A DNA stretch of 64,000 nt from Ulota crispa (lineage: Eukaryota > Streptophyta > Bryopsida > Orthotrichales > Orthotrichaceae), in assembly GCA_963920765.1 (NCBI GenBank), contig OY987250.1, forward strand, positions 9,230,409 through 9,294,408. Reading direction: 5' to 3'. The notes under the pieces are model-generated. The model made no database searches, was not told the origin of the DNA, and worked only from the letters and a program-made list of their open reading frames with translations. Below, piece after piece: positions 1-64,000 of the stretch (positions are counted from its first letter, which is position 1; each line of letters starts with the position of its first letter). The position numbers and the translations under genes were made by a program.

Positions 1-52
1 GCTTATTTTAACAATTTATGATATTTCTACATTACTTAGAGGGAAAATGATA

Positions 53-291
53 TTAACCCTTAAAGGACCGAGATACTATAATACATAGTATGTACGCTGC
101 TCTATAACTAGCATTTGATACTAACAAAAAATTTTGATTTGAGATCTTGACTACCTCACTAGAACAGCATTGACCTATATTCTAACTTCTTAATTGATCT
201 TAAACATAATAAAAGTGGATGCACTCCAAATACAAAAAAATACCCCGTAATATAATGACCGCAAAGGGTTGCTTGGTCCTTTAGAGGTTAA
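53..291. mobile_element. TTAA-flanked MITE (short family, copy 1)
   Basis: A 239-bp element bounded by TTAA on both sides, with inverted ends TTAACCCTTAAAGGACC and TTAACCTCTAAAGGACC. A second copy in the opposite orientation lies at 28757-28998 and is similar along its whole length, roughly 85% by eye. It has no coding capacity. TTAA targets and CCCT-type ends are typical of piggyBac-like elements; Sola3 elements also use TTAA. It ends about 50 bp before the snoRNA promoter. Confidence 0.85.
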
Positions 292-340
292 AAAGGTCTG
301 CGCAATCTCCGCAAAGCCGCTAATCCCTCGTCGTTGGACG

Positions 341-430
341 AAACCCTAAATGAAACGGCAAGGTCTCGACGAAACGTCGACGAGAACCATATAGAAACCC
401 TAAAACCTTAACCCCCGCTATCTATAAGTT
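341..430 (+). promoter_or_regulatory. Telo-box/TATA promoter of the snoRNA cluster
   Basis: Two exact telo-boxes (AAACCCTAA) lie at 341-349 and 395-403, followed by a TATA-like CTATCTATAAG at 418-428. Telo-boxes are known in promoters of plant ribosomal-protein and snoRNA genes. The GC content is higher here than in the surrounding AT-rich DNA. The transcription start is inferred to lie near 450; nothing in the sequence fixes it. Confidence 0.6.
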
Positions 431-449
431 TGAACGCCCCTCTTCTCTT

Positions 450-1127
450 ACGTATCTCTCCGAGTCGCGGCTTACGGCGGCAATCGTTTGTGTGCTTGCT
501 TGTGCTTCTCATGCTTGTCTAGATGTATCGTTTGTTTAGATCCATGTTCAGTGTATCTTGTGTCCAATTTCGGCACCTTTTAATCTGTGAGCCGGCTTCG
601 TTATTGAAGTCAAGCTCCTTCTAGGTTACCGAAAGAAAGACGTGATGCTCTAAAGCCCTACGACTTCGAACTTTAACAGCGCTGGGGTTACGTACATACA
701 CAACAGTTCTCGCCTAATGCGTTCGGTCTTTGCTTCATTTTGTCTTTTTAATTTTATTATTGATTCGCTTGACATACGGCTATGCCGCATCGAGTGAATT
801 TTTCCGGTGTCGAGATCTGTTTGGCATGCGTCAGAAGACACTCGTAGATAATCTTCTGGCAGTATTTCCTGTTATGCTCGGTAAACACACTTAACCCTAA
901 GTGACTGAGCTTAGGTTTTGCCTTTCTGCTACAGTTTCTTTTTCACTCTTTGTCCGTCGAGTGACTTACTTCACGGGCAATCTTTATATTGCCGGTGGCA
1001 TTTAACGCTCGTAGAGAAACGCGAGGTTATAATTCTTGCTTTCCTTTTTGTGGATTCAGGATTCGCTCTTAAGCAACAGTCCCTTGCAGCTTTTTGTAGT
1101 TACTGTTGCTCTCAACCAACTATAATA
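450..1127 (+). ncRNA. Probable leader of the polycistronic snoRNA precursor
   Basis: This stretch between the telo-box promoter and the first recognisable snoRNA has no convincing reading frame and is richer in G+C than the flanks. It is inferred to be transcribed as the 5' part of the snoRNA precursor. A two-hairpin fold ending in an ACA trinucleotide at about 770-890 could be an H/ACA RNA, but the hinge lacks a proper H box, so I do not call it. Confidence 0.35.
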
Positions 1128-1339
1128 AGGTAGCAGCGCCCATAAACAAACATGTAGCAAATTAATTATAGGATCTTATTAGCAAGAGAAAAATGATGAG
1201 TTTGCACGTTTTAAAGAGCTGACTGTGATCGCACCTAATACCAACACTAATGTTTTATGTTCACATGCTGTACATCCTTGTAACTACCTCTCATCACTTC
1301 TACAGATTATGGGTACAGTGATGGTTATGGGTGTTACCT
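1128..1339. mobile_element. TA-flanked MITE, AGGTA family, copy A
   Basis: A 212-bp element with ends AGGTAGCAGCGCCCATAA and its near inverse, each followed by TA as the target duplication (1126-1127 and 1340-1341). Relatives lie at 2101-2358 and 12888-13206, with more diverged ones at 52030-52393 and 53224-53617. A TA target is typical of Tc1/mariner-type elements. It sits inside the presumed snoRNA precursor, just upstream of the first guide RNA. Confidence 0.8.
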
Positions 1340-1409
1340 TATATCGCATGCTATGTTTGCACGTCTTTATTGAAAGAGTCCTCTTTGGCTGGTTTATTAT
1401 GTGATTATA

Positions 1410-1492
1410 TTTGGTCGATGATGTCAAAACAATGACAAGCATATATCTGAGTGGCAAAGTCACTTGAAGATTCATAGGATACTGAGACCTAA
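1410..1492 (+). ncRNA. U27: C/D box snoRNA, U27-like (18S rRNA Am28 guide)
   Basis: C box ATGATGT at 1418-1424, D' CTGA at 1447-1450 and D CTGA at 1482-1485, closed by a short terminal stem (GGTC with GACC). The stretch before D', GACAAGCATAT, is complementary to the conserved 5' region of 18S rRNA (ATATGCTTGTC). The fifth base before D' pairs with the A that is Am28 in yeast (snR74) and Am27 in human (U27). rRNA sequences were recalled, not searched. The guide before D was not assigned. It is the first of four snoRNAs on the same strand. Confidence 0.85.
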
Positions 1493-1523
1493 GCATGGTA
1501 TTAAAGATTTTTTTATATATTCT

Positions 1524-1616
1524 TAATCTGTGATGAAGAAGGTTCCTGCAACAAGATTGCTGTGAGTACATCACTATGATTCTCTAGGACCGAACTGCCT
1601 TCCTTCTGAGATTTTA
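1524..1616 (+). ncRNA. U16: C/D box snoRNA, U16-like (18S rRNA guide)
   Basis: Perfect C box GTGATGA at 1530-1536 and D box CTGA at 1606-1609, with a weak terminal stem. The bases before D, CTGCCTTCCTT, are complementary to AAGGAAGGCAG of 18S rRNA. The D+5 rule points to the A methylated in human at A484 (guide U16) and in yeast at A436 (snR87). It lies 31 bp after the U27-like RNA. The internal D' is degenerate. Confidence 0.85.
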
Positions 1617-1638
1617 ATTGATTTGCTTCGTTTATTCG

Positions 1639-1720
1639 AGATCGGTGATGATTAAAAAATTTATGGTTTAGGTCTGAATACATTGATGACCACCTTTATG
1701 ACTAGGACGATCTGAGATCT
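1639..1720 (+). ncRNA. C/D box snoRNA with two adjacent 18S rRNA guides
   Basis: Textbook layout: stem AGATC/GATCT at 1639-1643 and 1716-1720, C box GTGATGA 1645-1651, D' CTGA 1674-1677, C' TGATGA 1684-1689, D CTGA 1712-1715. The D guide GACTAGGACG is complementary to CGTCCTAGTC of 18S rRNA, predicting methylation of the U in that motif. The D' region TTTATGGTT is complementary to AACCATAAA, which starts only two bases further along the same rRNA. The D' match has a mismatch at the +5 position. I cannot attach a family name with confidence. Confidence 0.85.
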
Positions 1721-1752
1721 TGAAATGTTTGTTTGTTTTTTTAAGTCTGTTC

Positions 1753-1866
1753 GTGTGTGGAAGCAGGCGGGTGATGCTTAGCATAGTTCAAATGAGCCGG
1801 ACTGCGGCTTTGATTAATTACAGAAATTAGTCTTTCGCTCCTATCTGACGCCTGCTTCCATACACA
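1753..1866 (+). ncRNA. U80: C/D box snoRNA, U80-like (25S rRNA guide)
   Basis: C box GTGATGC 1771-1777, D' ATGA 1792-1795, C' TGATTAA about 1811 and D CTGA 1845-1848. The bases before D, ATTAGTCTTTCGCTCCTAT, pair over 19 positions (one G-U) with 25S rRNA ATAGGGGCGAAAGACTAAT, placing the +5 base on the G modified by yeast snR60 (Gm908) and human U80 (Gm1612). GCATAGTTCA before D' matches the second U80 target (yeast Am817). An unusually long 17-bp terminal stem (1754-1770 with 1849-1865) closes the molecule. Confidence 0.92.
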
Positions 1867-2100
1867 TTATTTTCGTATAGGGTGTTCAGTCTGGGAATGC
1901 TTGTTTTGGCAATTCTCTTGTATGTTTAGTCTAACAATTTTTGCGCATCTTTTACGATGTTGGCTACTATGGAACCAATAAGAAAGTATGTTACACTCGG
2001 CAAAGCGATAGCCTTGGAATCGCATGGGTGGTACATGTCACAGAAATCTCGAACTTTAAAGTGAGTACCTTTTCAACAGGTAACAATGGTAATCCATGTA

Positions 2101-2358
2101 AGGTACGAACACCCATAAGCGTTAGTTTAAGGGTTTTGAACATGATGACTATTAATAAGCATCTAGCAAATTATAATAAGATCGTGTTACGATGTGAGAA
2201 AGAGCTGTGAATTTTTGAAGAGCAACCATAATCGACACGAAGGTTTCATGTTCACATGTTGTCCAAACTTAAAATTACATCTATTTATTTCCATAAATTT
2301 TTCAAGATTTTAGAGATCATGGTTATGGGGACACCAAAGCTTATGGGTGTTCCTACCT
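2101..2358. mobile_element. TA-flanked MITE, AGGTA family, copy B
   Basis: A 258-bp element with ends AGGTACGAACACCCATAAGC and GCTTATGGGTGTTCCTACCT, flanked by TA (2099-2100 and 2359-2360). Its interior is clearly alignable with copies A (1128-1339) and C (12888-13206). There is no coding capacity. Confidence 0.88.
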
Positions 2359-2518
2359 TAAGTGAAGTTGTGCAATAGGTGACATGTTTCTAAAGAAATA
2401 TGTGATATATCTCCACATGTCTGAATTGCTAATTTAAAATAAGTATAATGAACTCAAAATCAAGGGCAATCCAAACAAGAAAATGCAAATTGAATAACTT
2501 TTAACTTTTAACTCTATA

Positions 2519-2821
2519 GGGGCATCTCCATTGTTCTAGGCTCATTCAAAGTTTTCCATCTGCCTTGGCGAGGCCCGAAGGCTCTCAATCTCCACCCATG
2601 ATTTTTGAAAAGGTGGCCTTACACTCCAGCACACCCCATAAATAAGCAATTTACCACTTCTCTAGGGAAGTAGAAGATAAAGCTCACTAAACTTAAGGTG
2701 AATAATGCATGAATAGTGGCTTGAAGAGTGGCTTGCTAGGCTTGCTAAATAAGAGAGTTTGAGAGGGGCTTGGACACTTTTCATCTACTTTGAGCGAGCT
2801 CGAGCCATTGGTGGAGATGCA
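2519..2821. mobile_element. Probable MITE with GGGGCATCTCCA ends
   Basis: The segment begins GGGGCATCTCCATTG and ends with the inverse CATTGGTGGAGATGC, giving a short terminal inverted repeat around about 300 bp of non-coding DNA. GCATCTCCA-type ends occur in Tourist/Harbinger-like MITEs. The target duplication is not clear, so the family is a suggestion. Confidence 0.5.
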
Positions 2822-3589
2822 CTAAGTTCCACACATTTCCACAAATTCTCTAGAAATTGGGGCAAGAAACTCAAATGTGCATTTGAATCAAATGTGGACC
2901 CACTTGGAAGAACACCTCTTTTATAGTAAAATTAGTTTATGTACCCATTGTACCAACAAAGGCAACAAAAATATCCTTGCAACAAACAAATTGTGCAATT
3001 TGTCAATTTATAAATTCAAATTGTTCTACTCACAAATGCTAACAATCCAATTCCAAATAAAGCCTCACCATAAACCACATTACACATGTATCCCTCTCTT
3101 CCATGTTGGTCCTCTACTAGAAAAACGTGCACATTGTTGGGCAACACTAACTCCTATATATGCATGGAAGATCCTAAACCTTGCAGAAGCAAAATCTAAT
3201 ATATATAAAAGAGAATACAACTTTTTGAGCCACTCATTTTGATTGGGTGAGAGAGTGTTGTGGTAGTATAACCTCTAGTGACCTATTGTTAACTTTTGGT
3301 GAAATGGCTCAATCTGCTTGGTTGAGAGAAAGTGTTGTGGTGTGACTTCTAATGACCCATTATACTTTATTGTTAACTACCACATTAATCATGGAGCTAC
3401 TCACTTTAGGTGCAATTTGTTAAATAGAAAATGTAAAAGGTACAACAATAGAAAACGTAAGAGGTGCAACTTGTTAAATAAAAAAAATGTAAAAGGCGCA
3501 ACTTACATGCATGGAATACAACTCATAGTTGCACTCAAACTCTTTACTTTTCATCCAAAATGGGGTCTTGGGATTCTTTTATAGATATA
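2822..3589. other. Gene-free AT-rich stretch
   Basis: No convincing gene. A short imperfect tandem array built on 'gaaaatgtaaaaggtgcaac' lies at about 3400-3510. The rest is unremarkable AT-rich DNA. Confidence 0.5.
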
Positions 3590-4358
3590 GATATCACAGT
3601 TTTGACCAAATCTATTATTTGAGGTGAAATATTACAATGATTGATTGAGTTCTAGGTGGAAAATCTCTAGTTTTCATGTTTGTGTGGTTTTGGATTCAAT
3701 TGCTTTGTACAAGCTTTATTTGAGAAGAGTCTTATATCTCTAAAAAGTAGGGTTTCCCACCTTTCCAAGAGGAATAATTTCACATAAAATGGATAAAAAT
3801 AGAAATCATAAGGTGTAGCTAAGTGGACAAAAAGGGTCAAAATTTCCACTTTCTTTGCTACCCTAAAACAGTTTTACAAGAAATTTGATAAATGCTATGG
3901 AAATTCCAATCAATGGAAACAATCAAGAATTGGCCTTAAATGTAGGATGACAAATATTTTAAATGAAATGTTAGCACCGGTCCAATAGATCTTTGAATAT
4001 TACAATTGTGTTGATACTGTATAGAAAAAGAATACAAGCGTATTTCTTACACAATTTGAATTTTTTAGAATTGCACAATTGAAATTTGGCATTCTTTTTG
4101 AATATTTGATGTATTGTGTTGTTGCTATGATCCATCTTTGACCAAAAATGGATACGTATTTTGAGGCTATGTTGTATAAACACCATAGTTTATCAACTCA
4201 CAAACTTGATTCTATTGTTGTTTTTTTGGTTGGATGCAAAATTCTTGTGATCACAAGCATTCTTCAAGAACAATTTCCAAACTCTTGTGCAATTTTACTC
4301 TATAGCCCAAAAACTACTCTCCTGAATCAAAATATGGTTTGGTGGTCTCAAGGGTTAA
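3590..4358. mobile_element. TTAA element, long family, left-truncated copy
   Basis: This segment matches the body and right end of the elements at 6398-7309 and 26217-27116, including the tract around AATATGGTTTGGTGGTCT and the terminal AAGGGTTAA (TTAA at 4355-4358). The left terminal repeat is missing; homology starts near 3590. It is non-coding; the small open frames inside it are repeat sequence. Confidence 0.75.
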
Positions 4359-6397
4359 AGGTTGAAGGAGTTTCCACAAAAAAACTGTCTAACATTGCAT
4401 TTTTTTGCATTACATTTTCTTGGTGCATTGATGTAAAAATGAAAATTGAAACTTATTTATGAAATTTTTGCAATAGAAAAGGTAGAGCAATATTTATGTA
4501 ATGTGTAAAACAACTTTCAACCCATTTGACTAAACACATTGAAAGATTAAAACACTTAGTTAAAATTAAAGGTTTTTGTATACTTTGGGCCTCTTTAGAG
4601 AAATATTTTTGGTTGGCATGAATTAAAGTTTTTTTCCATTGACATCTATATCTTGTTGAGTACACTCATGAAAAATTTCAATGGCAAACTATGAACGTAA
4701 CTTATTCTAAATTGCTTTGTAATACAAGGTGGCCTAAAAACTTGGCAATATATTAGCAAGTTCAAGATAACTTTTGGTGTATGGAGTAATTTTTTTTCAA
4801 ATAAAGTGATCAAAATATCGATCTAATCACATTCCACAAATCCTAATTTTTCAAAGTTAAACTAATAATTAATGTGTATATCAATGCATATACCTCAAAA
4901 CATTTATCCTTCTCAAGTGTCCATGATTTCTACTAAGTGAATGCATGTCACCACTCAAAAATGACTCACTTCTAGTAGTACAGTGACCTCCAACAAGTCC
5001 TCAAGTTCTTCAAAACTTGAAGAAGATGAGGATTGATTTCAAAAAATGTGAGGACCTATTGGAGACCACTATACATTTATCTCTAGTAAACCACAAAATT
5101 GTATTCTATGAGTTTGTCCCTTGAGCCTTTGAATGGAAAATATAACTTCATAGTAGTAAAAAGAAATTGAAAATTTTTTAGGATTTGAAAACTTATTGCT
5201 TCTATGTGTGAATTTCATCATGGAGTGACCTTTGTTTATGAGCTTGTAGTGAACCTTAAAAAGGGAAATTAGTTGTGAGTCATAAATTAAAAGAGTGCAG
5301 GTGTGTTTAGTACATGCTTATGAGAATGTAAAGCTTGACTTTGAGCACAAGAATTTATTTGTCTCTATTTATGACTTGCAACTTGCATTTCTATAATTTC
5401 TTGAAGGACTGTTTCAATTTATTGAGAAGAATCACAATTTGCTCCAAATTTGCAAAAAACCACTTGAGAAAAATTTCAAACTAATAATAAATTTTTGGAG
5501 CCCAGAGCTTCAAACAAGGAACCCAAAGCACCAAATCCCATATTTCTTGGTAAAAAATTTATTTGAAATTTTATTATTTTAAAACCAATTTAGAAAGAGA
5601 GATATGTTTTTTTTTTATAAAGTGGTTACTGAATCAATTAAAAGCCAAAACTAATCTTGAGATGTAAAATTTTAGGGATAATGGAAAATGGTTAAGTCTA
5701 CATAGGTGCTAATGAGCCCCTAAGCTGGGGAGCCCTAGGATACTCCGCAACTAAGGTGCTTAGTAAACTAGAACCCTTGCATATCCTCTCCATACTTCTT
5801 AGCATGTTAGTAGAAAGCTCAATTTTTTTTGTTTGTTTTGGTTGCGTTGATTAGGATATTCTTTTGTTGATGTTCAACAGAAATTAATAGAAATCAACAC
5901 ATTTTTGTTGAACATCAATAGAAAAGTATCCCAATCAACGCAACCAAAATAACAGAAAAACCGAATTTTCTATTAGCCAACGTCTTGGTCCAAGTCAAAT
6001 TATGCTACCCAACTTGCCCAAGAACTTTTGAACAAATATCTAAAAATTTAACCATTGGATTTGAGAACTTTTTCCTTTAACGAGACAAAGATGATAAAGC
6101 CTACCACTTGTGTCAAAATTTTGAGAACATCCATTCAAAATTGAGTTTGTACCACCATACTAGAATTCTCAAGTGTTGGTTGAACATACACTTGACCGTT
6201 TGGGGTTAAGTACCAATGCAGCCTCCCTTTTGATACAAAAGCTGACACTATTTCAAATTTTCAACTGTAAGTCTATTAGGAAATCAAATTTCAAATCCAA
6301 AAATGTAAGGTAGTATGCTCAAATTGCAAACCATGTCTAGTGAAGAATCCCATAGGTTGTCAAAAATGGTAATGTAGTGGTCCTTAAATGGACCTCT
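4359..6397. other. Gene-free stretch with a foldback repeat
   Basis: AT-rich DNA without a recognisable gene. At 5824-5957 two arms of about 50 bases, sharing GGTTGCGTTGATT and its inverse around a short spacer, form a foldback that is probably a small MITE of unknown family. Confidence 0.5.
5824..5957. repeat. Foldback repeat with GGTTGCGTTGATT arms
   Basis: The left arm TTTGGTTGCGTTGATTAGGA and its inverse TCCCAATCAACGCAACCAAA bracket a second pair, TTGATGTTCAACAG and TGTTGAACATCAA. The structure is nearly a continuous hairpin. No target duplication was identified. Confidence 0.7.
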
Positions 6398-7309
6398 TTA
6401 ACCCTTTAAGGACCACACGCATTTTCACAAAACCCACTAAAAACAAGGGTTGTAAGCTTAGATGTGCAATTAACTCAAATATAGACTCATTTTCAATAAT
6501 TCAACCGTACAAATGGGAAGTACAACTTGTTCACTTTAAAGCACCAAAATTTTAGCTAGATCTATCATTGGAGGTGAAACATTATAATGATTGAGTGAGC
6601 CGTATGCGGAAAATCTCTAGTGTTTCATGCTTGTGTGGTTTTGAATGTTAACACTTCATGCAGGCTTTGATTGAAAAGAGCCTTACATTTCTAGAAAGCA
6701 GGGTTTCCCACCTTTCCAACAAGACTAGTTTCACACAAAATAGACAAAAATAGCAATCACAAGGTGTAGCTAAGTGAACAAAAAGGGTCAAAAAACCCAC
6801 TTTCTTTGCTACCCTAAAACGGTTCTACAAGAAATTTGATAATTATTCTAGAAAATCCAATTGGTGAAAACAATCAAGAATTGGCCTTAAATGTAGGATG
6901 ACATATTTTAAAGCCAAAACAACAACGCTATTTTAGTAGATCTTCAAATACTACAATTATACTACTACCATATAGGAAAACAATAGAAGTGTATTTCTTA
7001 AGCAATTTGATTTTTTTTAGAATTGTGCAATTGAAATTTGACATTCTTCTTGGATGTTTGATGTATTGTGTTGTTGCTTTGATTCATCTTTGAGAAAAAA
7101 TGGATACATATTTTGAAGCCATGCCGTATAAACATCATTATTTGTCAGCTCACATACCTGATTGCATTTTATTTTTATATGGATGCAAAATTCCTATAAT
7201 CACATGCGTACTTCAAGACCAAATTCCAAATTATTGAGTAATTTCAACCTACATGCCAAAAACCACTCCCAATGACCAAAATATGGTCACGTGGTCCTTG
7301 AAGGGTTAA
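6398..7309. mobile_element. TTAA element, long family, complete copy
   Basis: A 912-bp element with TTAA at both ends (6398-6401, 7306-7309) and inverted ends TTAACCCTTTAAGGACCAC and TTAACCCTTCAAGGACCAC. Homologues are at 3590-4358, 26217-27116, 35213-37053 (opposite orientation) and around 57591-58757. No transposase frame is present. Note that the terminal repeat itself contains an internal TTAA (CCCTTTAAGG), which matters for the nested insertions seen elsewhere in the window. Confidence 0.88.
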
Positions 7310-8189
7310 GTCATAGTAGAAAATGTGTATCTCTTACAAGAGCCAACTATACTCCTTAATTTCACCTCATCTCTTCATAAGTTGCAAGGGAATGATTTAT
7401 AGGAGACCTAGTGTCACAAATAGATGTCTACTACAAAAAAATTGAAATTTTATGAACAATTCAATAATGCTTCAAAAAATATGAGAAAATTTGTGTTACA
7501 TTTGGCATCTATTTCTCTTTCTCTTTAACTGAAAGTTAGACAAAAATATTCTCGTCTTGAAAAGCCCATGAAAAATCAGACCAGCTCTTAAAGTGATCGT
7601 TTTAGAGCATACTACCTTACATTCTAAAATTCAGAAACTCATTGCATCTAAAAGTAAAATAGAAAACCTTCAGCCTCTTCACTTATCAAGCCTCTGCCAC
7701 TGCAGCTTCGAAACCATACATTGCATTCTGTCATCACCCATTTGTAGCCAACTTAAATGCAAGTATTGTAAACTAAAAAAAATAACTTATATTTTCACTG
7801 AGAAGAGCTTACAATACTAGCGTCACACTATACGGAAGCTCAACGTTACAGAGGGTAATCCCAGAAATAATGGGTTTTAACTGACGACTGTGATTACTCC
7901 CGTGTGAAGACCCCACCTACATTCTCCTACAAAACTTTGAGAATAGTACACCTGACAGTCTCACGCAGCAACTGATCCATCCTCCTCAAATCTTGAAGCT
8001 GCATATTTATCCCAACACAAAACATTGGGATTCGGATGTGTCGTCTACATCACAATGTTTTCTAGTAGACAACCTCTAATACAAATGCTATGAAGGACTC
8101 TAAACTGACAGTTTGTGGCAATGAAGTTAGCAACAAACCCTGCAATTCTGAGGTTTAGTATTATCACCCACAAAGCTATGTAAGCTGAC
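7310..8189. other. 3' flank of the pseudouridine synthase gene
   Basis: No gene recognised. The part next to 8190 is probably the 3' untranslated region of the minus-strand pseudouridine synthase gene; no clear polyadenylation signal was fixed. The rest is AT-rich spacer. Confidence 0.4.
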
Positions 8190-11100
8190 CTAATTTTGTG
8201 CTGCCGCCCGATGAGTCTCAAAGTAGGGGTAATGGCGATCGTTAAGACTATGCAGCCACAAAGCCATGGTGCCATCCTTGGCCTCGGTTGTTGCAATATG
8301 GGGGTAGATCACTTCATGCTTGAAGGTCTGGATTTTGTCCTCGTACCCTATCTGTGTGACCTCCTCGTGTGAGCGGCCAAACCTCTTGTTGTAGGCTGCA
8401 TAGTAGCATTCGTCCAGGAACAATCCAAGCTCTGGAGCCATAGGTGTGTTGACGTCATTCTCCCTGCCAAAAAGCATATGAGCGAAAGGTCTGAAGCAGC
8501 ACTTTTAAAGAATGCGGAGAAAAGGAAGAGGATACTAAATACCATTAGAAACCTGATCTTGTCTCCTAAATCGACTACCAAAAGTGATCCAGCTATTCAT
8601 GCACTTGGTTGTATTTCAATTAGCAAGTCGGGTGTAAGGGCCACTTCACACTATGGCCGACCAAGTCGAGAGGCCGTCAGATTGAGTGGTGAGTGGTCAA
8701 ACTTTGTTGAGATGCCAAGAAAATCTGCTGAAAATATGCAGTAAAAGCTAAAACTGACGGCCTCTCAACCATAGTTTGGATCTCCATTTTTGCTGGACCC
8801 AAACTTCCCTTTGAGAGGACATCATTTTGGACGATAGAGTGCTACCATGTAGGCAGTTTGGTGGATGACAGACTTTGGACTTTGGCCTCTAATGTGAAGG
8901 GTCAAGAGGCAAACTCTTGATTTCTTGCAATCTGATTGGTGGAAATCGAAGTCCTCTCGACCTTTGGCCATACTGTGAAGTGGCCCTAAGAATGACTTGA
9001 CTACATGTCTACTGCCACTGATCTTTATGTAGAAAAGGAGTTGTGCACCTCCCACTATGAAATAGTAGAAGAAACTCAAACAACATTTAGTTCTTGTACT
9101 ACCCAAAGATCTCTGCAAAGCTCTATACTGATCTTCCAAAAACCACACTTTTGTAACGAAATTCCTGTTAATAGAAATGCTACAGGCATTCCCTGAGAAA
9201 GGCAAGCATATTCTGGAATAAAACGTACCTTTTCAGAGCAAAGTCGATGATAGTTACAGGTACGCAGCCGCGCATTATGGCTATGGCGGTTCCAATCATC
9301 TTCCGGATCTGATGCAGCATGAAGCTCTGGCCTACAACTGTGCAAGGCACAAACTGCGTACCTTGGACCTCAACCACCTTCCCAGCCTCGAAGGACAGAA
9401 TGTATCTCTTTGCGCTTGGGTCTTCCGGTTTGATTCGTGCGGTGAAGTTGTGGAAATTGTGTGTACCCTTGTATCCGCTCAAAACATCGTTTAGCCGCTG
9501 CAGCTTCGCTTCACCGAACACAAAGGGCTCCCGCTCTTCTTCGTCAGGAGTTTCTTCCACTTCAGGTTCCACAACTTGCTCCACGACCGTGGTGACAACC
9601 TCCGCTTCAGAAGCCTTTGGCTTAGATGCTTCTGTATACTTCAACAAAAACATTACACTTAGAGCACCAAAAATTACCAACTCTTTTCTATAACTGACAA
9701 GTAGCTGATCACAAGTCTCTAAATCCAAATAGAAATGTCAAGCTGCCATATATTATTCTCTCTCATTGAAATACTCAACTAATCCTATCCACAATCAACG
9801 ATTCTTATAAACCATGTGCCATAATTATCTTAAGCCCCAACCTGATAGTCTCGTTTTTATCAGCAGGTACCAAACCGCTGCTTAGTCTCTCCACTTGGGA
9901 TAGAGACAACAAAGGAGCAAAAAAAATGCTTGGGCAACAAAGTGTGAAGCATAGACTGCAAGCTTAGCTCATCATTAGCGGAAAGCATTTGCTACGCTAC
10001 GCATTCACCATTAGAATTTTATTAGGATTTTTCATATGTTATACGGTGCAAGACACTAATAACCAACAACTCCCAATTCAAGTGGTTAGCCTAAGGCTTT
10101 GTCAAAAAAATCCACCAAGATGAAGCTTAGGGTTAGTCTCGCTTGGTGGTGGAATTACTTTTGAGCTGATGGGTATATGTGTTGTGCTTTAGTATTTCTT
10201 GTTTGGCCAATAGTTGTTGGTTATAAGTGTCATGCACTATATAGACTGCAAAGTAAAAATTTCAGGAAGTCTTCAAGTTGTATCTATGTGATAATATCAT
10301 AGAGACTGGAGATGTAATATGACAGAGGTCGAGATGTGATATTACAAGGTCGTTGTGATTTTAGTAGTGTGATGATAGTCATACCACTAGTGACGTCCTT
10401 GGAGCCAGCCTTACTTCCTGCTCCGTTTTGCTCGAGTGCTTTCCGCTTCTCGATTCGCTGGAGCCTCACGCTTTCTTTTCTCTCAGTCCACATGAGCATG
10501 GTCTTGCTGTCGTGATGAACATGGGGATCGAAAGCAAAAACGGGGACCAAATACTCGTACCGACGTTTATCACACATCTGCTTGGCGTTGAAGCTGGACG
10601 TCACTCTCGTGAAGCCAAAGACGCGAATATCCTTCGGGAGATGCTGGTTGACTCGCTCCACAAAGCCCGGGGGGTCTATCACCAATCGAGCTGAGACGAT
10701 CTGTCCTATGGCGCTCACTCCCTTGTCAGTGCGAGCCGCTCTCATCCAATCCACCTTTCTCATGTCGCCAAAATTGCACTGCGCTATAGCACTCGCTCGG
10801 AACAACGCTTGCTCGAGCTCGCCTTCAATGGTGATTGCTTCTGGATTCCTCTGCATTCCTTGGTACCCTGCCCCGCAATATGCAAGCAGCATTGCCACTT
10901 TTCTCTTTTTCCCTTCTTTTCCTCCTCCAGGCGTGTTCTTCACCTTCTTTATCTCGTCCACCACTGCATCCTTGACATTCTTTATCTCGTCCACCACTGC
11001 ATCCTTGACATTCTTTATCTCGTCCGCCACTGCATCCTTGACATTCTTTATCTCGTCCGCCACTGCATCCTTGACATTCTTTATCTCGTCCGCCACTGCA

Positions 11101-12506
11101 TCCTTGACCATCTTTGGCTCGTCCACTACTGCATCCTTGACCTTCTTTGGCTCGTCCACCACTGCATCCTTGACCTTCTTTGGCTCGTCCGCCACTGCAT
11201 CCTTCACACTTGAATCTGCTCATCACAAAGGACGAAAAAGCTGAAAACTTCATAGACTAGAACTGAAGGTTAACACAAAATTGAGTGCTCATGCTTAACG
11301 AAACTTAGGGTAGAGGTACCTCATTGTGACACTTGCTTACCGGCAACACATATGAATATCTTGCATGATAAGTTTATATATTGATTATGAGGAAGTATGC
11401 TGTTTTAACATCGGAGTTCACGACAACAAAACTCATGTTGGTTTAGGGTTAAGCACCAGTGGCACTTTGAACACTTATAACTTTTGCAGCTGGAAACTTC
11501 AAAAACTAAAACTGAAGGTTAACACAAATTTGAGTGCTCGTGCTTAACGAAACTTAGGGTAGAGGTACCTCATTGTAACACTTGCTTACGTGCAACACCC
11601 TAAGAAAATCTTGCATGATAAGTTTATATATTGATTACGAGGAAGTATACTGCTTTAGCATCGGAGTTCACAATAACAATACTCAGATCAGGTTAGGATT
11701 AAGCACCAGTGGCACTTCAAACACTTATAACTCTTGTATTTGGTATCCAAAGGATACATTGTTTGATGCATTGGTTACGTGCAACACCCTAAGAAAATCT
11801 TGCATCATGAGTGTACATATTGATCATGAGGAAGTATGCTGCTTTAACATCGGAGTTCACGACAACAAAACTCATATTAGGTTAGGATTAGGGACCAGTG
11901 GCACTTTGAACACTTGTAACTTTTGCAGATGGTATCCAAAAGACACATTGTTTGATGCATTGAGATCCTAACAAGAACAGTTCCAAAATCGATCGTTTTA
12001 GGAACCGTAACTCGGTCAACTTCACCGGATATCCATTATATTTGCAACAGTCACTTTTATCAATGGAGTTATGGAATAACAGAGAAATTAGGTTTATTGC
12101 CACCAAGGGCAAAGGAGCGAAAAGTCCACTCACCATCTTTCGTAACAACCGTGTCAATGCTGACACTCTCCACAACCTTCCGCTCCACTTCCACAGCCGT
12201 GACGCTCTCACCCGCCGCTACGTCGATCTTCGTTCTCTTAACCTCAGTCGTTCTCTTAACCTCGGTCCTCTGCACGACTTTCCGCTTTTCTTCCACAGCT
12301 ATGTGGCTTCCACCCGCCGCTACGTCGATCTTCGCTCTCTTCACCACAGTCTTCTCCACAATCTCCGGTGCACCATTCAGAGGAACGCCAGCATTCTCCA
12401 CCACAGCAGCAGCTGCAACTTCTGTTGTTGCTTCATCTTTTCCTTCTCTCGTCCTCTTCTTGTCTGTGCTGCTTGTCCTCTTCTTCACTCCACTCTTGCG
12501 CTCCAT
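8190..12506 (-). CDS. PUS1: tRNA pseudouridine synthase, PUS1/TruA family
   Basis: Four exons on the minus strand: 12134-12506, 10385-11215, 9229-9631, 8190-8463. All junctions are GT-AG and keep frame (phases 1, 1, 2), giving 626 residues. The enzyme isomerises uridine to pseudouridine in tRNA and other RNAs. The catalytic motif RAARTDKGVSA carries Asp about 288. Later family motifs are GTHNFHNFT, GQSFMLHQIRKMIG and APELGLFLDECYY. The N-terminal 230 residues are lysine- and acid-rich: an internal duplication (VKRAKIDVAAGG and VKRTKIDVAAGE blocks) is followed by eight 11-residue repeats VKDAV(A/V)DE(P/I)K(K/N/M) at about 128-215. An acidic insert follows exon junction 2. The start at 12506 is the first ATG in frame; a short upstream frame precedes it. 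The family is certain; the exact PUS1/PUS2 paralogue is not. Confidence 0.95.
8638..8986. mobile_element. Harbinger-like MITE in PUS1 intron 3
   Basis: A 349-bp foldback element with ends GGGCCACTTCACACTATGGCC and GGCCATACTGTGAAGTGGCCC, flanked by the 3-bp duplication TAA (8635-8637 and 8987-8989). A TWA 3-bp target and GGGCC-type ends fit PIF/Harbinger (Tourist-like) MITEs. It lies within intron 3 (8464-9228). A diverged relative is at 27911-28473. Confidence 0.85.
10039..10242. mobile_element. MITE in PUS1 intron 2 (ATACGGTGCA family, copy 1)
   Basis: About 204 bp with inverted ends of about 31 bases: ACACTAATAACCAACAACT at the left and the inverse AGTTGTTGGTTATAAGTGT at the right. A second, inverted copy lies at 52824-53117 and carries an extra 81-bp insertion. 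This copy therefore shows the uninterrupted sequence. No clear target duplication was found, so the superfamily is not assigned. Confidence 0.75.
11262..11960. repeat. Tandem repeat in PUS1 intron 1
   Basis: Three tandem units of about 190-250 bp fill most of intron 1 (11216-12133). The landmark AACATCGGAGTTCACGACAA recurs near 11410, 11660 (as AGCATCGGAGTTCACAATAA) and 11850. The unit-to-unit spacing differs because parts of the unit are missing in the third copy. It is non-coding. Confidence 0.8.
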
Positions 12507-12568
12507 TTCAGCAAAAGTGTGAAAAATCTTAGAGGCAAAAGCTGCCGGTGTTCTCTTCAGAGAAATCT

Positions 12569-12592
12569 TCAAGCAATCGCAGAGAAAGCCAT
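12569..12592 (-). promoter_or_regulatory. Upstream open reading frame in the PUS1 leader
   Basis: An eight-codon frame (MAFSAIA then stop) begins at 12592 and ends 62 bases before the main ATG at 12506, in another frame. If the transcript starts further upstream, this uORF could lower translation of the main frame. Whether it is in the mRNA depends on the unknown start site. Confidence 0.35.
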
Positions 12593-12601
12593 AAACCCTA
12601 A
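12593..12601 (-). promoter_or_regulatory. Telo-box-like motif near the PUS1 start
   Basis: AAACCCTAA on the plus strand, with a further CTAACCCTAAA at about 12637-12647. The same motif lies close upstream of the snoRNA cluster, eIF2B gamma and SCAMP. In plants telo-boxes are associated with growth-linked expression of translation-related genes. Confidence 0.5.
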
Positions 12602-12887
12602 CCCCTAAATCCTAGACCCTTGCAGCAGCCAAAATGCTAACCCTAAATCATCAAGTAAGTCTTTTTACGAGTTCGAATTATGAGGGGAAAACTGCTGAAG
12701 AACGATATCAATTGGACGCTGCGACCTCGATCCAGAGATGATGCGCAACAACGGCAGAACAGCAACGACGACTTGGCAGCAAAGAGCATCCTCTAAGGTT
12801 TGTCAATCTCTGACAAAAGTTACTTTATCAACAAAATTTACTTTTTCAACGACCACTACTTTCAGTGTACAATGAATATTGCTTTTA

Positions 12888-13206
12888 AGGTAGGAGCACC
12901 CATAAGCGTCAATCTGAAGGTTTCGAACATGATGAGTATTAATAAACAGCTAGCAAATTATAAAATCCTATTATGAACAAAAAAATAATGAGTTTGCAAT
13001 TTTGAATGTATTGGATGCTGTGAGAATAAGCTATGAATTTTTAAAGAGCAAAACTGTCATTGTACCTGTAACCACTATCAAGATTTCATGTTCACATGTT
13101 GTACATTCTTGTCATTACATCTATTTACTTCCAAAGATTTTTCAAGATTTCAGAGCTGACGGTTATGACCTTGTGGGGACAACATTGCTTATGGGTGCTC
13201 GTACCT
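12888..13206. mobile_element. TA-flanked MITE, AGGTA family, copy C
   Basis: A 319-bp element with ends AGGTAGGAGCACCCATAAGC and GCTTATGGGTGCTCGTACCT, flanked by TA on both sides. It is homologous to the copies at 1128-1339 and 2101-2358. It lies upstream of the PUS1 gene. Confidence 0.88.
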
Positions 13207-13224
13207 TAGGTTGCCTTGACAATT

Positions 13225-13531
13225 GGCCCGGTTCAGACTAGCAACTAACCAAAAAATTCTTGAACGTGATTGGTTGAAATTTGGGTTTCAATCGCTGCAG
13301 GGTTCAAATTGAGGGTTTGTCTGGTACTTTTACATCCATCTTCACCAACCAATACAGGCACATCAGCGGCCAAGATAGTGAAGTTTTGGGACTAGCTCCA
13401 AGGGTGGTACCAAACGGCATAGGCACACTCTTGGATGACACATGATTATATGGAAAATATTCTATCAAGAAAAACACTGGACACGGTGCCGATTCTAGTG
13501 TCTTGACCGGTTGCTAGTCTAAACCAGGCCC
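13225..13531. mobile_element. MITE with GGCCCGGTTCAGACTAGCAA ends, copy 1
   Basis: About 307 bp with ends GGCCCGGTTCAGACTAGCAA and TTGCTAGTCTAAACCAGGCC. The interior matches, in opposite orientation, the copy at 37640-37950, for example around CATCTTCACCAACCAATA. Open frames on both strands inside it are repeat sequence. Confidence 0.82.
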
Positions 13532-14173
13532 GAGGTTGCTTTAGAGCATCATCAATGCATCCTCGAGGAATGGAGCAGGGAAATGGCCGGTCTTGTGTCT
13601 CTTCTCGTCCCCTTAAGTTTGCAGTCCCTTTCATCAGTGGGATCCTCCCATGTCACAACCCCCTTTGCAATTCCAGGCACTAGAAAACACATTGGTGAGT
13701 ACTTGCAAGTTGTTGCTGAGAAGAAGTTGCTAGCTATTGCAGTAGTAGCAAACGACAGCAAATGCAGCGGTGTTCCTAGTGCATAGGGAAATGAGAAAAT
13801 TTGTTGTCTCAAGAGGTATTTTTGACAGGGCCAGCTCCTACTTCTGCGTTGCCATGGTTGCATTGGAGCCCTAAACATACCTCCAACTTGCAAGTAACTG
13901 ACTCCCATCAAGAGAAACGCTGGTGCAGCCCTCATCCCCGTCTTGGGCTGATGATGCTCTTACTTTGGTACGTTACCGCATGACTCATCACTTGGCCACT
14001 TGGAAGCGCAATGTAACTCTTTAGATATATGAATTTCTCGACTTGGAAGCCTCAAATTTGTTTTTTTGCAAATTCATTGTTGTTGACTTGTTGCTAGGCT
14101 TGCCAAGTCCTTTAAAAAGTGTTTGTTGCAATTATTTTTGATGAAAATCTTTGTAGCAATTGTAAATATTTTT
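13532..14173. other. Gene-free spacer with moderate GC
   Basis: Several short open frames overlap here on both strands, but none resembles a known protein and none has supporting structure. It could hold a non-coding exon or degenerate repeat; nothing in the sequence decides this. Confidence 0.35.
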
Positions 14174-14485
14174 AGGGAAAAGTTTGTGGATATCCCTGGA
14201 GTTTGCTGTATTTGCATAGATATCCTTGATTTTTCAGAAATTGCACAAATACCCTTGGACCATAATTTTTAGGCATTTGTTTGGTGTGCTTGTATTTCCT
14301 TCATGACCAATGTTGAAGAAGGGAATGTAATGAAACAAAAAAGAAGCAACGTGCACACAAAGGAAGAAGAGAAGTGGCATGCACAACAAAACGAACGCTT
14401 GAAAATTTTGGTCTTGGGGTGTTTGTGTACTTTTTGAAAAAGCAAAGGTACCTATGCAAATATTGCAAACTTTAGGGATTTTCCC
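14174..14485. mobile_element. Foldback MITE, GGGAAAATTTCATGG family, copy 1
   Basis: Inverted ends around 'ggatatccctggagtttg' and 'caaactttagggattttccc' with a long imperfect foldback interior, including GTGCACACAAAGGAAGAAG. This is the first of seven copies in the window, each about 310-325 bp. Confidence 0.8.
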
Positions 14486-14637
14486 ATATTTTTATAGTGC
14501 AAAATGTCAAGAAATTAATGCAAGGCAACCTGAACACAATAACCAATGTATACTAAATTATGCATTTAGGTTGCTCCAAACTTAATTCTTGACATTTTAT
14601 ACTATTTAAGTACTTACTAATACAACAATAATTTTAA

Positions 14638-14950
14638 GGGAAAATGTCATGGATAGCCCTAAAGTTTGCAATATTTTCATAGATATCCTTGCTTTTTCAA
14701 AAATATCACTAATACTCTTGGGCCAAAAAATTTAGGCGTTTGTTTTGTTAAGCATGTCACTTCTCTTCTCTCTTTGTGTGCACACTTCTTCTTTCTTGTT
14801 ATGCGTGCGCACAAAGGAAGAAGGGAAGTGGCATGTAGAACAAAACAAACGCCTAATTTTTTTGGCCCAAGAGTATTAGTGATATATTTGAAAAAGTAGG
14901 GGTATCTATGAAAACATTGCAAACTTCACGGGTATCCATGAAATTTTCCC
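14638..14950. mobile_element. Foldback MITE, GGGAAAATTTCATGG family, copy 2
   Basis: A 313-bp, almost completely palindromic element. The left half (GATATCCTTGCTTTTTCAAA onward) is the inverse of the right half. Flanked by TAA on both sides. Because of the palindrome both strands show a nearly identical 75-80 residue frame, which is not a gene. Confidence 0.88.
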
Positions 14951-17718
14951 TAATTTTAATCAATAATTACTACAATAAACAAATTTCAAAGGGCTTGTAA
15001 ACAACAACAAACTTGCAAAAAGTAAACTAGCAATGTTTATGTCATAAACCATGTGATATATTAATATCTAGAGAGTTGTTTGTTCCTCCAAGTGGCCAAG
15101 TGATAAATCATGAGGTAACTTTCCATGGTAAAGGCAACCTAATTGTTGAGGCAACCAAAATGCAATATTTAGTGTACGTTTTCCAATGAATATACCAAAA
15201 TATGGCATTTGGTGTTGCACACAAGTTTTAAGAAAGAATGTGGCAAAATCTAGTGTTACATATACTAGTTTATATACCACAATAATTTGTATATGACACT
15301 AATTTGCATATGTTTGTTTATATGATCATTCATTCAATAGAAAGGTATTTTCCAATTTGAGGCTAGAATAATTTCAAAGTAAAAATGCACATAGGTTCAC
15401 ATAGTTTCTCATATTGCATTGAATAAAAAAAAGCTGACTATTGGGTGTTGCATGTAGTAAGATTAATCACAACATAAATTTAAAAATTGGTAATGGAACA
15501 ACAAATCAAAGAATGTTTCAAAAAACTAAATCATACCAGTACCTCAAAATAAAGGTACTAGGAAATGGGGGTCAAAATCATGTAGCTTCCTCTTGTAGGC
15601 AATGAAAAAATGACTATTTTTGCATTTTTTACAGCCCTTTTAATTATATTATTGGGGCAATTGTATACTTGTATAAATGCAATGATCATTCAACAGTGTT
15701 AAAGTAAGACATAAGACATTATATAGAATCTTGGCCACCAAATGATAACTTTATCCAAATCTCCATTTCCTACTTCAATATGAACACTTACATTTTAATT
15801 ATGCCATTAACTTATATGGAACTTCATTACTTATGCTTTTAACTACATTGAAATGTAAAAAAATCTCAAGAATTTTTTACCAAAACATCAAATAAGGCCC
15901 TTATTTGCCCAAAATTGTATAAGGAATAAGAAGTTGTTAAATCAAATTGAAATAGATGGCATCAAATAAACAAGTTTACACTCTAAAAGAAAAAATGGTT
16001 CATCCTACAAATGATGAAATAGAAGGCTTTTATTTGTTATCACTAAAATCATTCAATGGAATGAAAAAGGCCTCTATCTAATGCCTTAATAGAAAAATCC
16101 AAAAGGAAAAGTCTAGCATTTTAACTCATTTTAATTTATCTTGTAAAGTTGATTGTTTATGCAGCAACTTATTACACATTGATTTTAAAATACAATTTTT
16201 TTATTTTAAGAAAGAGTAAAATTTAAAACTATGAACATTTGTTTCCTTCTTTAAATGAAACAAGATGAGACACTCTTTATTGAGGATAGTGTTTATAGGA
16301 ATAACTTATGCACAAGCCCTCACAAGATTATATATTACCATAAAGTACATGTTTAAAGTCTAAAAGCAATAACATGCAATATTTGAAGAATGAAAGCCTA
16401 GCTAGGGAATTATCACCAATAAGTAACTTTGAAAATTTGTGTTGTATTCATTCATTATCTAATTAATATTCAAAAACAAAACAATTTTCATCTTTACAAT
16501 AGAAACTAGCAGCAAGAGAGGATTCTTTGCCTCAAACATTCTTTTTGCTCAACAAAATATCTCTTAACAACAAACAATACTCCATTACAAGAATGTCATG
16601 TATATGAAGTGATAATTAATTGATCTTAAGGGCATGAAAAAACTTGTTGATTATTTAGCTTAAAATTCTCTTTTTTGCATTCAAATCAAAGAGGTGTGCT
16701 AAAAGATTTTCAAGTTCATGACTTATTTTTGAAAAGCAAGATGATTGAGATCATGGTTTTCGAGATATCATAAAGTGAGAAAAGGGCCACATATTGGGCC
16801 ACCATGTAATTTTTAGTACATTCTTTTAACATGAAAATCAGATCAGTTTTTAAAATTCAAAAGTGGTTAGTTGTGATTAACTGTAGTACAATAATTCCTT
16901 GGAATTTGCATTAGACCCACATAATCTAAGTAGGCTTGATGCGAATTTTGGGCAATTTGAAATTGGAACCGGTTACACTTGTGTTATCAAATAAAACAAA
17001 AGTGCTATCTACATCATTTTTGTGAAGAAGAGATGAGAAAGGTACTACTTGAAGAAAACATGTCTTAAATGAGTGGAAATTAGTAATTTGGTGCACGTTA
17101 AGTGTTACTCATTGTTGTGCTTATCTATTTGGTAGTGTAGGAACTAAATTACTTAATGGTGATTTAATTAACCTAAAGTCTATGCATTTTTGAGGTATGG
17201 TTAAAGCACCACAGGACATTGATACATAGAAGATAAAAACAATAGTAGTCAATACCTAGAAAACTAGAAGTTGCTACACCACTAGTTAGAGCATACTATA
17301 CCTAATGATTTCCACATGTTTTAATATGTAGAGTAATATTTAGACAACAAACAACCCAGTTTGCTTAGTGAAGTAGATACAATTGAGTAACATGTCACTC
17401 AATATCTCACTTCTAAATTTGGACAACAAGCTACACTCTCATGACCTCATTTACCTTATATTTATCTATTTATCTTATAAAGCATTGGATGTTTGTCAAT
17501 CACCAAACGTTCAAAAAGAGAGGAAGGAAAGGAGAAAAAAAATGGTGAAAAGGGTCGGATTAGGGCTGGGAGGGAGGGTTGGTCAGGGCCATAACATTGT
17601 TGACCCGGCTCCAATCCTCCCCAATTGTGGAGGGATATTCCCCCCGAGATACCTGGGGGGAGAGTTTAGTTATAAATCATGGAAGGTGATTGGTGCAATC
17701 AATACTTATCTAATGACA
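14951..17718. other. Gene-free AT-rich stretch
   Basis: About 2.8 kb of AT-rich DNA with no recognisable gene, transposase fragment or tandem array. The last 200 bases before the gap become purine- and G-rich (AGGGCTGGGAGGGAGGGTTG). Confidence 0.5.
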
Positions 17719-17918
17719 NNNNNNNNNNNNNNNNNNNNNNNNNNNNNNNNNNNNNNNNNNNNNNNNNNNNNNNNNNNNNNNNNNNNNNNNNNNNNNNNNN
17801 NNNNNNNNNNNNNNNNNNNNNNNNNNNNNNNNNNNNNNNNNNNNNNNNNNNNNNNNNNNNNNNNNNNNNNNNNNNNNNNNNNNNNNNNNNNNNNNNNNNN
17901 NNNNNNNNNNNNNNNNNN
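17719..17918. other. Assembly gap (200 N)
   Basis: Exactly 200 unknown bases. The gap lies at the edge of a G-rich tract that continues to about 18060, which is probably why assembly failed. The true length is unknown. Confidence 0.98.
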
Positions 17919-18060
17919 GGGGGGGCTGAGAGGGGGGAGGGGGAACGAGGGGTCGGGGCTGGGAAGGGGCACGAGGGGGCCCGATTAGAAAGGGGTCGAG
18001 AGGGCCAGGAGGGGGCCAGCCAGGGACGGGAGGGCTGGGCCGGCTGGCCATGGAGGGGGC
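17919..18060 (+). repeat. G-rich strand-biased tract
   Basis: The plus strand is dominated by runs of three to seven G, such as GAGGGGGGAGGGGGAACGAG, followed by CCATGGAGGGGGCC and a T-rich stretch. Many runs of three or more G at short spacing give strong potential for G-quadruplex formation. The apparent open frames across the gap are artefacts of this composition. Confidence 0.85.
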
Positions 18061-18290
18061 CTTTTTTTGTTTTGTTTTTTGTTTTAAAAATAAATAAATT
18101 CGAGTGGTCTTCTTAATCAAAGTAAAAGCTACTAGTGAGGCTTTTATTTTGTTATACTTTTACATTTTTTAGAATACATATATAAACTATGTTATGCATA
18201 TGTTTTTTTATTAATTTTTATTCAATTGTAGATAATATATTTTGAGCATTTAATCCTTTTTTGTGGCTTGATACTTAAAGGATTTTCAGC

Positions 18291-19049
18291 ATGAATAATG
18301 CTAAAGTATTTCCATTGTGGTGGGATTCTTTGTTTCATTTAGAGAACCACATCAAACATCCTACTTGCCAAAAACACAATGGCCATGAATCTTCAAGAAA
18401 ATATTTTTGTACATATTGTCGTTTACGTATATGTGAAATATGCGTGCTTCAAGATCATGGGCAATGTAGTATTAAAAATAAAATTTTCCAACTCCGATTT
18501 GGAACTCCAGAAAAGAGTTGTAGACAATTGACTTTAATAACCAAAGATGTTGAGATGGACATGTCCAAGAGCGATTTGAGCCTTCTACACGATTATTCAT
18601 TCAATAATCATCAAGTATACTATATTTTCAAACGTCCGGGGAAGAAAACCAATGCATTTGGTTGTGAAGTTTGTGGTCACAAATTTGAAGATGGTAGCCA
18701 CAAATATTGTTCTCTAGAATGCTTGGTGGAGGCTTCAAGAAACAAAGAATCTCAAATTGGAACCTCCGTTTCTTTTTTGCCGGATTGGAATGGCAGAAAG
18801 AGACGTAGCCAAAATGGCAATTTGAATTGCAACAACTTCAAGATCACCAAGCAATTAAAAATAGTGGTGGAATTATTGCAAAGTGATGCTATCAAGCTAC
18901 CGGGTTCAAATGGTGCGTCATCTAGTGGTAGTGGCAAATCATGTCTAGTTAGTGGTTTAGAAAAAAAACCTTTAGAAGATGCAAATCAATCAAAGAGAAT
19001 AAAACATTGTAGAAAACAAAAGTCACCTAAACGATCACCTTTGCAATAA
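18291..19049 (+). CDS. PLATZ-type zinc-finger protein
   Basis: A 252-residue open frame. The PLATZ domain is visible from about residue 8 to 145: the entry PLWWDSLF, zinc ligands C26-x2-H29, C40-x2-C43, C48-x2-C51, H56, then NHQVYYIFKRPGKKTNAFGC with C125-x2-C128 and C140-x3-C144. PLATZ proteins are plant-specific DNA-binding regulators of A/T-rich sequences. The tail is basic (GRKRRS, SKRIKHCRKQKSPKRS) and may be a nuclear signal. The frame has no intron, and the ATG follows a splice-acceptor-like TTTTCAG at about 18290. A short first exon could therefore lie upstream, perhaps in the gap. The domain is diverged from the usual spacing. A purine-rich run follows the stop. Confidence 0.8.
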   Translation: MNNAKVFPLWWDSLFHLENHIKHPTCQKHNGHESSRKYFCTYCRLRICEICVLQDHGQCSIKNKIFQLRFGTPEKSCRQLTLITKDVEMDMSKSDLSLLHDYSFNNHQVYYIFKRPGKKTNAFGCEVCGHKFEDGSHKYCSLECLVEASRNKESQIGTSVSFLPDWNGRKRRSQNGNLNCNNFKITKQLKIVVELLQSDAIKLPGSNGASSSGSGKSCLVSGLEKKPLEDANQSKRIKHCRKQKSPKRSPLQ

Positions 19050-19333
19050 AAAGAAAGTGGGAAAGGAAGGAGAAAAAGGAAGGAGGAAAAGGGAGGGTGA
19101 AAAGTAACAAAAATGAGAGTAAAAAAAAGCATGTACGATGACATATAAATTTGGCAAGGCTGCTAATATCTTCTATTTTGAGATTTTTGAGTGTCATCTA
19201 AACTCTCCTAGTTTTCTTTTCTTTTCCAAAACTTTTATTTGACCAAAATTTGCTATTCATGCCCTCTCAAGGAAAGCGTAAATGGGCCTAAATAGGCGCT
19301 GCCGAGTTGCCCTTCGCTTCGTCTCGCTCGATT

Positions 19334-19612
19334 TTAGGGTTTTAGGATTTCGAGGCTCCGCGTAAGCATCTGCGTTCGAAGAGTTTCACGTGTTTTTGTT
19401 CGAGCTTTAGGGTTTCAGGGTTTCAAGGCTCTGGGTAAGAATCTGCTTTCGGAGTGTTCCACTTGTTTTTGCGACTTTAATTGTTACCAGAATTCGACGA
19501 TCACGTCCGAGAACTGATGAAGACAAATGTGTTTTTCGATTAATTGTTGTTATTTGCGGGCATTGTAGTTCGGCAGCGCTTCGTCTCGGTCGAGTTTAGG
19601 GTTTTAGGGTTT
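19334..19612 (+). promoter_or_regulatory. Telo-boxes upstream of eIF2B gamma
   Basis: Four TTAGGGTTT motifs (inverse telo-box) at 19334, 19407, 19596 and 19604, the last two in tandem. They lie in a GC-richer block immediately upstream of and within the duplicated leader. Confidence 0.6.
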
Positions 19613-19765
19613 TAGATTTCGAGGCTCCGGGTAAGGATCTGCTTTCGGAGTGCTTTGCTTGTTTTTGCGACTTTGATTGTTACCAGAATTCGACAATCAC
19701 GTCCAAGAACTGATGAAGACAAATGTTGTTTTTTGATTAATTGTTGTTCTTTGCGGGCATTGTAG
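19409..19765 (+). repeat. Duplicated leader exon/intron unit of eIF2B gamma
   Basis: Two copies of a unit about 196 bp long, with a partial third at 19334-19390. Each full copy has a GT donor context (GGGTAAGA at 19435, GGGTAAGG at 19631) and an acceptor context (TTGCGGGCATTGTAG ending at 19568 and 19765). The second acceptor is 16 bases before the start codon. The likely reading is a 5'-UTR intron whose splice sites have been duplicated. Confidence 0.75.
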
Positions 19766-19781
19766 CGTTTGGAGCACACAA

Positions 19782-22700
19782 ATGGGGTTGTTGCCGGCCA
19801 TGAATTTTCAGGTGGTAGTGCTGGCGGGCGGGTTGTCGAAGAAGCTGTACCCGCTGGTATCCAAAGACGTGCCCAAGGCGTTGCTTCCGCTCGGCAACAG
19901 GCCCGTGCTCTCCTACGTACTGGAGCTTCTGGAGGCCAGCAATTTGAAGGACATCATCCTCGTCGCTGCAGGCGAGGATGCCGCGCTCTGCGTCGGCAAT
20001 TGGATTGCGGAAGCCGTTCATGATCGCCTCCGTGTCGAGGTATAATCTTCACAGCACCTTTTCTTTCCTTTTCTCTTGCAACCCTAAATCATAACCTTTC
20101 AAGCTCTGTGTGGCGTTGTCAAACTTCCTTAATCTCATCACCTGGAGTCCCAATTTCGAATAGTTTTAGATGTGTGACAAGGTGCTACAATCAATGAGAG
20201 CGTGGCAAACTCTAGTATGTTATTTTAGCGAAGGCCATTATAGAAAGGTAGATCTCTCATCTCCCTAAAACCTAAACCCTAATCTTCCAAACTGAATGTC
20301 GATACCTTGAATGTTGTGCTACAGTCAATGGTAGTGTGCAAGAGAAGCTCACAAGAATGAAGAGGTTTAAGTGTGAGCAAAATCCTTCGCTTCTTGGAAA
20401 ATCAAAGCTAACGCAATCCACTCTGTTTAGTTCAGCCATTGCTAAACCCTATTTTGCACATTCAAACCTCGTTTATCTTACTAATTAGGGTTTTATCCTT
20501 TCACTATTACAAAGTTTGTATATGTGGCAAGTGTTTAGGGCGTTACGATAAAGAGGTTTGAGAGTGAGCAAACCTTCGCCTCTTGGAAAATTAAAGCTAA
20601 TGCCAGCCACTCTTTTTAGTTCTGCTATTGCTAAACCCTGTTTTACACATTGAAACCTCGTTTAATTTACTGCTAATTAGGGTGTTATCCTTTCACTGTT
20701 ACATAGTTTGTATGTGTGGCAAGTGTTTAGGGCGTTATGATAAAGAGGTTTGAGTGTGAGAAAACATTCGCCTCTTGCAAGTTTAAAGCTAACGCAGTCC
20801 ACTTTGTTTAGTTCAGCTATTGCTAAACCCTATTTTACACAGTCAAACCTCGTTTACCTTACTAATTAGGGTTTTATCCTTTCACTATTACCAAATTTGT
20901 ATAAAGCTAATGCAAGCCACTCTGTTTAGTTCAGCCATTGACATGGAATAAACACTACTTCACACATCTAACCTCGTTTCTTTTACTACTAATTAGGGTT
21001 TTATCTTTTTACTATTACATAGTTTGTATGTGTGGCAAGTTAGTGTTTAGGGTGAGGTTTGAGAGTAAGTTTTTGCTTTTTGGTTTCAGGTGGCTGCAGT
21101 TCCGGAGGATTGTGACACCGCCGATGCCTTGAGATCCGTGATGCACCGTTTGACGGCAGAGGATTTCTTGGTGGTCAGTGGAGATCTTGTCTCCGACGTG
21201 CCCATTGGCGCTGTTGCCGCTACTCACCGACGCCAGGGAGCTCTGGTCACTGCGTTGCTGTGCAACCGTGCGTCTCTGGGCTCTTCGGAACCAGGCAGTG
21301 AGAAGGTTAAGCAACAGCCTGTTAGTGACATCATTGGCTTGGACTCTACACAAGAGCATCTTGTCTACGTGGCTCCCGGTGCAGAGGTCAGTTCCTCTTT
21401 CCTCTCTCCTTTTCATCTCGTGAGGATTTTCATTGCAGGGGTAGAAGCTAACATTTCTGACCATTTTGATCTTTGACAGAACATTCTCTTGTTACCTGAG
21501 CTTATATCTCGAGGTCAAGGATTCTAAAGAAATACTCCCTCTGTCCCTCTAAAAACGTCTAAATAGCTTCCTTGGGAAGGATTAACCATCTGTTTAGTAT
21601 TTGTGCTAGTGACACATCCATTCTAGAATCAATATATCATCTACCAAATGTATGCAAAATCTCCAGTTTTTATGTCGCCGTTTGGGCACCCAAATTCCAT
21701 GCAAAAGTACCATATTTGTGCATAGTTTGTGAATGCTGCCAGCTCCTAATTATTTTAGTCCTTGTGCTAGTGACACATGCATTTTAGAATTAATATACCT
21801 TCTACCAAATGTATGCAAAATTTCCAGCTTTGATGTTGCCGTTTAGGCGCCCAAATTCCATGCAAGAAGTACCATATTTGTGCATGTTGCCTGCTCCTCA
21901 GTGTTGATGATTTAAAGATTAGTATCAACAATGGTACCTCATATGGGCAAGGCCAAGCTTGCTAGGAGAGGAATGCTCTCTAATTGCTTAACTTGCCCCT
22001 ATGAGATCATTGAACATGGCAAAGGCTTTCTCAACGTTTGAAATCAGCAAATGAGAGCTTTTTAGTGGTACAAGAAATGTGTTTGATTTGGAGCTTTTTA
22101 GAGGGATAGAGGGAGTAACATCTATTACTTCAAGAGGTCCTTTACAGTAGCTCTCAGATCGACATTTGTGAACAAGGAGAATCAGTATGTTGTTGCACAC
22201 CATTACATTCTGATTGAATCTTAATCATACCCTGTTTTTTACTTTGATTCTATTGTTATCGGATGGATAGTACGATGGATGCAGCAACTTAAGAATGCTA
22301 TGCATGTTTTGAGATAACGATAAGTGTATTGATGTAAGGGTTTTTCAGGGATTTGCGTTGTTTGTAGGAAAGGTATGAAGCTATGGGACAGTCTTGTGGA
22401 ATAGAGACATGCAATTGTTGTTTTGGGTGTGATTATGGTAGCACTGCAATTCCCAAACTATGCTACAGCCATTTTAAGCTTTTTTTGTTTTGTTTTTTAA
22501 TGCAGATTGAGAGGGACTTGCGAGTACGTCGCAGCCTGCTTCGCGCAGTTGGCCACATGGATATTCGAACAGACCTTGTGGACGCTCATCTGTATGCATT
22601 CAACAGGCTGTTAGTGCAGGGGGTTTTGGAATCAAGACCGACCATTAAGAGCATCAAGCAAGACTTGGTGCCGTATCTGGTGAGATCTCAACTACGGTTG

Positions 22701-25531
22701 GGAGTGCCCTCGACAGCAGTGGGGTCACCAGTTGAGGACAAGGACGCCCAGCACCAGCCTTCACTCCCAGACTTGGAGGTTTTTGCTCAATTACTGCGGT
22801 CTTCTCAAACTGGACACCGTGTCCCGGTTTCCCCACTCAAGTGCTGCACTTACATTGCAAGCAAAGGCAAATTCTGTGTGCGCGTCAACTCTTTGCAGGT
22901 GCGCTTCTTATGCACTTTTCTGTTCGGGGAAATTACAAATAGGGGCACAAAAACGAAAAATATTACAAATAGGGGCACAATTTCAAAATAATTTGTAAGT
23001 TTTTTTAAGTTTTTGTAAATTTTTTTGGTTTGGACATTGGTTGATTTAGATATATCACATCAAATGTTAGCTAACTTCCAAAAATCGTAAAGTCCTCTCC
23101 AAATCAAGCCTAAATAAAGAAATTTTAGCAAATGGGATGGCAATTTTTTGAAAGACCTCTAAGTTTTTTGGAAATTAGCTAACATTTGATGTGATATATC
23201 TAAATCAACCAATGTCTAAACCAAAAAAATTACAAAAACTTACAAATTATTTTGAAATTGCGCCCCTATTTGTAATTATTTTGAAACTGTGCCCCTATTT
23301 TGTAATATTTTTCATTTTCATGCCCCTATTTGTAATTTCCCCTTTCTGTTTTGTATTTTGTATGCACAGCTCAACGCTACAAACAAACTTAAATATGAGG
23401 GAAAATTTCATGGGTACCCCTGAAGTTTGCAATATTTACATAGATACCCCTACTTTTTCAGAAATTACACAAATACCCCTTGGACCAAAATTTTCAGGCG
23501 TTTGTTTTGTTGTATATGCCACGTCCCTTCTTTCTTTGTGCGCACATTGCTTCTTTTTTGTTTCATTACATTCCCTTCTTCAACATTGGTCATGAAGAAA
23601 GTACGCACACAACAAATAAATGCCTAAAAATTATGGTCCAAGGGGTATTTGTGTAATTTCTGAAAAAGTAGGGGTATCTATGTAAATATTGCAAACTTCA
23701 GGGGTATCCATGAAATTTTCCTTAAATATTAAAGCCAACATGTAGGGGTGAGGTAGTAAGCTCCTGAAAATATCCAGTGCATTTATGTTGCCTTGTGACA
23801 TATTTTAGTGAACAAGTGTCTAGTCCATATCAAAGAGGTATTGTTGAACCTTTCTATCTAAAACGTTTCTACTCGTACTAGATTAGAGCCATGTAAAGTG
23901 TGCTTTTGATGCGTTCTCTTCATGCTTATTTATGTGACTACACCAGTGTGAAGTCAATGTTGAACAAAATGCATTAAAACATATAAACCTGATTCTCGCC
24001 CCAATGACGTTAGGATTTTCTTGTTACTCTTTAACTTGTACAAGCGAAGGTGTCCCTCCGAAAAACAGTAATAGAGTTTCTATATTTAGACTTCACAGTG
24101 TTGAAATTATCAAATTACTCGTTTTTTTCTTAACCAACACAAGACTGGTTGATATATTAAAGCTTAGATAACAACACCTGATTGCAACACCTGCCTAAAT
24201 ATGACTCTACACAAGTCTACAATTTAGGTGTTTCTTGGTTTTGAGAATGTATACCTTAACATTGGAACCTGTGTCAGTTTTAGATCATCTACCAATGAAA
24301 CTTGAAACCCCTGTAACTTATGCATATATTATCCAAATAATGCATGCTTTGGTTCGTTGGAATTGTCTTGATAATAGGAACTATGCTTAATGGTTAATTA
24401 CGTATGGTCGCCTTAATCTGGGCACTGGAATTTGGTTGCAGGCGTATCTTGACATAAACAGAGAAGTTGCAGGAGAAGCCATCCACTTGACAGGCTACGA
24501 AGTCTCTGCTCACAATAATGTCATTCACGAGACGTCGCAGTTGGGGTGGAAGTCCACCGTGGGTCCGCAGTGCATGTTGGGAGAGGGCTCCACCCTCGGA
24601 GAGAAGTGCAGTGTGAAAAAGTCAGTGGTTGGCAGGCACTGCCGCATTGGCTCCAACGTGAAAATCATCAACTCCGTGGTTATGAACTACGTGACTGTGG
24701 AAGATGGATGTACCATCCAGAACTCCATTGTTTGTAGCAACGTGAACCTGCAAGAACGGTGTTCTTTGAAAGACTGTCAGGTGGGTGCCTTTCTTACCTT
24801 TTTTTTCCTTCCCAATCCATTCATTAATCCCCTTTTTAAAATTTCAATAGCTTCAGAAACTGGTCGTTGTGTAAGTTTTTATAACAGCGGCCTTTTCGTG
24901 GACCAGAGGATCAAATCCATCATTTATCCTATTAAGTGTTTGAATTCGAGCTTGCCATCTTACTATTGGTTTATAATATGGCAAAGAGCCTATTTAATAG
25001 TATACCAGAATGATTAATGAACTTTAAGCTTTGGATGCTCTTAAACAGAAGGGTGCAGGCCTTTAAGTGCTATAGTATGTTTTGAAAATCTCTCTATATT
25101 AATATAGCGCACTTTTTCTTAACTCCTCTCTTCTGATTTTTTTTGCTAATTATAAAAGGGGGTTTAGTCTAGAGATCGAATAATTAGGAGGACTCTTACT
25201 GGGCTACATCACCTGCAACTGGCGTTTTGAGTCTCATACGGTGCAAGGCAGTATAAAGCAACAAAGATCTAACAACCATATGAGCTGTTCATAGCACCTT
25301 GAAACCAAGGTCTTAGGATAAAAGCTATGAAAACTTGTTGGTTTATGGTCTTGTACCATATGAGTTTTTTCATTTTTTTCAATGTTGAAATGAAAAATAG
25401 GAAACCGAGTCTTTTGCCTGTACTTAACTATCTTTCTTGGGGGTGCTATATTTCAGGTGGGTCCTGGTTATGTTGTGGGGGCACGGGTGGAACTCAAGGG
25501 AGAGGCACTTGCAAAGAAGGAGAAGGCTTGA
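19782..25531 (+). CDS. EIF2B3: Translation initiation factor eIF2B subunit gamma
   Basis: Five exons, all phase 0 with GT-AG borders: 19782-20039, 21090-21386, 22506-22898, 24442-24780, 25457-25531. They give 453 residues, the usual length. With the epsilon subunit it forms the catalytic arm of eIF2B, the GDP-GTP exchange factor for eIF2 in the cytosol. The N-terminal nucleotidyltransferase-like fold starts VVVLAGGLSKKLYPL; exon 2 has DFLVVSGDLVSD; exon 3 has HMDIRTDLVDAHLYAFNR and SIKQDLVPYLVRSQLR. Exon 4 encodes left-handed beta-helix hexapeptides (IGSNVKIINSVV, VEDGCTIQNSIV). The C terminus ends in AKKEKA. ATG at 19782 is preferred over the in-frame ATG six codons later, though both are possible. 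Introns 2 and 3 carry MITEs; intron 1 is mostly tandem repeat. Confidence 0.96.
20360..21060 (+). repeat. 191-bp tandem repeat in eIF2B gamma intron 1
   Basis: The landmark AAGAGGTTTGAGAGTGAG occurs at about 20360, 20551 and 20743, with a truncated fourth unit ending at the exon 2 acceptor. Each unit contains TTTAGTTCAGCCATTGCTAA and ACTAATTAGGGTTTTATCC. The last unit merges directly into the acceptor of exon 2 (AG at 21089). Confidence 0.88.
21535..22115. mobile_element. Stowaway-like MITE in eIF2B gamma intron 2
   Basis: Ends CTCCCTCTGTCCCTCTAAAA and the inverse TTTTTAGAGGGATAGAGGGAG, flanked by TA (21533-21534, 22116-22117). The CTCCCTC start and TA target are the signature of Stowaway. 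At 581 bp it is long for the group because its interior contains a direct repeat of about 160 bp (from 21601 and 21762). It is non-coding. Confidence 0.9.
21601..21915 (+). repeat. 161-bp direct repeat inside the Stowaway element
   Basis: TTGTGCTAGTGACACAT begins at 21601 and again at 21762, with the following about 150 bases repeated at high similarity, including CTACCAAATGTATGCAAAAT. Confidence 0.85.
22926..23342. mobile_element. Mutator-like foldback element in eIF2B gamma intron 3
   Basis: A 417-bp palindrome with ends GGGGAAATTACAAATAGGGG and its inverse, flanked by nearly identical 9-bp direct repeats (TTTCTGTTC at 22917-22925 and TTTCTGTTT after 23342). A 9-bp target duplication is typical of Mutator-like elements. 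Relatives are at 51588-51897 (exact 9-bp repeat) and a 42-bp remnant at 34109-34150. Confidence 0.85.
23399..23722. mobile_element. Foldback MITE, GGGAAAATTTCATGG family, copy 3
   Basis: The cleanest copy of the family, with left end GGGAAAATTTCATGGGTA and a right-end inverse GGGGTATCCATGAAATTTTC. It lies in intron 3 of eIF2B gamma, 56 bp after the Mutator-like element. Confidence 0.88.
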
Positions 25532-26216
25532 CTGCAGCATTTTTTGTTTATTATTTTTTGTCTTCGTTCATGTTTCAGTGGCACTGTAAATGAGTCGTGT
25601 AATCTCTCCCGCCTTCGGAATTCCTAGTGGCCATGTCCTTGGCTTTCATTGGAAGAGTGTACAGTATCAGTATAGGGCTACTACCTTGGTACATCTGACC
25701 TATTTGTTCAGGTTATCATTTATAGGCGGAACAGGGTTATTTTGGGAATCGATATGTTAGATAGCTTGAGATTTGGTGATGTTAGTGGTTTTTTTTTGTG
25801 ATTAGTCGGTGCAGCTGCAATGTTTATTGCACTTGCCTGGCTCTTTTTCACTGTTTGGACGTGGGAAACTTAAGGTATGTTGACCAAGTCTAAATAAGCA
25901 TTTTCTGACCATGGTTTCTGTTATTAGGCCTATTCCACTCCATTTTAGTATTGCACTGTATTTGCATGGGTGTTCACATAGCTAAACCTTTACATGCATA
26001 GGGCATAATAATATTTACTACAAACTATTCACCTTGTTTTTATTAGTTTGAGAGTTTGGATAGGACTTACATAGTGTGAAGTCATGGCATCTCTTGTCAC
26101 CTTTGTTCTCACAAGTTCTCCCAAAATCTCTTGCGGATTTTGGCCACTTGGATCACAGTATTAGATATCATATTTAAATATTGTAGCCCACGTTACACTG
26201 ATTTTACTTAAATCAC
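25532..26216. other. 3' flank of eIF2B gamma
   Basis: Contains the presumed 3' untranslated region followed by AT-rich spacer. No further gene recognised. Confidence 0.4.
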
Positions 26217-27116
26217 TTGACCCTTTAAAGACCACACATTTTCCCAAAATCCACTAAGAAACCGGGGCAATAAGATTAGATGTGCATTTGAAACAAATAT
26301 GGACCCAATTTGAATAATCCAACTGTACAAATGTGAAGGACATCTTGTTTGTTGTAATGCATCAAAATTTCAGTTAGATCTATTGTTGGAGGTGAAATAT
26401 TATAATGATTGAGTGAGCCGTATATGGGAAATCTCTAGTTTTTCATGCTTGTGTGGTTTTGAATGGTAGTGCTTCATGCAAGTTTTGATTGAGAAGAGCC
26501 TTACATTTCTAAAAAGCAGGGTTTCCCACTTTTCCAACAAGACTAGTTTCACACAAAATAAACAAAAATAGCAATCACAAGGTGTCGCTAAGTGGACGAA
26601 AAGGGTAAATAAACCCACTTTCTTTGCTACCCTAAAACAGTTCTACAAGAAATTTGATAATTATTCTAGAAAATCCAATTGGTGAAAATAATCAAGAATT
26701 GGCCTTAAATGTACGATGAGTTTTTTTTTAAATAAATTGATAGCATCATTTCAATGGATTCTCAAATAGTACAATTGTACTACTATTATATAGAGAAACA
26801 ATACAAGCGTATTTCTTGAGTAATTTGAAGTTTTTTAAGATTGCACAATTGAAATGTGGCATTCTTCTATTGTGTTGTTGCTTTGATCCATCTTTGACCA
26901 AATATGGATACGTCTTTTGAGGCCATGATGTATAAACACCATTATTTATCAACTCCCATATCTGATTCTATTGTCGTTTTTTGGGTTGGATGCAAAATTC
27001 TTGTGCTCACAAGCATTCTTCAAGATCATTTTCCAAATTGTAGAGCAATTTTACTATATAGGCCAAAAACTACTCTCCCAAACCAAAATATGGTTTGGTG
27101 GTCTCTAAAGGGTTAA
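26217..27116. mobile_element. TTAA element, long family, near-complete copy
   Basis: Same family and orientation as 6398-7309. The left end reads TTGACCCTTTAAAGACC, with the outer TTAA changed to TTGA, and the right end GGTCTCTAAAGGGTTAA with intact TTAA. Interior landmarks such as AATGATTGAGTGAGCCGTAT are shared. It is non-coding. Confidence 0.85.
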
Positions 27117-27910
27117 GGTAATATGCTCAAATTGCAACCCCTCATAAGTTGTGAGGGAATAGTTTGTGGAAGACCTAAAGTCACAAAGAGGTGTCTACTA
27201 CAAAAAACTTTGAAAATTCATCAACAATCAATATTACTTCAAAAAATATGAAAAAATTTGTGTTATATATAGCATCTATTTCTCTTATCTAAAAATTAGA
27301 CAAAAAATCTTCCTATCTTGAAAAGCCTATGAAAAGCTAGACTAGCTCTTAAAGTAGTTGACAAGGTGAAGTAATTGAAATAATGTATGTAGTTTTTGGG
27401 CCAATGAATATTTGTGATATTGCAATCCCCACCTTATGTCCTCAAATTTTGCAAAATTTGCACGTTGCACACATATCCAATTGAGGGCCTCCTTCCATGT
27501 GAGGTGAGGTGGCTTCATAAGAGTAGGATTGGTTGTGGGTGGAAGTTCCTTGAGGCAAAGCCACTGATTATTGTGTTTGGCACTTCCATGTGGAAGAGGT
27601 GTTGTAAATAGCCCTCATCAATGGTTGGCAAAAACAAGAAAGAAGCAAATTGAAACTCATAAATGATCAATACATCAATGAAAAGTCACCAAATGTACCT
27701 AACACTTAAGTTGCTTCCATGAGCACCAATAGGGCAAACTTTTGTTGTTTAGTGCTCCTAATCATTGATGTAGTATGGAAGGACACCCTAAGAAATTTTC
27801 AGTTGTCAAGATGGGAATATTCATGTGAGTTTGTTCCACTAAGACAGCATCATCCAAGAATGCTTACGATTGACAATAAAATTTTCCTCCCTTACATATA
27901 AAGGGTCTAA

Positions 27911-28473
27911 GGGCAATTTTACACTATAGCCAACCAAGTCAAGAGGTTGTAGGATTGAGGGGTCAAACTTCATTGAGAGGACAAAGAAACGGGCAAAAAA
28001 TAGGTAACAAAATATTGTTTTTTGAATCTTTGATTGGCCTTAGTGTGAACCCACCAAAGGCCAAGTACAAAGGCCAACTCTAAAGTCCAAACTCTTGGCA
28101 ATAAACTTTCACAGCCTCTTCACTTGAATAGACATAGTGTGAAACTTCTAAAGACCAAGCCCAAAGTCCAAACCCATAATATTCTTTCAACCTACCAATC
28201 TAACAATTGATATTTTGTTAGTTCTTATTATTTCATGAAATAAAAATTGATAGCTTCTTGACCGTAGTTTGGATCTTCATTTTTGCTCAATCCAAACTTC
28301 TTTCAATGGTATGTTGCTTTAGATGAAAAACTTTTGCCATGTAAGCAATTTGGAGGAAGGCAAACTTTGGGCTTCCCCTTATGCAAAAGGTCAAAAGGCC
28401 AATTCTTGGTTTCTTGAAATCTCATTGATGAAAATTGATAACTCCTCACCCTTTGGCAATAGTGTGAACTCAC
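27911..28473. mobile_element. Harbinger-like MITE, diverged copy 2
   Basis: Left end GGGCAATTTTACACTATAGCC preceded by TAA, right end GGCAATAGTGTGAACTCA. It is related to the 349-bp element in PUS1 intron 3 but longer and with degraded ends. The motif GGTCAAAAGGCCAATTCTTGG is shared with the interior of that element. Confidence 0.65.
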
Positions 28474-28756
28474 AACAATTACATGATGAGTGCTTAAAGG
28501 CTTTTCAAAATGTTCTTCTGACACTCAAACTAAGCACACTCAAACCAAGCATGCCAAGCAATGGCCCTTGAAATCACTATTCATCTTAAGTTTAATGAGT
28601 TTTGTCCAAACTTTAATTGCTGATTGATCAATTAACTGATTGACTATTGAGACACATTTAAAAAGCAAGGGTGAGGGACAAATTTCTTGAGGGATCTCCA
28701 CAAATAGATGTGAACTCTTAGTGAGTCAAATTTTGCATGTAAAGGTGCAGATGCTC

Positions 28757-28998
28757 TTAACCCCTAAAGGACCAAGCAACCCTTTGCGACCAATACAATA
28801 CGGGATATTTTTCTTGTATTTGGAGTGCATCCACACCTTTATTACATTTGAAATCAACAAAGAAGTTAAAATATACATCAATGCTGTTCTAGTGAGGTAA
28901 TCAAGATCCCAAATTAAAACTTTTTATTGATAGCAAATGCCAGTTATACAGCAGCATACATACTATGTATTATACTGGCTCGGTCCTTTAAGGGTTAA
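28757..28998. mobile_element. TTAA-flanked MITE (short family, copy 2)
   Basis: A 242-bp element with TTAA at each end and inverted ends TTAACCCCTAAAGGACC and TTAACCCTTAAAGGACC. It is the inverted homologue of 53-291. It ends about 420 bp beyond the SCAMP stop codon and may lie in the SCAMP 3' flank. Confidence 0.88.
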
Positions 28999-29414
28999 GG
29001 CCAGCAACTCGGAATCTTATATGTACTGAAGTTCATCAGGGACTCGAAAGACAATTAGTATTCACCACTGAAAATCCGGGTTCCTGTCTTATTGCACAGG
29101 AAACATTACGGTAACCTACCTCATTGGCAATCATTCCAGAAAAATTATTGTGCAGAGAAGCACGCACAGTACTGCTGCCATACTACATGGAAACAAACGG
29201 GAGCGCCCTTCTGTCATACCATGAGGCTCGTAAACAACTCAACTTCACCTGGCCGAAGACTCTGACAAAAAAGATACTCTTCCCTACAAAATCCCCGAAA
29301 CTCTACGTAAAACTTCACTTAACAATCAATCAAATTTCTAATCAATATCTACGAAGTACCTAAATCCAGAACATATGGGATACTTTTAGCTGGCATACAT
29401 AAATCCCTCCGAAA

Positions 29415-32400
29415 TCATATTGAAGCTCTGAAAGCTCCAGCCGCAGCTTCTCGCTTGAGCTGCGCTGCTTTTCCAGAGCCCCTAAAGTAATTGTACACTT
29501 CCTGTGAATATCAACAAATACAATCATTAGCTTTACCAATTATAAAGAAAACACTCAACAATGTTGCCGATTGATATCTTAATAGCGTCAAGTACTTTCA
29601 AACTAGTACAAACACAGCTGTAGGCATCCCAGAAGAGAAGCCTAAAACTCATTCAGCCAAATGCAACTCTCATGGGAGTGACTGGAACAAATATCAGCCT
29701 CACATCCAGAGTTTCATTTCACAGTCCATATGGAAAGCAGATGCAGCCCTTCTTTCTCGAAAGGACAAAACGGAACTGTGACATCAACGATGGGTTTGAC
29801 AGACATATAGAGCTACTCATTATTCAAACAACACTACGGAAAAGAGGCAGAAGGTTTTAAGGTTTATTACCTTGAGAACCCAGAGACTTAGAAGAAACTC
29901 AAGCGTGAACAAGATGAAGCCGATCACATAAAAAATCTGCAAAAAGAAGGAGCAGCCAAGTTTCAGAATACAAACGTACAACCTAACATGTGTTCCCATC
30001 CACGATTTTCAAGTATGCTTGTGCAAACTAGCCTGCTTATGTAACAGATCATAAAATGAACTAAAAAAGCAATTTCTACAAACAATACGCTAAAAAGTAA
30101 GTCAACAATATTTGAATATGCCACCTAGCGTTTTATTGATAAGAGATAAATTAAAACGTGACAGAATCAATACTAGAAAGGAACAAATAAGAGCTGAAGA
30201 GCAAGACTTACAGCAACGACGGTATTTTCTCCAAATAAGCCAATAGTAGGCCAAAGTCCCCTGCATTTACAATACAACTTATGAGCTAAACACAACATAC
30301 ATGAACCTGTATCTATAAAAACACCCAAACACCTGAATTCCTGGCAACTGAGATCCCCTACTAAGCACATCTCATAAATTCAATAGAAACTACAAACAAA
30401 CCGAAGTCCCAAATAGGATCAATGCTAATTAGTCCTGTGCACACTTACGCAAGAGATTTCCCCTTAAAGAAAATCGGTGGAGCAACAGCAGCCAATAAAA
30501 CGAATCCAAGATGGAGCTATACAATGTCAACACAAAACGAGCACAACGTTTAGAATATTCGTGAGAGTTCATCAAGTCCTATATGACGCTGCAAGGTATT
30601 GAATACAAATCAAAATCAATAAACCAAAAAGATTATGTGCAATTATCTGTTCGGTAGATACCTCCAAATACTGATAGTACATAATATGGATCTAATTGTA
30701 CTGTTCAATCAAGTCACAATGCAAGTGACCGTCATATTGAGACGTGGATATTGAACTTACACAGTAGAAGATAAAGAACCAACCGAACTTTAGGGCACTG
30801 TCAGACCTGTCACAACACAATATCCATTAAGTATCAACAATGATTATCTTCCTGTACTGATGTGCAGATCTGAAAACAGTAGAAACCAGAAGATACACAA
30901 GCGGATTGTTCACAACATATATAGAAGAGGTATCTAAGTCCGTACTGCACACCTCATTGCACGATAAAGTGGCCTGTACCACAGAAAGTAGGAAAGAGGA
31001 TAGCCTGCTAGTACAAAGATGATACCCAAAAGCCATATTTGCACGCCTGCCATCACCACAATAAAATCATTAGCCTACAAACTAGATAAACATATCTGGC
31101 AGTTCACGCAAATAAACACACAAGATTCGGATACAAGAAATGTCAGAAGAAAAATCGGAGGTAAACTAACTCACCGCCAGGGCCTAGAATCCAGGCAACT
31201 GTTGTGCAGACGAAGTTCCAAAACAGACAAAGCAATATTCCTGGCACAGAGCCACAATAGTACGTCAGTATGCAATGAAATAGATGCATTTGATAGCATT
31301 GTCTTGAACTAGAAACACACATGGAAGGTATAACCTAAACCCGTGCTCACACTCATTCTTAAATCATTTGATATGTGACAAGTTCATAGCTTAAAATCAG
31401 GAACTGAGGTCACTAGACACTGCAGTAAAGATTCATACCTAACCAGCTGTAATAAGCGTAGGTCTGTAATTGTTGAGTATGTGCTGGTATGTCATTTGCA
31501 ATATCATGATGTAGGATGGGCACAAATGGAGGCCAGTTTTTGTCCTCGATAAGAATACCAGCTGAACAATGCTCACCAAAACCAACAATCAACGTCAAGC
31601 TGCTTAATGTAAGAATCCACCCACATTCAACCATAAGATAACCTAAACCTAGCTCCAAGTAAATTTTCCCCTAATCTACAACCGAGATTCAAAAATATTA
31701 TCACAAGAAAAAAATAAAAAAACATCACATCAGGGTGCATATCAAAAATACCAATGTCTATAGCGACTTCTAGAAGTATATACAAACCAAACACGAACCT
31801 TTAGCTGCTGCCTCCTCTCTCCGTTTTAGCTCCTATGAATCAGCAGAACACTTTAATTAGTACCTGAAAAATCCTACCCTAAAGAGCAGTTATCGGTTTC
31901 AAAATCAAGGAGCCTAGTATCCATACCCCTTTCATTGCAGCCATATCACCCTAAACATTCTCAAACATCTTAAGCTGGCCAAGGTGTATTCCTATCCATA
32001 TACAGGGACTCAGCAGATTCCACAACAGTACAAAGTGAAACTGCATCCTATCAAGTATAACAGCACTTATCACAACACCTTCTCTTTCTTCTTTAGCTCG
32101 TCTTCCTTGGCCTTGAGCTCTTTCTCCTTTCTTTTCAGTTCCTGCCAAGATCAAGAAAACTACCAATCACTTAGAATCAACACAGAAAAAAAGAGGAAAA
32201 GGTAGACGAACAATACACAACGCGCAGAGTGTGGAGGCAACTGACTGTTGAAACATCAGAAAAAGGGGCACCGAACGAGAAAGGCAAGACAAAAGATGAT
32301 ATCATAACAACTTACTTTTGCGTTACCAAGGGGAATGTCCACCGTTGCATCGTTTGAAAAAACTGGTTCATGCGGAAGAGGTGATATTGTATTCACCTGT

Positions 32401-34423
32401 GGCACACTCTGTAAATGACCGAATCATAAAAATCCTCTAATAAGAACATTGAGGATAGGACCTTAAACCTTCCAGCAACAAAAAGAAAGAATAATGAAAA
32501 ACCCTACACTAAGTGTTTACTGAGATGATGGATGGTGTCCAGTATCATAATGAGGATCCTCCTAGTACGAAGACCAGATTGCGATACGCAGAATTTTCAT
32601 TACACCGAAACTACAAAATCTTGATCACAAACGAGGTGAAAAATGCCAACTATTCTAGGAACACCAACAGCATGGCTATCAGTAATTTCCTCTACAGACC
32701 TAATAATCAAATTTCATGATAGAAACACAGATCAAAACAACTAGCTTCATTCAAAAAGGATATAATGGTTGTTGTCCTGGACATGGCCACAATATGACAA
32801 ACACTACATCCAAAACGTCTAGTACACCCATGTCCGTCTAGTAAAGTCAACTTTAAGTTTGACTTTTAAATAAAGCACTCTCTATTCCCCATCTTGACAT
32901 ATTAACGTTTCATTTTATTGAAGTATCTCAACTTAATAAACACTTATTAGATTCTAAATTTTGGGTCATGTTTGAAGTAAATTTTCAAATTATCTCAATT
33001 GTTAACCCTTAAAGGACGGATGGATAACCGTGCCTTGCCCTGCATGTAGCATTCTATAGTGTTTTGCACATGGGCATCAGTAATATTGCTTCAAAAAGTT
33101 GGAAAAGTCAACCGTGTATGGTGCCCTCCTGAAAATTGCAAGAAGGGCAGCTTGGGAGCTAACACCATGTTCTTGAATCTTATCACAATTTGGGTTACAA
33201 AAAAAAATGAATGCATCTCAAGAGGTAATTTTTTGTCTTCCATGATGGACCATGCATGTATGCTCACTTCTCAAAAAAATCAAATGAAAAAAGACTTTTT
33301 TGTGAATCGCAGAATCTTTTTTCAAAGCCGGAGGACGTTTTTTGTCCTCCTCAACGTTTAGGGATTAAATATGGCCTTATTAGACAAAATGTCATGCTTA
33401 CTTGACATTTGTCATGCGCAACATTGGACATCAAACAACACAACAACCAAACCCCAAAATCTTTCCAACAAGACAACTATACCCAAACTAGGTCAAGCAA
33501 ACGAACTGCCTGATAACATGAGACCTAGAACCTAAAGCTACAGCAAACTAAACAATCACTCCAAATTGCCACCAGATCAACTCACGTTGTCATAGCCATA
33601 GGGTGATTTTCCCGCCTGAGATCGCACTACTGGATCCTGCACAACATCCACAAACTCAATCACCTCTACTTCCACAAAAAGCCGAGGCTATCACTGATAT
33701 TATTCCGACATCAAAATAGGTCGTGACACAAGAAAGATCACTCAGCATTAAGCTCTTAATCAACTCTATGATTTCTACTTTTCTCCAAGAAAATCACTAG
33801 TTCACTAGTTTTCGATGTTTCAACACTACAACTAGACGCTTCAAGACAATCTCCGAAACAAAAATCCGAGTCGCTTCAGAGGATCTTATGTATACATTAA
33901 TTAATGTTCACCGCCAGGTTAACCAACAAACTCAAAGAAATTAAGAAAATCAATGGATGGATGAATAAATGTCCATTTCCAACATTATAGAGCATTACTG
34001 TCCAAGATACATACAGAATCCACCACAACGTTTTCAAAGGAAACAAAGGCAAATGGAGGTTCAAGATCCAAGCTCCAATCTACTTACAGAAATAGGATTC
34101 ACATCGTCTGTAATATTTTTCATTTTCATGCCTCTATTTGTAATTTCCCCAAGATCTTCTGTATACATTAATTAATGTTCACCGCCAGGTTAACCTACTA
34201 ACTCAAAGAAATTAAGAAAATCAATGGATGGATGAATAAATGTCCCCTTCGCAACATTTTAGAGCATTACTGTCCAAGATACATACAAAATCTACCACAA
34301 CGTTTTCAAAGGAAACAAAAGGCAAATGGAAGTCCAAGATCCAAGCTGCAATCTAAGCTTACTTACAGAAAAAGGATTCACGTCGTCTTCATCGAACGGA
34401 TTGCTGTCATACCGTCCCGCCAT
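29415..34423 (-). CDS. SCAMP: Secretory carrier-associated membrane protein (SCAMP)
   Basis: Thirteen exons with in-frame GT-AG junctions: 34367-34423, 33586-33636, 32316-32396, 32079-32141, 31799-31832, 31439-31561, 31175-31240, 30953-31046, 30761-30806, 30449-30516, 30212-30260, 29871-29936, 29415-29501. The product is 294 residues, the normal plant length. SCAMPs are four-pass proteins of secretory and endocytic vesicles and plasma membrane. The start [19 protein letters not shown] carries two NPF motifs (EH-domain ligands). A charged coiled coil ([20 protein letters not shown]) follows, then [16 protein letters not shown], and four hydrophobic helices with [11 protein letters not shown] between helices 2 and 3. 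The tail [18 protein letters not shown] is typical. The donor after exon 4 (GTGTTG) is weak. A telo-box lies 38 bases upstream of the ATG. Confidence 0.96.
33002..33368. mobile_element. TTAA element, GGACGGA family, copy 1, in SCAMP intron 2
   Basis: A 367-bp element with TTAA at 33002-33005 and 33365-33368 and ends TTAACCCTTAAAGGACGGA and TTAATCCCTAAACGTTGAGG. Near the right end is a hairpin GGAGGAC...GTCCTCC. It lies between SCAMP exons 2 and 3. The copy at 39704-40068 is close to 90% similar by eye. Confidence 0.88.
33882..34391. repeat. 271-bp tandem duplication covering the end of SCAMP exon 1
   Basis: GATCTTATGTATACATTAAT at 33882 recurs as GATCTTCTGTATACATTAAT at 34153, and both copies run on through the exon 1 donor. 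The downstream copy (33882-34109) retains a decayed exon end (GATGTGAATCC) and an intact GTAAGT donor at 34082-34087. A 42-bp Mutator-like remnant (34109-34150) lies between the copies. Confidence 0.88.
34109..34150. mobile_element. Remnant of the GGGGAAATTACAAATAGGGG element
   Basis: Forty-two bases matching the right end of the Mutator-like element at 22926-23342 with about one difference, ending ATTTGTAATTTCCCC. It lies exactly at the junction of the SCAMP exon 1 duplication. Confidence 0.75.
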
Positions 34424-34460
34424 CTCCAAATCAGCGCGAACTCCACTTCCACAGTCACTT

Positions 34461-34469
34461 TTAGGGTTT
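34461..34469 (-). promoter_or_regulatory. Telo-box upstream of SCAMP
   Basis: AAACCCTAA read on the minus strand, 38 bases before the SCAMP start codon. It may lie in the leader or the core promoter. Confidence 0.5.
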
Positions 34470-34558
34470 AGAAAAATCCAAAAAGCCTGTTCCGGCTACG
34501 TAAACTTGATTAAACCAAAGAGATATGAGAAGAAGTTCTTCCGCTAACTCTTACACTT

Positions 34559-35212
34559 AATTCACCTCCTCCGATCCGGAAACGTCACCAAGAACAAGGG
34601 TTGGTGGTGTGTGATTTTTCGAGAGGAACTGAGGTTATAAGGCTCCAAAGACATCAGTGTGAAGCTCTGTAGAAACCTTAGAAATGAGACGAGGACAGGA
34701 AACGAAGTGATCGGTACAAGCGAGAAGCGGAAGCGGGCAAGCAAGCGCACACGCCGCGCAGCCTCGCCGAAAGACGATTGCGATTGCAAAGGCTTGGCAG
34801 ACTCCCGAGCTACGGCCACAGCACCGTGGCTGCCAAGAAACGCCGTTCGTCCATCAGCACCGATCTGAACGCGTATTCATCCATGTTGAACCCCGTACTT
34901 AGACAGTTCATTCATCCGTGTGTGGTTTCATCAATGTTTCGTCGCACGGTTTGTAGTTCCAAGAAAGGACATCCATCCACGTCTTCTTCAAAGCGAAAGA
35001 AGCATAAGGCAGGAGGCTCTGAGGGCCCGATTCAGACCAGGACGTCCGGTGTCACCGGCCAAAAAGCATTGGTCGTCTGGTGCTTCATCGGGTTGAGTTT
35101 GGAGGGAAGATGAGGGGCTTCAAACTTAAACTTTTTTAGATGATTTATATCGTAATTCACCTTTATGAATTTATTAGTGAATTGCAAGGTGATTCATTTC
35201 TGGACTTCACTC
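34559..35212. other. GC-richer SCAMP upstream region
   Basis: A block of higher GC content upstream of SCAMP with several overlapping open frames on both strands, none recognisable and none starting with a supported ATG. It probably contains the SCAMP promoter. At 35029-35097, GGCCCGATTCAGACCAGGAC resembles the end of the MITEs at 13225 and 37640, and a weak inverse (TCGTCTGGTGCTTCATCGGG) follows. Confidence 0.4.
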
Positions 35213-37053
35213 TTAACTCTTTAAGGATCACGCGACCATATTTTGGTTGCTGGGTGTGGTTTTCGGCCTGTAGATTGAAATTGCTTAGTAATTTGGAATT
35301 TGGTCTTGAAGCATGCTTGTGATCACAAGAATTTTGCATTCATTTAAAAAAATAACAATGCAATTGGGTATGTGAGTTGACAAACAATGGTGTTTATATG
35401 GCATGGCTTCCGAATACATATCCAATTTTTGTCAAAGATGGATCAAAGCAACAACACAATACATCAAGTATGCAAGAAGAATGTCAAATTTCAATTGCAC
35501 AATTCTAAAAAATTTCAAATTGCTTAAAAAATACGCTTGTATTGTGTTCATATACAATAGTAGTATAATTGTAGTGTTTGAAAATCTATTGAAATGTTGT
35601 AGTCATTTTTGCTTTAAAATTTGTCATCCTACATTTAAGGCCAATTCTTGATTGTTTTCACCAATTGGATTTTCCAAGATAATCATCAAACTTCTTGTAG
35701 AACCATATTAGGGTAGCAAAGAAAGTGGGTTTTTTTACCCTTTTTGTCCACTTAGCTACACCTTGTGGTTGCTATTTTTGTCTATTTTGTGTGAAACTAG
35801 TCTTGTTGGAAAGGTGGGAAACCCTGCTTTCTAGAAATGTAAGGCTCTTATCAATCAAAGCCTGCATGAAGTGTTAACATTCAAAACCACACAAGCATGA
35901 AACACTAGAGATTTTCTGCATACGGCTCACTCAATCATTATAATGTTTCACCTCCAACGATAGATCTAGCTGAAATTTTGGTGCTTTACAATAAACAATG
36001 TGTACATCTCATTTGTACGGTTGGATTATTGAAAATGGGTCCATATTTGAGTCAATTCCAAATCTAAGCTTACAGCCCCTGTTTTCAATGGATTTTGTGA
36101 AAATGGGTGTGGTTGTTAACCCTTTAGTGCCCGTCAACCATTTGGAGGGGCACCTCAAATTTTCACTATACTGTCTACAAAACACATTCAAGGACAAAAT
36201 CTGCGGTTTTAAAATCAGATCGGACCGGACATATGAAAGCTATAAACTTTGGCAACATGAATATAAAAAAAAAATTGATCTAGCGGAACAATTCCATGTG
36301 AGGATTGTGAGAAGCTTGATGATCCAAAAAAACTTGTTGTGCAAAAACGTGAGACACTCTAACTAGTTAGTGTCAATCATGCAATTGAAACTTTTGATAG
36401 TGGTGAAAATCGTACAGGCTATTACCCCATTTTAGGTTACTGCATTCCAAAAAAAATTCAAAATTTGAGGCAATTTGTGCATTTCATGACATGATTTGTG
36501 AAATTGAGCATTGGAAGAATACGAATGTGGCCACATATACGGTTGAATACAGCATGCATGGAACATGTTTCCCAAAATCCAATCGGTCAATATCATCTAC
36601 ATTGGGTGTCATTTGAGGTATAAAGTCCCACATTTAGCATTGCAAACCTTCAGAGCCTAAGGAATCATAGAATACGTAATGTTGTAGCTGAAATACGCTA
36701 CACATAGAAATTCTAAATAAACCATGCATCTTCTGCACAATTGCTAGAGAGTTAGCACTGGATACTTTGGGTGCAATACGTGGGCTTTGGGATCACGTTG
36801 CGGTTGCACTAAACTAGTATTTCATTTGTTACACCCGTATGAGATTCCCAACTTCATATGTAAAACACGCATAGCTACCATGTTTCTTTTTGCCTTGCTT
36901 TGAAATTTGTTCCAATAGAAGCACAAACTAAACCCCCAACTCCATTACGTTCTGTGTTTTTGCAAACTAAATAGAACAAAGATGACAAGAACCACGGAGT
37001 ACCAAAATCAACCCAAAAGTGGTCAACTGGGCACTAAAGGGTTAAAGGATTAA
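35213..37053. mobile_element. TTAA element, long family, split by another TTAA element
   Basis: Starts TTAACTCTTTAAGGATCACG (35213) and is the inverse of the family at 6398-7309. Its other terminal repeat is interrupted: GTGTGGTTG runs up to TTAA at 36116, and after the inserted element (ending TTAA 37042-37045) the expected remainder AGGRTTAA continues to 37053. The insertion is at the TTAA that lies inside the family's own terminal repeat. Confidence 0.85.
36116..37045. mobile_element. TTAA element inserted in the terminal repeat of another
   Basis: A 930-bp element with ends TTAACCCTTTAGTGCCCGTC and the inverse GGGCACTAAAGGGTTAA, TTAA at both borders. It has no coding capacity; the 122-codon frame inside it shows no known domain. 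It belongs to a family with GTGCCC ends not otherwise seen here. Confidence 0.87.
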
Positions 37054-37639
37054 TGTGATTCACATGAGGAGTGAACTTCAGAAACTCACTTTTGTGGCTT
37101 TGCAGGGCTCATTCACCTGCTTCCTCAAACCCCAAAACTTCTTTTGTAAAAACTTTCGCAAACACGGGTGTCTCAGACTTTGCTCGTGCAAGGGAACAAA
37201 ATCAATTCACTAGTTAGCAGAGATCCTGTGAGGTGAGAAGTTCAAAGGCCAGATTTTATGTTTGAAACCCCTTATTGTCATGTTGTCATGGATTTGTCCA
37301 TCCGGTGCATGTTTTCACACCAGGCACCGCAGGTCCGGTGGAGGAGCACTTTTATTCCTTCTATTCTTAGTTGACATGATTTTGTCTTTACCTCACTTCA
37401 TGTGAGAGGGAGTATTTTGGCCGACGACCAAGATTTGGGGTCACCTTGGGAGGTGACCCCAAATCTTCACCATTACAAGCAAGTTCTTCTCTCAGATTTG
37501 GCGGGCAAAGCGATGACATGGCAATTTTGTCAAGTGGCAGTCCACTTCAGTCTGAATGCTCCAGTGGCCTAAACCCTCTAGCCAGCCAATAACATGCTCT
37601 CAAATCTTCTCCGCTTCCCGATCTGAATTGGGCCTTTAA

Positions 37640-37950
37640 GGCCCGATTCAGACTAGCAACCGGCCGAGAGACTGAAATCAGCAACGTGTCCAATGTTTTG
37701 CCTAATAGAACTTTTCCATGTAATTGTGTGTCATCCAAGAGTGTGCCTTTACCAATCAAGTTTGATACCACCCTTGAAATAGGCCCCAAAACTTCACTAT
37801 CTTGGCTGCTAACATGGTTATATTGGTTGGTGAAGATGGATGTAAAAGTACTGGACAAACCCTCCATCTAAACCCAGCAAGGAACAAAACCCAAATTTCA
37901 ACCAATCATGTTTGAGAAATTTTCGGCCGGTCGCTAATCTGAACCCAGCC
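37640..37950. mobile_element. MITE with GGCCCGATTCAGACTAGCAA ends, copy 2
   Basis: A 311-bp element with ends GGCCCGATTCAGACTAGCAA and GGTCGCTAATCTGAACCCAG, flanked by TAA (37637-37639, 37951-37953). It is the inverted homologue of 13225-13531. The 3-bp TAA target suggests PIF/Harbinger. Confidence 0.85.
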
Positions 37951-38155
37951 TAAGAGCCAGTTTTCATGTGGGGCTAGAGGAGTCTGGGCTATACCTCCAG
38001 CCTCCAATTTTGAGAAAGTCAACTTCCATCATAGAGGCCTGGACCCTTGATTGAAGGTTCTTTTCTAAATTCTATGGCTGATAAAGATTTCAGAGTTTTT
38101 CCTTGAATCCTCCCTTTAGTTCCGGTCCCCATGAAAACCTAGCCCAAATGGAGCA

Positions 38156-38439
38156 CCTCCTCAAATGTACTCTATTTGTACATATTCTTTTTCATAGCCC
38201 TTCAACAATGTACATTAGGTGTACATTTGAGTAGGTGCTCCATTTTAGAGTCCTATGGCCTTTCCACTTCAAAATTTCATAATTAATTCCACAAAATTCC
38301 CAAAAATATGAAAAAATCTTGAGTTGGATGCCAGTTCTTTATGTCTTTCAAAGAAAATTTACTGAAAAGTATTTCAAGAAGTTTCACCTCCCCAAAATCC
38401 AATTTCAACCCTTAGATGCTCCATTCATGAGCCTCCTAC
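38156..38439 (-). repeat. Dispersed repeat with AATGGAGCA motifs
   Basis: Read on the minus strand it starts GTAGGAGGCTCATGAATGGA and ends near AAAATGGAGCACCTACTCAA. It aligns along its length with 55629-55846. The first bases resemble the AGGTAAGAGGCTC ends of TA-flanked elements at 48120 and 55629. Confidence 0.65.
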
Positions 38440-38918
38440 ATTAGCATTTTTTTTGGCAAAAAGAAGCTAAATTGGTGATAGTTCTGACAAATTTTGACAG
38501 ATATGGACAAATGTGGTTTGGTCCCTCCTTTTAACTCCTAAAAGCTCAAACCCATTTTTTTTTAAACCATAAAAACTATCAACTTTAGTCATTTGATTAC
38601 AAGAACAATATTTTTGTTGTTTTTACAAATCAATATGTAGGGCCTCGTATTGGACATATGCAAAAAGCCATGGTAAAATTTCCATGAAGTTTGAATGTAC
38701 AGATTGAGAGATATGAGCATTTGGAATTAGTACAAATAATTTTTGCGACATCTACCTCAAATTTTCAAGTCCCTTTGATTGCATATTGTGAACAATTTTT
38801 GCACTATGGATGCGGAAGAGATTTTTCCAACATGCTCTAAATTATGCTAGGCGTATTTCGACAAGTTTTCATGACCAACACAGACTTGGAACACTCCCTT
38901 CATGAGCTTGCAATGCGA

Positions 38919-39057
38919 ACATGTACGACAAGGAAATCATGGTGGAATCTACAAAAAGTTGACAAAGATTGTGACCTATTCTACAGTATACTATAGAATA
39001 GGTCACAATCTTTGTCAACTTTTTGTAGATTCCACCATGGTTCCTTGTAGTACATGT
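38919..39057. repeat. Near-perfect long inverted repeat (about 70-bp arms)
   Basis: The left arm includes GGTGGAATCTACAAAAAGTT and GACAAAGATTGTGACCTATT; the right arm is its inverse with only a few differences and almost no loop (around TCTACAGTATACTATAGA). The outer part (ACATGTACGACAAGGAA and TTCCTTGTAGTACATGT) pairs too, with mismatches. Could be a hairpin RNA precursor, a young foldback element or a recent inverted duplication. Confidence 0.92.
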
Positions 39058-39703
39058 GCTAAAAAATCTCACTTCACTAAGGTTTTTTGCCAACCAAATT
39101 TCTAATGATTGAATTTGCTAAATTGGAAATCCTAGATGTGGATTGGAAGGTTTTAATTTTATTAACAACCACAAAAAAAATTGAAAAAGAAAATCAAATC
39201 TCTAATAGTTGTTGCAATTCAAAAGTTAGTGTATTTATCAAATACAAAAGTGAATTTATCTATTACACTATTGCTCTTGGTATGTTCCAATGAAGGGTCA
39301 TGCCTTCATTGGTGGTCCTTGAGAGAAGTCAACAAAATTTGGCATGCCTAGCTTGCCCCTTGAACAAAAAAAGCACCTAAAACACCAATAACTTTTGAAT
39401 TGTGAATTTGATTTCAATTGAAATTGTGCTCTTGTTTAGCCCTTGCACAAGTTTATTTTAGAAATAAACTTCAAATAAATTGATCAAATTTTCTAATAGA
39501 AAAAGCCTATCCAAAATCTATTTTATCCCACGTAGAGACAATGGCCTTTTAGAGATTAACACTCAATGGCCTATAGACAGAAATCTAGTAAAATTTGTCA
39601 AACCCAAAAAATGCTTTGATAAGAACGCAGTCTTGTAAAAAAAAAAAAAAAAAAAAAAAAAACCCATGATGTGAGGTAGCTTATTTGCTAAAGGTCAGCT
39701 TGA

Positions 39704-40068
39704 TTAACCCTTAAAGGACGGATGAATCAACATGGCTTGCCTTGCCTGTAGCAGTCTATAGTGTTTTGCACATGGGCACTAGTAGTATTGCTTCAAAAAG
39801 TTGGAAAAGTCAACAATGTATGGTGAACTCATGAAAATTGCAAAAAGGGCAGCTTCGGAGCTAACACCATGTTTTTGAATCTTATCACAATTTGTGTTAC
39901 AAAAAAATGAATGCATCTCAAGAGGTAATTTTTTGTCTTATATAATGGACCATGTGTTTATGGTCACTTTTGAAAAAAAAAAGATGAAAAACAACTTTTT
40001 TCTGAATCACATAATCTTTTTTCAGAGCCGGAGGACGTTCTTTGTCCTCCTTGACGTTTAGTGGTTAA
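39704..40068. mobile_element. TTAA element, GGACGGA family, copy 2
   Basis: A 365-bp element with TTAA at both borders and ends TTAACCCTTAAAGGACGGA and TTAACCACTAAACGTCAAGG, highly similar to 33002-33368. It shares the GGAGGAC...GTCCTCC hairpin near the right end. A run of 26 A precedes it at 39637-39662. Confidence 0.88.
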
Positions 40069-40431
40069 AACTTTGATGGTGTCCTTACTTGAGGCACAAG
40101 TAAGAGCCCCAAAAAGCAAAAATAGAAAATGGAAGACCTTGTTACATATGTATTTTTGTATCAATTTTTAAAAGGATTTTGCAATCTTAATGTGCAATTA
40201 GCTCTAGTGTTGCCAAAGACTGCATGAAGTTTAACCATAAGAGAGGATACCTAACCAAGCTCATAGAAACTAGTTCCCCAAGGGACAACACTAAATTGGT
40301 GAGCGTAAAATAGTGAGCCATGAGCAATAAGCCAAGATTTTGTGAGTGGAAACCAACTCTAAGCTCAAAACCAATGGAAAAAAAAAAAAAAAAATCAAGT
40401 TTCTCCCAAGACAAAAGTTCAAAATGCACAA

Positions 40432-41481
40432 TTAACCCCTAAAGCCATGTTGTCTGCTCAGGGGACAAATCGGATTTCGGGCAGGTACCTTAGGCCTCAA
40501 TTTATGTTTTGATTTTTTGAAACTTTTTCTGAAGATAGAAAAACACATTAGCTTTAGGGGAATACAACTTTTATTCCAATCTATGCCCAGGAGCAAAAGT
40601 TAAGTTCAGATAAGCAAAAATTTATGGAGATCGGGCAAAAAAAATATATACAAAAACTTGATTAAAAAAAAAAAAAAAAAAAAATCTTATAGGTTAGTGT
40701 TTTTTCTACATTTGAAACTTTGATTCATTCCATTTGGACTAGTTATGAGAAAGTTATGGACAATCTTGTTTTTTGGGCAATTCAAGCAGCTTCTTGAAAA
40801 AATCACTTATAAAGTTCATATTTGGATGCAAGTTAAACATTTTTCAAAAAAAGTTGTTGGAAAGGGTGAAGTTTGCTCTCTCAAGGCTGGGCCACACAGA
40901 GATGAAAACAGACGTTTTTGAGGCTACGTCTAGTCAAACGCGCATATTCTCCCTTTTTTAGCTACCTTTATCGTTTCACAACTCCGGCTCCAAACGCCGG
41001 TTTGAGAAGCTTTAAAACAAGCGGTTTGCACCGGAATTGCTTTTTTCGGCATAGTTGTCCTTGGAAAAAGTGCCAAATGGCACTGTCTTTTACATGATTC
41101 ATTATTGCGTGTGTGGAATTTATTGTTTCAACCCCTAAACATTGACGCAAACGAAAAACGTCCGTTGCCTCCGAAAAACGCCTCTATAGCCCAGAAAAAA
41201 ACTGATTTTGATATGATTTTTTTCTAGAAGTGATCACAAATGCGTAGTGCACCATGGAAGGCAAAAATAAAATTCACCATATACACTCATAACTTTAGTT
41301 ACCCCAAGTTCAAAATCACTCAATTAGGTCTCAAGTTGCCTTTATTACAATTTTCATGGAATGAGTATACTATTGCCTTTTGCAACTTTTTGAGGCAATA
41401 TTGTTGGTGCATAATTGCAAAAAATTGTAGAAGCCAAAGTCAAGGCAGGCCACGGTGACCCACTTGACGCTTAAGGGTTAA
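40432..41481. mobile_element. TTAA element of about 1,050 bp
   Basis: Left end TTAACCCCTAAAGCCATG, right end inverse CGCTTAAGGGTTAA, TTAA at 40432-40435 and 41478-41481. A poly-A tract lies inside near 40663-40684. No transposase. This is the only copy of its family in the window. Confidence 0.75.
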
Positions 41482-42456
41482 TGCATTTTGCTCCAAGGAC
41501 TCACTCAAGAGTATAGGGAGTATAAAAGTTGTTTGTTTTTTCAAAACAAATGAATTGGATTTCGATTTCAATTTTTTTAATTAAAAACAAATTGTGTTTA
41601 TTTTTAATTTTCAAGAGTCTTCTTTTGTATGTTGTTTCACAATTTTGTAAAGAACACAATATTAGGTGAATTGGGAAAAAAAATACATTTGAGGACTTTC
41701 ACTATTTATGCCATTATGTATATATTAACATAATACAAAAAAACAAGCATGCATTTTCTTATATAATAGTGAAGTCTCAATAATTACCTCCAAGAACTTC
41801 CATAATTACATCTTTTGAGCAGTGATTATGCCTAGATTTCACAGATGTAAGATTAAGGTCAAGTACAAAATGGTCCCTCCATTTTTCCCAATTTACCTAA
41901 TATTGTGCTAAAGATTTAAATTTGGGGGAATACCTTTCAAATGCATAGTAATAATGTTTCTCCTTTTTTGTTTTGTAAAAGTCAAGTTTGATTACAATGT
42001 TTTTGGAGGATAGATGAGTCATTTCATTTATTGTGTAACACTTTGATTATGTAAATATTTTTTGTGGAATGTTTTTGAAAACAACATAAAAATAGCAATT
42101 TTTTAAAAATGGGCAAAAAACTTTTAAAAAGGTGACATGCTCAATAAAACCCACATTGCATTCAATACTTTGAATTTTTGCTTTTTGTACATTTGTTGGG
42201 ATGTTTCAATCACAAATAACATTGAACAAAAGAAAATAGTTACAAAATTTCCAACTAAGTCTTAAGATTCTTAACTTCTACATTGGGTACAAAAAATGTA
42301 AATTATCAAAAATAAGATGCTTTTAGGTACATACAAAAAAACTTCTAGGCCACATGTGCTTCATGTGAAACTCTTAGTTTGTGTATTTGTTTTTGTATTA
42401 ATCAATCATCATTATAGTTTCATGCAAGTCCAAACAAATGTAACATGTTTTAATTT
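41482..42456. other. Gene-free AT-rich stretch
   Basis: No gene or clear repeat seen. Confidence 0.5.
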
Positions 42457-42876
42457 GGGAATTGATATGGGCACACCAAGGGGTTGATCACTTGATATAT
42501 GCACATCCCATGGGTAAATTTTAGATTTTTATCATCAAAAAGTTGAATTTGAAAATTTTGAGTTTGGATTTGGACTTAGAGACCTTGATTTAATCTAGAA
42601 TCATAAAAAAGGTTGCAATTGAACAACAACCAATGAAAAAGTTTCTCTTTTTTTTTTTCAAACAAAGGTAAAAGTAATACCTTTCCCCTACCTAAGCTTT
42701 TTCACTGGGTGTTGTTCAATTGTAACCTTTTTTTTATGGTTCTAGACTAAATCATGGTCTCTAAATCCCAATTTGAATTCAAAAATCTCAAATTCAACTT
42801 TTTGATGGTAGAAACCTACAATTTACCTTAGGGGGTTGTGCATGTATTCACCCCGGATGTGCTCATATCAATTCCC
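42457..42876. mobile_element. MITE with GGGAATTGATATG ends, copy 1 (hAT-like)
   Basis: A 420-bp foldback with ends GGGAATTGATATGGGCACA and TGTGCTCATATCAATTCCC, flanked by an exact 8-bp direct repeat TTTAATTT on each side. An 8-bp target is typical of hAT elements. Inner inverted segments such as CATCAAAAAGTTGAATTTGA are conserved with copy 2. Confidence 0.82.
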
Positions 42877-45800
42877 TTTAATTTCATGAAGTTTTAGTTT
42901 CATAATATTTTAATTCAAAAATTTATACCTTGTGTTGTAGTGATTTATTTAATTATATTTTAATACAAAAAAAGAGGGTTGCTATTAGATGGCATGCTGT
43001 TTTGTAAGACTAAGGTGAAAATCTCATATTTTTTAGTTCCTAAAGAATGTAAAAATTTAGATGTTTGTCATTGAAAGGTTGAATTTGGGAGTTTTGATTT
43101 TACGTTTGAATTAAGAGATCTGGTTTTAGTCTAGACCACGGAGAAGAACAAAATTGACCATTGTCAACATAAAGGGCAGATTTTTACTTTTACGGTTCTC
43201 TGTGAAAAAGTTTAAAAGTTTCACTTTGGCTCTCACAAAATGCCATATCATCTCATCCCAACCGGGAATAAGAGACGGTCGTTTTTGTAGGATCCTGTGT
43301 GGCCTGCTGGAACCGTCGTTTTTCAGAATCTCCGGCCGAAACAGCTGGCTTCGTTTTCTGTGTGGCCTTGGCATCAAATAATCTTATCATTGGGATTATT
43401 GTGTTTCAATTTCATTGCAAGGTTATTAACAATTTAAGTTTTTGTTCAATTTCATACTTTCTTCTACTTAATGTTTTCTTTAAGAATGAAAAGTAAGTAT
43501 ATCTTTTTTTTCCAAAGATTCTCAACTCATTTTCCACCATAAAAAAACAAACCCCAAAACTTTGTGGTGCACAATTTTTAAGTTAAAAAAATTCAAAATC
43601 AAATAATCCAATCATGCAAGGTGCAAAAAAGTTGGTTTTTTACACTCTAAACACAAATATCTTGCAATCTGTGCGGTCAAAGTTTTTGAATTTTCTTCAC
43701 ACATTCTTATACTAGTCTAGTACAAGATCCTATGGTTCATATGCAAAGAGATAAATTCTCAAACTTTTCTACTCTTTGCCATAGAAATGGCAGTATTGAG
43801 TAGGTCTCTTGACAGAAAAAAAGGCCCTAGGTCTTTAGGGGTTAAAGGGCCTCATGTACACAGTTACATGTGAAATTTTGTATTTTTACAAAATCTAAGC
43901 TCATAGCTCAGGAATCCCCCCTCACAATGTAGCATTCCCTCCTCTCTTAGCTTTGTAATTTTCCTTTAAGTGCTAGCCAAAACAACTCTTGTCTTAAGGC
44001 CCTTGAGCTTTCTATTTGGCTTTGTAGACAAATTGGAGACAATTTTCTCCCATTATGCTTGGACACACCTCCATTGTATTATTACTATGTCCTCATCCAA
44101 CCAAATTAAGGTCACCCTTACCCAAATGCCTTGCTTTTAAGAGGGAGCATTACAATGTGTAAGGTACCTCCTCTTTGGCCTTTTTCAAAATAAAGTGTTT
44201 TCTATCTTTGAGCTTTGTTCTTAAGCTTGGAATGCCCTATTTTGAAAAAGACCCTTGAAGAGGTGCTTTACCCTATGCACAAAGACCTAGCTAGGGGATT
44301 CAATTATTTGCATGGTAACCTATGTTTGATGAATTTTTGGAGTTTTTATTGAGCTATGCTTTATAAGGGAAATCCCCTATAAAACAATTACACAAAGGAG
44401 ACCTTTGGTACTTCAAATTTCGTAATTTTTTCCTACACAAGGACCATTTTATTAAATTAACATTAATCCAACACACTTTATCCTTGCCAAAAATCTTTTT
44501 CAATTATAGAATTTGAAAAGACCTAAACACACAATCATGTTGTCTAGCATGCACCACACACCAATACCACATCATTATAGAGAATGTCTCATTTAGAAAA
44601 ATAAATAGATTACAATTAGCATCATTAAAATAAATAAATAATTACATGACTACATCAATATCATAATTCAACTTTACAAAACTGCGGGATAATGCTCAAT
44701 GAGAAATGTTCAGCTTTTCATATTCTCCTAAAATATAAACTGGGTGACTCGACCTAATCACCTAACTACCTCGAGATTGCAATCAAAGGAAAAAAGAACA
44801 AAACAAAGGTTGTATCGGAATACAACTCAAGCAAAACAAAAAGTCTACAAAGATATACATTTAAAAAAAGAAAATTAAAAAAAAAGAAAAAAAATGTTAC
44901 TATAAAATTTACCTTGCAAATTTTCCATATTTGTGCAAATATAAATAGAAATGACTAGATTTCTAACTTTATTAACGCTTCTTTTTGTTGCACTTTCATT
45001 AATTTATAATCAAGGTACATGATTTTTCATGATAATTAGATTATACATTGAAGTAAAAACTTGATTGGTGAGGCAAACAAGCTTGGCAAGTTGATATTTT
45101 ACAGAAGATTTTACTAAAATTTTGTTTATGATTTGCAAACATACTTTTTGGTATTGGTATATAAGCCTTGCAATATGCCATATAAAGTTTTTATTTTCAA
45201 ACTTTGAGTTACATAATGCAATATAGGGATTGTGTTACTAGGATTTTTTCTCCAAGTCATAATAGGTGGATCTTCAAATTTTGGAGTATGTTCAATAACA
45301 CAGGTTTTAACATTAGACTTATGACTATTTAGACTTTTAAAGCAATGAACGCAATATACCTATTTTTTACTTTTGTTCTTCCAATCTACAAACATATAAT
45401 TTTTTTCTTGTGATGAGGTGATTAAAAAACAATGAAGTCGACATAGTAATGTAAAAAAAATTGTGAAAGTGATAATTAATTTTAATAATAAACAAAACCG
45501 AGAAAGTTAAAAGCAGTAATTGAATTTACCAATGCCACCACAGTTTAATTTTGATAAAACGTCTTTTATTTTTGTGAGCAAAAACCACCCTTCTTCTAGC
45601 TGCATGGATTTTCAAATTACTGAACGAATGTGTGTATAGGTTGCAAAGATATAGTATAGCTTTTACACTTCTTGTCTATTAGGTGAAACTATATTGTTTT
45701 TATCAATAAAATTAAAACCAGTTTTTAAGTTTCAAACTACGACTTGATAGAGATTAGGCTCACAAATTTTATCTCATCAGATATTATGAGTGACTTTAAA

Positions 45801-46424
45801 ACAATAAGTGCCTTAAAAAATCAAAAGTTGAAATATATTCATTGTGACAAAATCTTGAAATTTTTTTTTATAGTACATTCAAACTATGGACCCCACACAA
45901 TAAAATTTGATAGAAATCAACTAGTATAGGCACCCATTGGTCTGACGGAACGCAATAATTTTAGGTCCAATTACACAAAAAAATTTCCTTGCAAAGAAAA
46001 TAATTATTTCTTTTCACCCGCATGCCAATTTCAAACTTTACCCATGCAAAAAATTATTTGTTTTTGTTTACAACACATTCTCTTGCAGTAAACCATAGAC
46101 ATATTTACTCACAATAAAAGGAATGCCACTATTTTCTCACACATAAAAATAGTATTTATTTTTTACCTACACAAAAATTTACCCACGTAATAATTATGCA
46201 TGCATTTTTTTTTGTTTTTTTACCTAAGTAACTTTGTTACATTTTTACTATTTATCCTTGCATTTTTTTCCACACACAATTTTTTACCCATATATTTTTT
46301 TCTCATGCAAGTTCTTACCTACACAAGTTTTCATCCCATGCAGGTTTATTTACACAGATGGTAAAAATGTTGCCGTAAAAGGATTGCCATATTGGTAAAT
46401 TGTATTATGTTATATAGATAGATA
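42877..46424. other. Gene-free AT-rich stretch with repeats
   Basis: No gene recognised. A right-end-like sequence CTTTAGGGGTTAAAGGG at about 43837 looks like one end of a TTAA element whose partner I could not find. A foldback lies at 44157-44281 (AAGGTACCTCCTCTTTGGCC and the near inverse). A T-rich ACCCA repeat occupies 45929-46345. A GC-richer block at about 43120-43380 has overlapping frames without known motifs. Confidence 0.5.
45929..46345 (+). repeat. T-rich ACCCA repeat family, copy 1
   Basis: Begins GCACCCATTGGTCTGACGGA and continues with irregular repeats of TTTTTACCCATGCAA type. The second copy at 63540-63975 starts GCACCCATCGGTTCGACGGG. The shared head followed by a low-complexity tail suggests a mobile element that ends in a simple repeat. 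Confidence 0.65.
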
Positions 46425-46822
46425 GGGAATTGATATGTGTACCACACCCTTTGAACTACTATACCACACCCCGGGTAAATTTTAGATTCTACCATCAAAA
46501 GGCTGAATTTGAGAATTTGGAATTCAAATTTGGACTTAGAGACCATGATTTAATCTAGAACCATAAATTCAACAACACCTAATGAAAAAGTTTAGCAAGG
46601 AAGAAAAGTGTTACTTTTACTTCTGTTTATAAAAAACCATAAGCTTTTTCATTGGGTGTTGTTGAATTGCAACTTTTTTTATGGTTCTTGACAAAATCAT
46701 GGTCTCTAAGTCCAAACCTAAATTCAAAATTCTCAAATTCAGCTTTTTGATGGTAGAATTCTAAAATTTACCCAGGGGTGTGGTACAGTAGTTCAAAGGG
46801 TGTGGTACACATATCAATGCCC
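46425..46822. mobile_element. MITE with GGGAATTGATATG ends, copy 2
   Basis: A 398-bp foldback with left end GGGAATTGATATGTGTACCA and right end GGTACACATATCAATGCCC. The interior is homologous to 42457-42876. No target duplication is visible at this copy. Confidence 0.8.
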
Positions 46823-47735
46823 AAATCAATATTATGTTTTTTTTGTCCATAAATTAAAATTAGTGTCTTCAAAACAAGATACGGTCAAAAAAACCAAAGT
46901 CTGAAATATATTCACATAAACCAAATTTCTTATATTGTGTTGCAAATTGAGCCTCAATATTATTTTAGAATTCAAAAACCATAAACCAGAAAAAGAAACA
47001 TATATAGCACACACTTCCAAAGCAACACAATGTCATGATCATGAAGTAGAGAAAACACAAATATCGAAAAAGAGAAACAGATTGAAATGTATATATTACT
47101 AGTATATAGGCATACACTTTGCGCAAAATGGAGATGTATATGTAAAGCAATATTCAATTGTACAAAAATTTGATATCTCATAGATCAATTGGTCTAGAAT
47201 CTAATTGTGATGTACTTTACAAAAAACCAATATCTCACAACTGTTCTAAACTCTAACCGTGATGTACCATCATTTTGGTTCTTTTTTGAGATCAAATATA
47301 CCAATTGTCTTCATTGTAGTACTATTCTTTAAAACTTTGTAAAGGGGTGTTTGGCGTTTTGTTGATTCTCTAACACATGGTTGGAGGTCATGTGGTGTTC
47401 TATATTTGGGCCACCAGTTATTATTGCAACTTCCACCAAAAAGTTCTAAAGATTTTTGAAAAAAGACATGGTTGAAGGGTGCGTGGTGTTCTATGTCTTG
47501 AACGTCCTTTGTTGCTTCAACTTACACTAAAAGGTTCTAAAAGATTCTAAAAAGGTAGAGAGAGGGAAATCCTCCCACTTAGTAGTATATATTGATTATT
47601 GTAAAAAAGAAGACATGCAAAAGTTTTTTAAAAAATACAATTTTTTAAACTCATATTGCAGTGTATGCGTAATATACAAAGCAAATTTGAGAAAAAAACA
47701 TAATCGCTTATAGATGTATAGAACCCTCAATAACT

Positions 47736-47821
47736 TTAGAAACTTTAAATGGTAATATCTCCTTTAATTTGTCAAAGATTAGAAACTTTAAATGGTAATA
47801 TCTCCTTTAATTTGTCAAAGA
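47736..47821 (+). repeat. Exact 43-bp tandem duplication
   Basis: The 43 bases starting TTAGAAACTTTAAATGGTAA are present twice without a difference (47736-47778, 47779-47821), which points to a very recent duplication. Confidence 0.9.
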
Positions 47822-47967
47822 TGGTTGATATGATTGTTTCTTAAGCAAAAGAGGGCATTTATGTCCTCCATAATCAATGTAGCTTCTACAATCTTATGGT
47901 AAAACAGACTCATACGGCCACGTATAATTCCCTGCTCATAACGTAGCTTCATATCCAATTTTTATTT

Positions 47968-49340
47968 ATTTTGCACTATCTCGTTGTACGTAATAATGCA
48001 AATGTGCATAATCTTGTTCATGATATTGATGTTCCATTAGAGACTTAGATTCTTTATAATTTTCCAACATGCTTGCAAAACGCCAAATGCACATTCAACA
48101 TCCTAGCACACATCTTATAAGGTAGGACTGTAAGAGGCTCGTAAACCGAGCATTTTAGGGAAAGATGACGTTTGTACAAAAATCAAGCCAGTTTAGTAGC
48201 TTGGAAGTATTTTTGGTAGAAAGTTAAAGAAGAAATAATTTTATGACCATATAAATTGAAATTTTTTGAGTATGTATGAATTAACTACAATTTATCAAAG
48301 CAAAAGGTGTATAGATAGTCATTTTTGATTAAAGGTGGTAGCATGATGCAAAGACGGCTAGTAAATGGAGCACATGAGTCCTAAAAGCAACTACTACAAA
48401 GTCAAGAATGCTTCAATAAGGCTCTTAAAGCGTGCAAGCACCCATTCCATACTTTAATACTCAAATCATGATTGAGAACAAGTTTTCAGTTATTTTAGTT
48501 TGACATGTATTTATATTTTACTGAAAGATAGTTTTGAACTCAATTATGACAATAAGCACACTTAGTGGTAGTTCATGTCACTCTCTTGAGGTTCTAAAAC
48601 AATGCATGCAGAAGTACAATTTTTGAACATAAAGAACATGACCTATTTTAAGAAGTTGAGTGCACGGTCTTTGGAACTCCTACATGGCAGTTCAAAATGA
48701 CCACACGGTTTATGAGCCTCTTACCTTACCTTGGCAAACTGAATTTTCTTCTCTTGTCGGTACTTTTGAATCTTTTGCACCTGACAACTATCTTGTTGAT
48801 ACATACCATTACACAACAAGTAGTAACATGAGCAGATACAGTTATTCACTTTAAAGGTCAAGTAGTGGCCCTCATTATGCAAGTGTTTTGCAAGAATTGG
48901 AGAACATCCAAAGATATGCATGTTATTCATTCCCTTGGAAATCCAGAAAAACAATGCCAAATCTATAGTGATTGGTTGGCAATTGCTTTGTGGACAACTA
49001 ATCAATTTTTGCTTTTGACTTGAAATTTCCCACACCAAACAACGGGACAATCCTTTTCAAGCCCCAAGCATGTATTCAAGAGAAAGCAAACATGTTTGAG
49101 ACGTCACGTTGTGCATTGGTTTTCATCTTCATTTTCAAACTAGCACTGTTGAAGGCTTCAAGTACTCTTTCTCAAAGCACTCACAGATAGCACAAATAAA
49201 TTTCTTCATGGCCTCTTGAGCAGTGTCGTTTTCTAAATAATGAAGTTCCTCCATTGCGACAGTTGTTCCACCATCAACTAACATGCAAACAGCGAATGTG
49301 CACTTTTGCAAAGAAGATAAATCCAGCATTTAAGCAACAG
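47968..49340 (-). pseudogene. Broken PIF/Harbinger transposase (ALP1/HARBI1-like nuclease)
   Basis: Conceptual pieces on the minus strand follow the order of plant Harbinger nucleases: LDLSSLQKCTFAVCML and MKKFICAICECFEKEYLKPS (49140-49330), then CPVVWCGKF, IWHCFSGFP, LTFKVNN and YYLLCNGMYQQ (48730-49060), and DVECAFGVLQACW with the family's conserved acidic residue (about 48070-48102), then IMHICIIT. Stops and frame changes are numerous and the first catalytic region is poorly kept, so it cannot make an active enzyme. A TA-flanked element (48120-48731) splits it before DVECAFGVLQ. It might be the source family for TAA-flanked MITEs here; that is only a guess. Confidence 0.85.
48120..48731. 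mobile_element. TA-type element inserted in the Harbinger pseudogene
   Basis: Left end AGGTAGGACTGTAAGAGGCTC preceded by TA; the right end is the inverse of AGGTAAGGTAAGAGGCTCAT. About 600 bp, non-coding. Removing it brings the FAK-like and DVECAFGVLQ parts of the transposase to the expected distance. Its ends resemble the AGGTA family and the repeat starting at 55629. Confidence 0.7.
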
Positions 49341-49569
49341 CTCTTCTTTGTACAAAAGAAGAGTGAACTGCAAACCAATTCTATATTGTTCCCAGATAGT
49401 TTTTGCTGCATTCAAAATTTACATTTGGAGTTTGGGAGATCATAAAAAGGAAAAGGACAAAATAATCTCGTACAAGATGATAATATCAAAGTTATTTATT
49501 TCTTGTCACAATAGATCTTCTTGATTAGCTACCTCCTCTCCACCTATTTTGTTGCACATTACAATCAAG

Positions 49570-49889
49570 CGAAAATTTCATGGATACCCCTGAAGTTTAC
49601 AATATTTGCATAGATACTCCTGATTTTTCAGAAATTGCATAACTATTCTTGGATCAAAATTTGCAAGCGTTTGTTTTGTTGTGCATGTCACTTTTCTTCT
49701 TCCTTTGTGCGCATGTTGCTTTGTTTTTGTTTCATTACATTCCCTTTTCAACATTGGTCATGAAGGAAGTACAAACAGAACAAATAAATACCTAAAAATT
49801 ATGGTCCAAGGGTATTTGTGCAATTTCTGAAAAAGCAGAGGTATCTATACAAACATGACAAACTTCAGGGGTATCCACGAAACTTTCCT
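49570..49889. mobile_element. Foldback MITE, GGGAAAATTTCATGG family, copy 4
   Basis: Left end GCGAAAATTTCATGGATACC, right-end inverse GGGGTATCCACGAAACTTTCC, about 320 bp. It lies just past the N-terminal side of the transposase remnant. Confidence 0.82.
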
Positions 49890-51434
49890 ATAATCAAAAT
49901 CAAAGTCAAAACAAAACAATAGGCAGCACATATTCTTGAAGGAAGTTGTGTCACAACAACAAAACAAAATCACTTGGCAAATTGAGGCTCCATTAGCAAA
50001 GCGTTGATTGGAGGACGCTAACTTGCTTTGTTCACTCCAAAGTGATAAGAGTATGTGTGAGGTGAAAATGTAATTTTGTATACCAATTTTAACGCCTTAC
50101 TATTGATGATCCTTCAAGGAGCAATATTGCATTCTAGGAGCGGGCTCCTTGTATACAGACCCTTCACATATTTCAAGCATAACATCATTTTTATATCATC
50201 AGACTTTTAAGATTGCACATAGAACGTTTCTTACTCAATTAAACAATTACTTTGTGCATAAGCATTATTCATTTAACCTGAATATAAGCAATCCGAAAAC
50301 ATTACTTTCATGGAGGCACTGTTTCTCTTATTTTTCCACAACAACTCAACAAACTTCAAGAAAACACAAACATGGAGGCCACTTTGTGTTATTTTGTAGG
50401 GCGGATTATGCTGCAAAATTTGGATTTTGAGAGGCATTGCACAACTTTTCTACGTAATCACGGATTCGACATTCATATCCATTGAATCAACTTCAGTCTG
50501 TTGCAAAATTTCATTCACAGGAAAGGACGTTCTGATTAAAGTTTCCACGTTGAGCTTTGCCTTCCTTGTCATCCTTCATCTCCTCTCTTCTTTTTGTAAT
50601 GCCCTCTTTGCTGAACATTACCCTAAACTTATTTCCATGGAGAGCCCTCCTATTCACTAAGATTTGAACAACCTTGAGTCAATTGTTCTAGTCTTGAAAG
50701 TTCAAGGCCATATAGCAAACCCACCCACCAGTGACCGGACATAATTTATTCTTGGACCACTCGTCAATCTGTCGACTCTTTAACATCAACATACAAAAAT
50801 TAAGAGATTCTCCTTTGATATTTCACACCCACCTAACTAAAAACTCATTGCACGAGGGAGTTGCAACAAATATACATTTTCTCAGTTTTTGACTCTCACT
50901 TGTATCTCTAATCAGTTCTCCCTCGGGGCAGATTTTCATGTGCTTGGCAAGTTTGAGCAGATACAAGTTCGATGTTTGTAAAGCATATTCTTACATTCAC
51001 AATAAAAAATTCCCCTAATTCCTTGTGAGGAGGAAGAAAACAAGCACAATTGCTTTAAAATCTGAACAGTGCTAACATTCAAAATGTGTCTTGTCATCAG
51101 TTCTTTAACAACTCCCATGGGTGAAGTTTTCTTTCTTTTCTCATTAGATGTATGATATACAATTTTAAAGCTCTCAACAATGCATTTCCAATGAGATATT
51201 ACACTCCCCCTTTGGAGCAAAATTGCAGGTTTTATCACCCGCTACAACAGGTCGCATGATTGCAGTGGATTGTCCTCAAAAGCACAAGTTCTAACTACCA
51301 AATTTGGTCATTTCACAATCAAACAAAACTCCTAAGTAATGATAGTTCCACCTTACAGGTCAAGTTTGGGCATTTCTTCTTTTGTAATAATCCACACTAC
51401 CATGCACAAGTATCATTCCACTATTTAATCCTTT
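49890..51434. other. Gene-free stretch
   Basis: Several open frames of 75-100 codons on both strands but no known motif and no supported start. It may contain further degenerate transposon sequence belonging with the pseudogene; I cannot show it. Confidence 0.4.
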
Positions 51435-51587
51435 GGGAAAATTTCACCTGAAGTTTGCGATATTTGCATAGACATCCCTGCTTTTTCAGAAATTACACAA
51501 ATATGCTTAGACCATAATTTTTAGGCATTTAGTTGTTGTGCTTGTCCTTCCTTCATGACCAATGTTGAAGAAGGGAATGTAATAAAA

Positions 51588-51897
51588 GGGGAAATTACTT
51601 ATAGGGGCACAAAAATGAAAGATATTACAAATAGGGCACACTTTCAAAATAATTACAAATAGGGGCACAATTTCAATTTTTTTTTGGTAAAGTCTAGTAT
51701 AATTATGGTCTGAAAATTGATCGATTTAAATACATCACATTAAATGTTAGCCAACTTCCAAAAACCTTAAAAGCCTCTCTAAAACAGGTTTAAGTCCGGA
51801 AATTTCACTGAAGGGGTCTCCCCTATTTGTAATTATTTTGAAACTCTGCCCCTATTTGTAATTTTTTTCATTTTTGTGCCCCTATTGTAATTTCCCC
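51588..51897. mobile_element. Mutator-like foldback element with exact 9-bp duplication
   Basis: A 310-bp foldback with ends GGGGAAATTACTTATAGGGG and the inverse of GGGGAAATTACAATAGGGG, flanked by GTAATAAAA at 51579-51587 and 51898-51906, identical. It is inserted in the foldback MITE at 51435-52430 and is homologous to 22926-23342. Confidence 0.92.
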
Positions 51898-52029
51898 GTA
51901 ATAAAACAAAAAAGAAGCAGTGTGGGCACAAAAGAAGTTAGACGGGAAGTGACATGCACAACAAAACTAACGTTTGAACATTTTTGTCTAAGGGTATTTG
52001 TGCAATTTCTGAAAAAGCAGGGGTATCTA

Positions 52030-52393
52030 AGGTAGAAATACCATAAATGATTACTGCCCGATAATGACAAAGTAGAGTGTTCTTAAACCAACAAGAGCTG
52101 GTTTTGAAAAAGATTTCAAAAAGATGCTCTTTCCTCGCTTTTGATTGGTTCAAATTTATTTCGAAACAAGGTTCTAAAGGTAGCCGTTTAAGGTGCACCT
52201 ATGAAACCAAAATCGGTCCAAACCCTAAATCCACATTTATGTTGCATAAAATATTCATTTTTGAGTTTTTTTTTCTTTTTTTTACACTTTTCCTTATCCT
52301 TGTTTCTCCACAAATTGAGCTTAATTTCTCAAAAAATTCCCCATATCTTCAGGCTAAGGTGCTTTATTTTAACCGTTTATGGTATTTCTACCT
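52030..52393. mobile_element. TA-flanked MITE, AGGTAGAAATACC type
   Basis: A 364-bp element with ends AGGTAGAAATACCATAAA and TTTATGGTATTTCTACCT, an 18-bp perfect inverted repeat, flanked by TA. It sits inside the foldback MITE copy 5. Comparison with the other copies (TATCTATG...) shows an empty site with one TA. Confidence 0.92.
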
Positions 52394-52430
52394 TATGCTA
52401 ATATTGCAAACTTCAGGGGTATCCATTATC

Positions 52431-52823
52431 GATCTTTTGAGTGGATCTTACCAAAATTGTGCAAGCATTGTAAGTCAGCCCTCACATGACTTCAATCACA
52501 GGTCACAGGTACCTGTGATTGTATTCCCTGATATCGATGGTATTTCCACTAAAACCTCAAAACTCAAAAATTTAATGTTCCGAAACAGTCGTTCCAGATT
52601 TTTCTTCAGAGATTCATTGCAGATATCCGTAGAGCGAATCATGAACCGCACAAGTTATGGTGCAATCTTCATGTGAGCTTAGAGTGCTGCTCCGCAGACG
52701 AAGACAGGTCCCGAGACAACAAATTGAACGCAACCAAAGCTTCCAAGTAACAGTCTCTGCTTGATTTGCCGTTGCTTCCATGTCGGACATGACTTTTGTG
52801 AATGTGTTGACAACGATTTTGAA
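52431..52823. other. Gene-free spacer
   Basis: No known feature. The open frame ending at 52676 crosses MITE sequence and is not a gene. Confidence 0.4.
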
Positions 52824-53117
52824 GTACGGTGCATGACTCTTATAACTAACAACTATTGGCCCAATAAGAAATATTAATCCCTCAACGTCTTGGGTACCAC
52901 AAACTACACGGAAAAGGGAGACAAATTTTTGCTATTGGGGCATTGAGGGGTTAAAGCACAACACATATATCTATTAGCTCAAAAATAATTCAACCACCAA
53001 ATGGGACAAACCCTAAGCTTCATCTTGGTAGACTCGAATTTTTGAAATTTTTTTTTGACAAAACCTTAGGCTAATCACTTGGATTGGGAGTTGTTGGTTA
53101 TAAGTGTCATGCACTGT
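52824..53117. mobile_element. MITE, ATACGGTGCA family, copy 2, carrying an insertion
   Basis: The inverted homologue of the element in PUS1 intron 2 (10039-10242), with ends TACGGTGCATGACTCTTATA and TATAAGTGTCATGCACTGTA. Its extra length is explained by the 81-bp TTAA element at 52874-52954. Confidence 0.82.
52874..52954. mobile_element. Minimal 81-bp TTAA element
   Basis: Reads TTAATCCCTCAACGTCTTGG ... GGGGCATTGAGGGGTTAA. It is bounded by TTAA on each side, and its host repeat exists elsewhere without it (10039-10242, where the matching site is ATACTAAAGCAC on the minus strand). This gives a direct empty-site comparison. Confidence 0.88.
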
Positions 53118-53223
53118 AGTTTTACTAGAATTGTCACATCAATAAGAATTTATGGGAAATAATTTTACATTCCAAAAGCATTGCAAAAGCGTTGCAACCC
53201 TTACTTTTCTAAAGTAGTAATTA

Positions 53224-53617
53224 AGGTAGCGGCACCTAAAAGTGACACTTACTTCATATGTGGTGATTTTGAGGGTCTTTTGAGAATCTTATGGCATACG
53301 CATGTTAGGAAATGGACATGGAAGCAAGCAAATTTGTTTCTGGAATTTTCTAAGATCGTATGAATAAATTACAGACTGTTGAAGGTAACTCCCTAGACTA
53401 ACCTATTGTTGACACTAGACCCTTGAAAAAGCAACAACAAAAAGATCACATCACATGCAACCCTAAACTGCCACTTACACAAATTGTGTTCCCTTATGTT
53501 AACTTGCATTTCAGGTTGGAATGCATGTGTGTCTTGTTTGGGTGCAAGACCGTGCAGTTTTAGGTTTAGTTTTAGATATCACTAAACAGTTGGTGTTACT
53601 TTTAGGTGCCACTACCT
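53224..53617. mobile_element. TA-flanked MITE, AGGTA family, copy D
   Basis: A 394-bp element with ends AGGTAGCGGCACCTAAAAGT and ACTTTTAGGTGCCACTACCT (about 25 bases with two mismatches), flanked by TA on both sides. The ends share AGGTA(G)xxGCACC with copies A-C, but the interior is different. Confidence 0.87.
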
Positions 53618-54074
53618 TAGTGGGATATTGTCACTTGTTTTAAAGAGAAAGAAGTCAAAACTGTTGCAAGTTGTAGAGCTTTTGAGGAAATTTTCTTTGA
53701 AGTAAGTTATTAGCAAACTTCCTTACTACATCGAAATTGGCCACAGTGATGATTCTTGCTTAGGTTCTCAAAATTCTTCTAAGAGGAGCTCCATTGCAAA
53801 CGGAAAGTGACACTTCATTAGTACTTTAGCTAGAAGACTTGCTGCTCCAAGCCTCCACCACATCACCATTATCAATTTTTGCACTTTGGGGAGGGATGCT
53901 ACATTGCTACGTTCATACCATTGTGTAGGTTTTTTAAGACCACACTAAAGCTCACTCAACAACTCAAATCCATTGTTGTTGTCATAACTGGTGTAAGAGG
54001 GAGCTACAGAGTTGACCACTACCATAAATAGGGTGTCATGCAAGTATCTTGAAAGAAGGGGAGATGCTACTAAG
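53618..54074. other. Gene-free spacer
   Basis: No recognised gene. Parts (ACTCAACAACTCAAATCCATTG near 53958) recur at about 54360, showing local duplication. Confidence 0.4.
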
Positions 54075-54345
54075 TACTCCAAGTGACTTGCAACATGACT
54101 CTTCAAAAACCTTTTTGCATTCTATTTGAAGTGAAACCAAAAGGACTGCTCTTATGCTTCTCGCTAGAAACTTGCTGGAACACCATTGTTTCCAAAATTC
54201 TCCAATTCCAATGCAACAAGAAAGTTGGCTCTAAGCTAGGAGTTTGCAGCACTACTTTGGTACACATAGATGTTTTTTTCTTCTAGCAAGCAAAAGTACA
54301 TGCCGCATTGCTTATTATGAATGAAAGTATCAAGAAAAATTATCA
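54075..54345 (+). repeat. Local direct repeat, unit 1
   Basis: About 270 bp starting AGTGACTTGCAACATGACTC and ending with GAATGAAAGTATCAAG. Repeated at 55086-55345, after the TTAA elements in between. Confidence 0.8.
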
Positions 54346-54496
54346 TGATCTAAAAGCTCACTCAACAACTTAAATCCATTGCTATTGTCACAAATGGGGT
54401 GAGAGGGAGCTACACAACCATTGCCACAGATGGGGCGCAATGCAAGTGTCAATACAAGTGTCTTCAAGAGAGGAGATCAATTAAACCCCATATTTG

Positions 54497-54590
54497 ATCA
54501 ATATGGAGTTGCATGTTATATATGAAGTGCATGTGGACCAATGCAATGTCTGAGTACACTCCATATATAATATGCAACTCCATATTGATT
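54497..54590. repeat. Hairpin repeat with ATCAATATGGAGTTGCAT arms
   Basis: The left arm ATCAATATGGAGTTGCATGT and its inverse near 54571-54590 pair over about 28 bases with a 35-base loop. It directly abuts the TTAA element starting at 54589. Confidence 0.75.
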
Positions 54591-55069
54591 AGCCCTTAAG
54601 CGCCCCAGCAACGAGATCCTGTCTTTGGGGATTTTGACTTTTTCTCACTTTTTCTTTTGATGTGTACGGTGAAAACAGTCGTGGCTGGTCCCATCAATAA
54701 AGAAGTTAGTCCTTTTTCAAATCCTACAGTCACTTTTTCTGAATGTAATTTTCTAAGCTCTGGTGGCCATTAACCCCTAAGCGCCCAAATGATAGTATAT
54801 TGTCCCTCAAAAAGCTGGGTCAACTCAATATTGACCGTTATAATCTCATTGCACGTCCGGTGAAACAACTTCCAATCAAGCCCAGCATGATGAAGATTAT
54901 TTCCACTAACAATTCATATGGTCGGATCTTGTGGATCGTATTTTTTAATCCACAAGGGCACTTTTATTGCACACAAGTCAAGCTTCTTTCATTTCAACTC
55001 TAGGCGCTCAGGGGTTAAACCCCTATTTTCTCCTAAACCCTAAAACAACTCCGGGGGCTCAGGGGTTAA
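54589..55069. mobile_element. TTAA element with a second one nested inside
   Basis: Outer ends are TTAGCCCTTAAGCGCCCC (54589) and CCGGGGGCTCAGGGGTTAA (55069). The left TTAA is changed to TTAG. The inner element at 54770-55018 has the same type of ends (AAGCGCC), so one family member has inserted into another. Confidence 0.72.
54770..55018. mobile_element. Inner TTAA element, AAGCGCC family
   Basis: A 249-bp element with ends TTAACCCCTAAGCGCCCAAA and TAGGCGCTCAGGGGTTAA, TTAA at both borders. Nested in 54589-55069. Confidence 0.82.
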
Positions 55070-55085
55070 ATATAGAATTTGACAT

Positions 55086-55345
55086 ACTTCAAGTGACTTG
55101 CAGTGTGACGTTTCAAAAAACGTTTTGCATTCTATTCAAAGGGGCTGCTCTTATGCTTCTTGCTAAAAACTTGCAGGAACAACATTGTTTTGTACAATTC
55201 TCTAATTCCAATGCAGCATGGAAGTTGGAGTCTGCAGCACTATTTCGGTACATGGAGATGTTTTTTTTTTCTAGCAAGCAAAAGTACATGCCGCACTGCA
55301 TGATCAGCTCATCATGAATGAAAGTATCAAGGAAACTTATCATGA
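55086..55345 (+). repeat. Local direct repeat, unit 2
   Basis: The second copy of 54075-54345. It keeps AGCAAGCAAAAGTACATGCCG and GAATGAAAGTATCAAG and lacks a stretch of about 15 bases after TTCTATT. Confidence 0.8.
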
Positions 55346-55628
55346 TCATCAAGTTTAAAATAAATCCGAATGCACATGGATTCATGGAAGCACTTGTGGG
55401 CAGCCGGAATCAGCTGGGGAGGCGATCATTGCTGCCGGTACATGACAAGGGTCTGAATTAGAAGGCTCATGATGAAGCAGACGTACGTTTAATTAACCCT
55501 ACTTCTGAGGCTGCAGGTTTAAGGCAACTGTACAGTACATTCTTCCTTTCTGGAAAAGTGAACTTACCGGAAATTCTATATTTCTGGATCCTTCTTCAAT
55601 TGCTACAGAAATAGCTGGAGGTAATATA

Positions 55629-55846
55629 AGGTAAGAGGCTCGTAAAGCGACCATTTAAGAGCTGAAACTGAATTTTGGGGTGGTGGAACTCCTTGAAATA
55701 TTTTTCAGTAAATTTTCCTAGAAAGACAAGAGGAATTAGCATTTAACTCAAGTTATTTTGTATTTTTAGAGCAATGTGGAATTAGTTATGCAATTTTGAA
55801 GTGGAAAGGTCATAGGGCCCTAAAATGGTGCACCTCCTCAAATGTA
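55629..55846 (+). repeat. Dispersed repeat starting AGGTAAGAGGCTC
   Basis: Preceded by TA, it starts AGGTAAGAGGCTCGTAAAGC and aligns with the minus strand of 38156-38439 as far as AAATGGTGCACCTCCTCAAA. The start is shared with the element in the Harbinger pseudogene. Confidence 0.65.
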
Positions 55847-55979
55847 CGTCCCTAGTATATTATGGAAAGGCTATGAATAAGACATGTACTGACGGAGATC
55901 ATTGGGGAGGTGAGCGGAATTAATGCCCTAACAAAGTTCGAGCCTTTGACCTTAATGGCTGACTTTAACCCTTAACCCT

Positions 55980-56617
55980 TTAACCCCTCAACACCCAAGG
56001 GGCGGTTTTTACGCCCATTTTGTTCAAGGATTCCAAAAGTTTTTTCAAGATTTTTTTTGTGGTTATTATTATATCCAAATTGTTTTTGAAGTTTAGTTTT
56101 AGCATCAAGAGTATGATCTTGAAAATGAATTAACATGATTTGTCTATTCAAGATTTCGTGCAAGGGTGTCCATTGCAAATCTTCACTTTCTAGTGTTGAA
56201 GGCTCTTGGAAATGAGCCTTAGAACTTGGAGAAAAAATTGCATTAAAAATTCATTTAAAAAAATTGTACAGTAGATTTTGAAAAGCCGTAAATTGATTAG
56301 GGTTATGCATGTTGTACTTTACATACTCATATTTTTTTGGTACCCTCAATTTTAGGTTTGAGATGCAAAAAGAGGATTGAAAGACTTCAAATCACTTTTG
56401 CAGTTTTAACAACCTCATGATCAAACATTATAATCTTTCAATCCATAAGTGAAATAGTTGTGATTTCTTTTTGTATGCAATCTATAACATGTCTACTTTG
56501 AGTTTGTACAATTACATTTCAAAGAAGATTGATCAAATTGATTGAAATGCCAGCATTTTGTTCACTTTCAAGCACATTCTAAGATACTCCAAAATTGCAG
56601 GGGCGTTGAGGGGTTAA
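55980..56617. mobile_element. TTAA element with CCCCTCAACACCC ends
   Basis: A 638-bp element, ends TTAACCCCTCAACACCCAAG and GGGGCGTTGAGGGGTTAA, TTAA at both borders. The right TTAA (56614-56617) is shared with the next element. Its ends resemble the 81-bp element at 52874-52954. Confidence 0.8.
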
Positions 56618-56914
56618 CCCTAAAGGACCAAGTGGCTGTTCAACAGCCACTTGAGAACTCGGGTAGGGTCATATGGAGTCAAATTTTATTTGACTTTCTC
56701 CAAATTGTTACACAAGGTGCAAATATGTATTCCCTAAGTGGAAATGTAAATTTTTCCCTAATCAGATGCCCGGTTCAAAAGTTGTGTTGTCTAAAAGGAA
56801 TTGGGCAGCTTAGGCAGTTTGGGAATCTTTGGAGAATCTTATGCTAAAACTCTCATCAACTTCAAAAATTTGGCAAGTATGTAACTATACAAACATGGTG
56901 TACGATTGTCAAAG

Positions 56915-56961
<47 letters not shown>

Positions 56962-57594
56962 ATCACATTTTGAAGGAAGTCAAACTTTGTTAACTATGTT
57001 TGGGCAGTTTCAAGAAAATAAAATTCCTCTAACTTCAAGCCCTATTATCTTTCAATCTATAAATCCAAAGCTCTTGAAACTTTTTTCATATGTTTCAAAT
57101 GTTTGTCTCTAACTTTTCACAATTTGGATCTCAAATAAAAGACTTCATCATTGCACAAGAAATCATGAAAGAATGACTAATGTATTGCCAATTTGCTTAA
57201 CCTCTTTGCATTGGAGGATGATTTAGAGCAAGCTAAATTGCAATTTTGCATCTGAAAATTTTTGTGAGTGAACCTAACATCATATACTTGTGAATGGTCA
57301 AAAAGCTAAAATTTGTGTAGAGCAAAAAATTTACTCTAAGAAGGATCAAAATCTACTGACCTTGATTTGCAAGAAAAAAAATTAGTTTTTCTCACTTCAA
57401 ACATTATAATCTTACAATCCACGTGGTCAAATGGGCTGATTTTTTTTGCACATATTATTTTATTTGTTTTGCACACTTTTATATAGTTGAAATTGAGAAA
57501 AAAGGGTTTTAATTTCAATTTTGGGCAATGCACTAAAAGTTGGCAGTTTCTGAGATTTTTTCTCAAAAAACACCCTTGGTCCTTTAGAGGTTAA
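56614..57594. mobile_element. TTAA element with CCCTAAAGGACCAAG ends
   Basis: A 981-bp element, ends TTAACCCTAAAGGACCAAGT and TTGGTCCTTTAGAGGTTAA, starting at the TTAA that ends the preceding element. Contains 40 A at 56915-56954. No transposase. Confidence 0.82.
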
Positions 57595-58753
57595 GGACCA
57601 CACCTATTTTCACACAATCCACTAAAAAGAGGGGCTGTCATAACATTCAGTAGCACTAGTAAAGGCTGCCCTCCCTCCAAGAGAATGGTGTGGAATATTC
57701 CACGCCCTTTTTTAGCTATGGGGACACTTGGCTGAATTTGTTAGAGTTTATGAAAGGGAGGTTTAGTTCAGTGCACACACATCAAGGGGGGCAGATGTGT
57801 CAGAAAATTTATTTTTTATTTTTTTGTCAAGATGAAGTTCGTGGATGATACCTGAAGAGAGGGAACGGCAGCCTCTCTTCAAGCTACTAAATGTTATGGT
57901 AAATATAGATGTGCAATTGACTCAAATATGGACCCATTTTCAGTAATCCAACCGTATGAATGGGAAGTACACCTTGTTTACTGTAAGCACCAAAATTTCA
58001 ACTAGATCTACCGTTGGAGGTGAAACATTATAATGAATGAGTGAGCAGTACGCATAAAATCTCTAGTGTTTCATGCTTGTGTGGTTTTGAATGTTAATGC
58101 TTCATGCAGGCTTTGATTGAAAAGAGTCTTACATTTCTAGAAAGCAGGGTTTCCCACCTTTACAATAAGATTGGTTTCACACAAACTAGATAAAAACAGC
58201 AATCACAAGGTGTAGTTAAGTGGACAAAAAGGGTCAAAAACCCACTTTCTTTGCTACCCTAATACGATTCTACAAGAAGTTTGATGATTATCCTGGAAAA
58301 TCCAATTGGTGAAAACAATCAAGAATTGGCTTTAAATGTAGGATGACAAAATTTAAAGCCAAAATGACAACATTATTTTAGTAGATCTTCAAACACTACA
58401 ATTATACTACTATCGTATGAGAAAACAATACAAGCGTGTTTTTTAAGCAATTTGAATTTTTTTAGAATTGTGCAATTGAAATTTGACATTTTTCTTGCAT
58501 ACTTGATGTATTGTGTTGTTGGTTTGATCCATCTTTGACAAAAATTGGATATGTATTTTGAAGCCATGCCGTATAAACGCCATTATTTGTCAACTCACAT
58601 ACCCAATTACATTATTATTTTTTTAGATGGATGCAAAATTCTTGTGATCACAAGCATGCTTCAAGACCAAATTCCAAATTATTGAGCGATTTCAATCTAC
58701 AGGCCAAAAACCACTTCCAGCAACCAAAATATGGTTGCATGGTCCTGAAAGGG

Positions 58754-58838
58754 TTAAACGCTGGTGCAAGTGACCGTGGATACATAGCCCCGTGTATTCA
58801 CAGCAGACGCAAAACGTCCACCTCAATGTTTAAGAGTT
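58754..58838. mobile_element. Short TTAA element remnant
   Basis: Eighty-five bases between TTAA motifs. The right part, CCACCTCAATGTTTAAGAGTTAA-like, resembles the right end of the GGACGGA family (33002, 39704). It is probably a truncated copy joined to the preceding element. Confidence 0.45.
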
Positions 58839-58914
58839 AAGTTGCACCAGGATATTTTGCTTGCCAAGTTGAGCTTGTCAATAGAGGATGTCTAGATTTC
58901 CCAATTTCCGTGTA

Positions 58915-59149
58915 CAGTAGAACCTCCCTAAACTAATACCTCTTTAAACTAATATGCTCTATAAACTAATGTATAACACAAATCTCAATGTCAAAACCAT
59001 AATATAAAAAACCCAAGCTACCTATAATGCTATCTCGGCACTAACTTCAAGGTTACCTCATTTACACTTCCACAAAATTAACTAATAACTTACTTAAACT
59101 GATCTGATTCTTGGAATCCCAACCATATTAGTTTAGGGAGGTTCTACTG
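58915..59149. mobile_element. Emigrant-like MITE (pogo group)
   Basis: A 235-bp element with ends CAGTAGAACCTCCCTAAACT and AGTTTAGGGAGGTTCTACTG, flanked by TA (58913-58914, 59150-59151). The CAGTA(A/G)AACCTC start followed by repeated AAACTAATA matches the known Emigrant/Lemi1 ends of Arabidopsis. It is non-coding. Confidence 0.9.
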
Positions 59150-59293
59150 TACTAGATTTCTCAAGAATGTCGTGATCAAATCAAGATTTGTTTATGGGAT
59201 TTTCCTTTATGTGGTTCAAGTTGCAAAAAGCCTACTATTTGTGCTAAAAGGTCAAAATTCATGCTAAGGTATAAAGGTATTCATATTTGGTAT

Positions 59294-59605
59294 TACAAAA
59301 AATTTCATGGATACCCTTGAAGTTTGCAATATTTTCATAGCTCTGTTTTTTGGAAAATATCACAAATATGTTTGGACCAAAAAATTTGGGTGTTTGTTTT
59401 TGTTGTGCATGCCTCTTCCCTTCTTCCTTTATGTGCACACATAACAAGAAAGAAGTAGTGTGTGCACAAAGAGAGAAGGAAGTGACATGCATAACAAAAC
59501 AAACACCTAAAATTTCTAGTCCAAGGATATTTGTGATATTTCCCAAGAAGTAGGGGGTATGTATGAAAGTATTGCAAACTTCATGGGTATCCATGAAATT
59601 TTCCC
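59294..59605. mobile_element. Foldback MITE, GGGAAAATTTCATGG family, copy 6
   Basis: About 312 bp, nearly palindromic, with right end GGGTATCCATGAAATTTTCCC. The left end has lost the GGG (ACAAAAAATTTCATGG). Confidence 0.85.
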
Positions 59606-60037
59606 TACTATAAACTACTTAGAATTGCCTAAATGCTCAGGGGTTGAAATACGGTCCTTCTCAATGCATTTGGAGATACCTTAAACAGCGTTTATTTTTG
59701 TATTTTCACTGATAGAGTGACACGCACCCCACCATGTCAGTAGGTAAGGAAATTTTGGATAGAATTATTGACGTCTACTTGTTCATCCATAAAATCTACT
59801 ACTATTAGTAACTTTCATCCAAAATCTGGCGAATCTGCTGCAAAAATGGGGAGGGGTTTGACAAATTCATCCATTTTTCAGAGATTTTTTCTAGTGTTGT
59901 GGTTGCTAGGCCTGTTTCAAGGAAAGATTTAGGCAAATTTTCGCCAAGAAAATTTACGCTGACCTTAGGCATTGAGGGGTTGATTTTGAGAGGTATAGCT
60001 CTTACCACTTGAGCGATGAGAACATAAAATTAAAAAT
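59606..60037. other. Spacer with two TTAA-element-like ends
   Basis: TGCTCAGGGGTTGAAATAC at about 59635 and GGCATTGAGGGGTTGATTTT at about 59968 look like right ends of TTAA elements with TTGA in place of TTAA. Left partners were not found. Confidence 0.4.
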
Positions 60038-60357
60038 GGGAAAATTTGATGCATACCCTTGAAGTTTGCAAAAAAATTATAAATGCCCTTAGTTTTAGAA
60101 ATTGCTTAAATACCCTCACATCATATTTTTTGGGCATTTGTTTTGTTGTGCGAGTCATCTCCTTCTCCTTTAGTGTGCACCCTACTTCCTTCTTGTTCTA
60201 TTGTGCTCCATGCTTCAACGTTGGTCATGAAAGAAGTGACATGCATAACAAAATAAACACTTGAAAATTATAATCCAAGTATAATTATGCAAATTTCTGA
60301 AAAACTAAGGCATCTATACAAATATCACAAACTTTAAGGATCTCCATCAATTTTCCC
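60038..60357. mobile_element. Foldback MITE, GGGAAAATTTCATGG family, copy 7
   Basis: A 320-bp diverged copy with ends GGGAAAATTTGATGCATACC and TCTCCATCAATTTTCCC. Confidence 0.8.
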
Positions 60358-61010
60358 AAATAAAATTACAACTCCCATATTCCAACTTCTCATGTCATTT
60401 GCCTCTTGACGTAAACTGGACCTGGCGCTCAAGAATCCCTTGCTCTTTTTTGTTCTTTCATTGATCAAGCAACATGCACCCTAGAATTCATCCATGTAAG
60501 GGAAAATAAGGGAAATGGATAGAATCATCCACGTTTGCAGGTTCATCCATAATATGCTAATTCCATTAAATTTTATCCTATTCTTGAGTCTCATGGTGTT
60601 TATTTGAGAGGCATTTGGCACCTCGTCTATTTTTTTCACCCAATTTCTTTTAGTATTTAAGTACCTAGTGTCAAAACAAGGTAATATTTTTTTTACGAGA
60701 ATCGGTGCAAACTATCGTTCATGCCGTGGACAAACAAGAGCAGGACGAACGTTTTCCAGTAGGTTTAAAGTAAAAGGCATTGAAAGTAAAAGGCATTGAA
60801 CTAAGTTAGTTGGCTTTTAAATTTTAAATTTCTAAAACTAAAATCGATTGCAAAGTAAAATAGCAATGGAACCTATATAAAAACACATTGAGTAAATAAA
60901 CTGGATATAATTCTCAAACACTATTGTTTAGTTGATTGATTTCTTATATTTTTGCGTTTTACAATCTTTCTCTGATATTGTTGTTTATATAAATTGTTAC
61001 TTTGTGAATT
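60358..61010. other. Gene-free spacer
   Basis: No recognised feature. AT-rich DNA precedes the open frame at 61011; a TATATAAA-like motif lies near 60985. Confidence 0.4.
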
Positions 61011-61481
61011 ATGAGTCCAATTAGAAAAAAAATGAGACCCCATGGAAGTTCAAGAAACAAGGTACCAGGAAGCTCAACAAATCTACAAATCAACACACAG
61101 GATGTTAATTTTTTAATGTGGGCTTTAAAAGATTTCACAAACTGCCTAGATGAAACCACATCCCTAAAAAAGTTATTGATTGGTGCTAGGAGAATAGTAG
61201 TTTTGATTATTCTAAGTACATCATCAGCACTAAGCAAATTTTCAAAGGAAGCAACTAAAGAAGTTGTGGCAAGTACTGTTACCAATGCCTACATTTACAA
61301 ACATTTAAAGATGGGTTGTATGGTTTCAAGTGTTGAATCGTTTAGTGACTTGGAGAATTGGAAAGAATGGGAGTTTGATGAATCAAAGTTTTTTAAAGAT
61401 TTTGAGAAAATATTTAGAGAGTATTGGAGAAGAGTAATAATTTTAAAAGACTTTGATATAGAAGGAGTTTTGTGCAGTTGA
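61011..61481 (+). CDS. Unrecognised 156-residue open frame
   Basis: An intact intronless frame from ATG to TGA in AT-rich DNA where frames this long are uncommon. The protein begins basic (MSPIRKKMRPHGSSRNK), has a hydrophobic stretch (RIVVLIILSTSSALSKF) and an acidic/aromatic C-terminal half (WKEWEFDESKFFKDFEKIF). I recognise no domain. A second in-frame ATG lies seven codons in. It may be an orphan gene, a piece of a transposon protein or chance. Confidence 0.35.
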   Translation: MSPIRKKMRPHGSSRNKVPGSSTNLQINTQDVNFLMWALKDFTNCLDETTSLKKLLIGARRIVVLIILSTSSALSKFSKEATKEVVASTVTNAYIYKHLKMGCMVSSVESFSDLENWKEWEFDESKFFKDFEKIFREYWRRVIILKDFDIEGVLCS

Positions 61482-63539
61482 TCTTTCACTATAAATTTTT
61501 GTGATTTAGAATAACAAGTTTTTTCTTATAAATTTTTCTAAATAGAAGAACAAAGTTAGGTCTACTTTGTATAAAAAAAATTGCACATATAAATGTTGTT
61601 TTTGGAGTGCATTTGAAAGCCTAGTGAAATTTGGTATTTCTACATCTATTACAATTTTTGTTTTTGCTATCTATAATTTCTGTAATTTTCATTTTGATAT
61701 TGTGACATTTTGACTTTTCAATTGGAGGTTATGCTTTGGACCAAAACATGTAAACAAAGTCCCAAGTGCACAATAACAACTAAATTTAGAACTATTTATG
61801 AAGAATTTGTTTGGATGTCTGTTAATTATGATTTTTGAATAAATTTCACAAATACTGCATCAAACTAAATATGGACTATTTATGTTGACTATGAACTTCA
61901 TATGTTCCTAGGCCTTGGAAACTTTTTGATAATTTGCATATGTTTCCCAAATTTTGCATGTCTTTTGATTTGGCAATATCTCTCCATGCTTTGTAAGTAC
62001 CTCGCAATATTTTACAAACACCTTTTAACAAATTCTTAACTACTATTTATGGACTTAGAATAGTTAATGTTTAGTTGCATGTGGCATACAAGAGAGTTTC
62101 TTTTCTTTTTGTAGTGACGATATCGATGATCATTATGATTGTAAATTTGATCTGATTCTAGATTTTATACAACTCTTATGTTATCAACGCCATATTGCGC
62201 ATCATCTACCAAAATATCAATTTTGGCAATTTAGTTTGGATAGAACTTGTAACAAGATTATAAAATGAAATTTTAAATTATTTTTATTTGCTTGTAAAGT
62301 TAGCGTGGAAATTCAAAATTATAGATTGAGAGTTGCAACAACATCTTTTGTTGTACATAGATTAAAAGCATTGCATTGTGTATTATTAAAACAAAACAAT
62401 CTAAAGGTTTTAAACATGAAATAGATAAATATTTCTTTAGCAAATAAAGACATGCAAAATCTATTTACTTTGTTAAACTCCATATAGAACATGTCATTGA
62501 AAAGATATTGTTGAAATCTTTTTAATAGTATATGTCATTTATCAAGTTTGGCCAACCAAAAAATTTCTAAATTACCTTTGGTCCACTCTAATTTAGAGGT
62601 GATTTTCAACTAATTGAATTCACCATTCACATCAAAGAAAACAAATAGTGATGAAGTTTAACACATCCGTGACATGACATGATTGATCCATGGTAACAAA
62701 AGAATGACAAATGCCTATGACTAATTTGACATTCAACCATTGCAACTCCATTGCAACTCTATGGCTTACTCTTACTAATGGATTTACTAATTTCATGAGT
62801 TCCGCTCATCCGTATAGGAAAAAATAAGAGACATTTTCTCGGACAAGATTCCTTCCAACTAATATCCACATAGCAGGGCTTCTTTAGATGAAGTTTCCCC
62901 AAATAATTTGGACGCTGATCAGCCACCATGACTACTGTGTTCGTACCGGGTTCAGTTCCTCCACTACCCATCTCAACTAGTTTATTATCAGTTCCTTTGC
63001 AAATATCAACACACCAAATTTACACAAAATACCAGTTCTCCCGGACATAGGTTGACACCTTTTTTTGTTATTCATTTTGCAAGCGTAATAATGAGTTGTA
63101 AAATACTGCTTTAGAGCATTCCTTTGGTGCGCACTCCAACTAGATGCATTTGTTACCATCTTTATTGATTTTTTTTTTCTTCTTGTCACCTTCATCTTAA
63201 TGATACAATATGGTGCGGGCATTGAGGCTACTCTTAACTAGTAGGAGTTGAGTTCCATGTTATTGTTACTTTCGTCAATCCATCTTTAGTTTTGTTATTT
63301 TTTGTTTTAGACTTTTTTGGCTGGAGGATTGTATTATCATTCATGCAATGAATTATCTTTCATTTGTATTAAAAAAAAGATTATCAGTGTAAGTATGACA
63401 TGTGTGTCCTATAGACACACTTTGGAAAATAATCCTCTATATACTCAAACCTATCTCCCAAGGCTTTTTGACAGTGGATGTATGAATAAGTAAATGAGTC
63501 TCATTGCAACATATTTTAAATGTTTGACAATAGTTATAA
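61482..63539. other. Gene-free AT-rich stretch
   Basis: No recognised gene or clear transposon ends. The short frames on the minus strand at 62759-63222 show no known motifs. Confidence 0.45.
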
Positions 63540-63975
63540 GCACCCATCGGTTCGACGGGAAGCAAAATCATTTCAAGCCCAACTACGCAAAACATTTCCC
63601 CTGCAAGAATGCAATTCTTACTTTTTATCGGCGCACTCTAATTTCAAATTTTACCCATGTGGTAGTTTTTTTTTTTTTGTTTAGCAAACATTTCCTTGCA
63701 TTAAAACATTTTTTGTTTTGTACCCACAAAGATTTTTACCCACACAATAAAAGGAACATCGTTGTTTTTTCACGCACAATAATATTATTGATTTTTTACC
63801 TACACATATTTTTTACCCACATAGCAATCATTCAAGCAATTTTTTTTGTTTTTTTGTTTTTTACCCAAGCAATTTTTTACACATGCCATTTTTTACTCAT
63901 GCAATTTTTTACCCATGCAACAAGTTTTTCCGTACGCAATTTTTTTACCCATAAGTTTCCATTATGTTGCAACTA
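63540..63975 (+). repeat. T-rich ACCCA repeat family, copy 2
   Basis: Head GCACCCATCGGTTCGACGGG as in 45929, then many units of the type TTTTTTACCCATGCAA. The 160-codon open frame starting upstream at 63494 is this low-complexity sequence. Confidence 0.65.
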
Positions 63976-64000
63976 ACACAAACCGACAAACAGCCTAATC

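Follow-up and report, generated by a model that had tools for sequence, protein, structure and literature searches.

Elements in the window

The window analysed here, a stretch of 64 kb taken at its full length, contains 17 resolved elements that fall into approximately ten families as judged from blastn and together cover about 16% of it (Table 1). About fifteen elements in at least seven families had been counted in the first-pass annotation, and pairing of the ends together with homology sustains both figures. With at most one mismatch allowed, TTAACCCYTWARNG ends occur 27 times in the window, compared with a mean of 0.84 and a maximum of four in 100 shuffles of the sequence, and the paired ends with their flanks uphold the terminal form and TTAA borders described earlier. 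The ends of the families have a CCCYTNANNG-like form in common. As in MITEs, the elements are TTAA-bounded, have CCC-type inverted ends and carry no transposase; the reported lack of a transposase in the window is confirmed by tblastn searches using 30 transposase domains and the ORF1 region described below, which gave no match at an E value of 0.1.

Table 1. Positions of the elements and unpaired ends in the 64-kb window.
Feature	Position	Strand	Basis
F1 MITE, 239 bp, TTAA-bounded	53–291	.	86% to 28757–28998; paired ends
F2 copy	2814–4358 (start approximate, left end decayed)	.	Homology
F2 MITE, 912 bp	6398–7309	.	Paired ends
F2 MITE, 900 bp, left border TTGA	26217–27116	.	Paired ends
F1 MITE, 242 bp	28757–28998	.	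Paired ends
F3 MITE, 367 bp	33002–33368	.	88% to 39704–40068; paired ends
F2 copy holding nested F4 in TTAA inside terminal repeat	35213–37053	.	Paired ends
F4 element, 930 bp, nested in F2 copy 35213–37053	36116–37045	.	Paired ends
F5 (e7), 1,029 bp, right end with 2 mismatches	38531–39559	.	Paired ends
F3 MITE, 365 bp	39704–40068	.	Paired ends
Unpaired end TTAACCCCTAAAGC	40432–40445	+	End-motif match
Divergent F3 copy, left border TCAA	41128–41481	.	Homology
Unpaired end TTAACCCCTAAAGA	43832–43845	-	End-motif match
81-bp element, barely beyond its two ends	52874–52954	.	Paired ends
481-bp element, left border TTAG, right end with 2 mismatches, pairing tentative	54589–55069	.	End pairing
249-bp element nested in 54589–55069	54770–55018	.	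Paired ends
F2 copy, split at internal TTAA by 55980–56617 and 56614–57594	55972–58757	.	Homology
e12, 638 bp	55980–56617	.	Paired ends
e13, 981 bp	56614–57594	.	Paired ends

Of the size range given previously (81 to about 1,050 bp), the lower limit holds. The upper limit corresponds to the span 40432–41481, which is probably not a single element of 1,050 bp: its right 354 bp are a divergent copy (65–67%) of the family represented at 33002–33368, and the end at 40432 is therefore left with no certain partner. A further end at 58840 is unpaired. Several copies are interrupted: the F2 copy at 2814–4358 by sequence lacking TTAA bounds (approximately 2913–3609), and the F2 copy at 55972–58757, in addition to e12 and e13, which have the TTAA at 56614–56617 in common, by an unrelated insert at 57639–57905. 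The e7 element also contains a palindrome at 38935–39042.

Abundance in the genome

The genome-wide search for the terminal motif with TTAA borders, which the first-pass annotation had proposed, was carried out on the 274.8-Mb genome. The exact motif with TTAA is present 38,551 times, almost equally on the two strands (19,246 and 19,305), versus 173 (93 and 80) for the same pattern written backwards. Individual families are also numerous. The F2 query (6398–7309) gave 2,398 first-look candidates, of which 40 were scored, each taking in 98–100% of the query; the F1 query (28757–28998) gave 3,725 and e12 gave 4,874, with 40 scored in each case. The e12 family is uniform in size, 38 of the 39 other full-length copies listed measuring 644–655 bp. 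TTAACCCYTCAYYGCC occurs 1,264 times in the genome (backward control, 0); among the first 100 places listed, 22 lie in facing pairs less than 1.5 kb apart, 14 of these being 637–663 bp, and all neighbours within 1.5 kb face each other, with no other orientation.

Transposase-bearing elements

A search of the genome with the DDE_Tnp_1_7 profile (PF13843) returned at least 120 matches, all above the cut-off (best E value 1.3e-73); these 120 come from 116 scored of 528 first-look candidates. The domain was confirmed by hmmscan in pieces of element A and of the L011 locus, the frame of which ends in a tail that is Cys-rich by eye and has no Pfam match. The L019 domain matches piggyBat (PDB entry 9c0f; E value 1.2e-21) and PDB entry 6x67 (1.1e-16), and its three catalytic aspartates align with those of piggyBat. 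Among 30 fetched domains, aspartate is retained at the three triad positions in 27, 22 and 26 domains, respectively, the 15 exceptions being 12 Asn, two Glu and one His. Pairwise identity among the fetched copies has a median of 35% and reaches 81% in the closest pair. In-frame stops are present in 29 of the 30, and ten of the 120 matches listed are stop-free inside.

The ends are known on both sides at three of the 30 loci. These elements, A, B and C, are 5.0–5.1 kb in length, carry PF13843 matches and have TTAA and CCCYTSAYYGCC-type ends. Five of the six borders are TTAA, the left border of B having decayed to TTCA; TTAA with CCCYTSAYYGCC is found at both ends of A and C and at the right end only of B, and the ends begin with CCY, as in piggyBac. 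A and B are a single lineage, with 90.5% identity over 5,029 aligned bases from the left border to one base past the closing TTAA, and C (5,102 bp) has ends related to theirs. Within 1.5 kb of the 30 domains, exact 3' ends are present at three loci (L009, L014 and L018). Weaker candidates with one or two mismatches are seen at several others, and those at L020, L030 and, further out, L028 (L059) begin with TTAACC.

In one piggyBac clade a second conserved coding region, ORF1, lies 1.5–4.5 kb upstream of the transposase domain; it has no match in Pfam, NCBIfam or PDB sequences and may encode an additional protein or represent a first exon. A captured fragment of a host gene, outside the machinery of the transposon itself, would be another origin for it. 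Such capture would suit the 53 of 89 ORF1 matches for which none of the 120 listed transposase matches follows within 6 kb on the same strand. However, 36 of the 89 do have a listed transposase downstream in the same orientation, compared with 0.13 for random places (a control in which the size of contig C11 was guessed), and one lies on the wrong side or strand; moreover, ORF1 is conserved between A and C although their DNA no longer aligns. Capture is accordingly unlikely.

Source of the window elements

The window elements are very probably non-autonomous members of the piggyBac superfamily, moved by a piggyBac transposase from full-length elements elsewhere in the genome. A piggyBac source had previously been deduced in the absence of a transposase from the window, and the PF13843 matches in the same genome, together with the three transposase-bearing elements with TTAA and the same type of ends, strengthen it. 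What is observed is the form of the ends, the near-strict TTAA, nesting in TTAA, the high candidate numbers and the TTAA–CCCY elements with transposases. In the proposed mechanism, the full-length elements would supply the transposase, which would bind the short ends (CCCYTNANNG and the following bases), excise the element and insert it into a TTAA, so that one TTAA borders the new copy on either side. We infer that the resident transposases moved the window families in trans.

The closest connection between a window family and a transposase is made by e12, the left end of which is identical to that of element A at 21 of 26 bases and to that of C at 20 of 26, whereas the 16 other window ends agree with the left end of A at 12–18 of 26. 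The right end of e12 is no closer to A than other window ends are (16 and 15 of 26). An attempt to tie the window families to A by extended end homology failed: the two 250-bp ends of A, used as a genome query, found four element copies and one 36-bp match. No simple internal deletion of A was present among the MITEs examined.

A second candidate link was rejected. The left end of e7 is 72% identical over 366 bp to sequence that lies downstream of the L011 transposase match and terminates 1.9 kb from it with the shared CCCCTAAAGG end. This link is not counted because a genome search with that sequence gave 1,486 first-look candidates and a matching 5' end of L011 itself was not found; the sequence could be a MITE that inserted next to L011. 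The 5' side of L011 instead holds a complete e13-like MITE; over 746 bp, this upstream copy is 73% identical to the inner part of e13.

If the source were another superfamily that targets TTAA, such as Sola3, the piggyBac transposases would be bystanders, in keeping with the fact that CCCCTAAAGG, the commonest end type, was read at both ends of none of the transposase copies (three of 30 loci read on both sides). This is very improbable in view of the CCCYTSAYYGCC ends of A, B and C, the near match of the e12 family to the left end of A and the CCCYTNANNG-like form common to the window families. With piggyBac as the source, the CCCCTAAAGG class would be served by a transposase clade whose ends could not be read.

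Most of this activity appears to lie in the past, since copies within families in the window diverge by 8–21% (more for one F3 copy) and nearly all of the fetched domains contain stops. The ten listed matches that are stop-free inside may point to late transposase activity.

Target site

The base outside the exact ends is T in 95.6% of cases (TTAA, 38,551; VTAA, 1,793; total, 40,344), and the backward control of the VTAA pattern itself gives 240. Nested insertions, both in the window and elsewhere in the genome, have a single TTAA before insertion and a TTAA on each side afterwards. At the F4 element (36116–37045), for instance, each end adjoins a TTAA, whereas the corresponding place in uninterrupted F2 copies contains a single TTAA. 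The internal TTAA of F2 is a recurrent break, with five of the 40 scored genome copies beginning exactly at query position 9; one of these (C1:34645788) adjoins an e12-type copy (C1:34645141–34645791) with an overlap of exactly four bases. From the outer-base counts and the nested insertions the target is therefore TTAA and not bare TA, the latter being one of the two outcomes that the first-pass annotation had named as fatal to its reading. If TA were duplicated within a strict TTAA target, the resulting sequence would read identically, and only the outer-base strictness and the transposase family speak against this. That these are Tc1/mariner-type MITEs duplicating TA, with a mere T/A preference outside it, is scarcely credible: although TTAACCC…GGGTTAA can also be divided as T-TA-ACCC, a non-T outer base is found in so few exact ends, and some of these are expected from mutation of TTAA. 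We know of no TA-duplicating family with such strictness at the outer base.

Comparison with known systems

The elements resemble the piggyBac superfamily, represented by piggyBat (9c0f) and by 6x67, which we take to be Trichoplusia ni piggyBac, in the PF13843 domain, the three aspartates, the TTAA target and the CCC-type ends. They differ in their plant host, most likely a moss, in the length of the full elements (5.0–5.1 kb) and in the extra upstream coding region of one clade. piggyBac elements usually have one gene, and this view would change if ORF1 is an accessory protein. Insect piggyBac MITEs are TTAA-bounded.

Short, transposase-free piggyBac MITEs have been described in insect genomes that hold piggyBac (PMC5199201; PMC9033116); the present elements differ in having a plant host and families with thousands of first-look candidates. 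For angiosperms, PiggyBac is one of seven MITE superfamilies named in a review that groups MITEs by terminal repeats and target duplication (PMC10004981), the accessible text of which treats neither a transposase partner nor a genome-wide swarm. In the tabulated parts of two genome reports, PiggyBac amounts to 1,230 copies and 0.12 Mb in Ceratopteris (PMC6890710) and to one copy of 75 bases in Stipa (PMC8319324), compared with about 16% of this single window. The available portions of PMC10794571 and PMC5745447 mention no native plant piggyBac copies.

To our knowledge, plants are little known for piggyBac, and a weak literature search, mostly without subscription journals, found no report of it in a moss; in a paper on the moss Niphotrichum, both occurrences of the term come from the word 'piggybacking'. 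A broader reading, offered tentatively, is that mosses have a deep piggyBac radiation of their own, including one two-gene clade with a transposase and the undescribed accessory ORF1, and that it gave rise to a piggyBac MITE load among the largest of any plant. piggyBac is a main genome-engineering tool because it is scarless; a land-plant genome with a large native radiation would be a source of naturally occurring transposases and of ends that suit plant cells. In such a genome one could also study how elements that target TTAA accumulate and insert into one another.

Host genome

The assignment of the window to a plant genome is corroborated by PLATZ and by matK and chlB. The host is most likely a moss, as suggested by the set of genes in its plastid and by an rpoA domain in the nuclear genome. 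The GC content of the plastid sequence is 25.5%, with 10,000 masked bases excluded.

TTAA-bounded elements and their target site

The window elements are very probably piggyBac-superfamily MITEs (short elements without a transposase), presumably moved by the transposase of full-length elements elsewhere in the genome. In the window, TTAACCCYTWARNG is matched 27 times with at most one mismatch, against 0.84 expected from shuffles, and many of these ends face each other in pairs that bound elements of 81 to 1,029 bp. Seventeen elements in about ten families were resolved, which bears out the earlier estimate of about fifteen in at least seven families; their summed intervals, from which two unrelated inserts are excluded, take up 10,178 bases (15.9% of the window). 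The first-pass annotation gave sizes from 81 to about 1,050 bp; the lower value stands, whereas the 1,050-bp span 40432-41481 is, on its sequence, probably not a single element, because its right 354 bp are a divergent F3 copy. Divergence between copies of one window family is about 8-21%, except that the divergent F3 copy differs by a third. The stretch of e7 (the F5 element) that holds a 108-bp, 96% perfect palindrome is absent from the related sequence at loci L011/L058.

If TA were duplicated, the base just outside the element should vary. The exact end has a base other than T there (VTAACCC...) at 891 + 902 places, against 38,551 with T, a share of 4.4%; the backward control for this pattern gave 122 + 118. 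Together with nested insertions flanked by TTAA on either side, this upholds the earlier assignment of TTAA rather than TA as the target. The F2 terminal repeat contains an internal TTAA (TTAACCCT-TTAA-GGACC), which is occupied by the F4 element in one F2 copy and by e13 in another; e12 lies in the left TTAA of e13, and we infer that e13 entered the F2 copy and e12 then entered e13. Among 40 scored genomic F2 copies, five start exactly at position 9, where the internal TTAA begins, and three end at 902. The truncated F2 copy whose neighbour was read has exactly four bases in common with an e12-type copy (C1:34645788-34645791). From the nested insertions and the copies beginning or ending at the internal TTAA, the F2 repeat seems to have served repeatedly as an insertion site for elements of its own type. 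Two adjacent F1 copies at G000:C3:239100-239565 likewise share exactly four bases, which would fit the use of one TTAA by both.

Other repeats were observed in the window. An insert inside an F2 copy has inverted ends of about 16 bp (CATAACATTYAGTAGC) without TTAA, and is another MITE type. Six large inverted repeats, of which that at 22926 starts with GGGGAAATTACAAATAGGGGC, suggest additional families of inverted repeats whose ends lack TTAACCC.

Positions of the features (window coordinates unless a contig is named)
Feature	Position	Length or detail
Element A	C3:13130262-13135288	5,027 bp
Element B	C10:11524996-11530021	
Element C	C2	5,102 bp
F2 copy with F4 element	35213-37053	F4 element at 36116-37045
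Palindrome in e7	38935-39042	e7 at 38531-39559
F2 copy with e13 and e12	55972-58757	e13 at 56614-57594, e12 at 55980-56617
Insert in F2 copy	57639-57905	267 bp
Large inverted repeat	14172-14953	arms 44-147 bases (all six)
Large inverted repeat	22926-23342	
Large inverted repeat	42513-43135	
Large inverted repeat	46425-46822	
Large inverted repeat	49571-52029	
Large inverted repeat	59284-60197	

Genome-wide abundance

The genome-wide search for the TTAA-bordered terminal motif suggested by the first-pass annotation found it 19,246 + 19,305 times in 274.8 Mb (157 contigs), against 93 + 80 for the backward motif. First-look candidates, which are not verified copy numbers, were 2,398 for F2 (best 40 scored, 91-92% identity), 3,725 for F1 (mostly 89-94%), 4,874 for e12 (89-91%) and 1,486 for the end common to e7 and the L011 region (76-79%), identities that are biased upwards because only the best 40 of each were scored. 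These counts leave out F4, e10 (52874-52954), e11, the element nested in e11, and e13.

Source of transposase

A piggyBac source, previously inferred, is supported by at least 120 genomic matches to the transposase domain PF13843 (528 candidates, 116 of them scored; in some cases a single copy yields two pieces), by three transposase-bearing elements, A, B and C, and by one matching end type, the left end of e12. No PF13843 match was found in 14 control genomes, those named being prokaryotes. Across the 435 pairs formed by thirty fetched domains, identity has a median of 35% (the closest, L009 and L018, share 81%), so that many deep lineages are represented. Asp occupies the three catalytic positions in 27, 22 and 26 of the 30 domains. 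In-frame stops occur in 29; the exception, L019, matches piggyBat and 6x67 (PDB). Ten of the 120 listed matches have no internal stop, several of them partial.

The alignment of A and B runs for 5,029 bases, from the left border to one base beyond the closing TTAA, at 90.5% identity. The ends are TTAACCCCTCATCGCC and TTAACCCTTCATTGCC in A and TTAACCCTTGACCGCC and TTAACCCTTCACCGCC in C; B has TTAA at its right border and TTCA followed by CCCCTCATTGCC at its left. The left end of e12 matches that of A at 21 of 26 bases and that of C at 20; for 16 other window ends the match to A is 12-18 bases. We take e12 to be a MITE of the A/C type. Confidence in the piggyBac reading is tempered by the decayed left border of B and by the right end of e12, which at 16 of 26 bases matched to A is not special.

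TTAACCCYTCAYYGCC occurs 1,264 times in the genome (backward control, 0). Among the first 100 listed places, 22 are in facing pairs less than 1.5 kb apart, 14 of these 637-663 bp, and no other orientation was found among equally close neighbours. Of the other full-length e12 copies listed, 38 of 39 measure 644-655 bp; on length and end type only, the e12 family is equated with the 637-663-bp pairs. None of the MITEs examined derives from A by simple deletion, since a search with the ends of A found sequence past the terminal repeat in only four element copies. An instance of the commonest end, CCCCTAAAGG, lies 1.9 kb beyond the L011 transposase on its downstream side; given the 1,486 candidates for that end, this one may have inserted there separately. 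Downstream of this transposase there is also a (CATA)n microsatellite about 600 bases long (about 5173-5793 of the joined stretch).

A second coding region

A and C, between which blastn found no DNA match at E 1e-5, share a coding region (ORF1) upstream of the transposase domain, with 39% protein identity over 145 residues (E 2e-23). ORF1 has one stop in A and lies inside an open frame of 394 codons in C. Of 89 genomic matches (E 0.001), 36 are followed on their own strand, at 1.5-4.5 kb, by a listed transposase (limit 6 kb; random places, 0.13), one is on the wrong side or strand, and 53 have no listed transposase in that downstream interval; ten of the 30 fetched loci belong to the 36 pairs. 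ORF1 found no match in Pfam (limit E 10), NCBIfam (E 1) or PDB sequences (E 1), and may encode an accessory protein or form a first exon. The window finding is real and its interpretation right: the elements are of a known kind, their load is high, and one clade unexpectedly has a second coding region. No report of piggyBac elements in mosses was found in a literature search with little coverage of subscription journals.

Host genome and plastid

The window also holds a match to PLATZ (E 7.8e-6), which we take to be a plant family, and parts of eIF2B gamma and tRNA pseudouridine synthase. Contig C157 (L043-L054) is the plastid genome (112.5 kb, 10,000 bases masked) and carries matK, chlB, rpl21 and rbcL; its GC content outside the masked part, 25.5%, seems to us low for a moss. 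Only about 190 bases separate its petD and rps11 frames, presumably the usual place of rpoA, and a search of the whole genome found a single rpoA C-terminal domain, on the nuclear contig C2. Mosses are characterized by an rpoA gene that has moved to the nucleus, and the short interval and the domain on C2 indicate that the host is probably a moss. The large subunit of RuBisCO has a second match off the plastid contig (L040; G000:C97:118173-118940), within an open frame of 964 residues; it is an organelle copy or derives from a guest organism.
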